Below are positions 1 through 64,000 of a stretch of DNA of 64,000 nucleotides, piece by piece. Within the stretch, counting starts at the first letter, position 1; every line of letters begins with the position of its first letter. The DNA comes from Litoditis marina (lineage: Eukaryota; Nematoda; Chromadorea; Rhabditida; Rhabditidae). Position numbers and translations under genes: made by a program. A model generated the notes under the pieces. The model had not been told where the DNA came from. It searched no databases and saw nothing but the letters and a program-made list of their open reading frames with translations. The stretch lies in the NCBI GenBank assembly GCA_964036275.1, contig OZ038438.1:14987720-15051719 (forward strand). Reading direction: 5' to 3'.

Positions 1-263
1 ATTCCATTACAAACTCATATTTTATAATTGATCAATTTTTCATACGAAACAAAATTGTGTTCGCACCAAAAACTAAAACTATATTATACACCAAACACGA
101 GCCAGTAAAATTTTTCATTCACAATGCGTCACGTGTTTAGTATAGAAAATGTAACCAATAACATCATTAAAATGTCATAGATTAGATATTCGTCTTCAAT
201 TCCGGAAAATATCATCGACACCTTAATATTATAATTTCTCTAATGCTTCCTTGTTGAATTCAG

Positions 264-636
264 ATCAAATGTGAACTGCGGCTGTTATGTCAGTTCGCCT
301 TCAATCTCAACATCAATTTCGAGATTGAGGACATCGAGAAAACTAAAAAGAAGAGCTCCGGATCAATGGTATGTTTTGAGTTTTTTTGATATTTGACTGT
401 GAAAATGGTAGATCATACCGGAAGAGATCGTTATTTGTTGGTGAGACAACGTTAGGGTTGAAATAAAACAAAAAGCTGTAACATGACTTTTCAAGTTTCG
501 GAGTGGAGCGAGGAAGCGCATGATGTCAGCTGCGACGGTGACTTCAGAAGATCGTCAGACGGGCGACCAGCCCCTGCGTCAGGGAGTTACCGACATGCTT
601 GTCAAACACAGCCTATTCAGCTGGGATCTAGGATGA
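264..636 (+). CDS. C-terminal two exons of an unidentified gene
   Basis: Two exons can be read, 264-368 and 496-636. The first is preceded by TTGTTGAATTCAG and ends at ATG|GTATGT. The second follows TTTTCAAG and ends with TGA. Both are in phase 0 and together encode 81 residues. The first exon is hydrophobic then charged (LLCQFAFNLNINFEIEDIEK, then a KTKKKSS stretch). The second is basic at its start (FRSGARKRMM) and ends SLFSWDLG. I do not recognise the family. No further exon was found upstream, so the rest of the gene probably lies left of the window. It converges tail-to-tail with the DOMON gene. A possible ATTAAA poly(A) signal lies about 45 nt after the stop. The open frame across both exons and the splice signals support it, but the second acceptor (CAAG) is weak. 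Confidence 0.55.
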
Positions 637-1357
637 AATGTTCTTGAATCACTAAAATAGTATGTCTCAGGACTCGTTCATTAAAGTTATGAATGAAATC
701 GGCAAATCCTGCTTCACACTATTATTTTCAAATTTCCTTCCAAAATCTTTACTGTCGCAGTAATCTCTGTGAAATATTGTTAGCGTTTGTCATCTACTTA
801 TGTGTACATTATTACTTCGGGTGATTTGTGCTCTCAGCAGTTATTGAACAAAAAATTTGTTTTGCCGGTGTTGCACGAAGAGTGACTGTGGTTAATACCG
901 CGCTCAGACATGGAAATGATCACATCTATATTTAACTTTAGTCTTATTCATTCCACTCTATTTCAGTCTTTCATTTGTAAATGGACTCCTAAAGTATGCA
1001 GTGGAACATTCAAAACCATGTTTTGTAAACCACCAATTAACAGCTAACGTTTATACATGTAACTTTTCATTCGTTCAGTGTCTCGAAAACTCTGAAAAGT
1101 CAACGTAGTAACGACCTGAGCTATATAAGCGTTATATTTCATCTTGGATGGAAGTTCATATTTGCTCATGGCAGCCAAATTACAAAACATATCTTCGAAG
1201 AACAGCAAGCAAAACTATTTATTGTTTTTCTTTATAAAGTGGTATCATAATCATGAACACATATGTATACAAACAAGGCCAATCAACCAATTTGACACAT
1301 GGAATAATTACGACTGAAATCTGAGAGATGTGTTCAGTCTAGTAAAAACTTTTGCAG
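637..1357. other. Intergenic, between two convergent genes
   Basis: AT-rich sequence between the stop codons of the left-edge gene and the DOMON gene. I see no exon or repeat of note. The 69-codon plus-strand frame around 1352-1561 is antisense to the last DOMON exon. Confidence 0.6.
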
Positions 1358-4032
1358 TTACACTCTGCATTGGTCAATGCAAACAGTTCGTCCCATCGGG
1401 GTGTGAATGTGATGGTAGAGGTCTCCTTTGGGGTTCATCCGGTTCAGACCAGCAATGAACTAAAAACTACATTAGAAAATACTTGCAAAACGAATAAATC
1501 ACAACCTTACGTACATGGATGTCTTCTTCTTGGTTTGGTGAAACATATTCTATCTGATTAAACACCGTTCAAAATGTTATCAAAACATTTTCAAATGGGA
1601 CGCTAATTCGTACATATGTGGCCAATATGTTTGCATAAAGTTGGATGTGACTAGTATCAATGGCTAACCACATGAATTTGTTTCGCAAATATAAACATAC
1701 CTGCCAAGTCTGACAGCCCTGTATGGAGGCATCATACGGCGATTCGGTCGAATGTGCTGTCCGCGAGAAAGCGGCGGTGAGAACTCCGTTTGCCAAGCCA
1801 GTGCTCTGCACCTGCACATTGTTGATCTGAAAGACGTTTGCATGAAAACCTTCTGCTCATTTTGATTTCACTGTAGTGTATATTTGGCATGATCTATCAT
1901 ATGAAACAACTCCGGAACTAAATTTTGGAACTGGGGCTAAATTCTACCAACGCTTATACTAACTAATATCCCCGTTACAAAACAAAATACGAGTTAGGCT
2001 GTAAGTGTGACCTCATTAGCCCACGATAACACTTTTGTTTATGATTGCGCAAGTATATAGTATTTTCATTACTATAGTCAGTGGTTTACAGTCACAGTGT
2101 TGTACGGCTTCACGATAGAATCATCCTTCACGTTTTCTATTTATTTTGAGTTTTGTGTGTACAAAAATTTGACAGTTACATACATACGGTAGGTCTAATT
2201 TCCTTTCGTTTTCGCTTGCTCTGAGAATTTTTTGGGAAGAACTTGTTTGGTGCAGACACATTGTAACAATTGCTACTCCGTTTCTTGTTCATGAGTAATG
2301 AGACTGATACAATCGCTCCGTCGCGCTTGTGAAAACACTATAGACCGGAACCATTTAGCACTAATAGAATAACTAAACGAGAGCCTAAAATTTATATCGC
2401 TATTAGCAATGAGATATGAAAATTTCCCGAGCTAATTCGTATTCACCTTAATTAATTTGAATTTATTGATTTGAAATCGGTAAAACTCTCAAAAAATGTG
2501 CAATCGGCGAAAATCTCACAGTTCACGGACTTCGCATGCAAGTGATTCGAGTGATCTTTCAACCGGTTTCTGCGTTAAGCATGCGCATGTGTGAATTCAT
2601 AGTATCACTACAATCGCTATGGTTAATTTGAAGATCAGGTTGCTTAATTCATAACAGTCACACTATTCCCAGACGTGAAACATTACAAAACCTCTCTACA
2701 ACGGAAACCCGAATTCGCTCGGAACAGCGCCAAAACTTATTATCGTTATATAAAAACAGTTACCGGTTCAGAACACGAATGAAATACGTATTAATTGCAC
2801 TACCAGTATTGCCGTGAAAAAAGGCAGATAACGTAAGTCTTTTCTGTTCATAAAAACCTTAAAAGTATCCGCATTTCTTAGTATTTTAGACACTTATTTA
2901 GTTTCGTACACTACTTTAGTATTTTTTAGTATTCTAATCCCGATAAGAACAAATATTCATGATTGTCCTGGGAAGAAGTTTCAGACAATGGCGTATCACT
3001 TACCGATTCTTCACAGTATTGTTAGAGAAACAGAAGAAAGTGGTCAGACCTTTCTCTCATTTGAATCGAGAATAGCTAATTCCGGGATGTTTGCTGAGCG
3101 AGAGCGATGTATTCTAGAATATCCCGGTTTCTTGATGCCATCGAACGTCTCTCAAATTGCGCACTCTTCTGATGCGCAAAAGGGCAATGAGATAGCACAT
3201 GTTTGAGGAGACGCAGGTTGGGATCTGAAAATCGGGATATCCGTGCATACGGTCTTTGAACGAACCCGATCGGGGAAGGGGTTCGTGTATCCGCGTACGT
3301 ATTCATCGGTAATAATCACTCGTCCGTTCATCAGTCGCACCAGTATAACATCAATGCCTTGGGTCTGAAATGTTTTGCCATCATCGGAGAAATATTGGTA
3401 TCATACACTCTGTCCTCAATCACATAAAAGTGTGGCCCCCAAAACAAAATGAAAACCTGAACATAAAGTTTCTAATTATCGCTGTCCAAACTGTTTAATG
3501 GCTGGATGAAGACAGTGTGTTAAAAAGTGACAAACTTTTAAAATCTATTCTACACCCATACTTTGGCGTGAAGCGTGGAATTAACGGTTTTGTATGACTT
3601 ATCGCAATGGAATATTGGTAAATTAATAGTGGAAGAGAACCTACCATTCCTTTGCCAAATCCGATTCCAGTCCATCCTGTCGATCGAGATTGAATACCGG
3701 TCATGGTGAGTCGGAAGTGTACGGTACCAGCTCGGACTCCATAGGTGACATGATAGTTTCCATGAGAAAATGTGCACAGCGAGCCGCAAACTTCTGAATT
3801 TGAACAAAAATGTTTTCAATTGGTCGTCCAGGTATTTCCAAAAGTTTTTGTGAACATTTTTACTGCTCAAACTTTGGTAGTTATCTGTGAAACATACTCT
3901 TCTAAAGGAAATTTTGCCGACGTTAAGCACAACAAACAAAAAATCAGTGGACAAGGAGTAGATGTGACGTCTGTGAACTGAAACTGTACCTGAGATGCCG
4001 ATCGCGAGTAGAAATAGAAGAACACGCGCCAT
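1358..4032 (-). CDS. Secreted single DOMON-domain protein
   Basis: Five minus-strand exons (4032-3990, 3793-3645, 3364-3266, 1826-1701, 1459-1358) join in phase to give 172 aa. Exon 1 encodes a signal peptide (MARVLLFLLAIGIS). The remainder is one DOMON domain: CTFSHGNYHVTYGV at about residues 20-33, GWTGIGFGKGM at about 54-64, then GIDVILVRLMNGRVIITDEY, GYTNPFPD, GVLTAAFSRT and a final Cys-containing tail (CQTWQ, VCIDQCRV). DOMON domains are extracellular beta-sandwiches that bind haem or sugars in several proteins; nematodes have stand-alone versions like this. Ligand and role are unknown here. The third donor (GTTCGT) is weak and precedes a 1.4 kb intron, but the domain reads continuously across it. 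No transmembrane segment follows, so secretion is expected. The next minus-strand gene, the Ig/FN3 gene, lies upstream. Confidence 0.9.
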
Positions 4033-4605
4033 CTCAAAATATGAGCGGAACATGTGCGCTTTTCCTTTTAAAACCGCGACGCCCACCGATTATTGTTACA
4101 CCTTATAAGAACTTGGACCACATTAGGCAACCTCCCGTTTGAACAAAACATTTTTACAACTCAAAGTTGAACAATCATATCAACCGAACTGAATCATCAG
4201 GTTTGCTAAATTGCCAAGAACAAGAGTGAACGGCACTTAGTGAAATTACAAAAGTGATAATATGTCGCGAGCTCGAGGAATACAAAAAATAGTGTTCGTA
4301 ATTTTCTGTGTTGATAAAAAAAGGACCTGAAGATCCTGGTTTGCTGTTTTCCCTAAACACTTGATCTTCGTCTCGTTTATTTTCAATTCGTCAAATTTAG
4401 AACGTCGTTCTGCTCGCTCAAAAGTGTTACTAAATCAATGCATCATCAGTTTGACAAACATTAGTCAAGATATTATATCTATCCATTTAAAAAAATCTGG
4501 AACTCATAGTATCGTGCGTGAAACATGCCACGGATCGTATTGCCGTACCTTCAATTTCCCGTTAATTCTAACATTGTTTCTTCGCGCTGTGAACTTTGGT
4601 CCTTC

Positions 4606-7600
4606 CTAGTTCAAAAAGCATGAAGCAAGAAGTTGAGAGAACACCATAGTGGGGTACATGAATGTGTTGAATGAATACTGAAAATCATAAACTGGTTTTA
4701 AGGGTTCGTTTTAGATTTGGTGAACGATAATCGATATTTTATTGCATACTTTTAAAATAAAGCATCCATCATCTGTAAAAACATGAAAAATGACACTCCT
4801 CCGTCAATCAGTAATAAATCACAAGAGAGGCAAGACATTGAAAACCACACCGATGTGAGAGATGTATTGTTAGAAAAATGAGGAATCTGTGTGATCGGTA
4901 ATCGTAACATGAAATGAAAGCATACTACAAGCATGGAAGTGAACGCAATGGACAGGTAATATGTAGAAAGTCTTGAATAATCGAAAGAGAAACGCCATGG
5001 AGCTCATATCTGTGCGACATAGAAGCTCATGAGACGGAAAATATCACCAGCTTCTATCTAAAGTGAAAGCAGAAAAGTGAAAGCGTGATAAACAGCACTA
5101 AAAGAAAACATACGAGAGCGAACGAATGTCGTCACCTAATTACTGGGAAAAAAGAGACAAGTATCACCTATGTATGTACCAATATATAAAAACTCTGAAA
5201 AAACCTGAGTTCTGGTCATTCGTTGATTTCAAACCCAAAGTAGAACTCGAGAAAGAACTGCAAAGTGAGGTACACAAAATGGCAGAACAAATCGAAACGA
5301 AGATGCAATTCTTAGAGCCAGCAAAGGAGAAGAGCGACACCCGAAAACACGAATGTGGACGATGACGAGGAAGTATCTGAAAATATTCGTAAACAAAACT
5401 GTATGTAAATGTACCCTTTTCATCTGAAAAATTAGTTAAGTGTGAACTATTTAATAAATTATGTAATGATACAAACAAATGCCGGTGACATAAAATGATC
5501 GGAATTATCGAAATGTCATACCTGCTCCACCTTCCGGAACGGACACAGTTACGTAATCTTTGGCGAATGAGCCCCATCCAAGAGCATTTCTCGCTTTCAA
5601 CTGAAATGAAAGATTGTTATTCCGTAGAGCAAATGGGAAACTGACTTCTTCGGGGCAAACAAAGATTTCTCAGCTTTGAACTGTGTTCGGTTGATTCGAC
5701 AGAGTGACGTCACATTTGTGATATATCAGACTTTTCACGGTTCCTCCGTGAAATATCCAAATTTCTTATGACACTGTGCCGTATTCGGAATTGTTTTGTT
5801 CAACTACAGAGCGCGGATATATTTTCACTACCATGCTCGAACATGATTGATGTGCTATCAATAACAAAGAACGATATGTTTCCGGACAGGTTGAATATTT
5901 TAGTGTTCTTGAAACTAAGAAATTACCTGGATTTGATACGTAACTCCTGCTTCCACATAGGGCAGCACAGAAACCTCATGCTCCCATTCGTCTGATCCAG
6001 TTTTGTCAGCTGTAAGGACGAAGTAATGAGAACTCATAGTCAACTCCAAAATCATTGAAGATATTGAGAAAATAACGTAAAATAGCAATCATTGAGGCTC
6101 ACATTTGTGCACTCGCACGTTCTCATGCTTCGCCCAATCGTCCTGTTTTTCCAATCGGAAATAGACTCGGTATTCCAGAACGGGCTCCATTGCTCGCACT
6201 TTCCACGATAGATTTGTCTCGTCCATTGACAACTCTGGAGGGCCTGGTCGTCCTGAAAAACAATAAAATATGTTATTATTTCAATTTTCATCATTTTTCA
6301 AGCTTTCACTTGCGTGATAAATCATCAACATCAAGCTTCAGTGGAAAGGTTGCAGATAAAAAGGCCGAAAGAGTTGGAATTTCAATGCTATACTGTAATT
6401 CACCAACTAGCTCGAAACATAACTACGTCCTAATCAGTTGCTAGAATATCATAGTATCTATCTCTCTTCCTCTATCTCACTTCTCTCGTTCTTTGTTTTG
6501 CTCTTACGGTAACTGGGAGTGAAAAGGACTGAAAACTAATATGACATTCGTAAGACTAGGAACTAGAATTTGTTTTATTCCTTACATGCTATTCGATTTA
6601 CTAAACTGTTGCAACAGGATGGATCTAAACCTCTCTATTCTCTATCTTTTACGGTTCCAACAAACTTTCCCCAACTCTGAACTGCATTACGTAGTCGACC
6701 TCAGCAGCAACATTCTCTGCGCGCTACGCACTTCTCAATAGATTCAGAACAAAGGATGTTTGGTTTCGCTGCATAGAACCGCGATTGTTTGCAATTGTAC
6801 CCCATCAATTATTCCCGTGTTGTGACACCTTGCAGAAACATACACAATTAGCGTTAGTAAATGGAACATTACTACTGATGGGGATAATTTGCATTTTCAA
6901 TGTGGTGTGTATGCAGCTTTTATGTATTAATTTTGAACTAACCGCTGACGTGCACAACATCCTGATCATGGCCCAAGTTGTTAGATGCTCGACAAGTATA
7001 GTCGCCGAACATTTCCTGCAAAAATAAATGTTTTTATGGATATTTTATGGTTGTTTCAAGTTTGAAACTATAGATTGGTAGATGCAAACCTCCGTAATAT
7101 CCGCGAGAAGCAGCGTGCTGATAGTGTGATTTGAAACTCGTTTGGCAGATTGGCCAGCCTGTTTGAACTTCTTCTCCGAGAACTGAAAAACACAGGAATT
7201 TCTACAATTTGTTTCAGAAAATCCTTGAATGAAATGAACGATTCAGAGTTTGTCACAATTCTTTAAAAACTGAAAATTCACATCTGTAATGACATTTGAA
7301 TGGAACACCCACATTGATTTTGTAGCCGTTGAAGAGCCATTCTGCTTGGGGAGCTGGTGTTCCATCGTACTTGCATGAAAGACTAATTTCCTGACCTCTC
7401 CGGACAGGAATGAAGGACTCTTCCATCTCCACCCAAGGAGCTTCTAAACCAGGTTATCATGTTGAAAAACGTCATGTGTACAACAATCTCGGTGTTTCTC
7501 AGATCCATGTGGTTCAGAGAAAGATAGAAAAGCTATCTAAGTTCACGTCTATAATCTCAGGTGAGAAAATATGTTAATGGTTTTCTTTGCAAAAACATTG

Positions 7601-10600
7601 TAACTACTCACGAAATTTAAAATTTCGTTTTCCCTTCTGGAGTGTTGAATAACTATACACTCTACTCACTCTCCTAAATCTATTGTTTTCCCACGAAAGA
7701 GGCCAGATAGGGCGGTTAACCGTCTAAGGCAGCTGCAGATGGCCCGTCGCTTTTGTGCGTCAAGAAAGACTCGGTTTCGAGAAACAATGTGCTGGCAGCT
7801 GCACCGTTACTCCTCACAAACATTGATTCATCCAACCGAAATTGCTGCTTCAACACTTTCGAAAATGAACATCACTACACAATCACGACATGCAAACTCA
7901 CTCGGTGTTACTCCTTCCTCGAGCGGGTCTGCAAAGGTTTTAGTTCACTCAAGCATGCCAAACTTCGAAAAAAGTCAAAATGATTGAAAAATTAGTTATC
8001 CAGAACAACACGGTTATCCAGTTAAGATTGTTTCCACAATCGTAATGTGTACAAATGTTTCTAATAAACTTATTACGTTTCCATATGCTTCTGAACGTAT
8101 CATTCATATTTCCGAGGTTTTGGCGCAGCAGCGTTGAAATATGTCAATTAGCGGCAACAGTTTTTCATGTTATTGCCGACGAACGAGCGTATGAAAACCA
8201 CACCACATGCTCTATTATTCTGGAACACCACATGATCAACGGCAATTAGCTGCAGGTTTACTATTCTGCTGGCGAAGTTGGATGAAAACTGTTAACATTC
8301 CACAACACGCTCACGCTGCCAATGCAGGAACTGTTATATTGTTAGTCAAATGCACAGTCACGTGAAACATGTTTAACACAGCAGAACTCAGAAACGTGCA
8401 ATGACGAAAGTGCACGATGCCTTATTAGAATGCTAACTTCACGTGACTATTCAATTGACTTCTAGTATAATGAAATACTCACCGTTCACCTGGATGTCGA
8501 TAATGGCTGAATCACTACCAGCCACATTTCTGGCGGTACAAACATACTCCCCAGTATGAGAGTGCGCTGCTTTGGAAATTACCATATGTTGATTTCGTAG
8601 AGTAACTCCAGCGGGCATAGAACCACCCTGAATCAGAGATTCTTTGAAAAATTGAAAAACTTGAAACCCACCAACGTGTTTTAGTTGCGGTGAAACAGAA
8701 TAATGTTCGTACGCAAATGAGTACGCGGCGGTTCACATTGTTTGATGTGATATTTTAAATATAATATAGAGTTGAAGAGTTAAAAGAACGCATTTATTGT
8801 TTCTCATGTAATCTTCTAGTTATGGCTTCACTACGTTCTATGCGTGCAATTTTAGGTCTAATTTGAGGGATAGTTCAAATGTGTTTTGATAGCCTGTGAT
8901 CGAGCTTATTGCCGGTTCCTGAGGGAGTAGTTTTGTCGGCAATTCGACACCCCGAGACGCAATTATAAGCTAATAAGAACGATTGCTCGATTGGCAGATC
9001 CGGATTATCAGGGCGCCCTGATCCTACTTGATTGCTGCCTTCGCTCATTAGACATCATAACAAATGAACATCAAGTAGTCGTGTTCGCACAATCTAATTA
9101 CAAGCCCGAGTATTGGAGCCAGATAGGTATCGAAAGGTTGAAGGAAAACACGAAATACAACTTTGCATGAGAATGCACGCCATTTTGTTCATTTAGTTTT
9201 AACGTACCATTGTTCATATTGGATAATTAGCCAAGTTTAAACAGAAACATTTACTCATCTCATTCTATATATTCATCTGTCTCATACCTCTGCTTTTTTG
9301 AAAAGTTCAGATTCAACCACCTTTTTCTCCCATTTCACAACTGGGGTGGGATTTCCTTTCACATGGCATCGGACCACGATATTTGTCTCATCAACGTTCA
9401 CATTGTACACGGAACTGTCAGGGGATAGAGACACAACGGGCGGACCTAGAATTGAGAATGTTTATCAAGTTCCCCATTTGTTTCACATTCCCGACAAGTG
9501 TTGAGGCGAGTCGCAGTTATTGTACATGTTTACAATTTGCTCGCAAGCGCTCCCACCGACTTTTTGATTCATTAGTACACACAGATAAGAAAAACATGCA
9601 CGCAGTCAGCCATTCATCATGCATTTTTCTGTTATATGTTGCTCGAGACAATCGGACACATGAGCTCTATACAACGGATACAAGGCCAGAATGCACGTAT
9701 ATCTGTTTTTATTATTTCAGTGGGGCTCATTTTTTTTAACTTATGTATCGCTGCAGAAAGGTTCAGCAGGGGCAAAGCTAGATTTTGTAACACAACATTT
9801 TACCGTTTTTCTTCGATTTTCAAGTGAGAGTTAGTTCTAACAATTATAAATTAGTTGTTGGGCCAGTCAGTTCGATGCTGCTATGGATGGAGGATCTGAC
9901 CTCCGCAACTATATAATGATTAATGAGCAATAAGTATATGCGCAACGATGGTGGACGCTGATAAGGAAACGACCACAGCTTTCCGATTCCAATATAAGTT
10001 TCGAGTGCAGTTTCGAAGGTCGAGAAGAATACTCATTTAAAACAGAAAGTTGTCAAAGCCAGACCAAAACCGCACTAAAAAAAGGAAAACACAAAGGCGT
10101 AACTCATTTTTGAACTGGTTTTTGAAAGTTGCTCCGATAATTTTGGTATGAAAGTTAATAAAAGTGTGATAGAAACAATGAAAAAAAACAGAAAACTCAC
10201 TGTGTACAATTACTTTGTGTGTGACTTCCATCTCGGGATCAGTGATTGCGCACGAGTACATGGAGTTGTCAATTGGTTCGACTGATTTGATAGTCAGTGT
10301 CGAGTTCTGGAAACAAATTTGACTCATATTTTATGAAAGACAAGTTTCGTTCAATGTCATTTTTGATGGCCGACTGAGGAATGCGTGCATGTCATGTGTC
10401 TCGATTTACTATCATGATTACGTGTATCTGCAAGGTACCGCAACACAATACGACTCTCGAATCTGATACGAGTGAACGAACCCTCGGAGAAATATTATGA
10501 ATGTGCTCTTTCTCTCTCTTTCTCTCTTCTTCTCGCGCTTCATCTCCTCCCCCCCCCTGCGTTCTTCATCTCTCTTTCTTGTTTCGTGAGTGAAAATACA

Positions 10601-10975
10601 AGATACATAATTCTCGATTAATTTATAGATGTCGTTTTACTCACCGGGCCCTCTCTGGTGACCACGTATCGGTCATCATTGCTCAATTGTTCATCATCCA
10701 CGAACATGGGATCTTCGTTCCGCTTCCAAATAATCGTGTCATCGTCTGCCAGATCTTGAATATAGCAAGGCAGTTCCACCGTTTCCTGCTCAATTACCTG
10801 AAAAAACCGCCTTCAATTGGAAAGCACCAAAATAAGAAGTGAATCTATGTTATATCATTGAAATTGGGCAATAATTCGGTTATCCCCAACAACTTACTGT
10901 GAATGTTTTGCCCTGCGTGACAATCTTTTGTGTAGCAACGATTCCAACAAGAACGAATAACCCAGTCCACCGCAT
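4606..10975 (-). CDS. Ig/fibronectin-III cell-surface protein, RIG-3/NCAM-like, probable GPI anchor
   Basis: Thirteen exons agree in phase and give 449 aa: 10975-10898, 10797-10645, 10306-10201, 9445-9288, 8627-8483, 7443-7307, 7182-7090, 7015-6943, 6252-6103, 6009-5927, 5600-5522, 4772-4750 and 4677-4606. Exon 1 is a signal peptide (MRWTGLFVLVGIVATQ). Three Ig domains follow (VELPCYIQ...YSCAITD; VVRCHVKGNP...YVCTARNVAGS; ISLSCKYDGTPAP...GDYTCRASNNLG), then one FN3 domain (GRPGPPELSMDETNLSWKV...YQIQLKARNALGWGSFAKDY). The end, SFNTFMYPTMVFSQLLASCFLN, is a hydrophobic tail without a basic anchor, as in GPI-anchored proteins. Size and order resemble C. elegans RIG-3, a GPI-linked neuronal protein; orthology is inferred. 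The last two exons, a 23-nt micro-exon and the tail exon, are the least certain. If the micro-exon is read through instead, the protein ends after a short non-hydrophobic tail. Confidence 0.9.
10503..10575. repeat. Pyrimidine-rich low-complexity tract
   Basis: CT-rich simple sequence (TCTCTCTTTC-type units, then a run of nine C's) inside intron 2 of the Ig/FN3 gene. Confidence 0.85.
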
Positions 10976-11684
10976 TCAGACTGTAAATGGGAGTTGAACA
11001 CTACACTGAGTACCAACACCTTCGTGTGAAAATCGGCAGAACGGTCCACGAAAACACAAAACGGAACCAATCAAAGCAATCGACAATGAAACAACGCGAT
11101 GAATTGAACGTTAGGCTCGTGGGAAAGTTGTAGGCGAATGTTTGAGGAAAGCAAAGATGTTAAGTTGGGTGTTTCTTTGAAACAGCTACGTAAACAGAGT
11201 GGTTGTTGATGGAGCAAGCGAAAGAGATCTAAGATCTGCCTATAGGGTAATCCTGGACGGCCGCACTCGGGTCACTAAACAATGTGAATTGAGGATTTGC
11301 GCGCACATCATCATGATCTGCCTTCGCTGATCAGGCTTGGCAAGAAAACAACTAACAAAGTTTCGAATGATAAAACATAATATACTGAAATCTTTGAAAA
11401 AACCGAAGTAGACGAAGTTTGATACAGAATCAGCTATTTCAACCAGTCATTATATCTGGAATTCAAGTAGTAGGCTGGCTAGATGTGTAAATAAAAGAGA
11501 CATTCATATCAGTTATAAATTAGTTATCACTGTCAATTCCATGTTCGATTGCGATTGACCATTGCCTACCGTACATAAAACAATACATATAGTTTGAGAA
11601 AGTCTGATTTAGAGCAGGGAAGATGTATCAGAGTGAAAGAAAGAACGAGAGAATAAGAGAGGAAGAAATAGAGAGAGAGAAAGA

Positions 11685-11766
<82 letters not shown>

Positions 11767-14700
11767 CAGAGAGAATCTTCCGTCTCCTGAAAATTAAAAA
11801 ATTCTGTGAAAAAAGCAAATGGTAGCAATGTAAACAGTCGATGATTATGAACAGAGACTAAAGAATTCTCGGTTTTCTGTGTAAACAATTGCCTGTTACG
11901 GAAAAGCACAAAAACAAAGTTTATACAAAGTTTCCGATATCGTCACACAGAAGGAAATACAATGCTTCGAACTATAACACATACTGACTTTCAGATTTTT
12001 CCATACGAATCTCGGTGTTTTCTCCAATCAGAGACACAATTATTCTTTGACCCTGATTAATGGAGACGGATATGAGAGTGTGACCCTATTGGCTAATTGC
12101 CAACCGCTCTCGCAGGAGTCTCTGCGTGCATGAAAAAATAGTTTGCAGAGTAGTGACATCTAACGTAAGATAAAATTATGAGTTGAGAAGACTGTTAACC
12201 TATCAAATGTATTCTGGGCGGTTCACTACATCTCTAAGAAGCTGTTATAAGATCAGTGATATCTAACACAAATGTAAAAGGGAGTTGTTCAATGTTTGTC
12301 GAAGCAACTCCTCTCCTTACGAAATCGTGCAATAACTATGCAATAATGGTCGTCCAATACTAGAATTGGAATACAGCGCAATGAGGCTTGTCGTTTAACA
12401 TCCTCTTGCGGGTTGACATTAATCATAATCGTCGCTCGACTACATCTGCTGTTTTCATGTGAAATTGATCGTGTTTCCATCAATTCGTCCTGACACATTT
12501 CACAGTCGCGTACAATAATTCAAAGCCAGGTGTTTGATGGAAGTCAGCAATTTCCGCCGGACAGCGGGAGGAGCAGGGGTATTCTGGTGGGCTAAGTGTG
12601 CAACTATTTCTGACTGAGAAACACTTTCAGAGGTTTTTGTCAATGATAGTGGGTGAATCTGGTGTTCATGGAGGCAGCTGCAAGACGGGAACTGTGGGTT
12701 AGAGAGGCGTGGCAGGGGAGGAAAAACGGAAGAGCAATGAGAATCGCACCTGCAGTCCGCAGTACTAGAGACGAAAAACCGAGATGCTGCTAATTATACA
12801 TAGCCTACTGACGATTTGCCCGTTCATGATTAATAAAACATACACCCTGCCAAACGGCTCAGAGCCGATGATATATAACTCGACACGCATGTCGCGAACG
12901 AATACGAAGCTGCTTGTGATGTTCGCGAGCTCATGAAAGGTCATCGTGATTGAGTGTTCCGAAGTGACCTTTTGAAGATGGAAACTGTTGAACTGTTTCT
13001 GCGATAGAATGCACAGTGCGGTGTTTTAGTTTGACCTATGCAGAATTACAGAACAACGTAGCATAAACAAGAGAATTGGCTCAATGAAGAAAAACGTGAT
13101 ATGTGCTTGCGTTTGCTCGCAATGTGCTCAACGCGCTAATGAGGCAACACAAACACACCGGCTATTTGAATATATGAACCTTATGAACACACCATCTTCA
13201 GTCGAGATATTGACACTTATGAGGCACGCCGAACAGCTTTTACGAAAGAAGAGAAGCGAAAGGGAGCAAAATTATATTTTACAGAATTGGAACCGAATAT
13301 TCATTTTAATCAGTGGAGTTTGATATTAGTTGTGAGCGAGTTGAAATATTTTTAGTCTAGATGAGCTGTAAATACACACACAAACATTTCCAGACACTTA
13401 ACTGTGCAAGACCAAGTTGGATAGTTACAATAAGAAAATTTGTCTAATTAGAATCATATTAGAAAATCGGACGAATGGGAGTACAAACAGTATTTTTGTT
13501 GGTTACTCGCTGCTACGATAGGGAACCGCCGCATCAAGGACGGAAGACTGCCAGGTGCACTCACATTGTTGCGCAATAATTAACTGCAGCCAATGAGACG
13601 CAAAATTCAAGGCGTTGCCGAAGAAAGCCGTGATAGCTGGTTTCTTTTAGGGTTCGCTCTTTTCAAAGTAGCTTAATACAGTAGGTGTTGCCCTAACCCC
13701 CTGTGTGCGTGGTTGGATCTCGTTTGCTTACCGAGATCAAACTACAACAAAGATTTGGTTACTCAGCATATACTATGCAATTTCCACTAGCTGTTCATTT
13801 CAATTTGAACCGTTACAGAGGACAGAGAGAAAAAGTGATATGAAAGGTCTTCTTAAGAGAAACTGGTGTGTCTTCACATTTTACCATGACGAGCCATTCA
13901 AAATACCAGAACGCTTTTCTTTTTCATGGGTGACGGAACCTACATCGGGACGCAGCGAGTACTGTGGGAAGGGCTTAGTAAGCGTTCATCCAAATTAACA
14001 TGATGAGTTCCCATTCTCACGATGGACTGGTCCGGCATGACATTTGAATGGCATATATTACTGAATGAGTAACAAAAAGTGTTCGCAAAACTTTCATATG
14101 TCCATGATGAATTGAGGGGATGGAAGGGTCGTCTAATAAGCAAAGTAAGAGGAGTAATGCGTAGGAATGCAATACATGCATAACCAAAGATCGTGAGAGT
14201 GTGGACGTCAGGTTTACAACGTATTTAACCCTTGATTACAAACTCGCTACTACTACTATTTATGAACTCAGAAAGTGACTGTGGAAAAATTTTATTTGAA
14301 AGCAAAACAATAAACTGAAAGTTAAATACAAAATAATAGTTTTCCAGCTGATTCTAATACCAGCAAAGTGAATACAAGTTCGCGCCGGTCATGATGCTCA
14401 GAAAACCTTCTACTGCCAAGACTAAGTTTTTTTTTCCGTTTCAGAAAGCTCTTTATGGATGTTTCTGTTTATGAAATTATGAACGAGTTTAGGCGGAATG
14501 TGGACGTTATTCTAGGTGTTGGGAGGGTGACAAGCAAAAAGACAGATTTGGTTAACTAAACCTGGAAGAGGTAAAGTATGTACCAGCCGATGTAGCGTGC
14601 GGTTGATTTGAGGCATTAATTATCTCATACTCAGCCTTCTATTGACTTGCCTGTACGAGACCTTCCCCCAACATAATGGGGGATGCGCAGCACACAGAGG

Positions 14701-17700
14701 CGGCGTCTTTGGACCCATTCTAATTGGCGCATAGGTGAGCGGAGCCGGTGCACACTCGCTCATTAGCCGCTCATTAACCCTGTTGACAGTAAATGATCAG
14801 TCATCATTAAGTAGACCAGCAACACGTAGCTATGATTACCACCCCATGTCAAGTTCGATACTCATCCGCAATCACGAGTTTGTGTGTCTGATATGATTGA
14901 GATATTAGAACATTATGAAGAGTCAATGGATGCTGGTTAAAGCACCTCAGTTCGGTTTTCGGTGGAGAAAACTACTTATGTTAACTTGGATATATCGATA
15001 TCAGTCACCATTACCAAACAAGTGAAGTGTGGAATGGCGAACGCTTCCAGACTGTCTGGCAGATTACAAAGGATGAACGGAGTGTGATAATCCTACTAAG
15101 CAATACTTCAGATATTCGCAATCAGATTTCTCGGATAAACATACGAGATATCCAAATGAACCTGGTTTTTAATCGCGCTTTAGTGCTGACCGCGCGATAA
15201 TCAAATTAATATTCGCTCGACTCGAAAGACCAATAATGGAAACGATTACGGGAAACAGAAACAATAACGACATATGCAAGTGATGGGTTGACGGGGAACG
15301 ACGAATATTGGATCTGATCTTGACTAAAAGCTCACACTTATTATCGGAAAACGAAAAATAAAGACTTTGCTTGAACTCGTACCAAACGTGAGACGAAGAG
15401 GAGTTTGCATCTTCAACAGAAGTCATCAGTAACTATTAGTACTATTATATTGTAGTGTTTATATTAGCCAGTAGAATGTGAACTAGAAATAAATATGGTG
15501 TGTTTCAGTGAAAGGGGTGTTTGAAAGTGAATAGATTTGTGGAAAATGTTCACTGATATGAGCAACACAATAATTTTGCTTGAAAACTGATTCAAGCTGT
15601 ATAAATAGTCTTCGAAAGAGGAGGGTTATGAATGTGATGATGTGACCTAAGCATGACTGTTCGAACTAATGATTCACGTTCATACGATTATCATTCCACA
15701 AATCTGGAACAAGCAACATAAAACATATTACAAAAAATGACGTTTACACCACAATTCCAGAGCCCAGTACTGGGAAATCTAAGATATCATTATTGTAACC
15801 TACCACCACAGTTTCTCGCACGTACTTAGAGAGAGGGGTGGAGCATGGATCTAGTGGGAGAAACTAATAATGAAGGCGGACAGGAAAGATCAAGAAGGTT
15901 GGTCATCCCATGCTCATATTAGTTAGTGAGGTCAGGTTTCCGCTAAATTGTCAGGTGGTGGTTATCCGGATCAAACTACAAGTCAACGCTATGATTGCGG
16001 AACTGGTGAATGGAAGGTGGTAGGCGTAAGATGTGCGGTGATTGTGCTTGAGATGAGAGAGCCGTTTGTCATTAATAGCGGCTCCCTGTAGGGGATCAAT
16101 ATGCATGACCGGCTGGCGATGGTTGTATACTTTGAATGAGTGAGATGCGCGTGTGCCGCGTTCGTAGGCGGCGGGGAGGCACAAAAGAAGGGAAACTTCT
16201 CTACCGTATATAACCGTCAGGTACTAGGCGCAAACATACACAAATGCATATGCGCAACCTCTCCGAAATGCTAGTTTGGCCTCAAAAGAGTAATGGCATG
16301 ATTTACCCTATACGTAGAATAAATTCATCTTGAAAGTTTAGAAACAATTGAAACCACGTTTTGACCATAGCAAGACAACGTTCGCTGTGTTGTTGGAATA
16401 AAAATTAACTTTAGTTTCTTCGAAAATGGTTTCAATGGTATTTCAACAAACGAGCGGACGCAATGTTTGGAGCTGAGAGCTGGCTGGGAAGAGGAGAATG
16501 CATAATAAAACCGCGCAGAGACAAAGAGTGTATATACAAAGTATGTACTGATGAAGATAAGATTAAGAAGCGGACTGAGAAAACAGTCTGCGGCACAGCT
16601 AAAAACTCATCCAACATCTCACATCAGGAATTTTCAAGAATGCATACTAGTTTAAAACATATGTGGTCTTCGGGAACTACAAAACTGGTGTGAATAGAAT
16701 ACCAGTATTAAGATAATCAGAAACAGTTCTCTACCAATTGAAGTCTAATCAGGAAAAATCACACTCCAGACCAAAAACTCTCTCAATGATCTGGACATAT
16801 ACGAGATTCAGCATAACACAATTGAAAAAATGTAATTACTTAGCGTAAAATTGACTTTTCTCTTGTACTGTAGATATTCGGCAAAATCTGCATATCGAAA
16901 CTATGCCGAACATTAACCTTGATGACGGTTGGTCGTACAGACTTGATTAACACTTTCGGGGCACTTAAAGTTCTTCTCGCTGACCGGCAACAACATCATT
17001 GAGGATACCTATACTACAATAGTAACATTTGGACTCAAAAGCGAGCTGAATAGTTGAACGTTTTCGAGTCGAATTCAACTCGAAACTCGCACACTTAAAA
17101 CATAGATCCAGATTCTGAACCTAACCTATACACATGCAATATAACTTTGTTTACATGTTTGTGAACCTATTTTAAATAAAAAGTATGCGGTCTGATGATT
17201 TTCTATCTAATAAGGAAGGGAGCGATTCCTCAAAATTGAGTTGGCATCTTGGAGACTTGATGCAGCGCTTTCTTGCTGGAATGCATAAATGGAAAGACCA
17301 AACGTCATGTTATTGAATGTGTTTTTGCTTGGAGGACACAAGACCCAATAAAAACTGAAATTTAAGAAGTGTTTTCTGTTATGTCGAGTATACAATTGAT
17401 CAAAGGTAACAATTATTATTCTAGGTGTAATTAGCAGTGTGGATATGCTAAATGTTATCAAACATATATCAACAAATGAACTACACAGGCTAGCACTATT
17501 TGAAAATCATGTTAGGCGATACTTATCAGAACGAATTACACATTTCAAAAGTTTTCTGTGTCAGGTTATGAGGAAAATCAGAACATATGCTTCCGACATA
17601 TTGGTTTAATAATAAATCTTCAATTGATATCAATCAGTGAAAACAGATACGAGTATTACACCTTGCGAGGATGCAGCTCGCTGACAGCAAAATGCAACAA

Positions 17701-19920
17701 GTGAAACGGCCGTATTGAACGTCGCAAAACGTCGAAGACAGCTGTGGAATATAAAAACAACTATTAAAGTATGTAACTAGCTACGTTAGGTGTTCGTATC
17801 CGGTGTAGTGTTGTGCTCTGATATCTAACGGTTGGCACCAAACTACCTTCAATTTAAACGCTCCGTTCAACTTACTCAACGGCTTGAAACTGAGTTGGTA
17901 ACTAAGGGGTTTCTACTGGAAGAAAATTGATGAGTAACGTAAAGTTTGCATTCTAATGAGGAATCGTGCTTTTTATCATTGCACGTTGCTGAGTTCTGCT
18001 GTGTCTAACATGTTTCCCGTGACTGTGCAATTAAATAACACTACATACGTTTTTATAGCTGAAAAAGATGAAATGAATTCACCCATTGCGCTTTACTCAA
18101 TGATTGACGCGAGACAGTGATCAGGTTGATGAAATCTGAATTAGAAGACATATAATTACAATTGTTTCTTGCCACAGAAGGCACTGATGAGTCCGACGAG
18201 ATAGTATAAACTTTCATGGTCCAGCCGGGAGAAATTGAGGGCAGTAACAATATCCTGGGCGAGCCTCTTGGTCATTCGGGCATGGTTCATTTGGCTATCA
18301 AGAGGTTACGTCCGGAAGGCAGCTGAAATCTCGACGCTAATTTATTCCGACGAACCAAACGCTGTCATATTGCTCCCTACAGATTTATGTCTCGTCCGAG
18401 CGTTGAAAGAACACTGATCAGAGCAGAAAACAACAGAATAGATGCTCCTCATATGAATGGCATGTATAGACAATTCTTCTAATGGTTGTTTCCCGGAATA
18501 TAGGAGGGTATTACAAATAATAACATCTCTTTTATTTTGTGTTAGAAAGAATGTAATAAATGAAGACTCTAAATTCTATCAAGACGCTATCTAGCAAATA
18601 AAGTATGTGTGCATATCACTGAACTGGATGAACCTATTCAGTACTAACTATTAAACCTGACCGCAAACTTTTCGTTTATAAATCATGCCAAAGTTGAAAC
18701 AAACAGTTTATGTGATTCTCTTTGCCGGTCGCAAACTATGTTCTGCATGGTAAGTAGGTTAGTAACCATGTTTCATACTTCACTGCTTCTATTCATTGTG
18801 AGGGCGCGAATGAGAGCACAGGCGATTATCCACGCTTTCTCACTGATTTAAACCGAACCTGTGTCAACGTTGAGGCCTAATTGATATGGTAATGAGATAT
18901 GATCTCGACCTATTTTATATGATTCTCTCTAGACAAGGAACGCCAAAAATATGTATGTTTTACGGTTTGTACTTGTATTTTGATTTAGCTTCAGTCGTAG
19001 TGTGCGAATAATGGTGCGTATGCAGACTATATTTTTGGATTAAACGTTCACGCAGTCGACTACAGTTTGTGGAAGACAAAAGATTGGATGAGCATACAGT
19101 TTATTAGGAAAAATATATTTCCCATTTCAAGTTTTTATTCATATTCTACGTTTGACAAGCTTGTGAAGCAGCCAATTGCGATCGAATTCACTTTCTGAAA
19201 ACTTTTTTCCACATGAATATGGGGGCAGAAATGACACATTCACATTCACACTCATCATTTGGATGTTTAACTAAGATAACGAAAACTAACACGAAAAAAG
19301 CAGAATGACAACAAAAGTTAGATTTTGTTCCAGATAATATTTCACACTGAATCACTATTGTGAATCAAAATATTATGGTTTCTGTCTAAGTTGAAACCGA
19401 TGGTTGATTATATATCTCTCCATATAAATAAATTTGTTTGTTTTGCCAGCAATCAGAATTTAATTTGCTTCCAACGCATGAGATTATACTCATGAATACC
19501 GAGGTCATGCAGCTGCAGAAATGAAGGGATAAACAAGATAATAAGTAGTGACCGGAACAGAGACGTTCTATTCGCTATTCGAGAAAAACATCCAATGAGT
19601 TCAGAGAGTTTGAAATTTTGTTAAAACGCCAAAAATAAAATTGTGGTTCAGTCTATATAGAAGGTATATCTCAGTGTTCCACTCTTAGAAGACTATAAGA
19701 AGTTGAACTGTCTGTTAGCTTTGGCGTTCGATTGCCCTATACAATAATTATGTGGAGAAACTAGGTGGGGGCGATTCTGATACCAGCCGCTATAATACCC
19801 CCGTATTTACAATGGTACCGGTTCAATGGATCAACATGATATAGTTGAACATGGAGCACATATTTTTGCATTCGATCTAGTATTGAAACATGGAAGAATA
19901 CAAAACAATTCATCTTGCGG
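10976..19920. other. About 9 kb with no recognisable gene
   Basis: Apart from the GA microsatellite listed separately, I find no exon set with agreeing splice sites and phases. The open frames here are under 100 codons, lack recognisable motifs and do not join to neighbours. The part next to 10976 should contain the promoter of the Ig/FN3 gene. TATA-like strings such as TATATAA near 16207 occur, but nothing shows that they are used. An unrecognised RNA gene cannot be excluded. Confidence 0.5.
11671..11775. repeat. (GA)n microsatellite
   Basis: Nearly pure GA dinucleotide repeat of roughly 70-100 bp with a few interruptions (GGG, AAAG, ACAG) at its edges. It creates spurious Ser-Leu open frames on the minus strand. 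Confidence 0.97.
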
Positions 19921-19955
19921 TATCACAATAGCATCCGTGTTGTTGACGTAACGAC

Positions 19956-21158
19956 TCAATATTGAGGTTCAGTGGGAGGATAGAGACCACCAGCTCCATT
20001 TTCGATACATCTAACCGTACGGAAATCTACTTCATATCCACGATAGTCGATAGCTTCCCATCTGGAAAAGTTTTTTTAATTACGATAAGTGTGAAATATT
20101 AAGTTTTGACACAATCCTCTTACTAACCTTCCTCTCTTGTTACATTTAGCCAATTGATCTGTTCCAAATCCGTGGAAAAGTACATCTCCATAAGCAGTCT
20201 CCAAAGTGTAAGGTCCAGGGGTATTTCCACGATCGCAAGAAATAACAGCACGCTTGCAATTGTTCTTTGACGTGAGATACCTGCAATACTAGTTGAGTAC
20301 TGAATGGGAACCATTTCAACCTGTATTCTGTATTATCACACTCGTGCACCTCTCGACTACAAGCTTCTAATTGATTAGATTCATGTGCATGATACCTAGA
20401 TCTAGAGCACAGGACGAAAAAACTGTGTTACTTGTATTGTTCTTAGTCATTGATAAAACGGAATGTACACCAATAGGTTTGAGCATAACCCACCGAATTG
20501 TGGGTCTGAAACACTGTTTGTTACCATAGTAGTCGCGGCAAGATTTCTTGATTTTTCTACATTCTTCACACTTCGGGGAATGTTCTTGAGAATCTATAAA
20601 TTATTATTTGTCTCACACACACTTATTCAATAGTGAATGAACAAACTTGTACGATTCACCACATTTTTGAGAAATACCCATTGCATTTCAGTTTAGCCTA
20701 AATTCTTGGTTTCCACGGACGCTACCCACCCAACTTACAAAATTATCTGTGACATAATTTGGTTGATTGTATGACTGTTTAAACGTATGATCGTACTGAT
20801 TGTCAACGAAACCTACCAGATCTGTCCTCATGACTCTCACTGCTGTCTCCGTAACTGCGTCTGCGATTGTGATGTACTCTGTGTCCATTGTGAAAAGGAT
20901 TCTGTAAACAACAAAATGAGTAACTGAGAGTTCTCGATTTTTGCGACTGGTGAAGTGTTTTTCAGGCAAAGTTTACGAAGAACTTGAAAAATACTCGCAG
21001 CTTGACTTCAGCTATTATTCCCCTACCTCATTCTGTAGGGAGCCGAGTGATGGGAATGGGTCAACTGGTCCCACTGGGTATGGCCCAATCGGCTGCGGTA
21101 CATCATATCCCTGGGACATAACACCAACGAAAAGGGTCAACAAAACTATCGAGAGCAT
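19956..21158 (-). CDS. Family A secreted Cys-rich protein, copy A1 (left arm of P1)
   Basis: Five exons mirror those of A2: 21158-21027, 20901-20817, 20593-20494, 20280-20128 and 20061-19956, giving 191 aa. The start follows ATATTCCAG directly, as a trans-splice acceptor would. A signal peptide (MLSIVLLTLFVGVMSQ) is followed by GYDVPQPIGPYPVGP. Exon 2 is His/Arg/Ser-rich. Exon 3 carries C-x2-C-x6-C-x7-C (CEEC...SC...QC), exon 4 NNCKRAVISC and KCNKRGR, and exon 5 TVRCIENG, eight cysteines in all. The GC(x5)C ... C(x)nRGRW ... V(x)C spacing resembles the nematode C6 extracellular domain. The assignment is from memory of the pattern, not from a profile search. Function unknown; expected to be secreted. 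Confidence 0.85.
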
Positions 21159-21489
21159 CTGGAATATAACTGCTTAACGAAAAAAAATGTCGAGTCAAAA
21201 CTAAGTCTTTTTCGTCTGATTTGTGATTCGAGTGACCGTGGTTTATCAAAGAGTTCTAGAGGTGCCATCAACTAAGGTATGAAGTCGATGGGAGAATTGT
21301 GAGATAATTTCTTCCACAGTCCTAATAGGCTTAAATAGGTGACAGCGTCGTCTCATATTTTGATGATATTCCATATTGTGATCGGTCATCTATCGGAATA
21401 AATGATGAAACATTCAAATGACGGCAGATTCTATAGAAGACAATTAATGAACAAGATACAATTTGTATTATGGAAAGGCATTTGTCCTT

Positions 21490-22575
21490 TTAACATTTTC
21501 ACGTGCGAATTACCTAACACACTTGCAGATTCGAGTGTTAAATTCAAGGTTTTCGCAGACGATACGAAAGTTTATAAGTCGTTTAAACTTGGAGAGTCTA
21601 ACAAAGAGCTGCAAAGTTGTTTAGATAGAATGTATAAGTGGTCTGTAGATTGGGGGTTACCACTATCAGTAGAAAAATCGCAAGTTATGCATCTGGGCTA
21701 CAACAACCCAAAGCAAAACTATACATTGAACGGAGCAGTTATGAAGCAAGTCACTGAAAAAGTTAGAGATCTGGGTTTCTTGTTAAATAGCAGTCTTTCC
21801 TTTCAAGATCATGTGCGACATATTGTACAGCTAGCAAAATATAGAACTTAAAATCTTTTCAAGGTATTGAAAACCAATAAAGAAAGTATTTGGATTAAAG
21901 CGTACAAAACCTATATTCGTCCAATGGTTGAGCTCGGAACAACGGTGTTCAATTCAGATAGAGGATTCGTAAAGAAAATTGAATCAGTTCAGAACGATTT
22001 CACCAGAAAATTGTTCTTCCGGCTTGGTGGCTACAAATATTGCACTATTCCCAGCTCTTCATTTAGAAACAGGAAATTAAAATTGATAGCATTGGAATCT
22101 AGAAGAAATACAACCGATTTAGTTATGATACACAAAATAGTAACCGGACAATGTGGTCTAAATGCGATTGACTTGTTCACTTTCAATCGTTCACGTACTC
22201 GAGGTACAAAGGAAAAGATTAGCTTTCCAATACCGAAAACTAGTCATCGTGCACAGTTTTTCACTGTTCGTGCCGGTTCAAAATACTTGAAACACAGCAC
22301 GAACAAAAATATTCCGAGTTCTCTTGCGGCGGCCAAGAAATATTTTTCGGAAAAGCACTTGTAACTGACCTTACTATGTTTATTTATCAGAACCCCATTG
22401 AAGTGTCGATCGTTGTACTGTAGTCATATATATGCTCGTTCAATGTCCACTTTTCTGTTCATCGTGGTTTCGATTATTGTTTTCATTTTGCTCAAATTCA
22501 GTTGGTTTTCATTTACGTTCTGTTTGTCTATGTATCTCACATGCTTGTATGTATATAAATCAATCAATCAATCTA
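21490..22575 (+). mobile_element. 5'-truncated CR1-like non-LTR retrotransposon in the centre of P1
   Basis: One reading frame carries the C-terminal half of a non-LTR reverse transcriptase: the FADDTKVYK box, SVEKSQVMHLG, then VRDLGFLLNSSLSF, and a thumb/C-terminal region ending near 22364. A single in-frame TAA at 21849-21851 interrupts it; the same frame resumes immediately and runs 165 more codons. The element ends with an AATC tandem tail (ATCAATCAATCAATC, about 22558-22573), the kind of short 3' repeat seen in CR1-group LINEs. The 5' truncation coincides exactly with the left arm boundary of P1. It lacks endonuclease and most of the RT and is dead. Confidence 0.85.
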
Positions 22576-22910
22576 CGCTTCTGATGAAGGACAAATGCCT
22601 TTCCATAATACAAATTGTATATTGTTCATTAATTGTCTTCTATAGAATCTGCCGTCATTTGAATGTTTCATCATTTATTCCGATAGATGACCGATCACAA
22701 TATGGAATATCATCAAAATATGAGACGACGCTGTCACCTATTTAAGCCTAATAGGACTGTGGAAGAAATTATCTCACAATTCTCCCATCGATCTTAGTTA
22801 ATGGCACCTCTAGAACTCTTTGATAAACCACGGTCACTCGAATCACAAATCAGACGAAAAAGACTTAGTTTTGACTCGACATTTTTTTTCGTTAAGCAGT
22901 TATATTCCAG

Positions 22911-24114
22911 ATGCTCTCGATAGTTTTGTTGACCCTTTTCGTTGGTGTTATGTCCCAGGGATATGATGTACCGCAGCCGATTGGGCCATACCCAGTGGGA
23001 CCAGTTGACCCATTCCCATCACTCGGCTCCCTACAGAATGAGGTAGGGGAATAATAGCTGAAGTCAAGCTGCGAGTATTTTTCAAGTTCTTCGTAAACTT
23101 TGCCTGAAAAACACTTCACCAGTCGCAAAAATCGAGAACTCTCAGTTACTCATTTTGTTGTTTACAGAATCCTTTTCACAATGGACACAGAGTACATCAC
23201 AATCGCAGACGCAGTTACGGAGACAGCAGTGAGAGTCATGAGGACAGATCTGGTAGGTTTCGTTGACAATCAGTACGATCATACGTTTAAACAGTCATAC
23301 AATCAACCAAATTATGTTACAGATAATTTTGTAAGTTGGGTGGGTAGCGTCCGTGGAAACCAAGAATTTAGGCTAAACTGAAATGCAATGGGTATTTCTC
23401 AAAAATGTGGTGAATCGTACAAGTTTGTTCATTCACTATTGAATAAGTGTGTGTGAGACAAATAATAATTTATAGATTCTCAAGAACATTCCCCGAAGTG
23501 TGAAGAATGTAGAAAAATCAAGAAATCTTGCCGCGACTACTATGGTAACAAACAGTGTTTCAGACCCACAATTCGGTGGGTTATGCTCAAACCTATTGGT
23601 GTACATTCCGTTTTATCAATGACTAAGAACAATACAAGTAACACAGTTGTTTCGTCCTGTGCTCTAGATCTAGGTATCATGCACATGAATCTAATCAATT
23701 AGAAGCTTGTAGTCGAGAGGTTCACGAGTGTGATAATACAGAATACAGGTTGAAATGGTTCCCATTCAGTACTCAACTAGTATTACAGGTATCTCACGTC
23801 AAAGAACAATTGCAAGCGTGCTGTTATTTCTTGCGATCGTGGAAATACCCCTGGACCTTACACTTTGGAGACTGCTTATGGAGATGTACTTTTCCACGGA
23901 TTTGGAACAGATCAATTGGCTAAATGTAACAAGAGAGGAAGGTTAGTAAGAGGATTGTGTCAAAACTTAATATTTCACACTTATCGTAATTAAAAAAAAC
24001 TTTTCCAGGTGGGAAGCTATCGACTATCGTGGATATGAAGTAGATTTCCGTACGGTTAGATGTATCGAAAATGGAGCTGGTGGTCTCTATCCTCCCACTG
24101 AACCTCAATATTGA
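22911..24114 (+). CDS. Family A secreted Cys-rich protein, copy A2 (right arm of P1)
   Basis: Exons 22911-23042, 23168-23252, 23476-23575, 23789-23941 and 24009-24114 give 191 aa with intron phases 0,1,2,2. The ATG sits immediately behind TTATATTCCAG. Residues 1-16 form a signal peptide (MLSIVLLTLFVGVMSQ). Then come a Pro/Gly-rich stretch, a His/Arg/Ser/Glu linker (exon 2), and the cysteine region: CEECRKIKKSCRDYYGNKQC, NNCKRAVISCDRG, AKCNKRGRWEAIDY and TVRCIENG. The domain resembles the nematode C6 cysteine domain. The coding sequence is almost identical to A1 and clearly related to A3 and A4. Head-to-head pairing with A1 originally allowed a shared upstream region, now split by the LINE. 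Function unknown. Confidence 0.88.
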
Positions 24115-24150
24115 GTCATTACGTCAACAACACGGATGTTATTGTGATAT

Positions 24151-25240
24151 CTTGAAATGAATATCGAAATCATTTTTCGCGGATGGATCGTGAAAACACA
24201 GCTGTGACAAGACGAAAATACTATTTTTGAGCTGAAAGCAGATCTGCACTTCGGTTTGATATAAAAAAAGTTCATCAAAAAATGGGCTAGCATGTGTGCT
24301 GAATGAATTGATCCATTGTATCAGTCTTTGGGGAATAACTAAATTACTAGAATACAATTTTCTCACAAGTGCTCTACTCTATTTCATCAATCGAAAACTT
24401 TTACAGTAAGCCTTTAAATTTTCAGGAGTCTTTTTCTGGTGAACAATTAAACAATTGAATCTTTTCGTTTTAAATTGCGAGAGTTTGTAATAGGAACGAT
24501 GGAGAAGGCAGTATTAACTGGAAGAGATCGAAAAATCTCAAAATACCAAAGTTTGACTTGGATGTTTGAGCGGATTACTGTAGAAGCTTGTGTGTGCATG
24601 ATGAAGACTATTATTTACCTGCGTTGAGACTGTTATATCACTGCATACAAACAAGAGGCACTTTTTTTGATCGAACTCGTTTTACATCGGAGTATTGAAT
24701 TAAATTGATTTATACACATATTTGTGCAACTACATCGCAAGTACTTTCCAACTCGTGGAGTGAAAAATAGAAGTTATTTCGTTGGTTTCTCAAATTATTC
24801 GTTTCTGAAAATGAACAAATCTTAAATGAAAAATAATTATTATACCGTATGATCACGTACAATCAACCTGAACTAGTCCCACCTTCGCTGATCTAGTCAC
24901 GATAGCGTTGGATGTATAACTAAATTGCTTGCAACAGGAAACACAGTCATCAACAAAGGTGAAGCACAGCTATTTTGCTTGTATATATTTTTGAAACGAT
25001 CTAAACGTCAACGTGGATAATGAATAACAATTACTCTGTACTTTTACGACAAAATCAAACTTGCAATATAAACACCCCCGTGTGTACGCTAGAATTACAT
25101 ACGTAAACGTAAAATAAACCGATTACGTTGAATTTGAGAAATAAACAGATCATCGAAGGTCCTTTTCGTGGTCTCACATCGTACTGGTGGCAGGTTACGT
25201 ACATAATTTGTGCCTTCATCTGACACTTTTGCACATTATT
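24151..25240. other. Intergenic, between A2 and a GC-rich open frame
   Basis: AT-rich sequence without recognisable exons or repeats. The first 80 bp or so (to about 24230) still resemble the 3' flank of A4. Confidence 0.5.
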
Positions 25241-25256
25241 TGACTGTCACTAAGAA

Positions 25257-25473
25257 GCGGGATCACTACGCGAAGAGAGCAATCGTTTTGGAAAGCGTAC
25301 CGGAAGCCGTGTCATAGACATTGTTCCATAAGAAGCGCTCGAGAACACCGTTACCGTCGCGCCACAACAGCGCGATAGCCTCTCCAGCTCTTCTCAGGGT
25401 GTTCTCTAGCGCTAGTACCGCAATTTTTTTGCCTTGGACTCGCTCAATTTTACACTCTTAGTAAACATTCAAC
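25257..25473 (-). pseudogene. Possible coding fragment of unknown family
   Basis: A GC-rich island in AT-rich DNA. On the minus strand one frame stays open for about 70 codons between two stops. It includes KKIAVLALENTLRRAGEAIA, LLWRDGNGVLERFLWNN and TASGTLSKTIALFA, then a stop near 25280. It looks like real coding sequence in base composition and amino-acid make-up, but there is no convincing start, acceptor or neighbour exon. It may be a gene remnant or one exon of a gene whose other parts I missed. The family is not recognised. Confidence 0.3.
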
Positions 25474-26255
25474 CAAACAGTATTCAATCATTTTTATATC
25501 ATCATAATCAACATATTCAAAATCACATAGTTTTGTTTAGGAATAGTCGAAGATTGAAACGGAACGGCAACAACCAGGATTGAAACAAATGGAGGATAAC
25601 AAAAACTCTGAAAAAAAAAACAAGTGGGGTAAAATGTATGATGATTACATGGAGATTCGTTGAATTGACGTCAATTGGTAAACTCGGCATAGCTCAAACG
25701 CCTGGATTTTCTCCCATGGTGATCAAATGCTGATAAAACTGATAGTTTGCGTATCAACGGCAAGTTATGGCGCAAATTTATAGGGATCATAAGTTTCTCA
25801 CTAAGTTCATGAACTTTGTCATAACAGAAATAACTTCACCATTTTCCCTTTTCGCAGGTGCATGTATTTTCAAGTTTGTTATATTTTGGAGTCGTCTGAA
25901 ACATGGAAATGTTTTGACGACGGTTCTCTCAATTATGTGACAAATTCAAAATAAATGAAAAAACATACTCACTCAGCAGCCTAAATTGATATGAAACAGC
26001 TAAACAAATTTTCGTTTAAAAGCTCTCGAAGTTTTCTCAGAATCAGACCAATTGCGAACATGGTCTTCATGGTTTTTTTTCTTTCATTCACATGTGCTCG
26101 AATTTATTTAGTATTAAAATGTGTTTCACTACATACATTTGAGTGTCTCACGAAAGCGCTTTTCAACATCCACTCGAAACTCAACGCCTTTCCATGATAA
26201 ACGTATTTCTTAACATTATACTGTTTACATTGACCAAAATTATCGTGGTTCCAGA

Positions 26256-27288
26256 ATGTTCCGTGTCGCTTGTCTCAGTGTGCTGGTGGGATTGGCGATT
26301 TGCCAAGGTTACGGTGTTCCCTCTAACAATCCTGCTCAACCGGTACAGTACCCCGCAGCTCTACCAGCACCAGTACCCGAGATGACTGCTCAGCACGAAA
26401 TGGTCAGTTCCCAGCTAACTGTTACTTCCGTAACTTGAATCTAGGATTTTATGAGAGTTGTTGTCACGTTCAGTGTCGAACCTGCGAGCAAAAGACTCGC
26501 AGCAGGCAGCTTACCACTGCGCTATTACAGTACATAATAGCCATGTTTTGGAATCGAAGACATGTGTGCGTACACAGCGGAAAGTGAGATATACAATACA
26601 CATCTGCCTTTCCGTTGGCGACGATTATAGTGTTCAAACCAATTCATTCCAGTTGTACCCTCGCAAACATCACAGACGCAGTTCTTCAAGTAGCAGCGAC
26701 AGCCACGAACACAGTTGTAAGTGACATAGTTTCCATATCAATATCTTCCCAACCTGTTAGTTCATCAGCATACTGTCAATAATAAACGGTAATTACACAC
26801 AAACTATTTCAGCTCGTAAAAACTGTCCATCTTGCAAGAAATTGAAAACTAAATTTGATTCCGAAGAGGAAGGCAGTGAGGCTGAGATCACGTGAGTCTG
26901 TTTCGTTTCTGTCTGGTAACCTATATCATTCTCCAAATTCATTCAGCTACATTGCATAAATCTGTTTCAGTTACTTCAAGTACAATGGATGCAGAAGAGC
27001 AATGGTACGTTGTGATATCCCGAAGGCCTTTGTTCAAATCAAGACTTCTGATGGAGAGGTTCTGGCTGAGGGAAAAGGAGTAGAGAAGATGATCAAATGC
27101 GGTGGAAAAAAGTATGTTTATTTCCATTCAATTACAATTCCACTTATTGCTCTGCCTATTAATTCGTTCAGAGCATTACGTCATTCAGACAAGATGAATA
27201 ACCTACTTATTTCAGATGGAAGGCCCACAATACCGATGGTGAAAAAGTACACTTCAAACGCGTCTACTGCTACAGAATGGAGGACTAA
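26256..27288 (+). CDS. Family B secreted Cys protein, copy B1
   Basis: Exons 26256-26402, 26653-26716, 26813-26891, 26971-27111 and 27216-27288 give 167 aa, intron phases 0,1,2,2, identical in layout to family A. The ATG follows GTGGTTCCAGA, consistent with a trans-splice acceptor. Signal peptide MFRVACLSVLVGLAICQ, then GYGVPSNNPAQPVQYPAALP. Exon 2 is LYPRKHHRRSSSSSSDSHEH. The cysteines are NCPSC, GCRRAMVRC, KCGGKKW and VYCY: six, lacking two found in family A. The core again resembles a nematode C6-type domain. B1 is on its own between palindromes P1 and P2, but about 280 bp of upstream sequence (from about 25978) is shared with B2 and B3, so its promoter region was duplicated with it. Function unknown. 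Confidence 0.87.
26474..26530 (-). repeat. tRNA-like (SINE-like) segment in intron 1 of B1
   Basis: Read on the minus strand, TAGCGCAGTGGTA matches a tRNA A box, and GGTTCGAC, about 35 nt later, matches the core of a B box. A closed acceptor stem and T stem are not present, so it is not a working tRNA gene; a tRNA-derived SINE remnant is the best guess. The same segment is in B2 (about 31999-32056) and B3 (about 40950-41006). Confidence 0.5.
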
Positions 27289-27653
27289 TTGATATGTGAC
27301 AAGTATAAAGTTTTTTTTATCGAGCACGAAGCAACACTTCAATGTTCTGGATGGCAAGAAATGATCCATTGAGATTTCTTCTGAGTACACATGTTCAACT
27401 TAGAGAACTCCCTCCAATCGAGTTTTTCAAAAACAATTATTTCATTGGTTTTCTATGTCAAGTACAGTTTGTTGTTAGCTTTCGAAGATTCGTAGTCGTC
27501 GTTGTACGATTTCAGAAATCGATTATAGAGCCCACTTCGAGTTTTACGATTTTCGAATATCTATTCGAGATTTAGATAATTTGAGTCTAGAGTTGCAAGT
27601 TTTTATGATAAGTTCAGTCGAATCTCGCCACTCGCCGAGAGGTTGCAATCCGT

Positions 27654-28480
27654 ATGCCCTCTGCCACCACACCGGTCAACAAACTTGTCTCTATTCGCGA
27701 ACAAAACAAGCAACTTCAAAAACTTCTTGAATGTTTGGAAGAAACCCAGTCGGATCTAGAAGAGCTGGTAAAAAGTCGATTCCATCCATCGTTGCTGAAC
27801 AAATATACCGCCAGACCAATCTGCGTGGAAATTTCTAAAACCGCAAATTTCCCTTACGTAATTTTTTTTTCAAACTGATAAGAACGACTGCTGCCTTCTC
27901 TCATTGCAGTGTACGGAGACTGGAGACTCCTGAACAACGTCTCCAGGGTTTCCTAGCCCGGAAAGCCGAAAGAAAAGCCGCCACCAAAGAAGAATCGTCC
28001 TCCAATGAATCCGAGTCCGAGAGTTCCTCCGAGAATTTCAGTTCAGAAGAAGAAAAAGAAGAGAAGATATGCACCGAGACAGTTAGATCATCTCTAATGT
28101 CTTCTCAGTCTTCCAATTTGTCTTTCCGAACTCCTTCCCCAATTTCAAATTTCTCTTACCAAATTGCTCTTGAAATTAAAGAGCTTCTTGACTCCGGTAA
28201 AAAAATATTGATAAACTTTGAACCATGTTATACCGTAGAATTTCGGAGCATTAGCTTATCTACATCATGTTACAACTATTTCCGTGTTTTGGCATGTTTT
28301 TTTGTTATCTGCACCTCCTCGATTTGTAGTTTGACTCATGCGCTCCCTTGTTAGTAGAATGTGCTTTGAACCCACGCTCCTTTGGGACACGTTTTGTCAT
28401 AGGAACTCAATTGTTTATGTCATATTGTTTTTCATTACTTAAATATTGTACCTATGAGCAATAAACTATTGATTATTATT
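27654..28480 (+). pseudogene. Acidic, Ser/Glu-rich coiled-coil gene with an apparent frameshift
   Basis: The first exon (27654-27857) encodes MPSATTPVNKLVSIREQNKQ, then a leucine-rich helix (LQKLLECLEETQSDLEELVK), predicted coiled coil, and HPSLLNKY. A 52-nt intron with good signals (GTAATT ... CATTGCAG) leads to a second exon from 27910. There a different frame is open for over 95 codons: RRLETPEQRLQGFLARKAER, a run of Ser/Glu, then NFSYQIALEIKELLDSG. The two frames do not join: the in-phase reading stops after seven codons. A frame change inside exon 1 near 27805-27815 would restore continuity (QSAWKFLKPQISLTVRRLE). It is either a pseudogene or a sequence error. AATAAA at about 28460 would end the transcript. 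Family not recognised. Confidence 0.45.
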
Positions 28481-29417
28481 ATTATAATAAGTCCAACAGC
28501 TGACAAAAACTCGAATGATTTTTAAAGTTTTGATTCGGTTTTTGTCTACCCAAGTTAGCTTTTTCAAAAAACGTCCACGACTCCTTGTGAAAAGCCAAAA
28601 GTATAGAAATCGATGAATTGCAGAAAGGAAAGATGCGAGACATGTTTTTGAAAACAAATTCTTCATGATCGGAGGTTATTGCCAAAATCATAAAAGTTTC
28701 AGCTAAATTGATAGGAAATGTTGCGGTATGAATTTCTTCCATATGAAATGGATAGGAGATAGTAGTGAGCTGCACCTAAAGAATACTTCCGTGAATGAAG
28801 GCTGTTAATTGACTACAACATTTCAAATGTTGTCGAAAAGTCGAGTTTTTCGAATTCGAGTTCCGAAACAAAGTTAACTATGCTGAGTGTGTCGTGAACT
28901 GGCGTTTGATTCTGTTCCGTAGTGTAATCGAGCATCGGAAGTAAACAAAAAATTCTACTTATTATTTATGCCACAAAACGGAATCTTGCACATCGCTTAG
29001 TTTGTTAAAACAAGATTTTTCTAGATACGAAGGTGTTTATGAATGAACCACTACCTTTCGAATATCAGCTTTGTAGATTTATTTGTTTAATTAAGATGTA
29101 AAACGGGTTCAAGAAAAAAATAGATATTCCAAATATCTTCTATAACAAAGCTTTGTGATTCGGTCGATTTGGTTTTGTTATTAGCAAAACATTTAGGCTG
29201 ATCCGAACAATTCTGAAATTCAAAAAACGTTTAATCTAGTATTGAAACGTAACAAAAGTAGGAGTTTGTGAAAAATGAACCTTGTGGAGTTATTTTCTGT
29301 TGAACCAGATTTCGACCGTACGCCGAATGGAGAGTTTATTCACACCAAATCACAGTTAAAAACCGACATTTATCAACTATCGAACAGTAAACTGAGTTTT
29401 CCGGAAACTTATTGGAA
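28481..29417. other. Intergenic, between the coiled-coil gene and A3
   Basis: Short ATT repeat at the left edge, then AT-rich sequence. The minus-strand frames around 28466-28775 have no coding-like features. Nothing supported. Confidence 0.5.
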
Positions 29418-30611
29418 TTAATATTGAGGTGCATATCCACCAGCTCCATTTTCGATACATCTAACGGTACGGAAATCTACTTCATATCCACGATAGTCGA
29501 TAGCTTCCCATCTGGAAAAAATTATTCTGTTGCGAATTGTGAAAAGTGTGGAAGAGAAAGTTTTCAATCAATCCACTTACTAACCTTCCTCTCTTGTTAC
29601 ATTTAGCTAATTGATCTATTCCAAATCCGTGGAAAAGTACATCTCCATAAGCAGTCTCCAAAGTGTAAGGTCCAGGGGTATTTCCACGATCGCAAGAAAT
29701 AACAGCACGCTTGCAGTTGTTCTTTGACGTTAGATACCTGCAATACTAGTTGAGTATTAAATGAGAACCAGTTTCACATGTGTTCTGTAGTATCACGTTC
29801 GTGCACCTTCTATAAACCAGAACAATCCGAGAGAAATTTCTCGAATCGTTTGCCAATGCGGCTTCTAGCTCAAAACTATACAGGAAAGACTCTTTTATAT
29901 CAGAGAGACGAATAATATCAATAGTTGTTCAAAACATGGCTCGACTCAAAACCTACCGAATGGTTGGTCTGAAACAGTGTTTGTCTCCAAAGTAGTCACG
30001 ACAAGATTTCTTGATATTCCTGCACTCTTCACATTCTTGGGAGTACTCTTGGGAACCTGAAAGCTATACGCTCTGACCTGATTTGGATTATCAACTGTGT
30101 ACTCTAATACAATGTAAATTACCAACCTAAAATGACGTAATGAATACTTAGGTGAGCATGTTTCAACGAAAAGACGGATTCCGTTTATGTTTAAACTCAT
30201 TAGAAATGAAACTGACCAGATGTTTCTTCCTCACTGCTGCTGTGACTGTCTCTGTGTTGGTGATGTCCTCTGTATCCACCACGAGGAGGGTACTGCAAGA
30301 ACATCAGAAACATGCTACTGTTTTCCGTTATATTCAATTGTTAACAATAACCACATTATTCTGAATTGTATTACAGTATTACACAATTTGCGTTCAGATA
30401 CTTGATATAACTCACGTCTTGACCTATCAGTTTAAAGGTGATAAAAACATTTTTCGGTTACTTTTCGATCTACCTGATTCGGTGGGAGCTCCAGTGTCGG
30501 AAATGGATCTACTGGTCCCACTGGGTATGGCCCACCCGGCTGGGCGGGAGGTACACCATATCCCTGGGACATAACACCAACGACAAGGGTCACACAAAAG
30601 ATCGACAGCAT
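29418..30611 (-). CDS. Family A secreted Cys-rich protein, copy A3 (left arm of P2)
   Basis: Exons 30611-30474, 30292-30217, 30056-29957, 29737-29585 and 29511-29418 give 186 aa. The ATG follows an acceptor-like AG. Signal peptide MLSIFCVTLVVGVMSQ, then GYGVPPAQPGGPYPVGPVDP. Exon 2 encodes YPPRGGYRGHHQHRDSHSSS plus acidic residues. Cysteines are arranged as in A4 (CEEC, SC, HC, NNC, SC, KC, RC). It differs from the other three copies at the C-terminus: after ENGAGG it reads YAPQY and stops, skipping the LYPPTEP segment. The sequence beyond the stop also departs from A4, so the outer edge of palindrome P2 lies inside this last exon. It is divergent from B2, about 1.2 kb away. Function unknown. 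Confidence 0.87.
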
Positions 30612-31781
30612 CTGAAATAAGTTAGTTCTACGGAGAAACCGTAACACGCAAAATACAACTATTCGGGTTACTTTGGATGTGCCCGGAGGGTGAAAGCGTT
30701 GGGATCAGGCGGGTTAACTTGGTTGGCTGGTGGACGCAGCCATTTGTATGAACAGAAAGGGGAAAGTGAGTTGGTGATCTTAACTTCAGGGGCACTTAAA
30801 TAACGATTATCTCAGCTGAATGTTTTCATGATGTTTCATGTTGTTATGATCATCTATCGAAATTGAAGACGGCACAAGAGAGCGCAAAATGAATCAGAAA
30901 CAATCATAATCAGTTCAAGGAATACGTCATTCGATAAAAATCGAAGACAAGGTATAATAACCTTCCAGACATTAATATGTGCAAACAGTAAGCATCTATC
31001 TTCTCTGGTTTTTCATGAACGTTAAGTCATTAGTCCTCTCCTGGCTACGTGAGTATAGGTTGGAGGTTAGACTTCAAAACGAGGTTTGAAGATGTCATAT
31101 CTTTTATTGAAGAAGCTTTACTAATACTCAGAACGTTTGAGTTCTACCACAGATATTTATCTTTAATTCTGTGATTGACTGGGGCATTATAAGTTCTGGA
31201 ACAGTGAGAGCCTAATGTAAACTTGCGTCTCACGCTGAGGTTGAAACAGTATATTTACAAACTACGGACATTGGACGATCAACTAGAATTGTATTGGTGG
31301 TACTGCTGAACTCTTAGAACTCGTACCAATAGACTTCAAGTCGAACGTCTAATTCAAAATTTGAGCCATCTTTAAGAAATAAGTGAAGTTGATTGTATGA
31401 TCAACTCATTTCTTGTTCTTGTTCTAATCATCAAGGCGAACCACGCAACACGTTTGATCATTTTCTCAATTTCATGACAAATGAAAACAAATGAGCCATA
31501 AGCTGCCTGAATTGATATGAAACAACTAAACACATTTTCGTTTAAAAGGTCTCTAAATTTTCTCAGAATCAGACCAATTGCGAACATGGTCTTCATGGTT
31601 TTTTTTTCTTTCATTCACATGTACTTGAATGTATATAATACAAAAATGTGTTTCATTATATGTACTTGAGTGTCACACAAAAGCGCTTTCTAACATCCAC
31701 TCGAAACTCAACGCCTTCCATGATAAACGTATTTCTTAACATTATACTATTTACATTGACCAAAATTATCGTGGTTCCAGA

Positions 31782-32814
31782 ATGTTCCGTGTCGCTTGTC
31801 TCAGTGTGCTGGTGGGATTGGCGATTAGCCAAGGTTACGGTGTTCCCTCTAAAAATCCTGCTCAACCGGTACAGTACCCCGCAGCTCTACCAGCACCACT
31901 ACCCGAGATGACTGCTCAGCACGAACTAGTCAGTTCCCAGCTAACTGTTACTTCCGTAACTTGAATCAAGGATTTTATGAGAGTTGGTGTCACGTTCAGT
32001 GTCGAACCTGCGAGCAAAAGACTCGCAGCAGGCAGCTTACCACTGCGCTATTACAGTACATAATAGCCATGTTTTGGAATCGAAGATATGTGTGCGTACA
32101 CAGCGGAAAGTGAGATATACAATACACATCTGCCTTTCCGTTGGCGACGATTATAGTGTTCAAACCAATTCATTCCAGTTGTACCCTCGCAAACATCACA
32201 GACGCAGTTCTTCAAGTAGCAGCGACAGCCACGAACACAGTTGTAAGTGACATAGTTTCCATATCAATGTCTTCCCAACCTGTTAGTTCATCAGCATACT
32301 GTCAATAATAAACGGTAATTACACACAAACTATTTCAGCTCGTAAAAACTGTCGATCTTGCAAGAAATTGAAAACTAAATTTGATTCCGAAGAGGAAGGC
32401 AGTGAGGCTGAGATCACGTGAGTCTGTTTCGTTTCTGTCTGGTAACCTATATCATTCTCCAAATTCATTCAGCTACATTGCATAAATCTGTTTCAGTTAC
32501 TTCAAGTACAATGGATGCAGAAGAGCAATGGTACGTTGTGATATCCCGAAGGCCTTTGTTCAAATCAAGACTTCTGATGGAGAGGTTCTGGCTGAGGGAA
32601 AAGGAGTAGAGAAGATGATCAAATGCGGTGGAAAAAAGTATGTTTATTTCCATTCAATTACAATTCCACTTATTGCTCTGCCTATTAATTCGTTCAGAGC
32701 ATTACGTCATTCAGACAAGATGAATAACCTACTTATTTCAGATGGAAGGCCCACAATACCGATGGTGAAAAAGTACACTTCAAACGCGTCTACTGCTACA
32801 GAATGGAGGACTAA
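31782..32814 (+). CDS. Family B secreted Cys protein, copy B2 (left arm of P2)
   Basis: Exons 31782-31928, 32179-32242, 32339-32417, 32497-32637 and 32742-32814 give 167 aa, exactly 5526 bp downstream of B1 without a coding indel. It has the same signal peptide (ending AISQ rather than AICQ), Ser/His linker and Cys pattern. CPSC has become CRSC, and exon 1 ends HEL instead of HEM. The downstream flank differs from B1 and B3: after the TATAAAGTTTTTTTT tract they continue with TCGAGCACGAAGCAACAC, which B2 lacks. Head-to-head partner of A3. Expected secreted; function unknown. Confidence 0.87.
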
Positions 32815-32993
32815 TTGATATGTGACAAGTATAAAGTTTTTTTTAGAGTATGTTGCAACAAGTCAGTTTCGTTGATGGAAAATAATATTCAGTAAGTAAC
32901 TAGAAAACATCAAATTTGTTGTTCGAGGAATGGGAAGTGTGTTGATTTGTAGTGGAAAGTGTAATGCATCACGCACTACAAATCAATACAAAT

Positions 32994-34735
32994 TTGTAAA
33001 AAGTGGGGGGACCATATGTGAGTTGTGTTTGGTTCGACCTCGACATCAGCGAAAAAAGAACGATACGAATTGCTGTGATACTGTAGCAGAAGTATTCTGC
33101 AAGAATAGAACAATACAAATGTTGCACAATGGTTCACGAATATTTCAGAAATTGCCGAAGGGTATTTCATGTGTACTTTGACGACATGCGTGCATTCACT
33201 TTTTGCTGATATCGAGGTCGAACCAAACACAACTCACACATTTGTTGGTTCCCCCACTTTTTACTAATTGTCCGTTTTTTGCTAGTTGTACTCCTACAAC
33301 TTCATATGTTGCCTATTCACAGAGTGGATCTTCTGAACTCATTAGATTATTATGGAAATCTCAGTTTTGTGTGTGCACGAAGCTGAATGCAGACTATAAA
33401 ATTGCTGGTGTTGTAATATAACGCACGTTACTGGCTCTGTGGCTATCAACAACTGAACAAAAACGCTAAACGTTCCAATTGACATGTACACCGCTTTTGG
33501 CGGCGATAAGCGAACGGGATTGGCGCCATTGACAAATCTACAATTAGTCAATTAGAGACACCAACTCACTTACAATATAGCCATTATTTCCAATACCACA
33601 TCAAAAACCTTCATGTTGGAACTTTCTTGTTTTCGTTCCAGCGCCAATTGGCACACGCGTCTGGTGCCAGAACGAAACGAAATTTTCTAGGTTTTTGAGC
33701 TACCAGTACACACTACATGTGTCAATTACTGAATGGAGCGATATTCAAACTATTCAATTGTCAGTTTCGTATGTTTTTGTTTTGGCGCCATTCGGCGTCT
33801 GTTCCGAGCCAGAAGATAAAATTCGATTTTGAATTGGTGGATCTATATTTCGCATTGGAATATTCAATATCTGTTAACTTGAAACAGTTTGATTGACGAT
33901 AACTGATATTTTTCAACTTTGGCGCCAATTGGCGCCAGCGCACGGTGCCAACAAAACTTTGTTTTCGATTTTCAGATTTAGCATCTTACTTGGCATGTGA
34001 TAGTTATTGAGTGTACCGAATTTCAGACGATTCCATTGACGCTGTCGTGGGTTAGGGTTTTAGCGACATTTGGCGCCGACAAATTTCAGTTTTGGAAAAT
34101 GACTTTCACACTTTCCACCAAATTATTCAATTTCTATTAGTGTTCAACATTTTAGTTGACGATAAATAGTGTTTTGCCGTTTTTGGCGCCGATTGGCGCC
34201 AGCGCCGGGCGCCAATGATGATGTGTTCATCTCAAATTTGGCGCGACGGGCTAACTTTTGCATTATAACTCATGTTTCAAACTTCAGCTAAATCGGTTCG
34301 ATAGTTTTTCCAATAGTCGTTTTTGGCGCCTATTGGCGCCCGGTGCCAGAGATTAGATATACATTTCATACTTGGCGCGACGAGCTAACTTTTGCCATGG
34401 AACAGATGTTTCAAATTTAAGCCAATTTGGTTCAGAAGTTTTTCCACTACGATGCGGACAGAATTCAGTGAGGGAGGAGGGTGGAGGGACGAGGGACGAA
34501 TTACGGCGGAACTTTTCAACAACGACACGAAACCATAACTCAGGCGAAAATAATCCGATTTGGCTGAAATTTTCACACAATGTTGAATTCGTGATTCTCT
34601 AACGTTCTCTTTTCTTAGTTTTCAAAAAAAGATCATATTTGGAGCTTTTTGTTAATTAAAAGGAAAAAACGAGTCCGCAATGGGCAATGGCCAAACCAAA
34701 AACAACTCACGCAGAGCGCTTCGCGCTCCGCGCGA
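32994..34735 (-). mobile_element. Helitron-like non-autonomous repeat, copy H1
   Basis: Read on the minus strand it begins TCGCGCGGAGCGCGAAGCGC next to an A and ends near CCACTTTTTACAA next to A/T. It carries many GGCGCC palindromes, several in the form GGCGCC-NATT-GGCGCC (for example near 33920, 34190 and 34325). At the 3' side it has a large fold-back: 32994-33070 pairs with about 33195-33272, centred near 33130. H2 has the same ends and internal features. No transposase or helicase is encoded; the open frames inside are not conserved between the copies. Confidence 0.65.
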
Positions 34736-36365
34736 TATTTAATACACAGTATGTAATGACGGAAAGAAAGTTTGAAAAGTGAACGATCGAAAAAGGGGAA
34801 AATGGTGAAAATTTGATGAACATTGAACATGGCAAAAAAGATAGAAGAATATTGTATAGATTCAATACTGAAGCTAGTTTTCTGACTTAGCTACCGAATA
34901 ACAATCTCAACCGCTGGCTCGTATTCCTAGATAGAATATAGTTGGCGGTAGGTTTTCTTAGTCTCTCCGAACTGGGGTCTATATACAATTATTCAAAAAG
35001 TAGAGAGTTCTGTATACAAACTGTAATATACTCACTTTCAGCAGACAGAGTAGTGGAGTCAAAGACATCCAGGAACTCGAAAACCAGTTCCACCTTGACA
35101 CACTAGTTAATGGAATAGAATATATTTATTCGTGATTCAACACGTGACATTCCACATTGTTGGATGTGGCACTCCGATTGGAGAAATAAAAGAAGAGAAA
35201 TTTGGATGATGAAAAGAGTAATGTGACCCTGTTACGCGCATAATGATTGCTGCCTTATGAGATTGAACGGTGACTGTACCTGTTTTTGTAGGAGAATAAT
35301 AGTATTTCGGAATCCTTTTCGGGAAGATCTTGCTATTTTATTTTTGAGATCATCAAGTGGTCCCTGGTTTGGTTGGGACTATATGAATATGCGAATGACC
35401 AATGCAAAACTAGAATTAGAAGATGAGCGATCACAGATTACGGTACATGTACAAAACATATAATGCGTTGTTCAACGGTTAACCAGTTTTCTCACTCTAC
35501 GCTTCAACTCAATCATACTAATAATAATGATGACTCGTCAACAGACAATGTTAAACACTATGAGTATCGAACTTTCTGATCTCGAAAATGATATAACGCA
35601 GGAGAAAACAAGGTATCCAGGATATGTGTGGATCTCGTGACTGTATAAGGGAAGGCCAGGCGCGGGTGGCGAGAGTTGACGAGACTTCTCATGGGGCCTG
35701 GGCAGCTGGAGCGGGCTGGAGGTGGACGAGTGGCATTGGACTGGCGAACGCAACTATCCAACCTGGTATAGTCTGGCTGCAAAAGGTGCAACCACCAACC
35801 TTCCCCCATAAGTCACGAGGGCACAATGGTCGATGTTCAAAAGACAGGAGGTTTCAAATATAATGAAGTAGAGAAAGTTCAGAGACACAATTGAATAAAT
35901 TACACACTTTGAACAGAACAGTATCGAAAACTAAACTCTTATTTTCTCATTTTGACTACTGTGAAACACATATGTGAAGCGTAGAAATCACCTAGAACGT
36001 ATGAAACTGTTTAGTATTCTTAATCAAATCATTACCAACATATTTTGCTACGACTATGGGAAAAAAGATGCTGATCAGGACAATCAACCGTTCAAATGAG
36101 TACAACCTGGATATATGATACTGATAAAAAATGAAACATGTTGTGTGTAGTTTAGCGCTGTAGTCCACAAATGATTGCGGCAATAGTTCGATAGTTTGTG
36201 GAGTGCCACATCTACTAAACAAATACATCAAATAACATTATCATATCTTTGTTTTGTCATTGGAATGGAGCGTCATGGAACACTTCATGGGAGACAGTGA
36301 CAGTTGAGTGGCAGTCGGGAACCAATGCATGAGAAAGAAGAACTGGAATTTCGAGTAGAGTAAAT
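34736..36365. other. Transposon-flanked spacer, no gene supported
   Basis: The block at about 35620-35840 is GC-rich and open in several frames on both strands, which suggests a decayed transposon, but no protein motif is recognisable. The remainder is AT-rich without exons. Confidence 0.4.
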
Positions 36366-36369
36366 CAAC

Positions 36370-38180
36370 ACATCACACTACTTTAATTTTCATGAGAATC
36401 TCTTTATGCTCATCTTGAGACATGTTTGCACTATAGAATGATGTTGGAAGTAATCTGGACCAACGACTGAGTCTCATGAAATATGAGTGATAATAAGGAT
36501 TGAACTTGGTAAAGTCTATTTGAATTTCAAATTGACTATTTCGGCCTCCGGTCGGGCGCAACACAAAAAAGTTAGAAAATTTCAACGGAGACACAGAATT
36601 TAAAAGTTGCTTGAAGAAGTTAAGCAAGTCAATTTTCACTCAACTCCCAACTAGGTGCTCGAGCTCGAACATTTTCAATCGATTTTCGTATGAAGGTGCG
36701 TCTCTTGGCGAGACTCTGTTCAGTTTACAGTACAATATTCTAGTAAAGGTTCGTTGCACGTTTTCAATACATAAGATATCTTTGTTAAGGTAAGGGCTCC
36801 ATACACTGCAACCATACTCAAGAATAGGTAGCACGTAAGATTTAAATAATCTAATGGCACATTGTGAGTTGGGGTTCGCAAACAGTCTCACATCGCGCCT
36901 TCCTAGTCAAGTTTTCGATGTGCGTAGTGAATGTGAGATGATTATTCACAAGAATACCCAGATCTTTCATAGTCTCAGTTGTTTCAAGGTTTGTCTGATC
37001 ATAAAGCGTATAACAATGACATGGGTTTGTTTTTCCAAAATGCATTATGCGAGTTTTGGTTGCCGACAGCTTGAGTTGTCGAGCTGACATGTAGAAAACT
37101 AGAGAATCTATACAGGCCTGCAAAACATGTGTATCAGAATCGGTTTGAATAGTTTTTAGCATTTTCAGATCATCAGCAAACATATATAAACGCACCCATG
37201 ATGGAATAATTTTTGGTAAATCAAAAAGAAAAACTGAAAACAGTATTGGGCCAAGAACTGAACCCTGGGGCACACCACTAATCACCAAAAGATTATGAGA
37301 AAGAACCGTTAATATTGACTTTGCAAGAACGATTTTTGATAAAAGACGAAATCCAACACCACACCAACAACACCTCTCACTCCTACTTTAGCTAGGATGT
37401 GTAGCACTTTATCATGAGATACAGTATCGAAGGCCTTGGCGACATCATAGTACATTACATCAACGTTGGAACCAGAAGAAACACTACTTAAAACTTTGTT
37501 GGTGTAGTCGAGCAATTGGTGGGAAGTTGACATTCCAGAGCGGAACCCAGACTGTTCTTTCGGAAGAATACAATTATTGTTCAACCAGGCTTCAAGAGGT
37601 TTTTTGATACACCGTTCCATCAGTTTACAAGGAGTACACGTTATGCTAATAGGTCGATAGTCAGATGGTTCTGACGCGTTTCTAGTTTTTGGAACAGCTG
37701 TCACGAATGAACGTTTCCATACTTGAGGTACAGCACCTAACCGCAATGATATATTAAAAATGTGGGCTAATGGTTCAGTGATTACACTATAACATTCCTT
37801 GAATATTGCTTGAGGAATACCATCTGGAGAGAACGAAAATGATGGTTTCATTGTTTTACATACTGCAAAAATGTCTGAGGGGCATATTAAGAATGAGCTC
37901 AGAATACGATTGCTTGGTAATACCAAAGTTGGTCTACTACCATTATCGGTAACAAAAACAGAACTGAAGTAATCTGCCAATAGTTGAGCTTTTCGCTCAT
38001 CTTGATTTAACTTTAGTATTATTAGCATCGGTTATAACAATTTCTGTCTTTTGTGACCTCATTTTTTTCTTGACGAAAGCATAGAACTGTTTTGATGAGT
38101 CGTTTATAACCTTTTTCTCTTGTAGAGAAACAAACGTTTAATTTCATTAGCTAGTCTCTTGGAAACAACATTATATTTCT
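36370..38180 (-). mobile_element. Decayed CR1/Jockey-like LINE reverse transcriptase
   Basis: Minus-strand fragments in two frames cover most of a non-LTR reverse transcriptase. The first (to 37309) has SDYRPISITCTPCKLMERC, EQSGFRSGMSTSHQLLDY and YYDVAKAFDTVSHDKVL. The second (37288-36851) has GVPQGSVLGPILFSVF, YMFADDLKML and KDLGILVNNHLTF. The third (36891-36373) has the C-terminal YVLPILEYGCSVWSPYLNKD region and one in-frame stop. There are at least two frameshifts. Upstream, to about 38180, a further shifted frame (SSKQFYAFVKKKMRS) continues the linker before the RT. The endonuclease domain is missing. It differs from the LINE in P1, so two insertions are involved. Confidence 0.88.
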
Positions 38181-38586
38181 CAAGAACAGAAGGTTAGGCA
38201 GACTCGAAAAACATTCAGGAAACTGTCTGATAGTATAACCAAAATTCAACCTTAAATCAGGAAATGCGTTTCTTGTTGGCCGAATGGAGAACACGCTCTT
38301 TTTCTGTAGTTTCACCGTTATCACAAGGAAGTGAAGACGGTTTTCTCTGAGAAACGGAATTTTTCAACAAGTTGTTTTGAGTTTTGATACTCCAAAATAT
38401 ATCGAAACTCGAAGCCTAAACTCAATCAATTCGTTAAATCGTCCTACAAGCGATAATACGACAGATAATACGAGCCTTCTTGTTTGATTTTTCAAATGGG
38501 GTCAAAAAGAAAGCTATTTGAGGAAGAATTAAAATGTTTTTAGTTTCTTACAGACTTTTTCTTACAACAGTGTTACAGTGTTAGTC

Positions 38587-40075
38587 AGGCTGCGTTCACA
38601 CTTCGCGCCTCCAACTCGAGCCGCTGCATCTGGATGCAGCGGCCAAAAATAGCAAAGGCTGCATTTCAGTCAAAAGCCGCTGCATCCGGATCTGAAAGCT
38701 GAAAGCCGCTGCTTCTTGCTGTCGAGAAGTATGAACCTACTTGGAGGCCGTTACGATTTTCTCAAACTTGAGCAAAATTCTAACATTATATAATTTTGTT
38801 TAATTTCAGGTCTATACGCAAACCGTGCCATTGCGTACGCTTGTCCTATCGCTCTGGCGCGGAAAGAAGATGCAATTCTATTTTCGCCTTGTGTATACTT
38901 CAAATGACTAGACGCCTGCGGCGTCCAGCAGTTATACATGTTGTAGATCACAAAATTTGCTATAGAATGATACCAAACACGACTATATTGTATTTAATCA
39001 AACAATTTCATTTTCCTGCGTGCCATTGAATGAATGTGATATTTACGCCTGTCGACGTATTTTTTGCTTTCACTGCGTGCAAACGGCCTGTCGAACAATT
39101 TTACGCAATCTAGACGCTCGCCAACGTACAATGTTCATTTTACGGCATGCCTAAGACCTGCCAAAAAAACTGTCGCGCGCGCTTTTCTCGTAATTTTGAA
39201 TAGTATTTGACGTTATCAGATACTACTACACTCTACGCCGAATTTGAAACGATTTCATCCACTCTGAAAAAACTGTCGCGTCGCGTGCAGCTCGCGCTAT
39301 TTTATTAAAATTTGACTGGTATTTGACGTAAGAAGATACTACCACACTCGCACGCCAAATTTGGTACGATTTCATCCACTTTGTAAAAACTGTCGCGTCG
39401 CGTGCAGCGCGCGCGTTCTCTCAGAAATATGAATTGTATTTGACGTTATCAATAACTACCACACTCGCACGCCAAATTTGGTACGATTTCATCCACTCTG
39501 AAAAAACTGTCGCGTCGCGTGCAGCGCGCGCGTTTTTTTCAAAAATGTGAGTTGTATTTTACGTTATCAGATACTACTACACTCGTACGCTAAATTTGGT
39601 ACGATTTCATCCACTTTAAAAAAAACTGTCGCGTCGCGTGCATGCGCGCGCGATATTTTATTGTGAATTTATGAAAAATAATAGCTCTGACGGTTGCACA
39701 CCGGTATTTCCACTATAAAATTGCTGCTCACTGATGATATTGTTCCAAACACCTGACAGAACTTTATTAAAAATGCACAATGGGAACAGAACAACAAATA
39801 AACTCAAGTTACAAAGAAAATGCAAGCACGGAAGTGGCCGCTGCCTTTGATTGCAAGCAAAGGCAGCGGCTTCTTGAGTTGGATGCAAAAATATCCCAAA
39901 CCGGCGGCAAAAGTGAGCGGCCGCTGCAAAATAAGTATGAACCTCCTAAATGCACCTGGGTGCACGAGCCGCCGCACCTGGATGCGGCGGCTCAATCGAT
40001 AATCATGTTTTTAGCAGGCGAGCCCCCAGGTTGCGAGGCCGCTGCATCTGGGTGCACGTAGTGTGAACGCAGCCT
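38587..40075. mobile_element. DNA transposon with 16-bp terminal inverted repeats, no transposase
   Basis: The left end AGGCTGCGTTCACACT (38587-38602) is the exact reverse complement of the right end at 40060-40075. CAGTGTTA occurs at 38576-38583 and again at 40076-40083, a probable 8-bp target duplication, with three extra bases (GTC) between it and the left end. The subterminal parts contain repeated GCCGCTGCATC motifs that form hairpins. The middle holds a tandem satellite. No transposase frame is visible, so it is non-autonomous. Superfamily unassigned; 8-bp duplication fits hAT or Merlin. Confidence 0.75.
39169..39660. repeat. Tandem satellite, about 118-bp unit, 4-5 copies
   Basis: The motif AACTGTCGCGTCGCGTGCAG recurs at about 39169, 39272, 39389, 39507 and 39625. 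In between are TATTTGACGTTATCAGATAC and CCAAATTTGGTACGATTTCA, giving a unit of roughly 118 bp (first spacing 103). It lies inside the TIR transposon. Spacers are not unique, so this is not a CRISPR array. Confidence 0.9.
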
Positions 40076-40190
40076 CAGTGTTACAACATATTCTGAACTC
40101 AAAAGAAATCTCAATCGTTTCTCGCAACCCAAAACATCGAAGTGTTGCTTCGTGCTCGATAAAAAAAACTTTATACTTGTCACATATCAA

Positions 40191-41223
40191 TTAGTCCTCC
40201 ATTCTGTAGCAGTAGACGCGTTTGAAGTGTACTTTTTCACCATCGGTATTGTGGGCCTTCCATCTGAAATAAGTAGGTTATTCATCTTGTCTGAATGACG
40301 TAATGCTCTGAACGAATTAATAGGCAGAGCAATAAGTGGAATTGTAATTGAATGGAAATAAACATACTTTTTTCCACCGCAATTGATCATCTTCTCTACT
40401 CCTTTTCCCTCAGCCAGAACCTCTCCATCAGAAGTCTTGATTTGAACAAAGGCCTTCGGGATATCACAACGTACCATTGCTCTTCTGCATCCATTGTACT
40501 TGAAGTAACTGAAACAGATTTATGCAATGTAGCTGAATAAATTTGGAGAATGATATAGGTTACCAGACAGAAACGAAACAGACTCACGTGATCTCAGCCT
40601 CACTGCCTTCCTCTTCGGAATCAAATTTAGTTTTCAATTTCTTGCAAGATGGACAGTTTTTACGAGCTGAAATAGTTTGTGTGTAATTACCGTTTATTAT
40701 TGACAGTATGCTGATGAACTAACAGGTTGGGAAGACATTGATATGGAAACTATGTCACTTACAACTGTGTTCGTGGCTGTCGCTGCTACTTGAAGAACTG
40801 CGTCTGTGATGTTTGCGAGGGTACAACTGGAATGAATTGGTTTGAACACTATAATCGTCGCCAACGGAAAGGCAGATGTGTATTGTATATCTCACTTTCC
40901 GCTGTGTACGCACACATATCTTCGATTCCAAAACATGGCTATTATGTACTGTAATAGCGCAGTGGTAAGCTGCCTGCTGCGAGTCTTTTGCTCGCAGGTT
41001 CGACACTGAACGTGACAACAACTCTCATAAAATCCTAGATTCAAGTTACGGAAGTAACAGTTAGCTGGGAACTGACCATTTCGTGCTGAGCAGTCATCTC
41101 GGGTACTGGTGCTGGTAGAGCTGCGGGGTACTGTACCGGTTGAGCAGGATTGTTAGAGGGAACACCGTAACCTTGGCAAATCGCCAATCCCACCAGCACA
41201 CTGAGACAAGCGACACGGAACAT
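40191..41223 (-). CDS. Family B secreted Cys protein, copy B3 (right arm of P2)
   Basis: Exons 41223-41077, 40826-40763, 40666-40588, 40508-40368 and 40263-40191 give 167 aa, a mirror image of B1 (positions sum to 67479). Signal peptide MFRVACLSVLVGLAICQ; exon 1 is identical to B1 rather than to its palindrome partner B2. One notable change: MIKCGG reads MINCGG. Six cysteines as in B1. Sequence after the stop resembles B1 further than B2, past TCGAGCACGAAGCAACAC and on toward the TIR transposon. Divergent partner of A4, now separated by 2.5 kb because of the H2 insertion. Function unknown. Confidence 0.87.
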
Positions 41224-42058
41224 TCTGGAACCACGATAATTTTGGTCAATGTAAACAGTATAATGTTAAGAAATACGTTTATCATGGAAAGGCGTTGAGT
41301 TTCGAGTGGATGTTAGAAAGCGCTTTTGTGTGACACTCAAGTACATATAATGAAACACATTTTTGTATTATATACATTCAAGTACATGTGAATGAAAGAA
41401 AAAAAAACCATGAAGACCATGTTCGCAATTGGTCTGATTCTGAGAAAATTTAGAGACCTTTTAAACGAAAATGTGTTTAGTTGTTTCATATCAATTCAGG
41501 CAGCTTATGGCTCATTTGTTTTCATTTGTCATGAAATTGAGAAAATGATCAAACGTGTTGCGTGGTTCGCCTTGATGATTAGAACAAGAACAAGAAATGA
41601 GTTGTTCCTACAATCAACTTCACTTATTTCTTAAAGATGGCTCAAATTTTGAATTAGACGTTCGACTTGAAGTCTATTGGTACGAGTTCTAAGAGTTCAA
41701 CAGTACCACCAATACAATTCTAGTTGATCGTCCAATGTCCGTAGTTTGTAAATATACTATTTTCAACCTCAGCGTGAGACGCAAGTTTACATTAGGCTCT
41801 CACTGTTCCAGAACTTATAATGCCCCAGTCAATCACAGAATTAAAGATAAATATCGCTGGTAGAACTCAGACGTTTTGAGTATTAGTAAAGCTTCTTCAA
41901 TGAAAGAGACATCAAAGGAGACATCTTCAAACCTCGTTTTGAAGTCTAACCTCCAACCTATACTCACGTAGCCAGGAGAGGACTAATGACTTAACGTTCA
42001 AGAAAAACCAGAGAAGATAGTTGCCTACTGTTTGCACATATTAATGTCTTGAAGGTTA

Positions 42059-43385
42059 TCGCGCGCAGCGCGAAGCGCTGCGTGTGAGTTGTGTTTGATT
42101 TGGCTATCGCGCACCCATTTTTAGCTTTCAAATCACAAAAGTCTTCAAATAGAACTTTTTTTTCGGAATTTAAAAAGAGAGAGAGCTAGAGATCTATTAG
42201 ATACATGTTGTGTGAAAAACTTAGAGAAATCGGTCGAGTTTAAAAAAAGTTATGTTCTCGTGTCGTTATGAAATTTTCCGTTGTCCCTCGTCCCTCGTCC
42301 CTCGTCCCTCGTCTCCCGTCTCCCGTCCCATGTCCGCATAGTATTGAAAAAACTACTGAACCGAATCGACTGAAAATTGGCACACTCATGTGAACCCCAA
42401 AGTTGGCTTGGCGCCGTATGTTGGTAGTCGATACGTTGTGTCTGGCGCTTGGCGCGGGCGCCAGATGGCGCCATAAGCTGAAAAACATGTGTTTCCATCA
42501 GTGAAATGGTTTAAAATTATGCATGGAGATCCGAATAGTGAATTTAAGCTACTTACCAGAATATGGTGCCTTGGATTATATTTGGCGCCAAACGCTGGCG
42601 CCCACTGGCGCCAAATGAGAACAACGCTAGCCAGGTAGGGTAACGACCGCCATCGTTCACAGAGGTCAACACTATGAATGTAGTTGAAAAATACGACTCG
42701 TGTACCCAAAGTTTTTCGATGGTCGGCGCCAAAATGCTCTTTTATCCGCCAATTGGCGCCAAGATTGAAAATAAGGTTTCCAAACCAAAAAGCCGCCGAA
42801 AATTAGCTAATTGGTCAAGGCCATATATTCCAGTTAGTTTTTACCAATTGGAGTAACATGTTGGCGCTGGCGCCAATTTTAGAGGTCAACTGGCGCCAAA
42901 AATATTTTGAAAAACCAGAATCACACCGTTCGAAAACTCGAAACTTCGTCCAGATATCCGGATATTTGATAGTCACCACTTTTCGAAGTTCGCTTTCCGT
43001 ATTTTCCTCTAGAAGGGATTGTACTAGTACAACTAGCAAAAAGAGCACAATTCGTAAAAAGTGAGGGACCAAGAAGTGTGTGAGTTCTGTTTGATTTCAC
43101 CGTTTTCAGCAAAAAGTGAACAATACGATGTTGTTAATGAGTGTGCAACAAAAGTAGAACAATACATTTGTTTGCACAACGGTTCACAATGTTTTCAGCT
43201 GAAATCACTATGCATTTTCACCTTGAATTATTATTGTAATAGTTCTTTGTGAACCGTCGTGCAAACAAATGTATTGTTCTACTTTTGTTGCACACTCATT
43301 CACAACATCGTATTGTTCACTTTTTGCTGAAAACGGTGAAATCGAACAGAACTCACACACTTCCTGATCCCCCACTTTTTACGAA
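42059..43385 (+). mobile_element. Helitron-like non-autonomous repeat, copy H2, inserted in the right arm of P2
   Basis: Begins TCGCGCGCAGCGCGAAGCGC after GGTTA and ends CCCACTTTTTACGAA before TTATACC. The corresponding site in the left arm (30951-30962, complement GGTTATTATACC) is empty. The element therefore sits between A and T with no clear target duplication, as Helitrons do, and starts with TC. The usual CTRR 3' end is not seen. It contains GGCGCC palindromes, a GTCCCTC tandem tract (about 42280-42335) and a 3' fold-back: 43042-43201 pairs with about 43238-43385. No protein is encoded. Confidence 0.7.
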
Positions 43386-43731
43386 TTATACCCTGTCTTC
43401 GATTTTTATCAAATGACGTATTCCTTGAACTGATTATGATTGTTTCTGATTCATTTTGCGCTCTCTTGTGCCGTCTTCAATTTCGATAGATGATCATAAC
43501 AACATGAAACATCATGAAAACATTCAGCTGAGATAATCGTTATTTAAGTGCCCCTGAAGTTAAGATCACCAACTCACTTTCCCCTTTCTGTTCATACAAA
43601 TGGCTGCGTCCACCAGCCAACCAAGTTAACCCGCCTGATCCCAACGCTTTCACCCTCAGGACACATCCAAAGTAACCCGAATAGTTGTATTTTGTGTGTT
43701 ACGGTTTCTCCGTAGAATTAACTCATTTCAG

Positions 43732-44937
43732 ATGCTGTCGATCTTTTGTGTGACCCTTGTCGTTGGTGTTATGTCCCAGGGATATGGTGTACCTCCCGCT
43801 CAGCCGGGTGGGCCATACCCAGTGGGACCAGTAGATCCATTTCCCACACTCGAGTTCCCACCGAATCAGGTAGATCAAAAAGTAACCGAATAATGTTTTT
43901 ATCACCTTTAAACTAATAGGTCAAGACGTGAGTTATATCAAGTATCTGAACGCAAATTGTGTAATACTGTAATACAATTCAGAATAATGTGGTTATTGTT
44001 AACAATTGAATATAACGGAAAACAGTAGCATGTTTCTGATGTTCTTGCAGTACCCTCCTCGTGGTGGATACAGAGGACATCACCAACACAGAGACAGTCA
44101 CAGCAGCAGTGAGGAAGAAACATCTGGTCAGTTTCATTTCTAATGAGTTTAAACATAAACGGAATCCGTCTTTTCGTTGAAACATGCTCACCTAAGTATT
44201 CATTACGTCATTTTAGGTTGGTAATTTACATTGTATTAGAGTACACAGTTGATAATCCAAATCAGGTCAGAGCGTATAGCTTTCAGGTTCCCAAGAGTAC
44301 TCCCAAGAATGTGAAGAGTGCAGGAATATCAAGAAATCTTGTCGTGACTACTTTGGAAACAAACACTGTTTCAGACCAACCATTCGGTAGGTTTTGAGTC
44401 GAGCCATGTTTTGAACAACTATTGATATTATTCGTCTCTCTGATATAAATAGAGTCTTTCCTGTATAGTTTTGAGCTAGAAGCCGCTTTGGCAAACGGTT
44501 CGAGAAGCTTTTCTCGGATTTGTCTCGTTTATAGAATTTGCACGAACGTGATAATACAGAATACAGGTTGAAATGGTTCCCATTCAGTACTCAACTAGTA
44601 TTACAGGTATCTCACGTCAAAGAACAATTGCAAGCGTGCTGTTATTTCTTGCGATCGTGGAAATACCCCTGGACCTTACACTTTGGAGACTGCTTATGGA
44701 GATGTACTTTTCCACGGATTCGGAATAGATCAATTGGCTAAATGTAACAAGAGAGGAAGGTTAGTAAGTGAATTGATTAAAAACTTTCTCTCTCACACTT
44801 TACACATTTCAAATAGATCAATTTTTTCCAGATGGGAAGCTATCGACTATCGTGGCTATGAAGTAGATTTCCGTACGGTTAGATGTATCGAAAATGGAGC
44901 TGGTAGTCTCTATCCTCCCACTGAACCTCATTATTAA
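43732..44937 (+). CDS. Family A secreted Cys-rich protein, copy A4 (right arm of P2)
   Basis: Exons 43732-43869, 44051-44126, 44287-44386, 44607-44759 and 44832-44937 give 190 aa, phases 0,1,2,2. ATG directly follows AACTCATTTCAG. Signal peptide MLSIFCVTLVVGVMSQ, mature start GYGVPPAQPGGPYPVG, exon 2 YPPRGGYRGHHQHRDSHSSS, then CEECRNIKKSCRDYFGNKHC, NNCKRAVISC, KCNKRGRWEAIDYRGYEV and RCIENG: eight cysteines, C6-domain-like. The first three exons and introns match A3. Exon 4 and the intron sequence just before it match A1/A2 instead, and the C-terminus (LYPPTEPHY) is of the A1/A2 type. The gene is therefore a mosaic. Function unknown; secreted. Confidence 0.88.
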
Positions 44938-45742
44938 CCATGTGATCAACATAGATATTTTGGTGATACCTTAAAATGAATGTTGCAATCATTTTTCGCG
45001 TGATGACTTGTGAAAACCCAGCAGGAGAAGTATTGCTCTCGAATAATGATAGAAATGGATACTCAGGCCAAGCTGAACATTTCAGGTAATGAAAACATCC
45101 CTTTCTGGGAAAATCATTTTGATTGCTCCTATAATTCAGAGCGTTCAATGATTCACTTGTTGAAAAACGAACTTGCCGTTTCAAAATCATGCATTAGTCG
45201 TTGAAACTTCATATTGAAACTATCAAAACGTCAGGTGAGATTGTAGGAGAGAAACATGATTTTTTCCTGAAGTGGGATTGGCAACGTGCTTTTTTTGAAA
45301 GCCAACATTCACGTTCAAATAACGTGAATGATACCAATCCGTCCTCGAGGTATGATTGCAGCAATTTACAAAACTAGTCAGACCATTCAGTATCATCTGA
45401 TCAACGATGAACATTGTGCGATTCTCAGAAAGTTGACAAATGATGATAGTTTTGTAATATTCATTCTTCTCAAGACAATGTATAAAATCTTCCTATTGGT
45501 GTTGATTGATATTCCATCTCTTGTGTATCCTGAAATAAATTCGTTTCATCCTAAATCAATTACTATAAACAAAGTCTCACCCCATTAGAGTTGGAGTGTC
45601 TCAAGAGAAACCTCACTGGCGCCAATAATTTATGTTTCTTTTCGGTTTGTGTGGATAGAAAATATGTAAATGAAAATGTATCAGCTAAATTTGTCTTAAT
45701 TCTCATCGGTGCGTAGCTAATATTCCCACTCTTTGCGAAAAC
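44938..45742. other. Intergenic between A4 and the VASt gene
   Basis: No exon set found. The first 80 bp or so resemble the 3' flank of A2; the rest shows nothing notable. Confidence 0.55.
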
Positions 45743-48314
45743 TTAAACAGAAATAGCTCGAAATGTGCGGTGTTTTAAGTAAAACAGCGTTACCAACCTG
45801 TATCGCACCAGTCCAATCAAAACAAAGACAGTGAACACTAAGATCATAGCCAGCATCCGAGGGAAAAACACATCTGCAAGAAAACGAACCTAGCGGGCGA
45901 TGGCAAATTATCATCAATGATCCCTCGATCGTTCTTCTGATGAAATACATAAATTTAATACTCACCATTATTTATTTTCTTCGCTTGAGAGAAGTACGAG
46001 TAGTTGTCTATGAGACTTTCTTCCGAACTTGGTTGTCCTCGTAAAGAACGTGGTGTTTTGCGGTTTTGTGCCCTATAAGTTGCTAAAAACTGTGTAGAAC
46101 AAAAATGTTGATCAGTCATTTCTTAATCGATTATAAATCGATAATTTGAGGAAGTTTTATAAAGATGTAAAATGAGTGTGTTTTCCAAATTGTAACCAGT
46201 AAATGTTCTTTCGAGAGCATTTTTTCCATTTTCCATTATATCTTAGTAGTTCACTCAAGGTATAATAAGTAAATAGTGATAAATGTAACGCTGATCTTGT
46301 TTCATGGTCTGATGCTCATCATACTTTTGGAAAGGCAACTCTTTTTCAATACCAACCACTTCGTTCTCTCCACACTTGTGATGTAGGCTCGGACGGTAGC
46401 ATTGAATACTCTGATTTCTCCCTCCCCCGTCTGAGTCCACTCGGTGCCTTTGCTGTCCGTAACTGGGAAATATACCATGAAAGACGTCATAGTGACACAA
46501 ACACATTGTGTTCAAATAAATGACTTAGTGTAAACTATTTAGTCTCAAACAGAAATAATTCAACTCACGTGAATGCGCAGGCTTGTTTTCGACCATCGAA
46601 TCAGCCGAGTTAAGCTGTTCAACTGATCTATCTGTATTGATTTCTGTCGCTTGGACAACTTTTGGTTCATCTGCGGTATCAGTCGTATTATGATTGTTTT
46701 CCTGCTGGCGGAAAGCCCATTCCATGAGCGTGTCCCTCATGCCATCGTAGTACTCTGACAAGCCAGCGTAAGTTCCATCCTCTACGGGCCCTAAAAATAT
46801 GATGATCATGGACATCCTACTAAATTCAACTGAAAATTACATAAAACAGTATTGACAAGTGTTTTTCGATGTATGTGCGTTAACATTTACCCAAGCAAAT
46901 CAGACATTTGAGAACATTTCGATATTCTTACCAGACACTAAGAAATAAAGGCTGCTGTTGCTGTGGATTTCAGCCTGAACAGCCATTCTCGTGGAAGTGG
47001 GTGATGTTTTTAATGCACAGAAGAATACCTAAAATCAGAAACCATACAGACTAACTGCTATTCAATACTTCTCATTATCTGCTTCGGAATAATAAATGTT
47101 GTACTAAAACTGTTTTTTGTTGAATTTTTGAACTATCGTAAGAATATCTGACTGCTGGGCTAGTGCCTTAGTTCATGCTGGCTCTTCATTTTGTGACTGA
47201 TGTCGTTGGAAAATGGTTTCTGTTCCAAGTTACCTCAACGAAGAACGCATCCGAAAACATAAAACCGGAGTTGTTTATCAGCCGTTTGACGACGATAGAT
47301 TCATCACTGAAGTCCAGATAGGTCTGGAAAAATTAACCTTCATTTTTGGAACAAACTATAACACAATTTAGTTTGATTATTCCCAACTATGTTTTACAGT
47401 AACCAAAACCACTGGCATTCTGTGTAACACATTTTTATTTCAAACCTGGGTTTCTCGGACATCCGATGTTTGCACAAAGGTAGAATTCGGATGCATTTGA
47501 TACTCAATTATCCGCTCTCTCAAACCGTCTTTGTTTTCGTACCAGTTGTGTACAACGAAATCTGTAAATGAGTGCATTGAAGAATAAATACAAACTTTGG
47601 TATACCTAAGAAACGCCCGAGCTTGAAGTGCAAGATCAGCTCAAAGTTTCTGAGTGGTAGGGTCCAATTGTTTGAAAATAGTTGCCTACAAGACTGTTGA
47701 ATGAGTTCGACAGAACTTCATCAATCCAATGTCAACTGAAAAAAAAGGAATCGACAAAATCCAATCACACGCTATCAGTACTGCCGGCGGTCACTCAACA
47801 TTCTATGTGGTTTTAATGTTTGCAAAAGGGATAGAGAAAAACTCACTTGATGATCGTCTGGTTAGCACCTCATGACCTGAAAAGAGCAACCAGTTCGGAT
47901 CTTTCATGATAAGTTCTAGAACGTTGTTCTATTCATCTTCGACTGGTGATTCGTTATGTCAAAGAATCTATTTATTTCTGTATTCGGTGGGCCCCTTACA
48001 TCAGTGGATCATGGAATATCAATAATATAATATAGCACACCTGTAGCAATCACAATATCCTGCAGTTGTTGCTCCCAGGGAGTATCTCCCAGTAGGAAAC
48101 CATGCAGATCCGCTATAGATATTGGAAACTCCAGGTCAAAAAGTATTTTCGCTTTCTCTGAGGCGAAACACGCATTTTCCTGTAGAATGGGTGATCAAAT
48201 ACATGCGTTGCTAGTGAAAAAAAAAAATTAAACCATGTAACAACTCACAGATTGAAAATCTGAGACTATCAAAGTGCTGGCCACATCCAACCATAGAAAT
48301 ATCAAAAGGCGCAT
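45743..48314 (-). CDS. VASt (Aster/GRAMD1-like) domain membrane protein without a visible GRAM domain
   Basis: Ten exons agree in phase: 48314-48249, 48179-48041, 47876-47847, 47561-47446, 47323-47234, 47028-46932, 46790-46569, 46462-46325, 46082-45966 and 45873-45743, giving 381 aa. From about residue 34 it follows the VASt fold: LFDLEFPISIADLHGFLLGD, WYENKDGLRERIIEY, TSDVRETQTYLDFS, FMFSDAFFVEVFFC and YAGLSEYYDGMRDTLMEWAF. Near the C-terminus is one transmembrane helix (MLAMILVFTVFVLIGLVRYR). In Aster/Lam proteins this domain moves sterols at membrane contact sites and the helix anchors in the ER. Those proteins also have an N-terminal GRAM domain; here the N-terminus is only MRLLIFLWLDVASTLIVS, behind CTTACAG. 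Either GRAM was lost or upstream exons were missed. Exon 8 (FNATVRAYITSVERTKWLVL) looks like a second VASt-type strand. Confidence 0.82.
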
Positions 48315-48319
48315 ATCCT

Positions 48320-49318
48320 GTAAGAAAGTAGTGAACTTCACAAACAATTAGAACAAAATGAAAGCAGTGAACGTTCTACGGCTGACTCCTCAAAATATTA
48401 CCTTCTCCGTTGTTTGTAGTTAGCTTTGATCCATTCTAGATCTAACAGGAGACTGTAACTTTCTTATCAAACTATCTGAAACACGTTCAGGATCTCTTCA
48501 TCATTAAATACTCAAATTCGCCAACTCAGACAAAAGTAAGAGAGACAGACGTACACAAGATTCTATTGGGTTACACTTACACGAATAGAGAAAAGAACAG
48601 GTGGTCTTCTTACTGTTTGGTCGAGTTGAAGAATGGAATAAGTAAATATGACGTCAGAGTAGCATGTTCAGTAACACAATGATTAAAATTATCATGGCGA
48701 TTAGCCATAAACAACCTTTTCCAGCTCAACAGTTGATACCACTTCAGAACTTTTCTTCAGTTTGCATTAACTGAGAGTAGGAAATTGTGAGCTGTCAAGG
48801 ATGATTTACAAGAGTTGAGTTTGTTGATTGGTCAACTTATTGGCCGATGCAACAGAAAGATGAAGAGCTAGGCGGCTGGCGTTGTAATCGCTAAACATCC
48901 AATGATGAATTACATTTTCTTCAAACACATGCTCACATGCAAGCCGTCATCCCGTTTTGATTGAAAAAATGTGCATCTGTCATACTTCCGTTGCGTTTTA
49001 CTGATAATAACGGATAATAGTTGAAGAAAAAATTCGTAAATGGAATCCAACAGAGCCCCATGATGTCCCATGATGCGAAAATAAAATTGGTTTCCAGTAC
49101 CGCCGAAATATCAAACAAGTTCACGTTAACCATGAGCATTTCATTTCTTGTTTTTAATCAGGGTTAAAACATTCAACATTAATGTTACGTAAACATGCGT
49201 AACAAATCAACTTGTACACTATTCTCAAGCAAGACTGTAAGAGTCTAGAAAATATATGGTTGTACAAATCATAGTCGAATCGGAACAGGAAAATAAGAAA
49301 GGTAGAATGCTCTGCTGA
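48320..49318. other. Upstream region of the VASt gene
   Basis: No exon encoding a GRAM domain could be found here. The minus-strand frame at 48933-49139 lacks any motif. Confidence 0.5.
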
Positions 49319-49320
49319 GG

Positions 49321-49432
49321 CCGTATGCATGAAACATCCCGGGCCGGGTTGGGATGCTAACCCGAGCTGAATTGGCCGGGAAATAGCTCGGGATAGCATC
49401 CCAACCCGGCCCGCGATGTTTCATGCATACGG
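49321..49432. repeat. 112-bp hairpin repeat (MITE-like)
   Basis: Arm 49321-49368, beginning CCGTATGCATGAAACATC, is complementary to 49385-49432 with a few mismatches. The loop is 16 nt. GC-rich relative to the flanks. It would fold into a 48-bp stem. Confidence 0.88.
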
Positions 49433-49439
49433 TCTCTGG

Positions 49440-52400
49440 TCAAATGACAGGTTGCAGTTAGAAATCAGACACCAAATTTCATACAGTCCCCAATCTGACT
49501 TGTAGTTTGATCTGGAACACATTACAGATTTATGATCGAAATGAGGTGAACTAAAACTGAAAACACGCCTAACCCAGGTGAACAATAATAAAAATATCCA
49601 AACGCATGCGGTTATTTCAGAGTGCAGCGTTGAACGTCAATCTCTCGGTTTTCGGAACCAATCAGTTTTGGTGCATTCCACACGTTTTTGATGATTTTTT
49701 TATTATGACTCCAAATGGTTTCAAATGATTGTCCTTCTTGTTTTCAGACTACCGTTAGACACTAAGAGCGACCAAACCTGCAAATCACTTGTTAGCAGGC
49801 TCCAAGAAGCTGACCGCTCCATGTTTGTCTAGTCTGGTCCGGTTTGGCTAACCCGCACCCTGTCCTCGCCTAATTGGCACTCAGTTGTTAACTTCGCTTC
49901 TGTTCCAATATTAGGTTTCTAACAGGAATCATTTGTTACGTTTTCGGACCTATTTAGTATACTATAGAAGGTAGCCTGTGTATCACTCTCTATCTCATAT
50001 GTGAATATTTTCATAGAATGTTGTGCCTTGTAAAGTCTAGAAAAGCGTATTCGCTCATATGAACTTTGCTTCACGTGCAACATTTCAACGAAACTACTGT
50101 TTAGTACGAAACTAACAAAATTCACTCGTGTTGCTCGTATCTTCCGCTTCGCTTCGCAAGTTTTGCTCGTACACCTATGATTAAGACAAAGCATGTTTTT
50201 TAGGCAAAAAACCTCTTTTTCTCTCGTAAAATGTTTTTCTTGGCAGAAATATCCTGTGTCACCGCTCTATTTGTCCAAATACTCCACCCTTAATCAAGAA
50301 ATTTTATCGCTCCCTATTTTTATATTTGATCTAAGTCTATCTAATGCTTTCTCCCCATTCTAGCCGCTTTCTCCCTGAAGAAGACAAACAGAATACGTCT
50401 AACCTACTAGTTTCCGCATAGTTACACATTGTAATGAACTGTGATGAAATTGCCCACTGAATGGAAGAGAAACTCTTCCGCAGCTGGTTTCGTTTTCACC
50501 ATCAAGCTTCCGATTTCATGGCTTCCGTCCACTTTTTGTCTACGCAATGTGTTCGATGAGAAAAAGTGACGGTTTCCACGAGTGGTACACTGACAACTGG
50601 TCTACGCACGTCAGCTTGCTTCTCCATATTCCCTATCACACTATGTTTCTTTCGTTTCTTGAATGATTCCATCAACTGAGCAGAAATTCAAAAGGTTTAC
50701 TCACCTTCGTATGAACTCATTAAACACTTGTATGGTTAGGTTCATTTCTCTCAGAGAAGTGTGAAAGTATTGAAAAAACTCGCTCAATACAGTAGTGCAC
50801 GGTGAAAAAAGTTGTTGTGAACGATTATTAATTATTATTATCATCATTATTACCGTTATAGCGAGTAACTCCAATCGTATGAGATACTGTGAATTTACAA
50901 CCCCGGTTAACACGTATATCGCAGAGCATCATCCTTCCCTTCCAGCACATTTTTTCGTTCTTACCAGTAGTAGGACTGTTTGAGCGGTACAGACTAAGTC
51001 TATCCACAAACATTCTTTCTCTTTTCATTTCGGACTCGCTGCTCGCCCAATTGAATGTTTGATGACTTCCCCCGTGAAGCTGTCTTGCTTTTCATCAGAA
51101 CCGGCCCGTCGCACACCTACTCGTGTTACATACTTTCAGCCAAGCACCATTGGCTTGTAGCGAAATAGTATTGGAACCTGTTTGCTGCAGTCACCTTATC
51201 TATTCACCTTTCTGCTACGTCAACAAACAAACAACAAACGGCCACAAGTTGTTGCACTCCGCGTAAACATTACTATTCAATTCGTCAATAATGAAATGAA
51301 CAAACATGGAAACATGGAAGACCGTGGAGATTTTTTCACCATTGAATATTCGATATCTCACTCTTGCTATTGTTTACGTAACGAAACACTCAGTACAAGC
51401 AATACTTCGCAAATTTATGACAACAAATATACATGCAGCATTAATTTTAGAACGTGATATTTTCCTATTCTGAGCTATCGTCCAACCAATACAAGAGCTC
51501 CGTACTAAATTGATGTCTTGGACAATCCAAAAAAACTAACAGAATACATAAGGCCAGTGAACGTAGGTCTGCATGGTGAAAGAATACGGTTTCTCTATAT
51601 ATTTTCGAGGTTCACTTGGATTTCAATCAGTTTTTCTATTGGAATATATGAGATGGGGTTGTGCTCATTTTCATAGCATCGAAGTGATGAATGATGATTA
51701 TCTTTGTGTCTCTCGAAGAACTAATATTATTGTGTCGTCTTTATGCTCCTGTAAAATATCAGAAAAATATATAAAAGTTGCTCTCGTGAAGGATGGCCAT
51801 TTTGACGACATGCGCATGTATTACAATTCGCATCCAGTGAGTTTTGAGCAAACTTCGAGATTTGAACTGTGCTCAAAGATCAAAACACAACGCAGATTGA
51901 GTCGGATCCTATATTTGAGCGTAATTGACCGTGTTGTGGGTCAATCGTGCAGTATTTGTTTGCGTTCATTTTAGTTCAACAATGGATTACTTGAATTGCG
52001 ATGCACTAATACCCGCTCAACGCGCGCGAACTTCAACCCTTTACAGTCTCTATTAGGGAGCAGGGGGTTTCCCTGGACTCCACACTTACTGCTACTTCAG
52101 AACTCACAATTTTCTCACAGAGCCTATCTTTACAGCAGGTACGATGTTTGTGAGATCTATCCTGTCTATAAGAGGCACGCGTTTCGCTACAATAACAATA
52201 TAGGATTCGTCTGGAAATTTATTTCTCTTATCTATCAGACACTGTAGCGTATCTGGTTATCTGGCACAACATTTATTATGTTGTTGTCTTACTCCTGCAT
52301 CGGCTTTAGCAGTGTACTTTCGGGAGAGCAAAAATTGAAAATTTCGCCTGCATTGTAATAGGCACCTTTCGAATGGTACTGTAGAAGGTCACTTGGAAAA

Positions 52401-55400
52401 TGTGACGATTATAATGTTTCAAAGTGTGTATTATTGTGGCGGCGGCATCTATCCTGTTCTGATCGCATATCATGTACCTCGATCGATTAATCATAACATC
52501 GCCAAAAATGCTAGTTTTGCTAAGATAATACTTTGTTCCGATAATTAATTGTAAGTGGGGAATGACTTCCAAGGTGCAAGTTCGTAGTGTTAATAACGGC
52601 ATATTCGAATGAATAGGTTTTCCGAGTAATGACTGTGATCAACCGAGTAAAAAATTTGCATCACATAAAAACACCAGATATCATAGTTTCAATGCAACTT
52701 TTCCGATGTTAACAGCTTTTGGTCAACTATGAACTTGTGAAGAAAAAAACTTTTTAGAGGAAGTGGCATTTACAGATTGTCTCTCTGTACAGACACGTCA
52801 TAAAGAAAGTGAAGTACTCACGAATGCAAGACACATCCCAGAGTGTTGCAAGACATAAGTCCACTGTTTCCTGCACTTAGTTTTCTTGACTGTTCATTGA
52901 TGTTGTAAGGAATTTGCATTGAAAAAGTACGTATAGTATTATGTTTTAATTGTGGCATGAATCGTCCTTGGACCGCTCTTTACCAGTCCCTCAAGGCCAC
53001 GCCACGTTGGCGCAAATCCTCCGCTTACATCCCTCATCAATTTAACGGAACGTCTTACTTTATCTCGTTTTAGCCGAATTTCTAACACAGACTGTTGTTT
53101 GTGTTGTTTATCAAAATGTGAGAGAGTTTTTGAAATGTCTAAAAGAACAAACTATGAATGGTCACACTTTCAATAAAGCGCTTTTGACATTTATCATTAT
53201 TCAACTCTTCTTCCCAGCAGTTTCCAATTGGCTTTTTATTCTTCTCATCCTATCTCCAGATGAAAAAGTACGCGATAAGAAATTCATTGTTCCATTGAAG
53301 CTCTATCAGCGAATCAATTGTCTTTAGTTAATGAATCTTTTCCATTGTAACTGTTTGTCAGTTCATTATATATTTGAGGAAAAACTACAATGTTGTTATT
53401 GCTTGTTTAACTTACTATCTCGTTCTGTCAAGTTCATTAGGATCAACATATTTCACTTTTAGAATACTTTGAATTAAAATATACCTTTTCAAAAATTGAG
53501 CAAATTATTATGTGTCAAGCAAGTACTGTACTCGAGTTAACATATTTAGTGCGCTTTGAATGCAAAGTCAAATAAAATTTGGGAAGCCTGTCATAAAAAG
53601 GGAAAGTGATGCAGTGCTCATATACTGGTGTTTATGTACCTTGAAGATGAAAAGTTTCTATTTATCTTCAGAACTAGAGTGGAATGTTCATCATCTGTTA
53701 ATAATTCACATATTCTGTACTCATCATTGATGAATCTTGACATCATTGCGTTAGTTTTGTATAACTCAATATTTTGCTATAATTTGCTATAATTTGGAGT
53801 TCATTTCAAAGAATGGAATTTTATTCGCTGACTTTTCATTACAAGGACCACTCGTCGTTTTCCGCATTGTTTGCGGAAAAGCTGCGTACACGGGTGCGCC
53901 CAGCGCCTCTTTTTGTCCAATTCCCAATGAATCACTTCTTTCTGTTCGCTTCGGTTTTCTGGAAACATTCAAAGGAATACCGGGAACCACGTCGCCTATC
54001 TGTGACCCGAAACAGTGTATTTTCAAGAAACTCTGAATTTCGTTATACAATCGTCTTAGAACCCCGTATAAGCACATAATTTGTGTATGATTTAGTATGA
54101 TTCCATATTTGTGCCCAACTCATGATTCATTGAACATTGAAGTGCGATAAAAGAGTACACTGCGTCTAATCTTGGCTCACCTTCTGCTTGATCATCATAT
54201 TGTCTTCAGTCTGATCCTCTTCAATTGTTTACAGAAAATGTACAGGTAGCTTTCTATTCACTCAGTTTATCCCATTATCAGTTTGTAATGATAGACCTTT
54301 TAACTCATGTTGTAACGGATTATTCGCCCTGCGAGCCACACCCATATGAATCACCGCCCTATAGTACACTTTCTCACAATAGCAATAGTACAGTTCGCTG
54401 CGATCATATAGCTCTGAAAGTATTTTGGAACAACAGTGCAAAGACGTATATAGATAATATATCTGAAAGTAATGACTTGTCCCCATGTTTACACGTACTA
54501 TACTAATATTGCTATCAGTTCAGACTATAAGTGTTTACATAACTGTCATAAAATATGGAGAACGATAGTTTTCCACATTATAGACATGTTTCTCGGGAAT
54601 AGTAGTAAATCAGTTGTAGAACAACATAGAGACAAGGATAGAACTCCAGCTACTTCTTCTAGGTATGAGTATTTGTTCAAATTGACCGATACCTCACGAT
54701 GTTTTTACCAGACGGTGACCTACATTAATCAGACCCTACTCTGTGGGCGTAAGTTATTTACAAATTGGATAACAAGTTCTTGGTTACTCAACATTCACTA
54801 AACCCTTGATGTCATATAGACACATTGCTGGTACATTAGTGCGGTTCTCATCGTTCACTAGGAAGTTTTACAGTATCACGTTCCGTTTTTCATCTACTAT
54901 CTGAGTTCAGTTGTGTTGTTCACATACTCATGTTCTAGTTATAATTCTCTATTGTCGTTTTTCGCTCTGTTCGTCAATGATAACTTGTGAACAACATAAT
55001 TTTGTTGTCTCACGTTCTCGTTACTCCCACTGGATACAAATATAGTACATGTTACACTCAATTAGTTGGCAAATATATGCTGTATCGACATGTCCATCTA
55101 TCTATTCATGACCGGTCTTTCGAGTCATAATCGACTTAGCAGCTAGCCGAATACGATTACCATCGCTGCCGTTCGCTGCTGCTTCATGCTATTGTCATTT
55201 TGTATTGTGTTCTCCATTACTGTTCTAATTCAGTACTTTTTCTGGTATACTACCAGAGTTAACACGAGTTGATCACCTATAAAGAACCATTTTTATTTCG
55301 AACTATCTACTGAAGAAACTACGCAATGTCTTGTTGTGCCTGAACCTAACTCAGCGAAACTAACAACTCAGCGAAACTAACAAAAAAACATTTCTCGCTG

Positions 55401-56100
55401 TAGATTGAATCATGTTTACATATATTATTTACGTGGTCTCTATCTATATTATGAGAAATTTCGAGAATGATTTTTTACACCACGAGACTCAAAGTTCAAT
55501 TGCATACTGTACTGTAAATTAACGTTGGTAAATAAGTAATATGTTCAGAAGAAATGGAATATTTGATGTCATCGTTAACCTTGTGGTAGTGGTTGTAGTG
55601 ATCGGTTTGAGTGCACCAAAGCCGATTAATGTACGAAAACATCGAGAGTGCTATGTACTGATTTGCCCTTGTTTCGTGTGTATTCATTTCAAAATAGCCC
55701 TAAATCGATTCACAGAGACCTTTTGAACCAATCTTTAATTTTCCGAGGACTTCCTCACCATACCTACATGTGATGAAAATATATTAGAATTGTAAACAAA
55801 ATTATAACATCTCAAATATACATCGTTTGATCTCTTTTTACCGTGATGATAGCAGATCCAAACTACAGCTTGTTCATAAATGCTATATTTCATTGCAACT
55901 TTCGTAGTTTCTCAACTTGTTCCTGATGGTAAACTGTTGTTATTATGACATCTTCCAGTGATTTATGTTTTGCTATATAACACGTTTCTGTGTGGTGACT
56001 GTTCACCCAATGAAAAGCGCCAGTTTTAATATAATATAATATATATAATAGTTGTTATCCGAAAAAATTCGTCGCTCTCCTAACAGGCTTTGAAAAACTG
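49440..56100. other. About 6.6 kb with no supported gene
   Basis: No exon series could be assembled. Two isolated frames are the best leads. One is an uninterrupted plus-strand frame at 51573-51974 (133 codons, two Cys pairs, no known motif). The other is a minus-strand stretch, 52920-52822, starting MQIPYNINEQSRKLSAGNSG and ending at a GTGAGT donor. Neither is enough to call a gene. The stretch next to 56100 should include the kinase promoter. Confidence 0.45.
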
Positions 56101-56122
56101 TTTATTGCAACCTATCTTATAG

Positions 56123-59843
<3,721 letters not shown>

Positions 59844-61033
59844 AATAGTGAAAATATTTTCTATGAACTAATGTAAGTGGTTACCTACAGTGTAGGGGTG
59901 ATCTGTGTCACTTACTCCTGTGTCTTATCTAAACATCCGCTCAGCACACCTTAGAATGCAATATAGATGTTTTTGAATACTATGCTCGGTGTTCACAATA
60001 GTTGAGATATCACTTTTTTGGCATTCGTCCGGCCTAGTTCATTACATGTCGTTAAACTATGAACATTTCCCGAACTAGTAAAAAGAGAAAATGGGAGCGA
60101 ATGTTTAGGATTTTTTTCATTGCCGATAGTAAAATGCTATATTCTTGAACCTCTTTTTCTGCAATTTTGAGCTTGAACTCCTGAGCGTGCGCGCCAACTC
60201 TCTCATATACTTTTATTTCTAATAATTTGCTCAACATGAATCACTAAATATAAACTAACATGCAGCCTCCCAATCCAATGTGAGAGGAAAATCAAGACTT
60301 TTTCGTATAAACGTTCGTGTATAACATAGTTATATAAACATAATATGTCGTGTACAAAATGCATATGTAGCAGCTTGGTTTTGAACGATGGCTTTACCGT
60401 CGTTCAGAAACAGCGTGAGAATATTTTTCTATTAACAACAACGTGTTATACAATCTGCTCCTCGAAATACATCACTTACTTCTGTGTTGATACATGTTGT
60501 GTTATAGTCGCATTCAATCCTCAGTGAGCTCAAATAACTAGTAATTTGTTGAAAACGTCCCACTAAGAGAGTGGATAGTCATAATAATATGTTCAGTGAT
60601 ACGACTTATGTATGATATAATTGAACTTTGTGTGAATCTCCTCCACATATCATTCGTGTTAAATAAACAATGTCCAGCTCATCATGTTGAGGAAATTTTC
60701 GTTTGTGGGAGGTTTGGCGAAAAACTGTGGTCTAATTTCTAACGCACTACAACAGGGAAAACCACTTGATGCTTAGGAAGGTAGTTAAGCATACACAAGT
60801 GATGCCAGACGTACGCATGTTTTCATCTTTTTTATCACATTTCATTTTTTCTATGCTTTAACATTTAAATAGTAGCAGAAATTTTGAACGATCATTCATG
60901 AGATCGTGCCAGTACCGTATCGGATTATGCACGAGCACAAGTGTATGTGTTATGTTCTAATTTCTCAAGCTTAACGTCATATGCTCAAAAACGACAAAAT
61001 GATAGAATGGTTTACTTATCACAGTAGATCAAA
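59844..61033. other. Intergenic between the convergent kinase and FN3-receptor genes
   Basis: AT-rich. AATAAA near 60664 is a distant candidate poly(A) signal for the kinase. No gene seen. Confidence 0.5.
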
Positions 61034-63662
61034 CTACAAATGAGATTGTTTGTACTCGCGTCTCAATCGCTCGATTCGGAGGTCGGTTATTAGTTGTGTG
61101 GGAACATCTTCTACGTCATAGATGTACTTCTTTCGTAACATGTCGTCCACCACTGACGATTCCAATCCGTCCTCCGTACCGTATTCCAGTTCCATCAACT
61201 CCTTAATTGATTGGTGAGATTTGAATACACAAATAGTATATCCACGTTTGTATAGTTATATGAAACTATATACATTACAGAAATTCTGTGAAAACTGAAA
61301 GTCGAAACGGTATCTACGCTTGGCATATTATGCTTCGTAGTAACTATGCACACGCATGTTTCATACAAACTATGGTAATGGTGAAGAATAAGCAGAATTT
61401 TGAACAAGCTGAATATAAGTTCCCACAAAAGTGAGAAACAGAGGGTTTCTGTCCAACGTGAAATCCAGCTGGTCCCTAAATTTCGTTCCAGGTGCTATAT
61501 CATCTTGAATCAGTGCTGACAGCATGATTTGCTTTTGTGTTCACATCATTGAATAAAATAAATTTTCTCCTCAGATGGCAATTATTTTTCGTCATGATGT
61601 AGCAGTATAAACATATTCACAATACTATGCTCGTTGTTGTGATGTGCTGATCTTCTACTATTTTACTGTATTCTGTGCTCCACTCTGTATTTCATTTGTT
61701 TTTCATAAGCGTTATAAACAAGTCAATCAAAAATTATTAGCTCAGTAAAACCACTCGTGCAAAGACCAACCTTCGGATATGGTATTCTCATAGAGTTGTT
61801 TCCCGGTCCTGTCCATTCCCCGTACTCTCCATCGTCCAGTCTGAATAATCAATATGGCTCCGAAAAATCGATATGTTTCCAAAATTATTATATGTTTCAT
61901 TCACACGGTCATCGTCGATATAAACTCAGGATACAGACAACTGTCGTTGAAGCTAAGCTAGCTGTAAAGCGGACACGCAATGCATTACTTGTCGTTCGAA
62001 AACAGAAATGAAAACATGCACAACACACTCGAAATAAGAGAGCAGCTTCATTTGAGTGACAGGCCCAATACTTTTCATATTTTTTTTACTTAAATATAGA
62101 AATAATATACGTTTTTTTAAAATAAATAGTAATATTGGTCAACGATTGCTGAGTCTTGCTGGCCCGGGACGGAGCATAAAAGTCTCTGCTTAGCATTCAA
62201 TAGGCAAATATACCATTTTTAACGGAACTATCAGCCATCACAAATTGCAATGTTTTACTCATGGAGAAACTGCAATATTTGTACGACAAATTCTGTTCAC
62301 TCAAAGTGTTCACTGCTACACTAAATTATTTATCGTCTACAAGTATATATGTATGTACCTGTTTCAGAATCAGAAGAGTGTGGTTCACAAAGCCTGTGGA
62401 ATTAATGTTATCTTCAAATGCAACAGCTGTGCTGATACTGTCTCAGACAGATAATGTGCAGAAACATCACGCTTTAAAAACTCACATGTTCAAGGATGGT
62501 TCGTAGTATGTTTCTGTTGGAGGTTGAGAGGGTGCCGATGAACATTCTGAAACAATTTCGCCAGTGTCCTGTAACTGAGCATGAGCACAAGGATGTCTCT
62601 GACCATTACGACATATTTGTCTGCGCACAAATCACATGAAAACTACCCATCTATTAACTGTATGGGAGTTTGACACAACAAAGTTGTACATTGAGGATCT
62701 ATATTTTCAAGGGTTTTTTTTCGTTAACTGCGTCGCGTTCCATAAAATTGTTGATACAGACAGTACAGATTATGATTCAAAAACATTGTTTTACTCCATT
62801 ACACCAGAAAACAAGAAACAGAGAAAGAGAAAGAGAGAAACACCGAATTTTCGTTCCCACTCACTATAGGTGCAAATTGACTTTTTGCGTCGTAAGTGTG
62901 TGTGCTTCCTGCGACATGCTATCCACAGAAGGAGGGCGAAGAGGAAAAAGAGAAGTCCTCCGCATATTGACCAGCTGACCGGAATCTCCGTGTAACCTAG
63001 AACATGACGGAAAAAGTTATCTTTCGTTTGACAAAACTGATTGTGCGTCTAACGAGTTATTCATGGTTTGTGAAACCGTTACGAGAATTACTAAAGTGCG
63101 TAAAGATTAGACCAAGCAAACACCTTCTCGGTCTGATGTTTCATGCACATACATACAGGGTGATTTCACCAAGATTGACATAATGTTTTTTACAGCAGAT
63201 ATCCAACTGAACCGCGTTGTTGGTTGTGAATGTGATAGAGCATAGATAGGAAAGATCAGGTCACTTGCCCGATTTGTTAACAAACCTTTGGCTCCAAGGC
63301 TGATGACGGAACTCGGTTTGCTCGGCGTATAAAACGGACGTAAACTACGTACTCGAGCTTCCAGGAACTCATCTGCGCTCGTTCGACTGACTTTGTAGTA
63401 GGGATGGAGAGTTTCACCCTGCAACGAACATCTAAGTCACAGTACAATGAGCTACATCCTATATCTAAGTCACAGTACTAATTGATTATCTCCAATACAA
63501 AAACCGGAGATATGAGAACATTTTTACTAACCAATTTTTCAAATTTATCTCTCGAGCTCGATCGGGACTCCAGTAAATACGATTTTGCCTCTTCTACTTT
63601 CGACCATCTAACGGATGATCCGTCAAAGTACACTGCAGATGGTGAAGGCAACACCGAACAAA
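61034..63662 (-). CDS. C-terminal part of a single-pass FN3 receptor (runs off the right edge)
   Basis: Five exons join in phase: 63662-63532, 63418-63286, 62996-62882, 61840-61771 and 61201-61034, about 205 codons. A donor at 63997/63996 (CAG|GTACGC) marks another exon upstream at the window edge. The first two exons form one fibronectin-III domain (PSAVYFDGSSVRWSKVEEAK ... LEARVRSLRPFYTPSKPSSV). It is followed by one transmembrane helix (WSICGGLLFFLFALLLWIAC) and a basic stop-transfer RRKHTHLRRKK. The cytoplasmic tail is acidic then basic: LDDGEYGEWTGPGNNS, MELEYGTEDGLESS, IERLRREYKQSHL. No kinase or phosphatase domain. The donor after LRRKK (GTCAAT) and the acceptor before the last exon (TTAAG) are unusual, but both joins keep the frame. 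Type I membrane topology is expected. The receptor family is not recognised. Confidence 0.78.
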
Positions 63663-64000
63663 CTGAAAATATATCGATTTTTGAATGCTGAACACAATGA
63701 ACACGTGTAAACGTTGAGTCTAGGAGAAGTGATCAAGGTTTTCATGATTGATGAGGCTCTGATTTCAAAAATAGCTCATTTCATTCAACTTGGTTGAAAA
63801 ATTCAAAAAACCTGCATCACTTTTTTTGGTAATTTGGATACGTTTGGGTAAAACAAGAACATTGGTTCTAGAGGGATGCAAGATCGCAGAGAAATCATCA
63901 ACTAGCAAACAGGTGTGAAGCATGTGAAGAGCGATACAAAGGTGAGCCTTCCTACTTATTATATACCATTTTTCTATCGTCCAATATTACTGCGTACCTG

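Follow-up and report, generated by a model that had tools for sequence, protein, structure and literature searches.

Palindromic pairs of paralogous genes are known from Caenorhabditis; the hsp-16 locus, F44E5.4/F44E5.5 and the F42F12.* pairs are described examples, and three inverted-repeat paralog pairs are reported on the C. elegans X chromosome (Zhao et al., 2007, PMC1803023). In that account head-to-head paralogs lie in long, highly similar inverted repeats, the units were duplicated as pairs, identity is limited to parts of the genes and conversion was proposed. Interlocus conversion in C. elegans, as outlined in a review, occurs between inverted neighbours, involves short tracts and generates mosaic genes (PMC3966223). 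The palindromes of the human Y chromosome are described as inverted arms with intact genes and arm-to-arm conversion, the arms being >99.9% identical (PMC3723533).

Here we analysed a window of 64,000 nucleotides from the nematode Litoditis marina (contig OZ038438.1). It shares features with all three systems. As in Caenorhabditis, divergent paralogs are located in inverted repeats with 96.5-98.5% identity, and signs of conversion between copies were detected. Compared with the Caenorhabditis pairs as described in PMC1803023, the arms here are 1.6-3.4 kb long and the spacers carry retroelement fragments; the protein family appears to be another one. With respect to the conversions covered in PMC3966223, exchange here also joins repeats about 20 kb apart and affects exon halves. 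Set against the human Y palindromes as presented in PMC3723533, the arms are far smaller and below the approximately 99.9% identity. Palindromic layouts of this kind have been described in worms before; for the protein family, no match turned up in what could be searched.

Results and discussion

Gene pairs in two inverted repeats

Between positions 19956 and 44937 seven genes were identified, four of branch A and three of branch B, all intact and with five exons each (Table 1). Full open frames, GT..AG introns and intron phases 0,1,2,2 were present in 7/7, as the original prediction had stated. It had also placed six genes head-to-head in two inverted repeats, and this was confirmed: the three pairs are A1/A2, A3/B2 and B3/A4, with one A-A pair in repeat 1 and two A-B pairs in repeat 2. 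B1 is unpaired and matches B3 at 96.4% over 1450 bp and B2 at 95.6% over 1418 bp. The identities and lengths of the inverted repeats are far beyond chance. The retroelement fragment of repeat 1 was recognized by an RVT_1 match (E 6e-7, in 21402-21848) and by an 87-90% DNA match in L056. The extra stretch in the right arm of repeat 2 is probably a later insertion. The window contained no Rfam match at the gathering threshold and no tRNA gene according to ARAGORN with bacterial settings.

Table 1. Features of the locus (positions within the window).
Feature	Position	Strand	Remarks
Inverted repeat 1, left arm	19908..21489		98.5% over 1583 bp versus 22587-24162
A1	19956..21158	-	five exons, 191 aa
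Repeat 1 spacer	21490..22586	+	contains non-LTR retroelement fragment
Inverted repeat 1, right arm	22587..24162		pairs with 19908-21489
A2	22911..24114	+	five exons, 191 aa; protein identical to A1
B1	26256..27288	+	five exons, 167 aa
A3	29418..30611	-	five exons, 186 aa; 3' end unlike other A copies
Inverted repeat 2, left arm	29439..32860		versus 40143-44904: 96.5% (1521 bp) and 97.8% (1917 bp)
B2	31782..32814	+	five exons, 167 aa
Repeat 2 spacer	32861..40142		7.3 kb; repeats and RT fragment
RT fragment in repeat 2 spacer	37312-38031	-	RVT_1 match, E 1.1e-12
Inverted repeat 2, right arm	40143..44904		pairs with 29439-32860
B3	40191..41223	-	five exons, 167 aa
Extra stretch, repeat 2 right arm only	42060..43384		no counterpart at matching left-arm place near 30957
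A4	43732..44937	+	five exons, 190 aa
A4 3' part	44548..44937	+	closer to A1/A2 by far than A4 5' part

All seven proteins start with a hydrophobic leader, judged to be a signal peptide solely from hydropathy and the -3/-1 rule; a QGY motif, a His/Ser linker and the Cys core follow. The motif reads QGYDVP in A1 and A2 and QGYGVP in A3, A4 and B1-B3. This shared plan had been predicted, as had the paralogy of A and B, which are distant relatives with about 33% identity. The core has 8 Cys in A and 6 in B; B lacks Cys 3 and Cys 4, which are predicted to pair with each other in A and C. The mature proteins have 17-23 kDa and a pI of 7.1-9.4. The products are probably exported, small extracellular proteins with disulfide bridges.

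In the same genome, a different contig carries at least four intact genes of a third branch, termed C. The C genes have the same exon plan and Cys frame as A and B. C2 and C3 are in tandem and 98.6% alike. The best alignment of C0a shows a stop in exon 4, and only exons 3-5 of C5 were recognizable; both were excluded from the counts of intact genes, from dN/dS and from trees.

Exchange between copies

Across the two repeats the A copies differ strongly in the promoter and in exons 1-3, and little in exons 4-5, with the border in intron 3. Between A1/A2 and A3/A4 the differences amount to 17-18% in exon 1, 36% in exon 2 and 20-21% in exon 3, and about half of the sites differ in introns 1-2; exon 4 shows 2-4 differences in 153 sites. 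The large majority of the sites which set A1/A2 against A3/A4 (418/431) are at or left of A4 position 44547. At 15 sites A3, and not A4, sides with A1/A2, which indicated that the history of the A genes was not one single event. Some sites at 44907-44928 may represent a change in A3 alone, the end of which differs.

B3 is a mosaic, with B2 sequence upstream and B1 sequence in exon 1. B3 and B2 are the same at 47 sites where B1 differs, and 43 of these are upstream of the gene; B3 and B1 are the same at 28 sites where B2 differs, eight at 26223-26461 and 18 at 27325-27373. Such mosaics cannot arise without conversion or some equivalent exchange, from arm to arm as well as between the two repeats.

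Selection on the exons

A2 and A4 differ at 69/308 sites in exons 1-3 and at 210/473 sites in introns 1-3 (p 2.9e-10). The exon/intron contrast was not significant within the near-identical pairs (p 0.071 for A1-A2, 0.061 for A3-A4) and among the B genes (p 0.54 for B1-B2, 0.62 for B1-B3). The ratio dN/dS was 0.39 for exons 1-3 of A2/A4, 0.21 for A3/A4 and 0.25-0.33 for C2/C3/C4; the value of 0.04 for exon 3 is soft due to saturated dS. By these substitution patterns the diverged A pairs are under constraint in their exons. Between B1 and B2 there are approximately 5.5 nonsynonymous as against 0.5 synonymous changes (p 0.35) and constraint was not visible. The dN/dS comparison which had been proposed across copies gave values of 0.21-0.39 in A and C, and no such outcome for B1-B2. 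The His/Ser linker changed rapidly. It had been argued that open frames and splice sites in all copies betray maintenance by selection or conversion. Conversion is backed by the border in the A genes and the B3 mosaic, selection by the comparison of the diverged A pairs; intactness of the near-identical arm copies lends selection no support.

Relation to the C6 domain

A profile search against Pfam C6 (PF01681) had been suggested for these proteins. None of the six proteins examined matched above the curated cut-off. At E<=10 no match was listed for 6/6 either, although few matches weaker than about 0.1 pass the HMMER filters. In the genome the C6 profile had one match at E<=0.001, which was not at these loci. 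Thus, membership in Pfam C6 was rejected and a resemblance retained. The proteins resemble Pfam C6 in a Cys frame of secreted nematode type with C-x2-C and C-x6-C; here, there is one core per protein plus the His/Ser linker, and A and C have two extra Cys.

Possibly the core is a diverged C6 domain, i.e. the proteins constitute an unusual C6 family, although we consider this doubtful. The frame C-x2-C ... C-x6-C ... ~30 ... C then Trp ... C is shared with two C6 domains of L060, and a global profile comparison with C6 domains, in which the C5 core was included, beat 100/100 shuffles that kept the Cys columns. However, the global score was reached by 5/100 shuffles of all columns and the local scores by 14/100 and 7/100 shuffles; hhalign gave a probability <1% (E 0.07-0.55), a profile match is absent and intron positions differ. 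The alignment to the C6 domains was anchored by hand; the automatic one misplaced Cys and its score was reached by 6/60 and 4/60 shuffles. Several weak hits to other Pfam profiles (DUF2797, ArsC, TFIIE-A_C, TrAA12, Dockerin_1), all below cut-off, were taken as chance. A PDB profile search returned no match, a protein database nothing at E<=1 with B1 and with an alignment of six sequences, and the literature on C6/DUF281 nothing of use. As a control, a retroelement frame from the window gave 26 matches in the protein database, the best being 92% identical on a 3158-base contig. The database thus contains stray animal sequence and no fair nematode sample, and absence from it means little.

Explanations for the locus

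We consider the combined account of structure, conversion and selection probable, with this as a multicopy locus of a secreted Cys-protein family. Inverted duplication of gene units would have raised copy number, conversion would keep the copies alike and spread the 3' core exons, and purifying selection would hold the core and leave the His/Ser linker freer to vary; the extra copies may supply dose. A rival proposal is that recent duplication alone suffices, the similarity of the arms reflecting their youth and exchange being unneeded. The arms, 96.5-98.5% alike with few changes between copies, would fit, as would the 98.6% of the C2/C3 tandem. Yet it fails on the A genes, in which introns 1-2 differ at about half of the sites and exon 4 hardly at all across repeats, and on B3 with its two-fold ancestry; this already disfavoured proposal appears improbable. 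Even less credit is due to an assembly artefact, in which misassembly or haplotypes left unmerged would have multiplied a single A-B unit. Assembly of near-identical inverted copies is indeed difficult, but the window is devoid of N, the contig spans 18.5 Mb, the arms differ by 1.5-3.5%, the spacers are unlike and one arm has a stretch of its own.

By analogy to the mammalian X or Y the locus could be a sex-chromosome palindrome with germline genes, which we regard as rather unlikely. A COE1_DBD gene, taken as an X-type marker, has its seven matches on this contig at a distance of about 1.05 Mb, and its C. elegans counterpart unc-3 is reported as X-linked (PMC9339279), as are the glypican and syndecan genes of that species (PMC3774775); the three pairs on the C. 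elegans X (PMC1803023) also point in this direction. Against this, there is a single such marker, the arms stay below the >99.9% given for the human Y (PMC3723533), and similar worm pairs include heat-shock genes without a stated germline tie (PMC1803023).

For the products, the original prediction had offered a reproductive, a host-facing or a pathogen-facing role. Tentatively, our first guess would be a gut- or surface-facing protection; a reproductive role comes second and seems less likely. Similarly speculative is an X-linked conversion battery, limited to one nematode lineage, in which the two linked inverted repeats would serve as a reservoir, with Cys-core exons made common across repeats by conversion and promoters, leader and linker private, so that one binding module might be combined with diverging targeting or expression. 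Irrespective of function, the locus is a natural animal case in which inter-copy exchange is legible exon by exon, with branch C as a comparison. Among palindromic gene pairs it is a further case from worms, here with a retroelement fragment in each of the two spacers, and it draws attention to a secreted Cys-rich family without Pfam match. If expression were sex- or gut-specific, it could be used to test why such pairs are kept.

A minor observation concerns the gene starts. The pattern TTTCAGATG has 6 occurrences versus 1.28 expected; three of these are exon-5 acceptors and one is outside the locus, so this count is no test of start-site acceptors. A splice acceptor was located 0-1 base ahead of the ATG in 11/11 intact genes of branches A, B and C.

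Gene copies and inverted repeats

The assembly comprises 261.8 Mb in 522 contigs, with 18.5 Mb in C19, which carries the locus, and 21.0 Mb in contig C1. Seven intact genes of two families, A (A1-A4) and B (B1-B3), had been read from the sequence, and exon-by-exon models confirmed them. Each has an uninterrupted frame between ATG and stop and five exons with intron phases 0,1,2,2. The products of A1 and A2 are identical (191 residues); A3 encodes 186 residues and A4 190. B1-B3 encode 167 residues each, with 1 to 7 differences from one another over their 504 coding bases. Intron 4 of A4 (44760-44831) is 72 bp long and has no in-frame stop; its retention would add 24 residues.

The arms of repeat 1 (A1/A2) are 98.5% identical over 1583 bp around a spacer of 1.1 kb. 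In repeat 2 (A3/B2 versus B3/A4) arm identity is 96.5% (1521 bp) and 97.8% (1917 bp), and the spacer measures 7.3 kb. A 1.3-kb segment, 42060-43384, is present only in the right arm of repeat 2; because the left arm is unbroken at the corresponding position, this fits a later insertion. It includes most of a 339-bp hairpin (43049-43387), which is related to 33195-33299, and a GGCGCC-rich repeat with a 70% alike copy in the repeat 2 spacer at about 34.4-34.7 kb.

Three Caenorhabditis species (C. elegans, C. briggsae, C. remanei) have divergent paralog pairs inside long inverted repeats; according to excerpts of a study on them, the pairs were duplicated as units and identity is limited to gene parts (Zhao et al., 2007; PMC1803023). 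As far as these excerpts describe it, the present locus is of the same kind. The observation was confirmed and its original interpretation partly supported; the locus is a well-formed new example of an already known arrangement, and its exchange tracts are unusually readable.

Exchange between copies

Between A1/A2 and A3/A4 the 5' part differs by 17-18% in exon 1, 36% in exon 2 and 20-21% in exon 3, and at about half of the sites in introns 1-2. The 3' part shows 2-4 differences over 153 positions in exon 4 and 4-7 over 94-106 in exon 5. Of the 431 sites, 418 of those separating A1/A2 from A3/A4 are located at or left of A4 position 44547, and 13 are right of it. A4 agrees with A1/A2 against A3 at 34 sites: 5 left of this border, 11 at 44554-44628, two single ones (44736, 44793) and a group of 16 at 44877-44928 that is partly owed to the different end of A3. 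At 15 further sites A3 agrees with A1/A2 against A4. In the simplest reading, an older exchange, in either direction, would have involved the A 3' part across the two repeats, and a younger exchange would then have reached A4. Trees built separately for the two gene halves agree with this: the 5' tree joins A3 and A4 (support 86), the 3' tree does not.

Where B1 and B2 differ, B3 sides with its arm partner B2 at 47 sites, of which 43 are upstream of the gene, and with B1 at 28; another 8 sites are unique to B3. Of the 28, those in and around exon 1 (8 at 26223-26461) are firmer because those in the 3' flank (18 at 27325-27373) are situated where similarity to B2 fades. The contrast between the A gene parts and the B3 mosaic of B2 and B1 support conversion, or an equivalent exchange, between copies.

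Selection

Intact frames had been ascribed to selection or conversion. Selection is supported between the diverged A pairs. Exons differ far less than introns in A2-A4 (69/308 versus 210/473, p 2.9e-10) and in A1-A3 (72/308 versus 139/281, p 4.5e-11). Nei-Gojobori ratios were 0.39 for A2/A4 and A2/A3 (exons 1-3), 0.21 for A3/A4 and 0.25-0.33 among C2, C3 and C4, relatives on contig C1. When neutral change was simulated on one lineage with substitutions alone, at the divergence of the introns, exons 1-3 stayed open in 219 of 5000 runs; intact frames therefore argue for selection between diverged pairs, not within arms. Within near-identical pairs no contrast was significant. The linker exon had a ratio of 1.27 and nonsynonymous change at 22 of 64 sites, versus 6 of 81 in exon 3 (p 8e-5), where the ratio of 0.04 is based on a saturated dS. 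These linker values do not show positive selection.

Proteins and relatives

A leader with suitable -3/-1 residues ahead of QGY or QGF is followed by a proline-rich start, the His/Ser linker (exon 2) and the core (exons 3-5). The mature proteins (17.1-22.6 kDa, pI 7.1-9.4) contain no second strongly hydrophobic stretch. A and C proteins have the frame C-x2-C-x6-C-x8/9-C-x12/13-C-x6-C-x26-30-C-x21/22-C. Both the third and fourth Cys are absent in B, and this joint absence suggests that the two pair with each other.

The original prediction had suggested a comparison with Pfam C6. C6 was listed for none of six proteins at E<=10, and the C6 profile found one place in the genome at E<=0.001, on C18, away from these genes. 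By eye, the two C6 domains there have a C-x2-C ... C-x6-C ... C ... W ... C frame in common with the core. Profile-profile comparison with C6 gave mixed evidence of homology. The probability was below 1%; out of 100 shuffles, 14 and 7 reached the local scores, and the global scores were reached by 0/100 Cys-keeping and 5/100 full shuffles. By Pfam, PDB and protein-database searches, in collections poor in nematode proteins, the family is apparently undescribed.

Beyond the seven genes, genome searches with the B1 and A2 proteins (at E values up to 10, giving minimum counts) matched contig C1 only. Spliced alignment gave at least four intact genes within 19 kb, all with phases 0,1,2,2. Their introns are 225-1342 bp long versus 66-250 bp in A and B, and C2 and C3 are 98.6% identical over 3.5 kb. 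C0a is a broken further copy, C5 (17.97 Mb) a partial one. Because of this C branch, the C19 locus is one of at least two clusters in a larger family. An unrooted protein tree has three groups, A, B and C, no two distinguishable as closest.

A TTNCAG-type acceptor is located 0-1 base ahead of the ATG in all 11 intact genes, which are not independent, as expected for spliced-leader addition or a 5'-leader intron. These acceptors and the small GT..AG introns fit a nematode. Eight of the 11 starts, all but those of genes C1, C2 and C3, have GATA-type sites no more than 300 bp away; on this raw count, gut expression is only a guess.

Chromosome and other elements

Two exons at 57209-58075 belong to a MAP-kinase-like gene (Pkinase, E 7.6e-14 and 7.5e-9), for which MAP kinases are the best PDB matches; the open frame 56123-56341 may hold its start. 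An ERK5-like kinase is X-linked in C. elegans. The seven COE1_DBD matches of the assembly are all grouped on C19 at a distance of about 1.05 Mb from the window; their C. elegans counterpart is the COE gene unc-3. Since unc-3 is X-linked (excerpt of PMC9339279), X linkage of C19 is plausible by this one marker. The C. elegans X also carries the glypican genes lon-2 and gpn-1 (excerpt of PMC3774775) and three inverted-repeat paralog pairs (excerpts of PMC1803023).

Features in the window (positions without contig) and on contig C1
Feature	Position	Strand	Remark
Gene C1	contig C1 13205550-13209403	-	spliced alignment
Gene C2	contig C1 13211607-13213738	+	spliced alignment
Gene C3	contig C1 13216369-13218528	+	spliced alignment
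Gene C4	contig C1 13221354-13224313	-	spliced alignment
~157-bp dispersed repeat	26476-26634, 32002-32160, 40845-41003		intron 1 of every B gene; sequence comparison
Non-LTR reverse transcriptase fragments	21490-22586, 37312-38031		one per palindrome spacer
117-bp tandem repeat	39174-39659		4.1 copies
Immunoglobulin I-set-like exon	8454-8732	-	E 1e-4, just under Pfam cut-off
~130-bp dispersed repeat	8335-8470, 17911-18043		mutually inverse

The B-intron repeat is a SINE candidate with a tRNA-like head by eye; ARAGORN (bacterial settings) found no tRNA. It recurs at several places in four other stretches of the genome (L055, L057, L058 and L059). DNA that matches the reverse transcriptase fragment of the repeat 1 spacer at 87-90% is situated on contig C1, between genes of the C branch, and the ~130-bp repeat is also present in all five contig C1 loci compared. 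Adjoining gene C4, a long internal repetition (L058:5388-10000) consists of ~0.5-kb units in both orientations.
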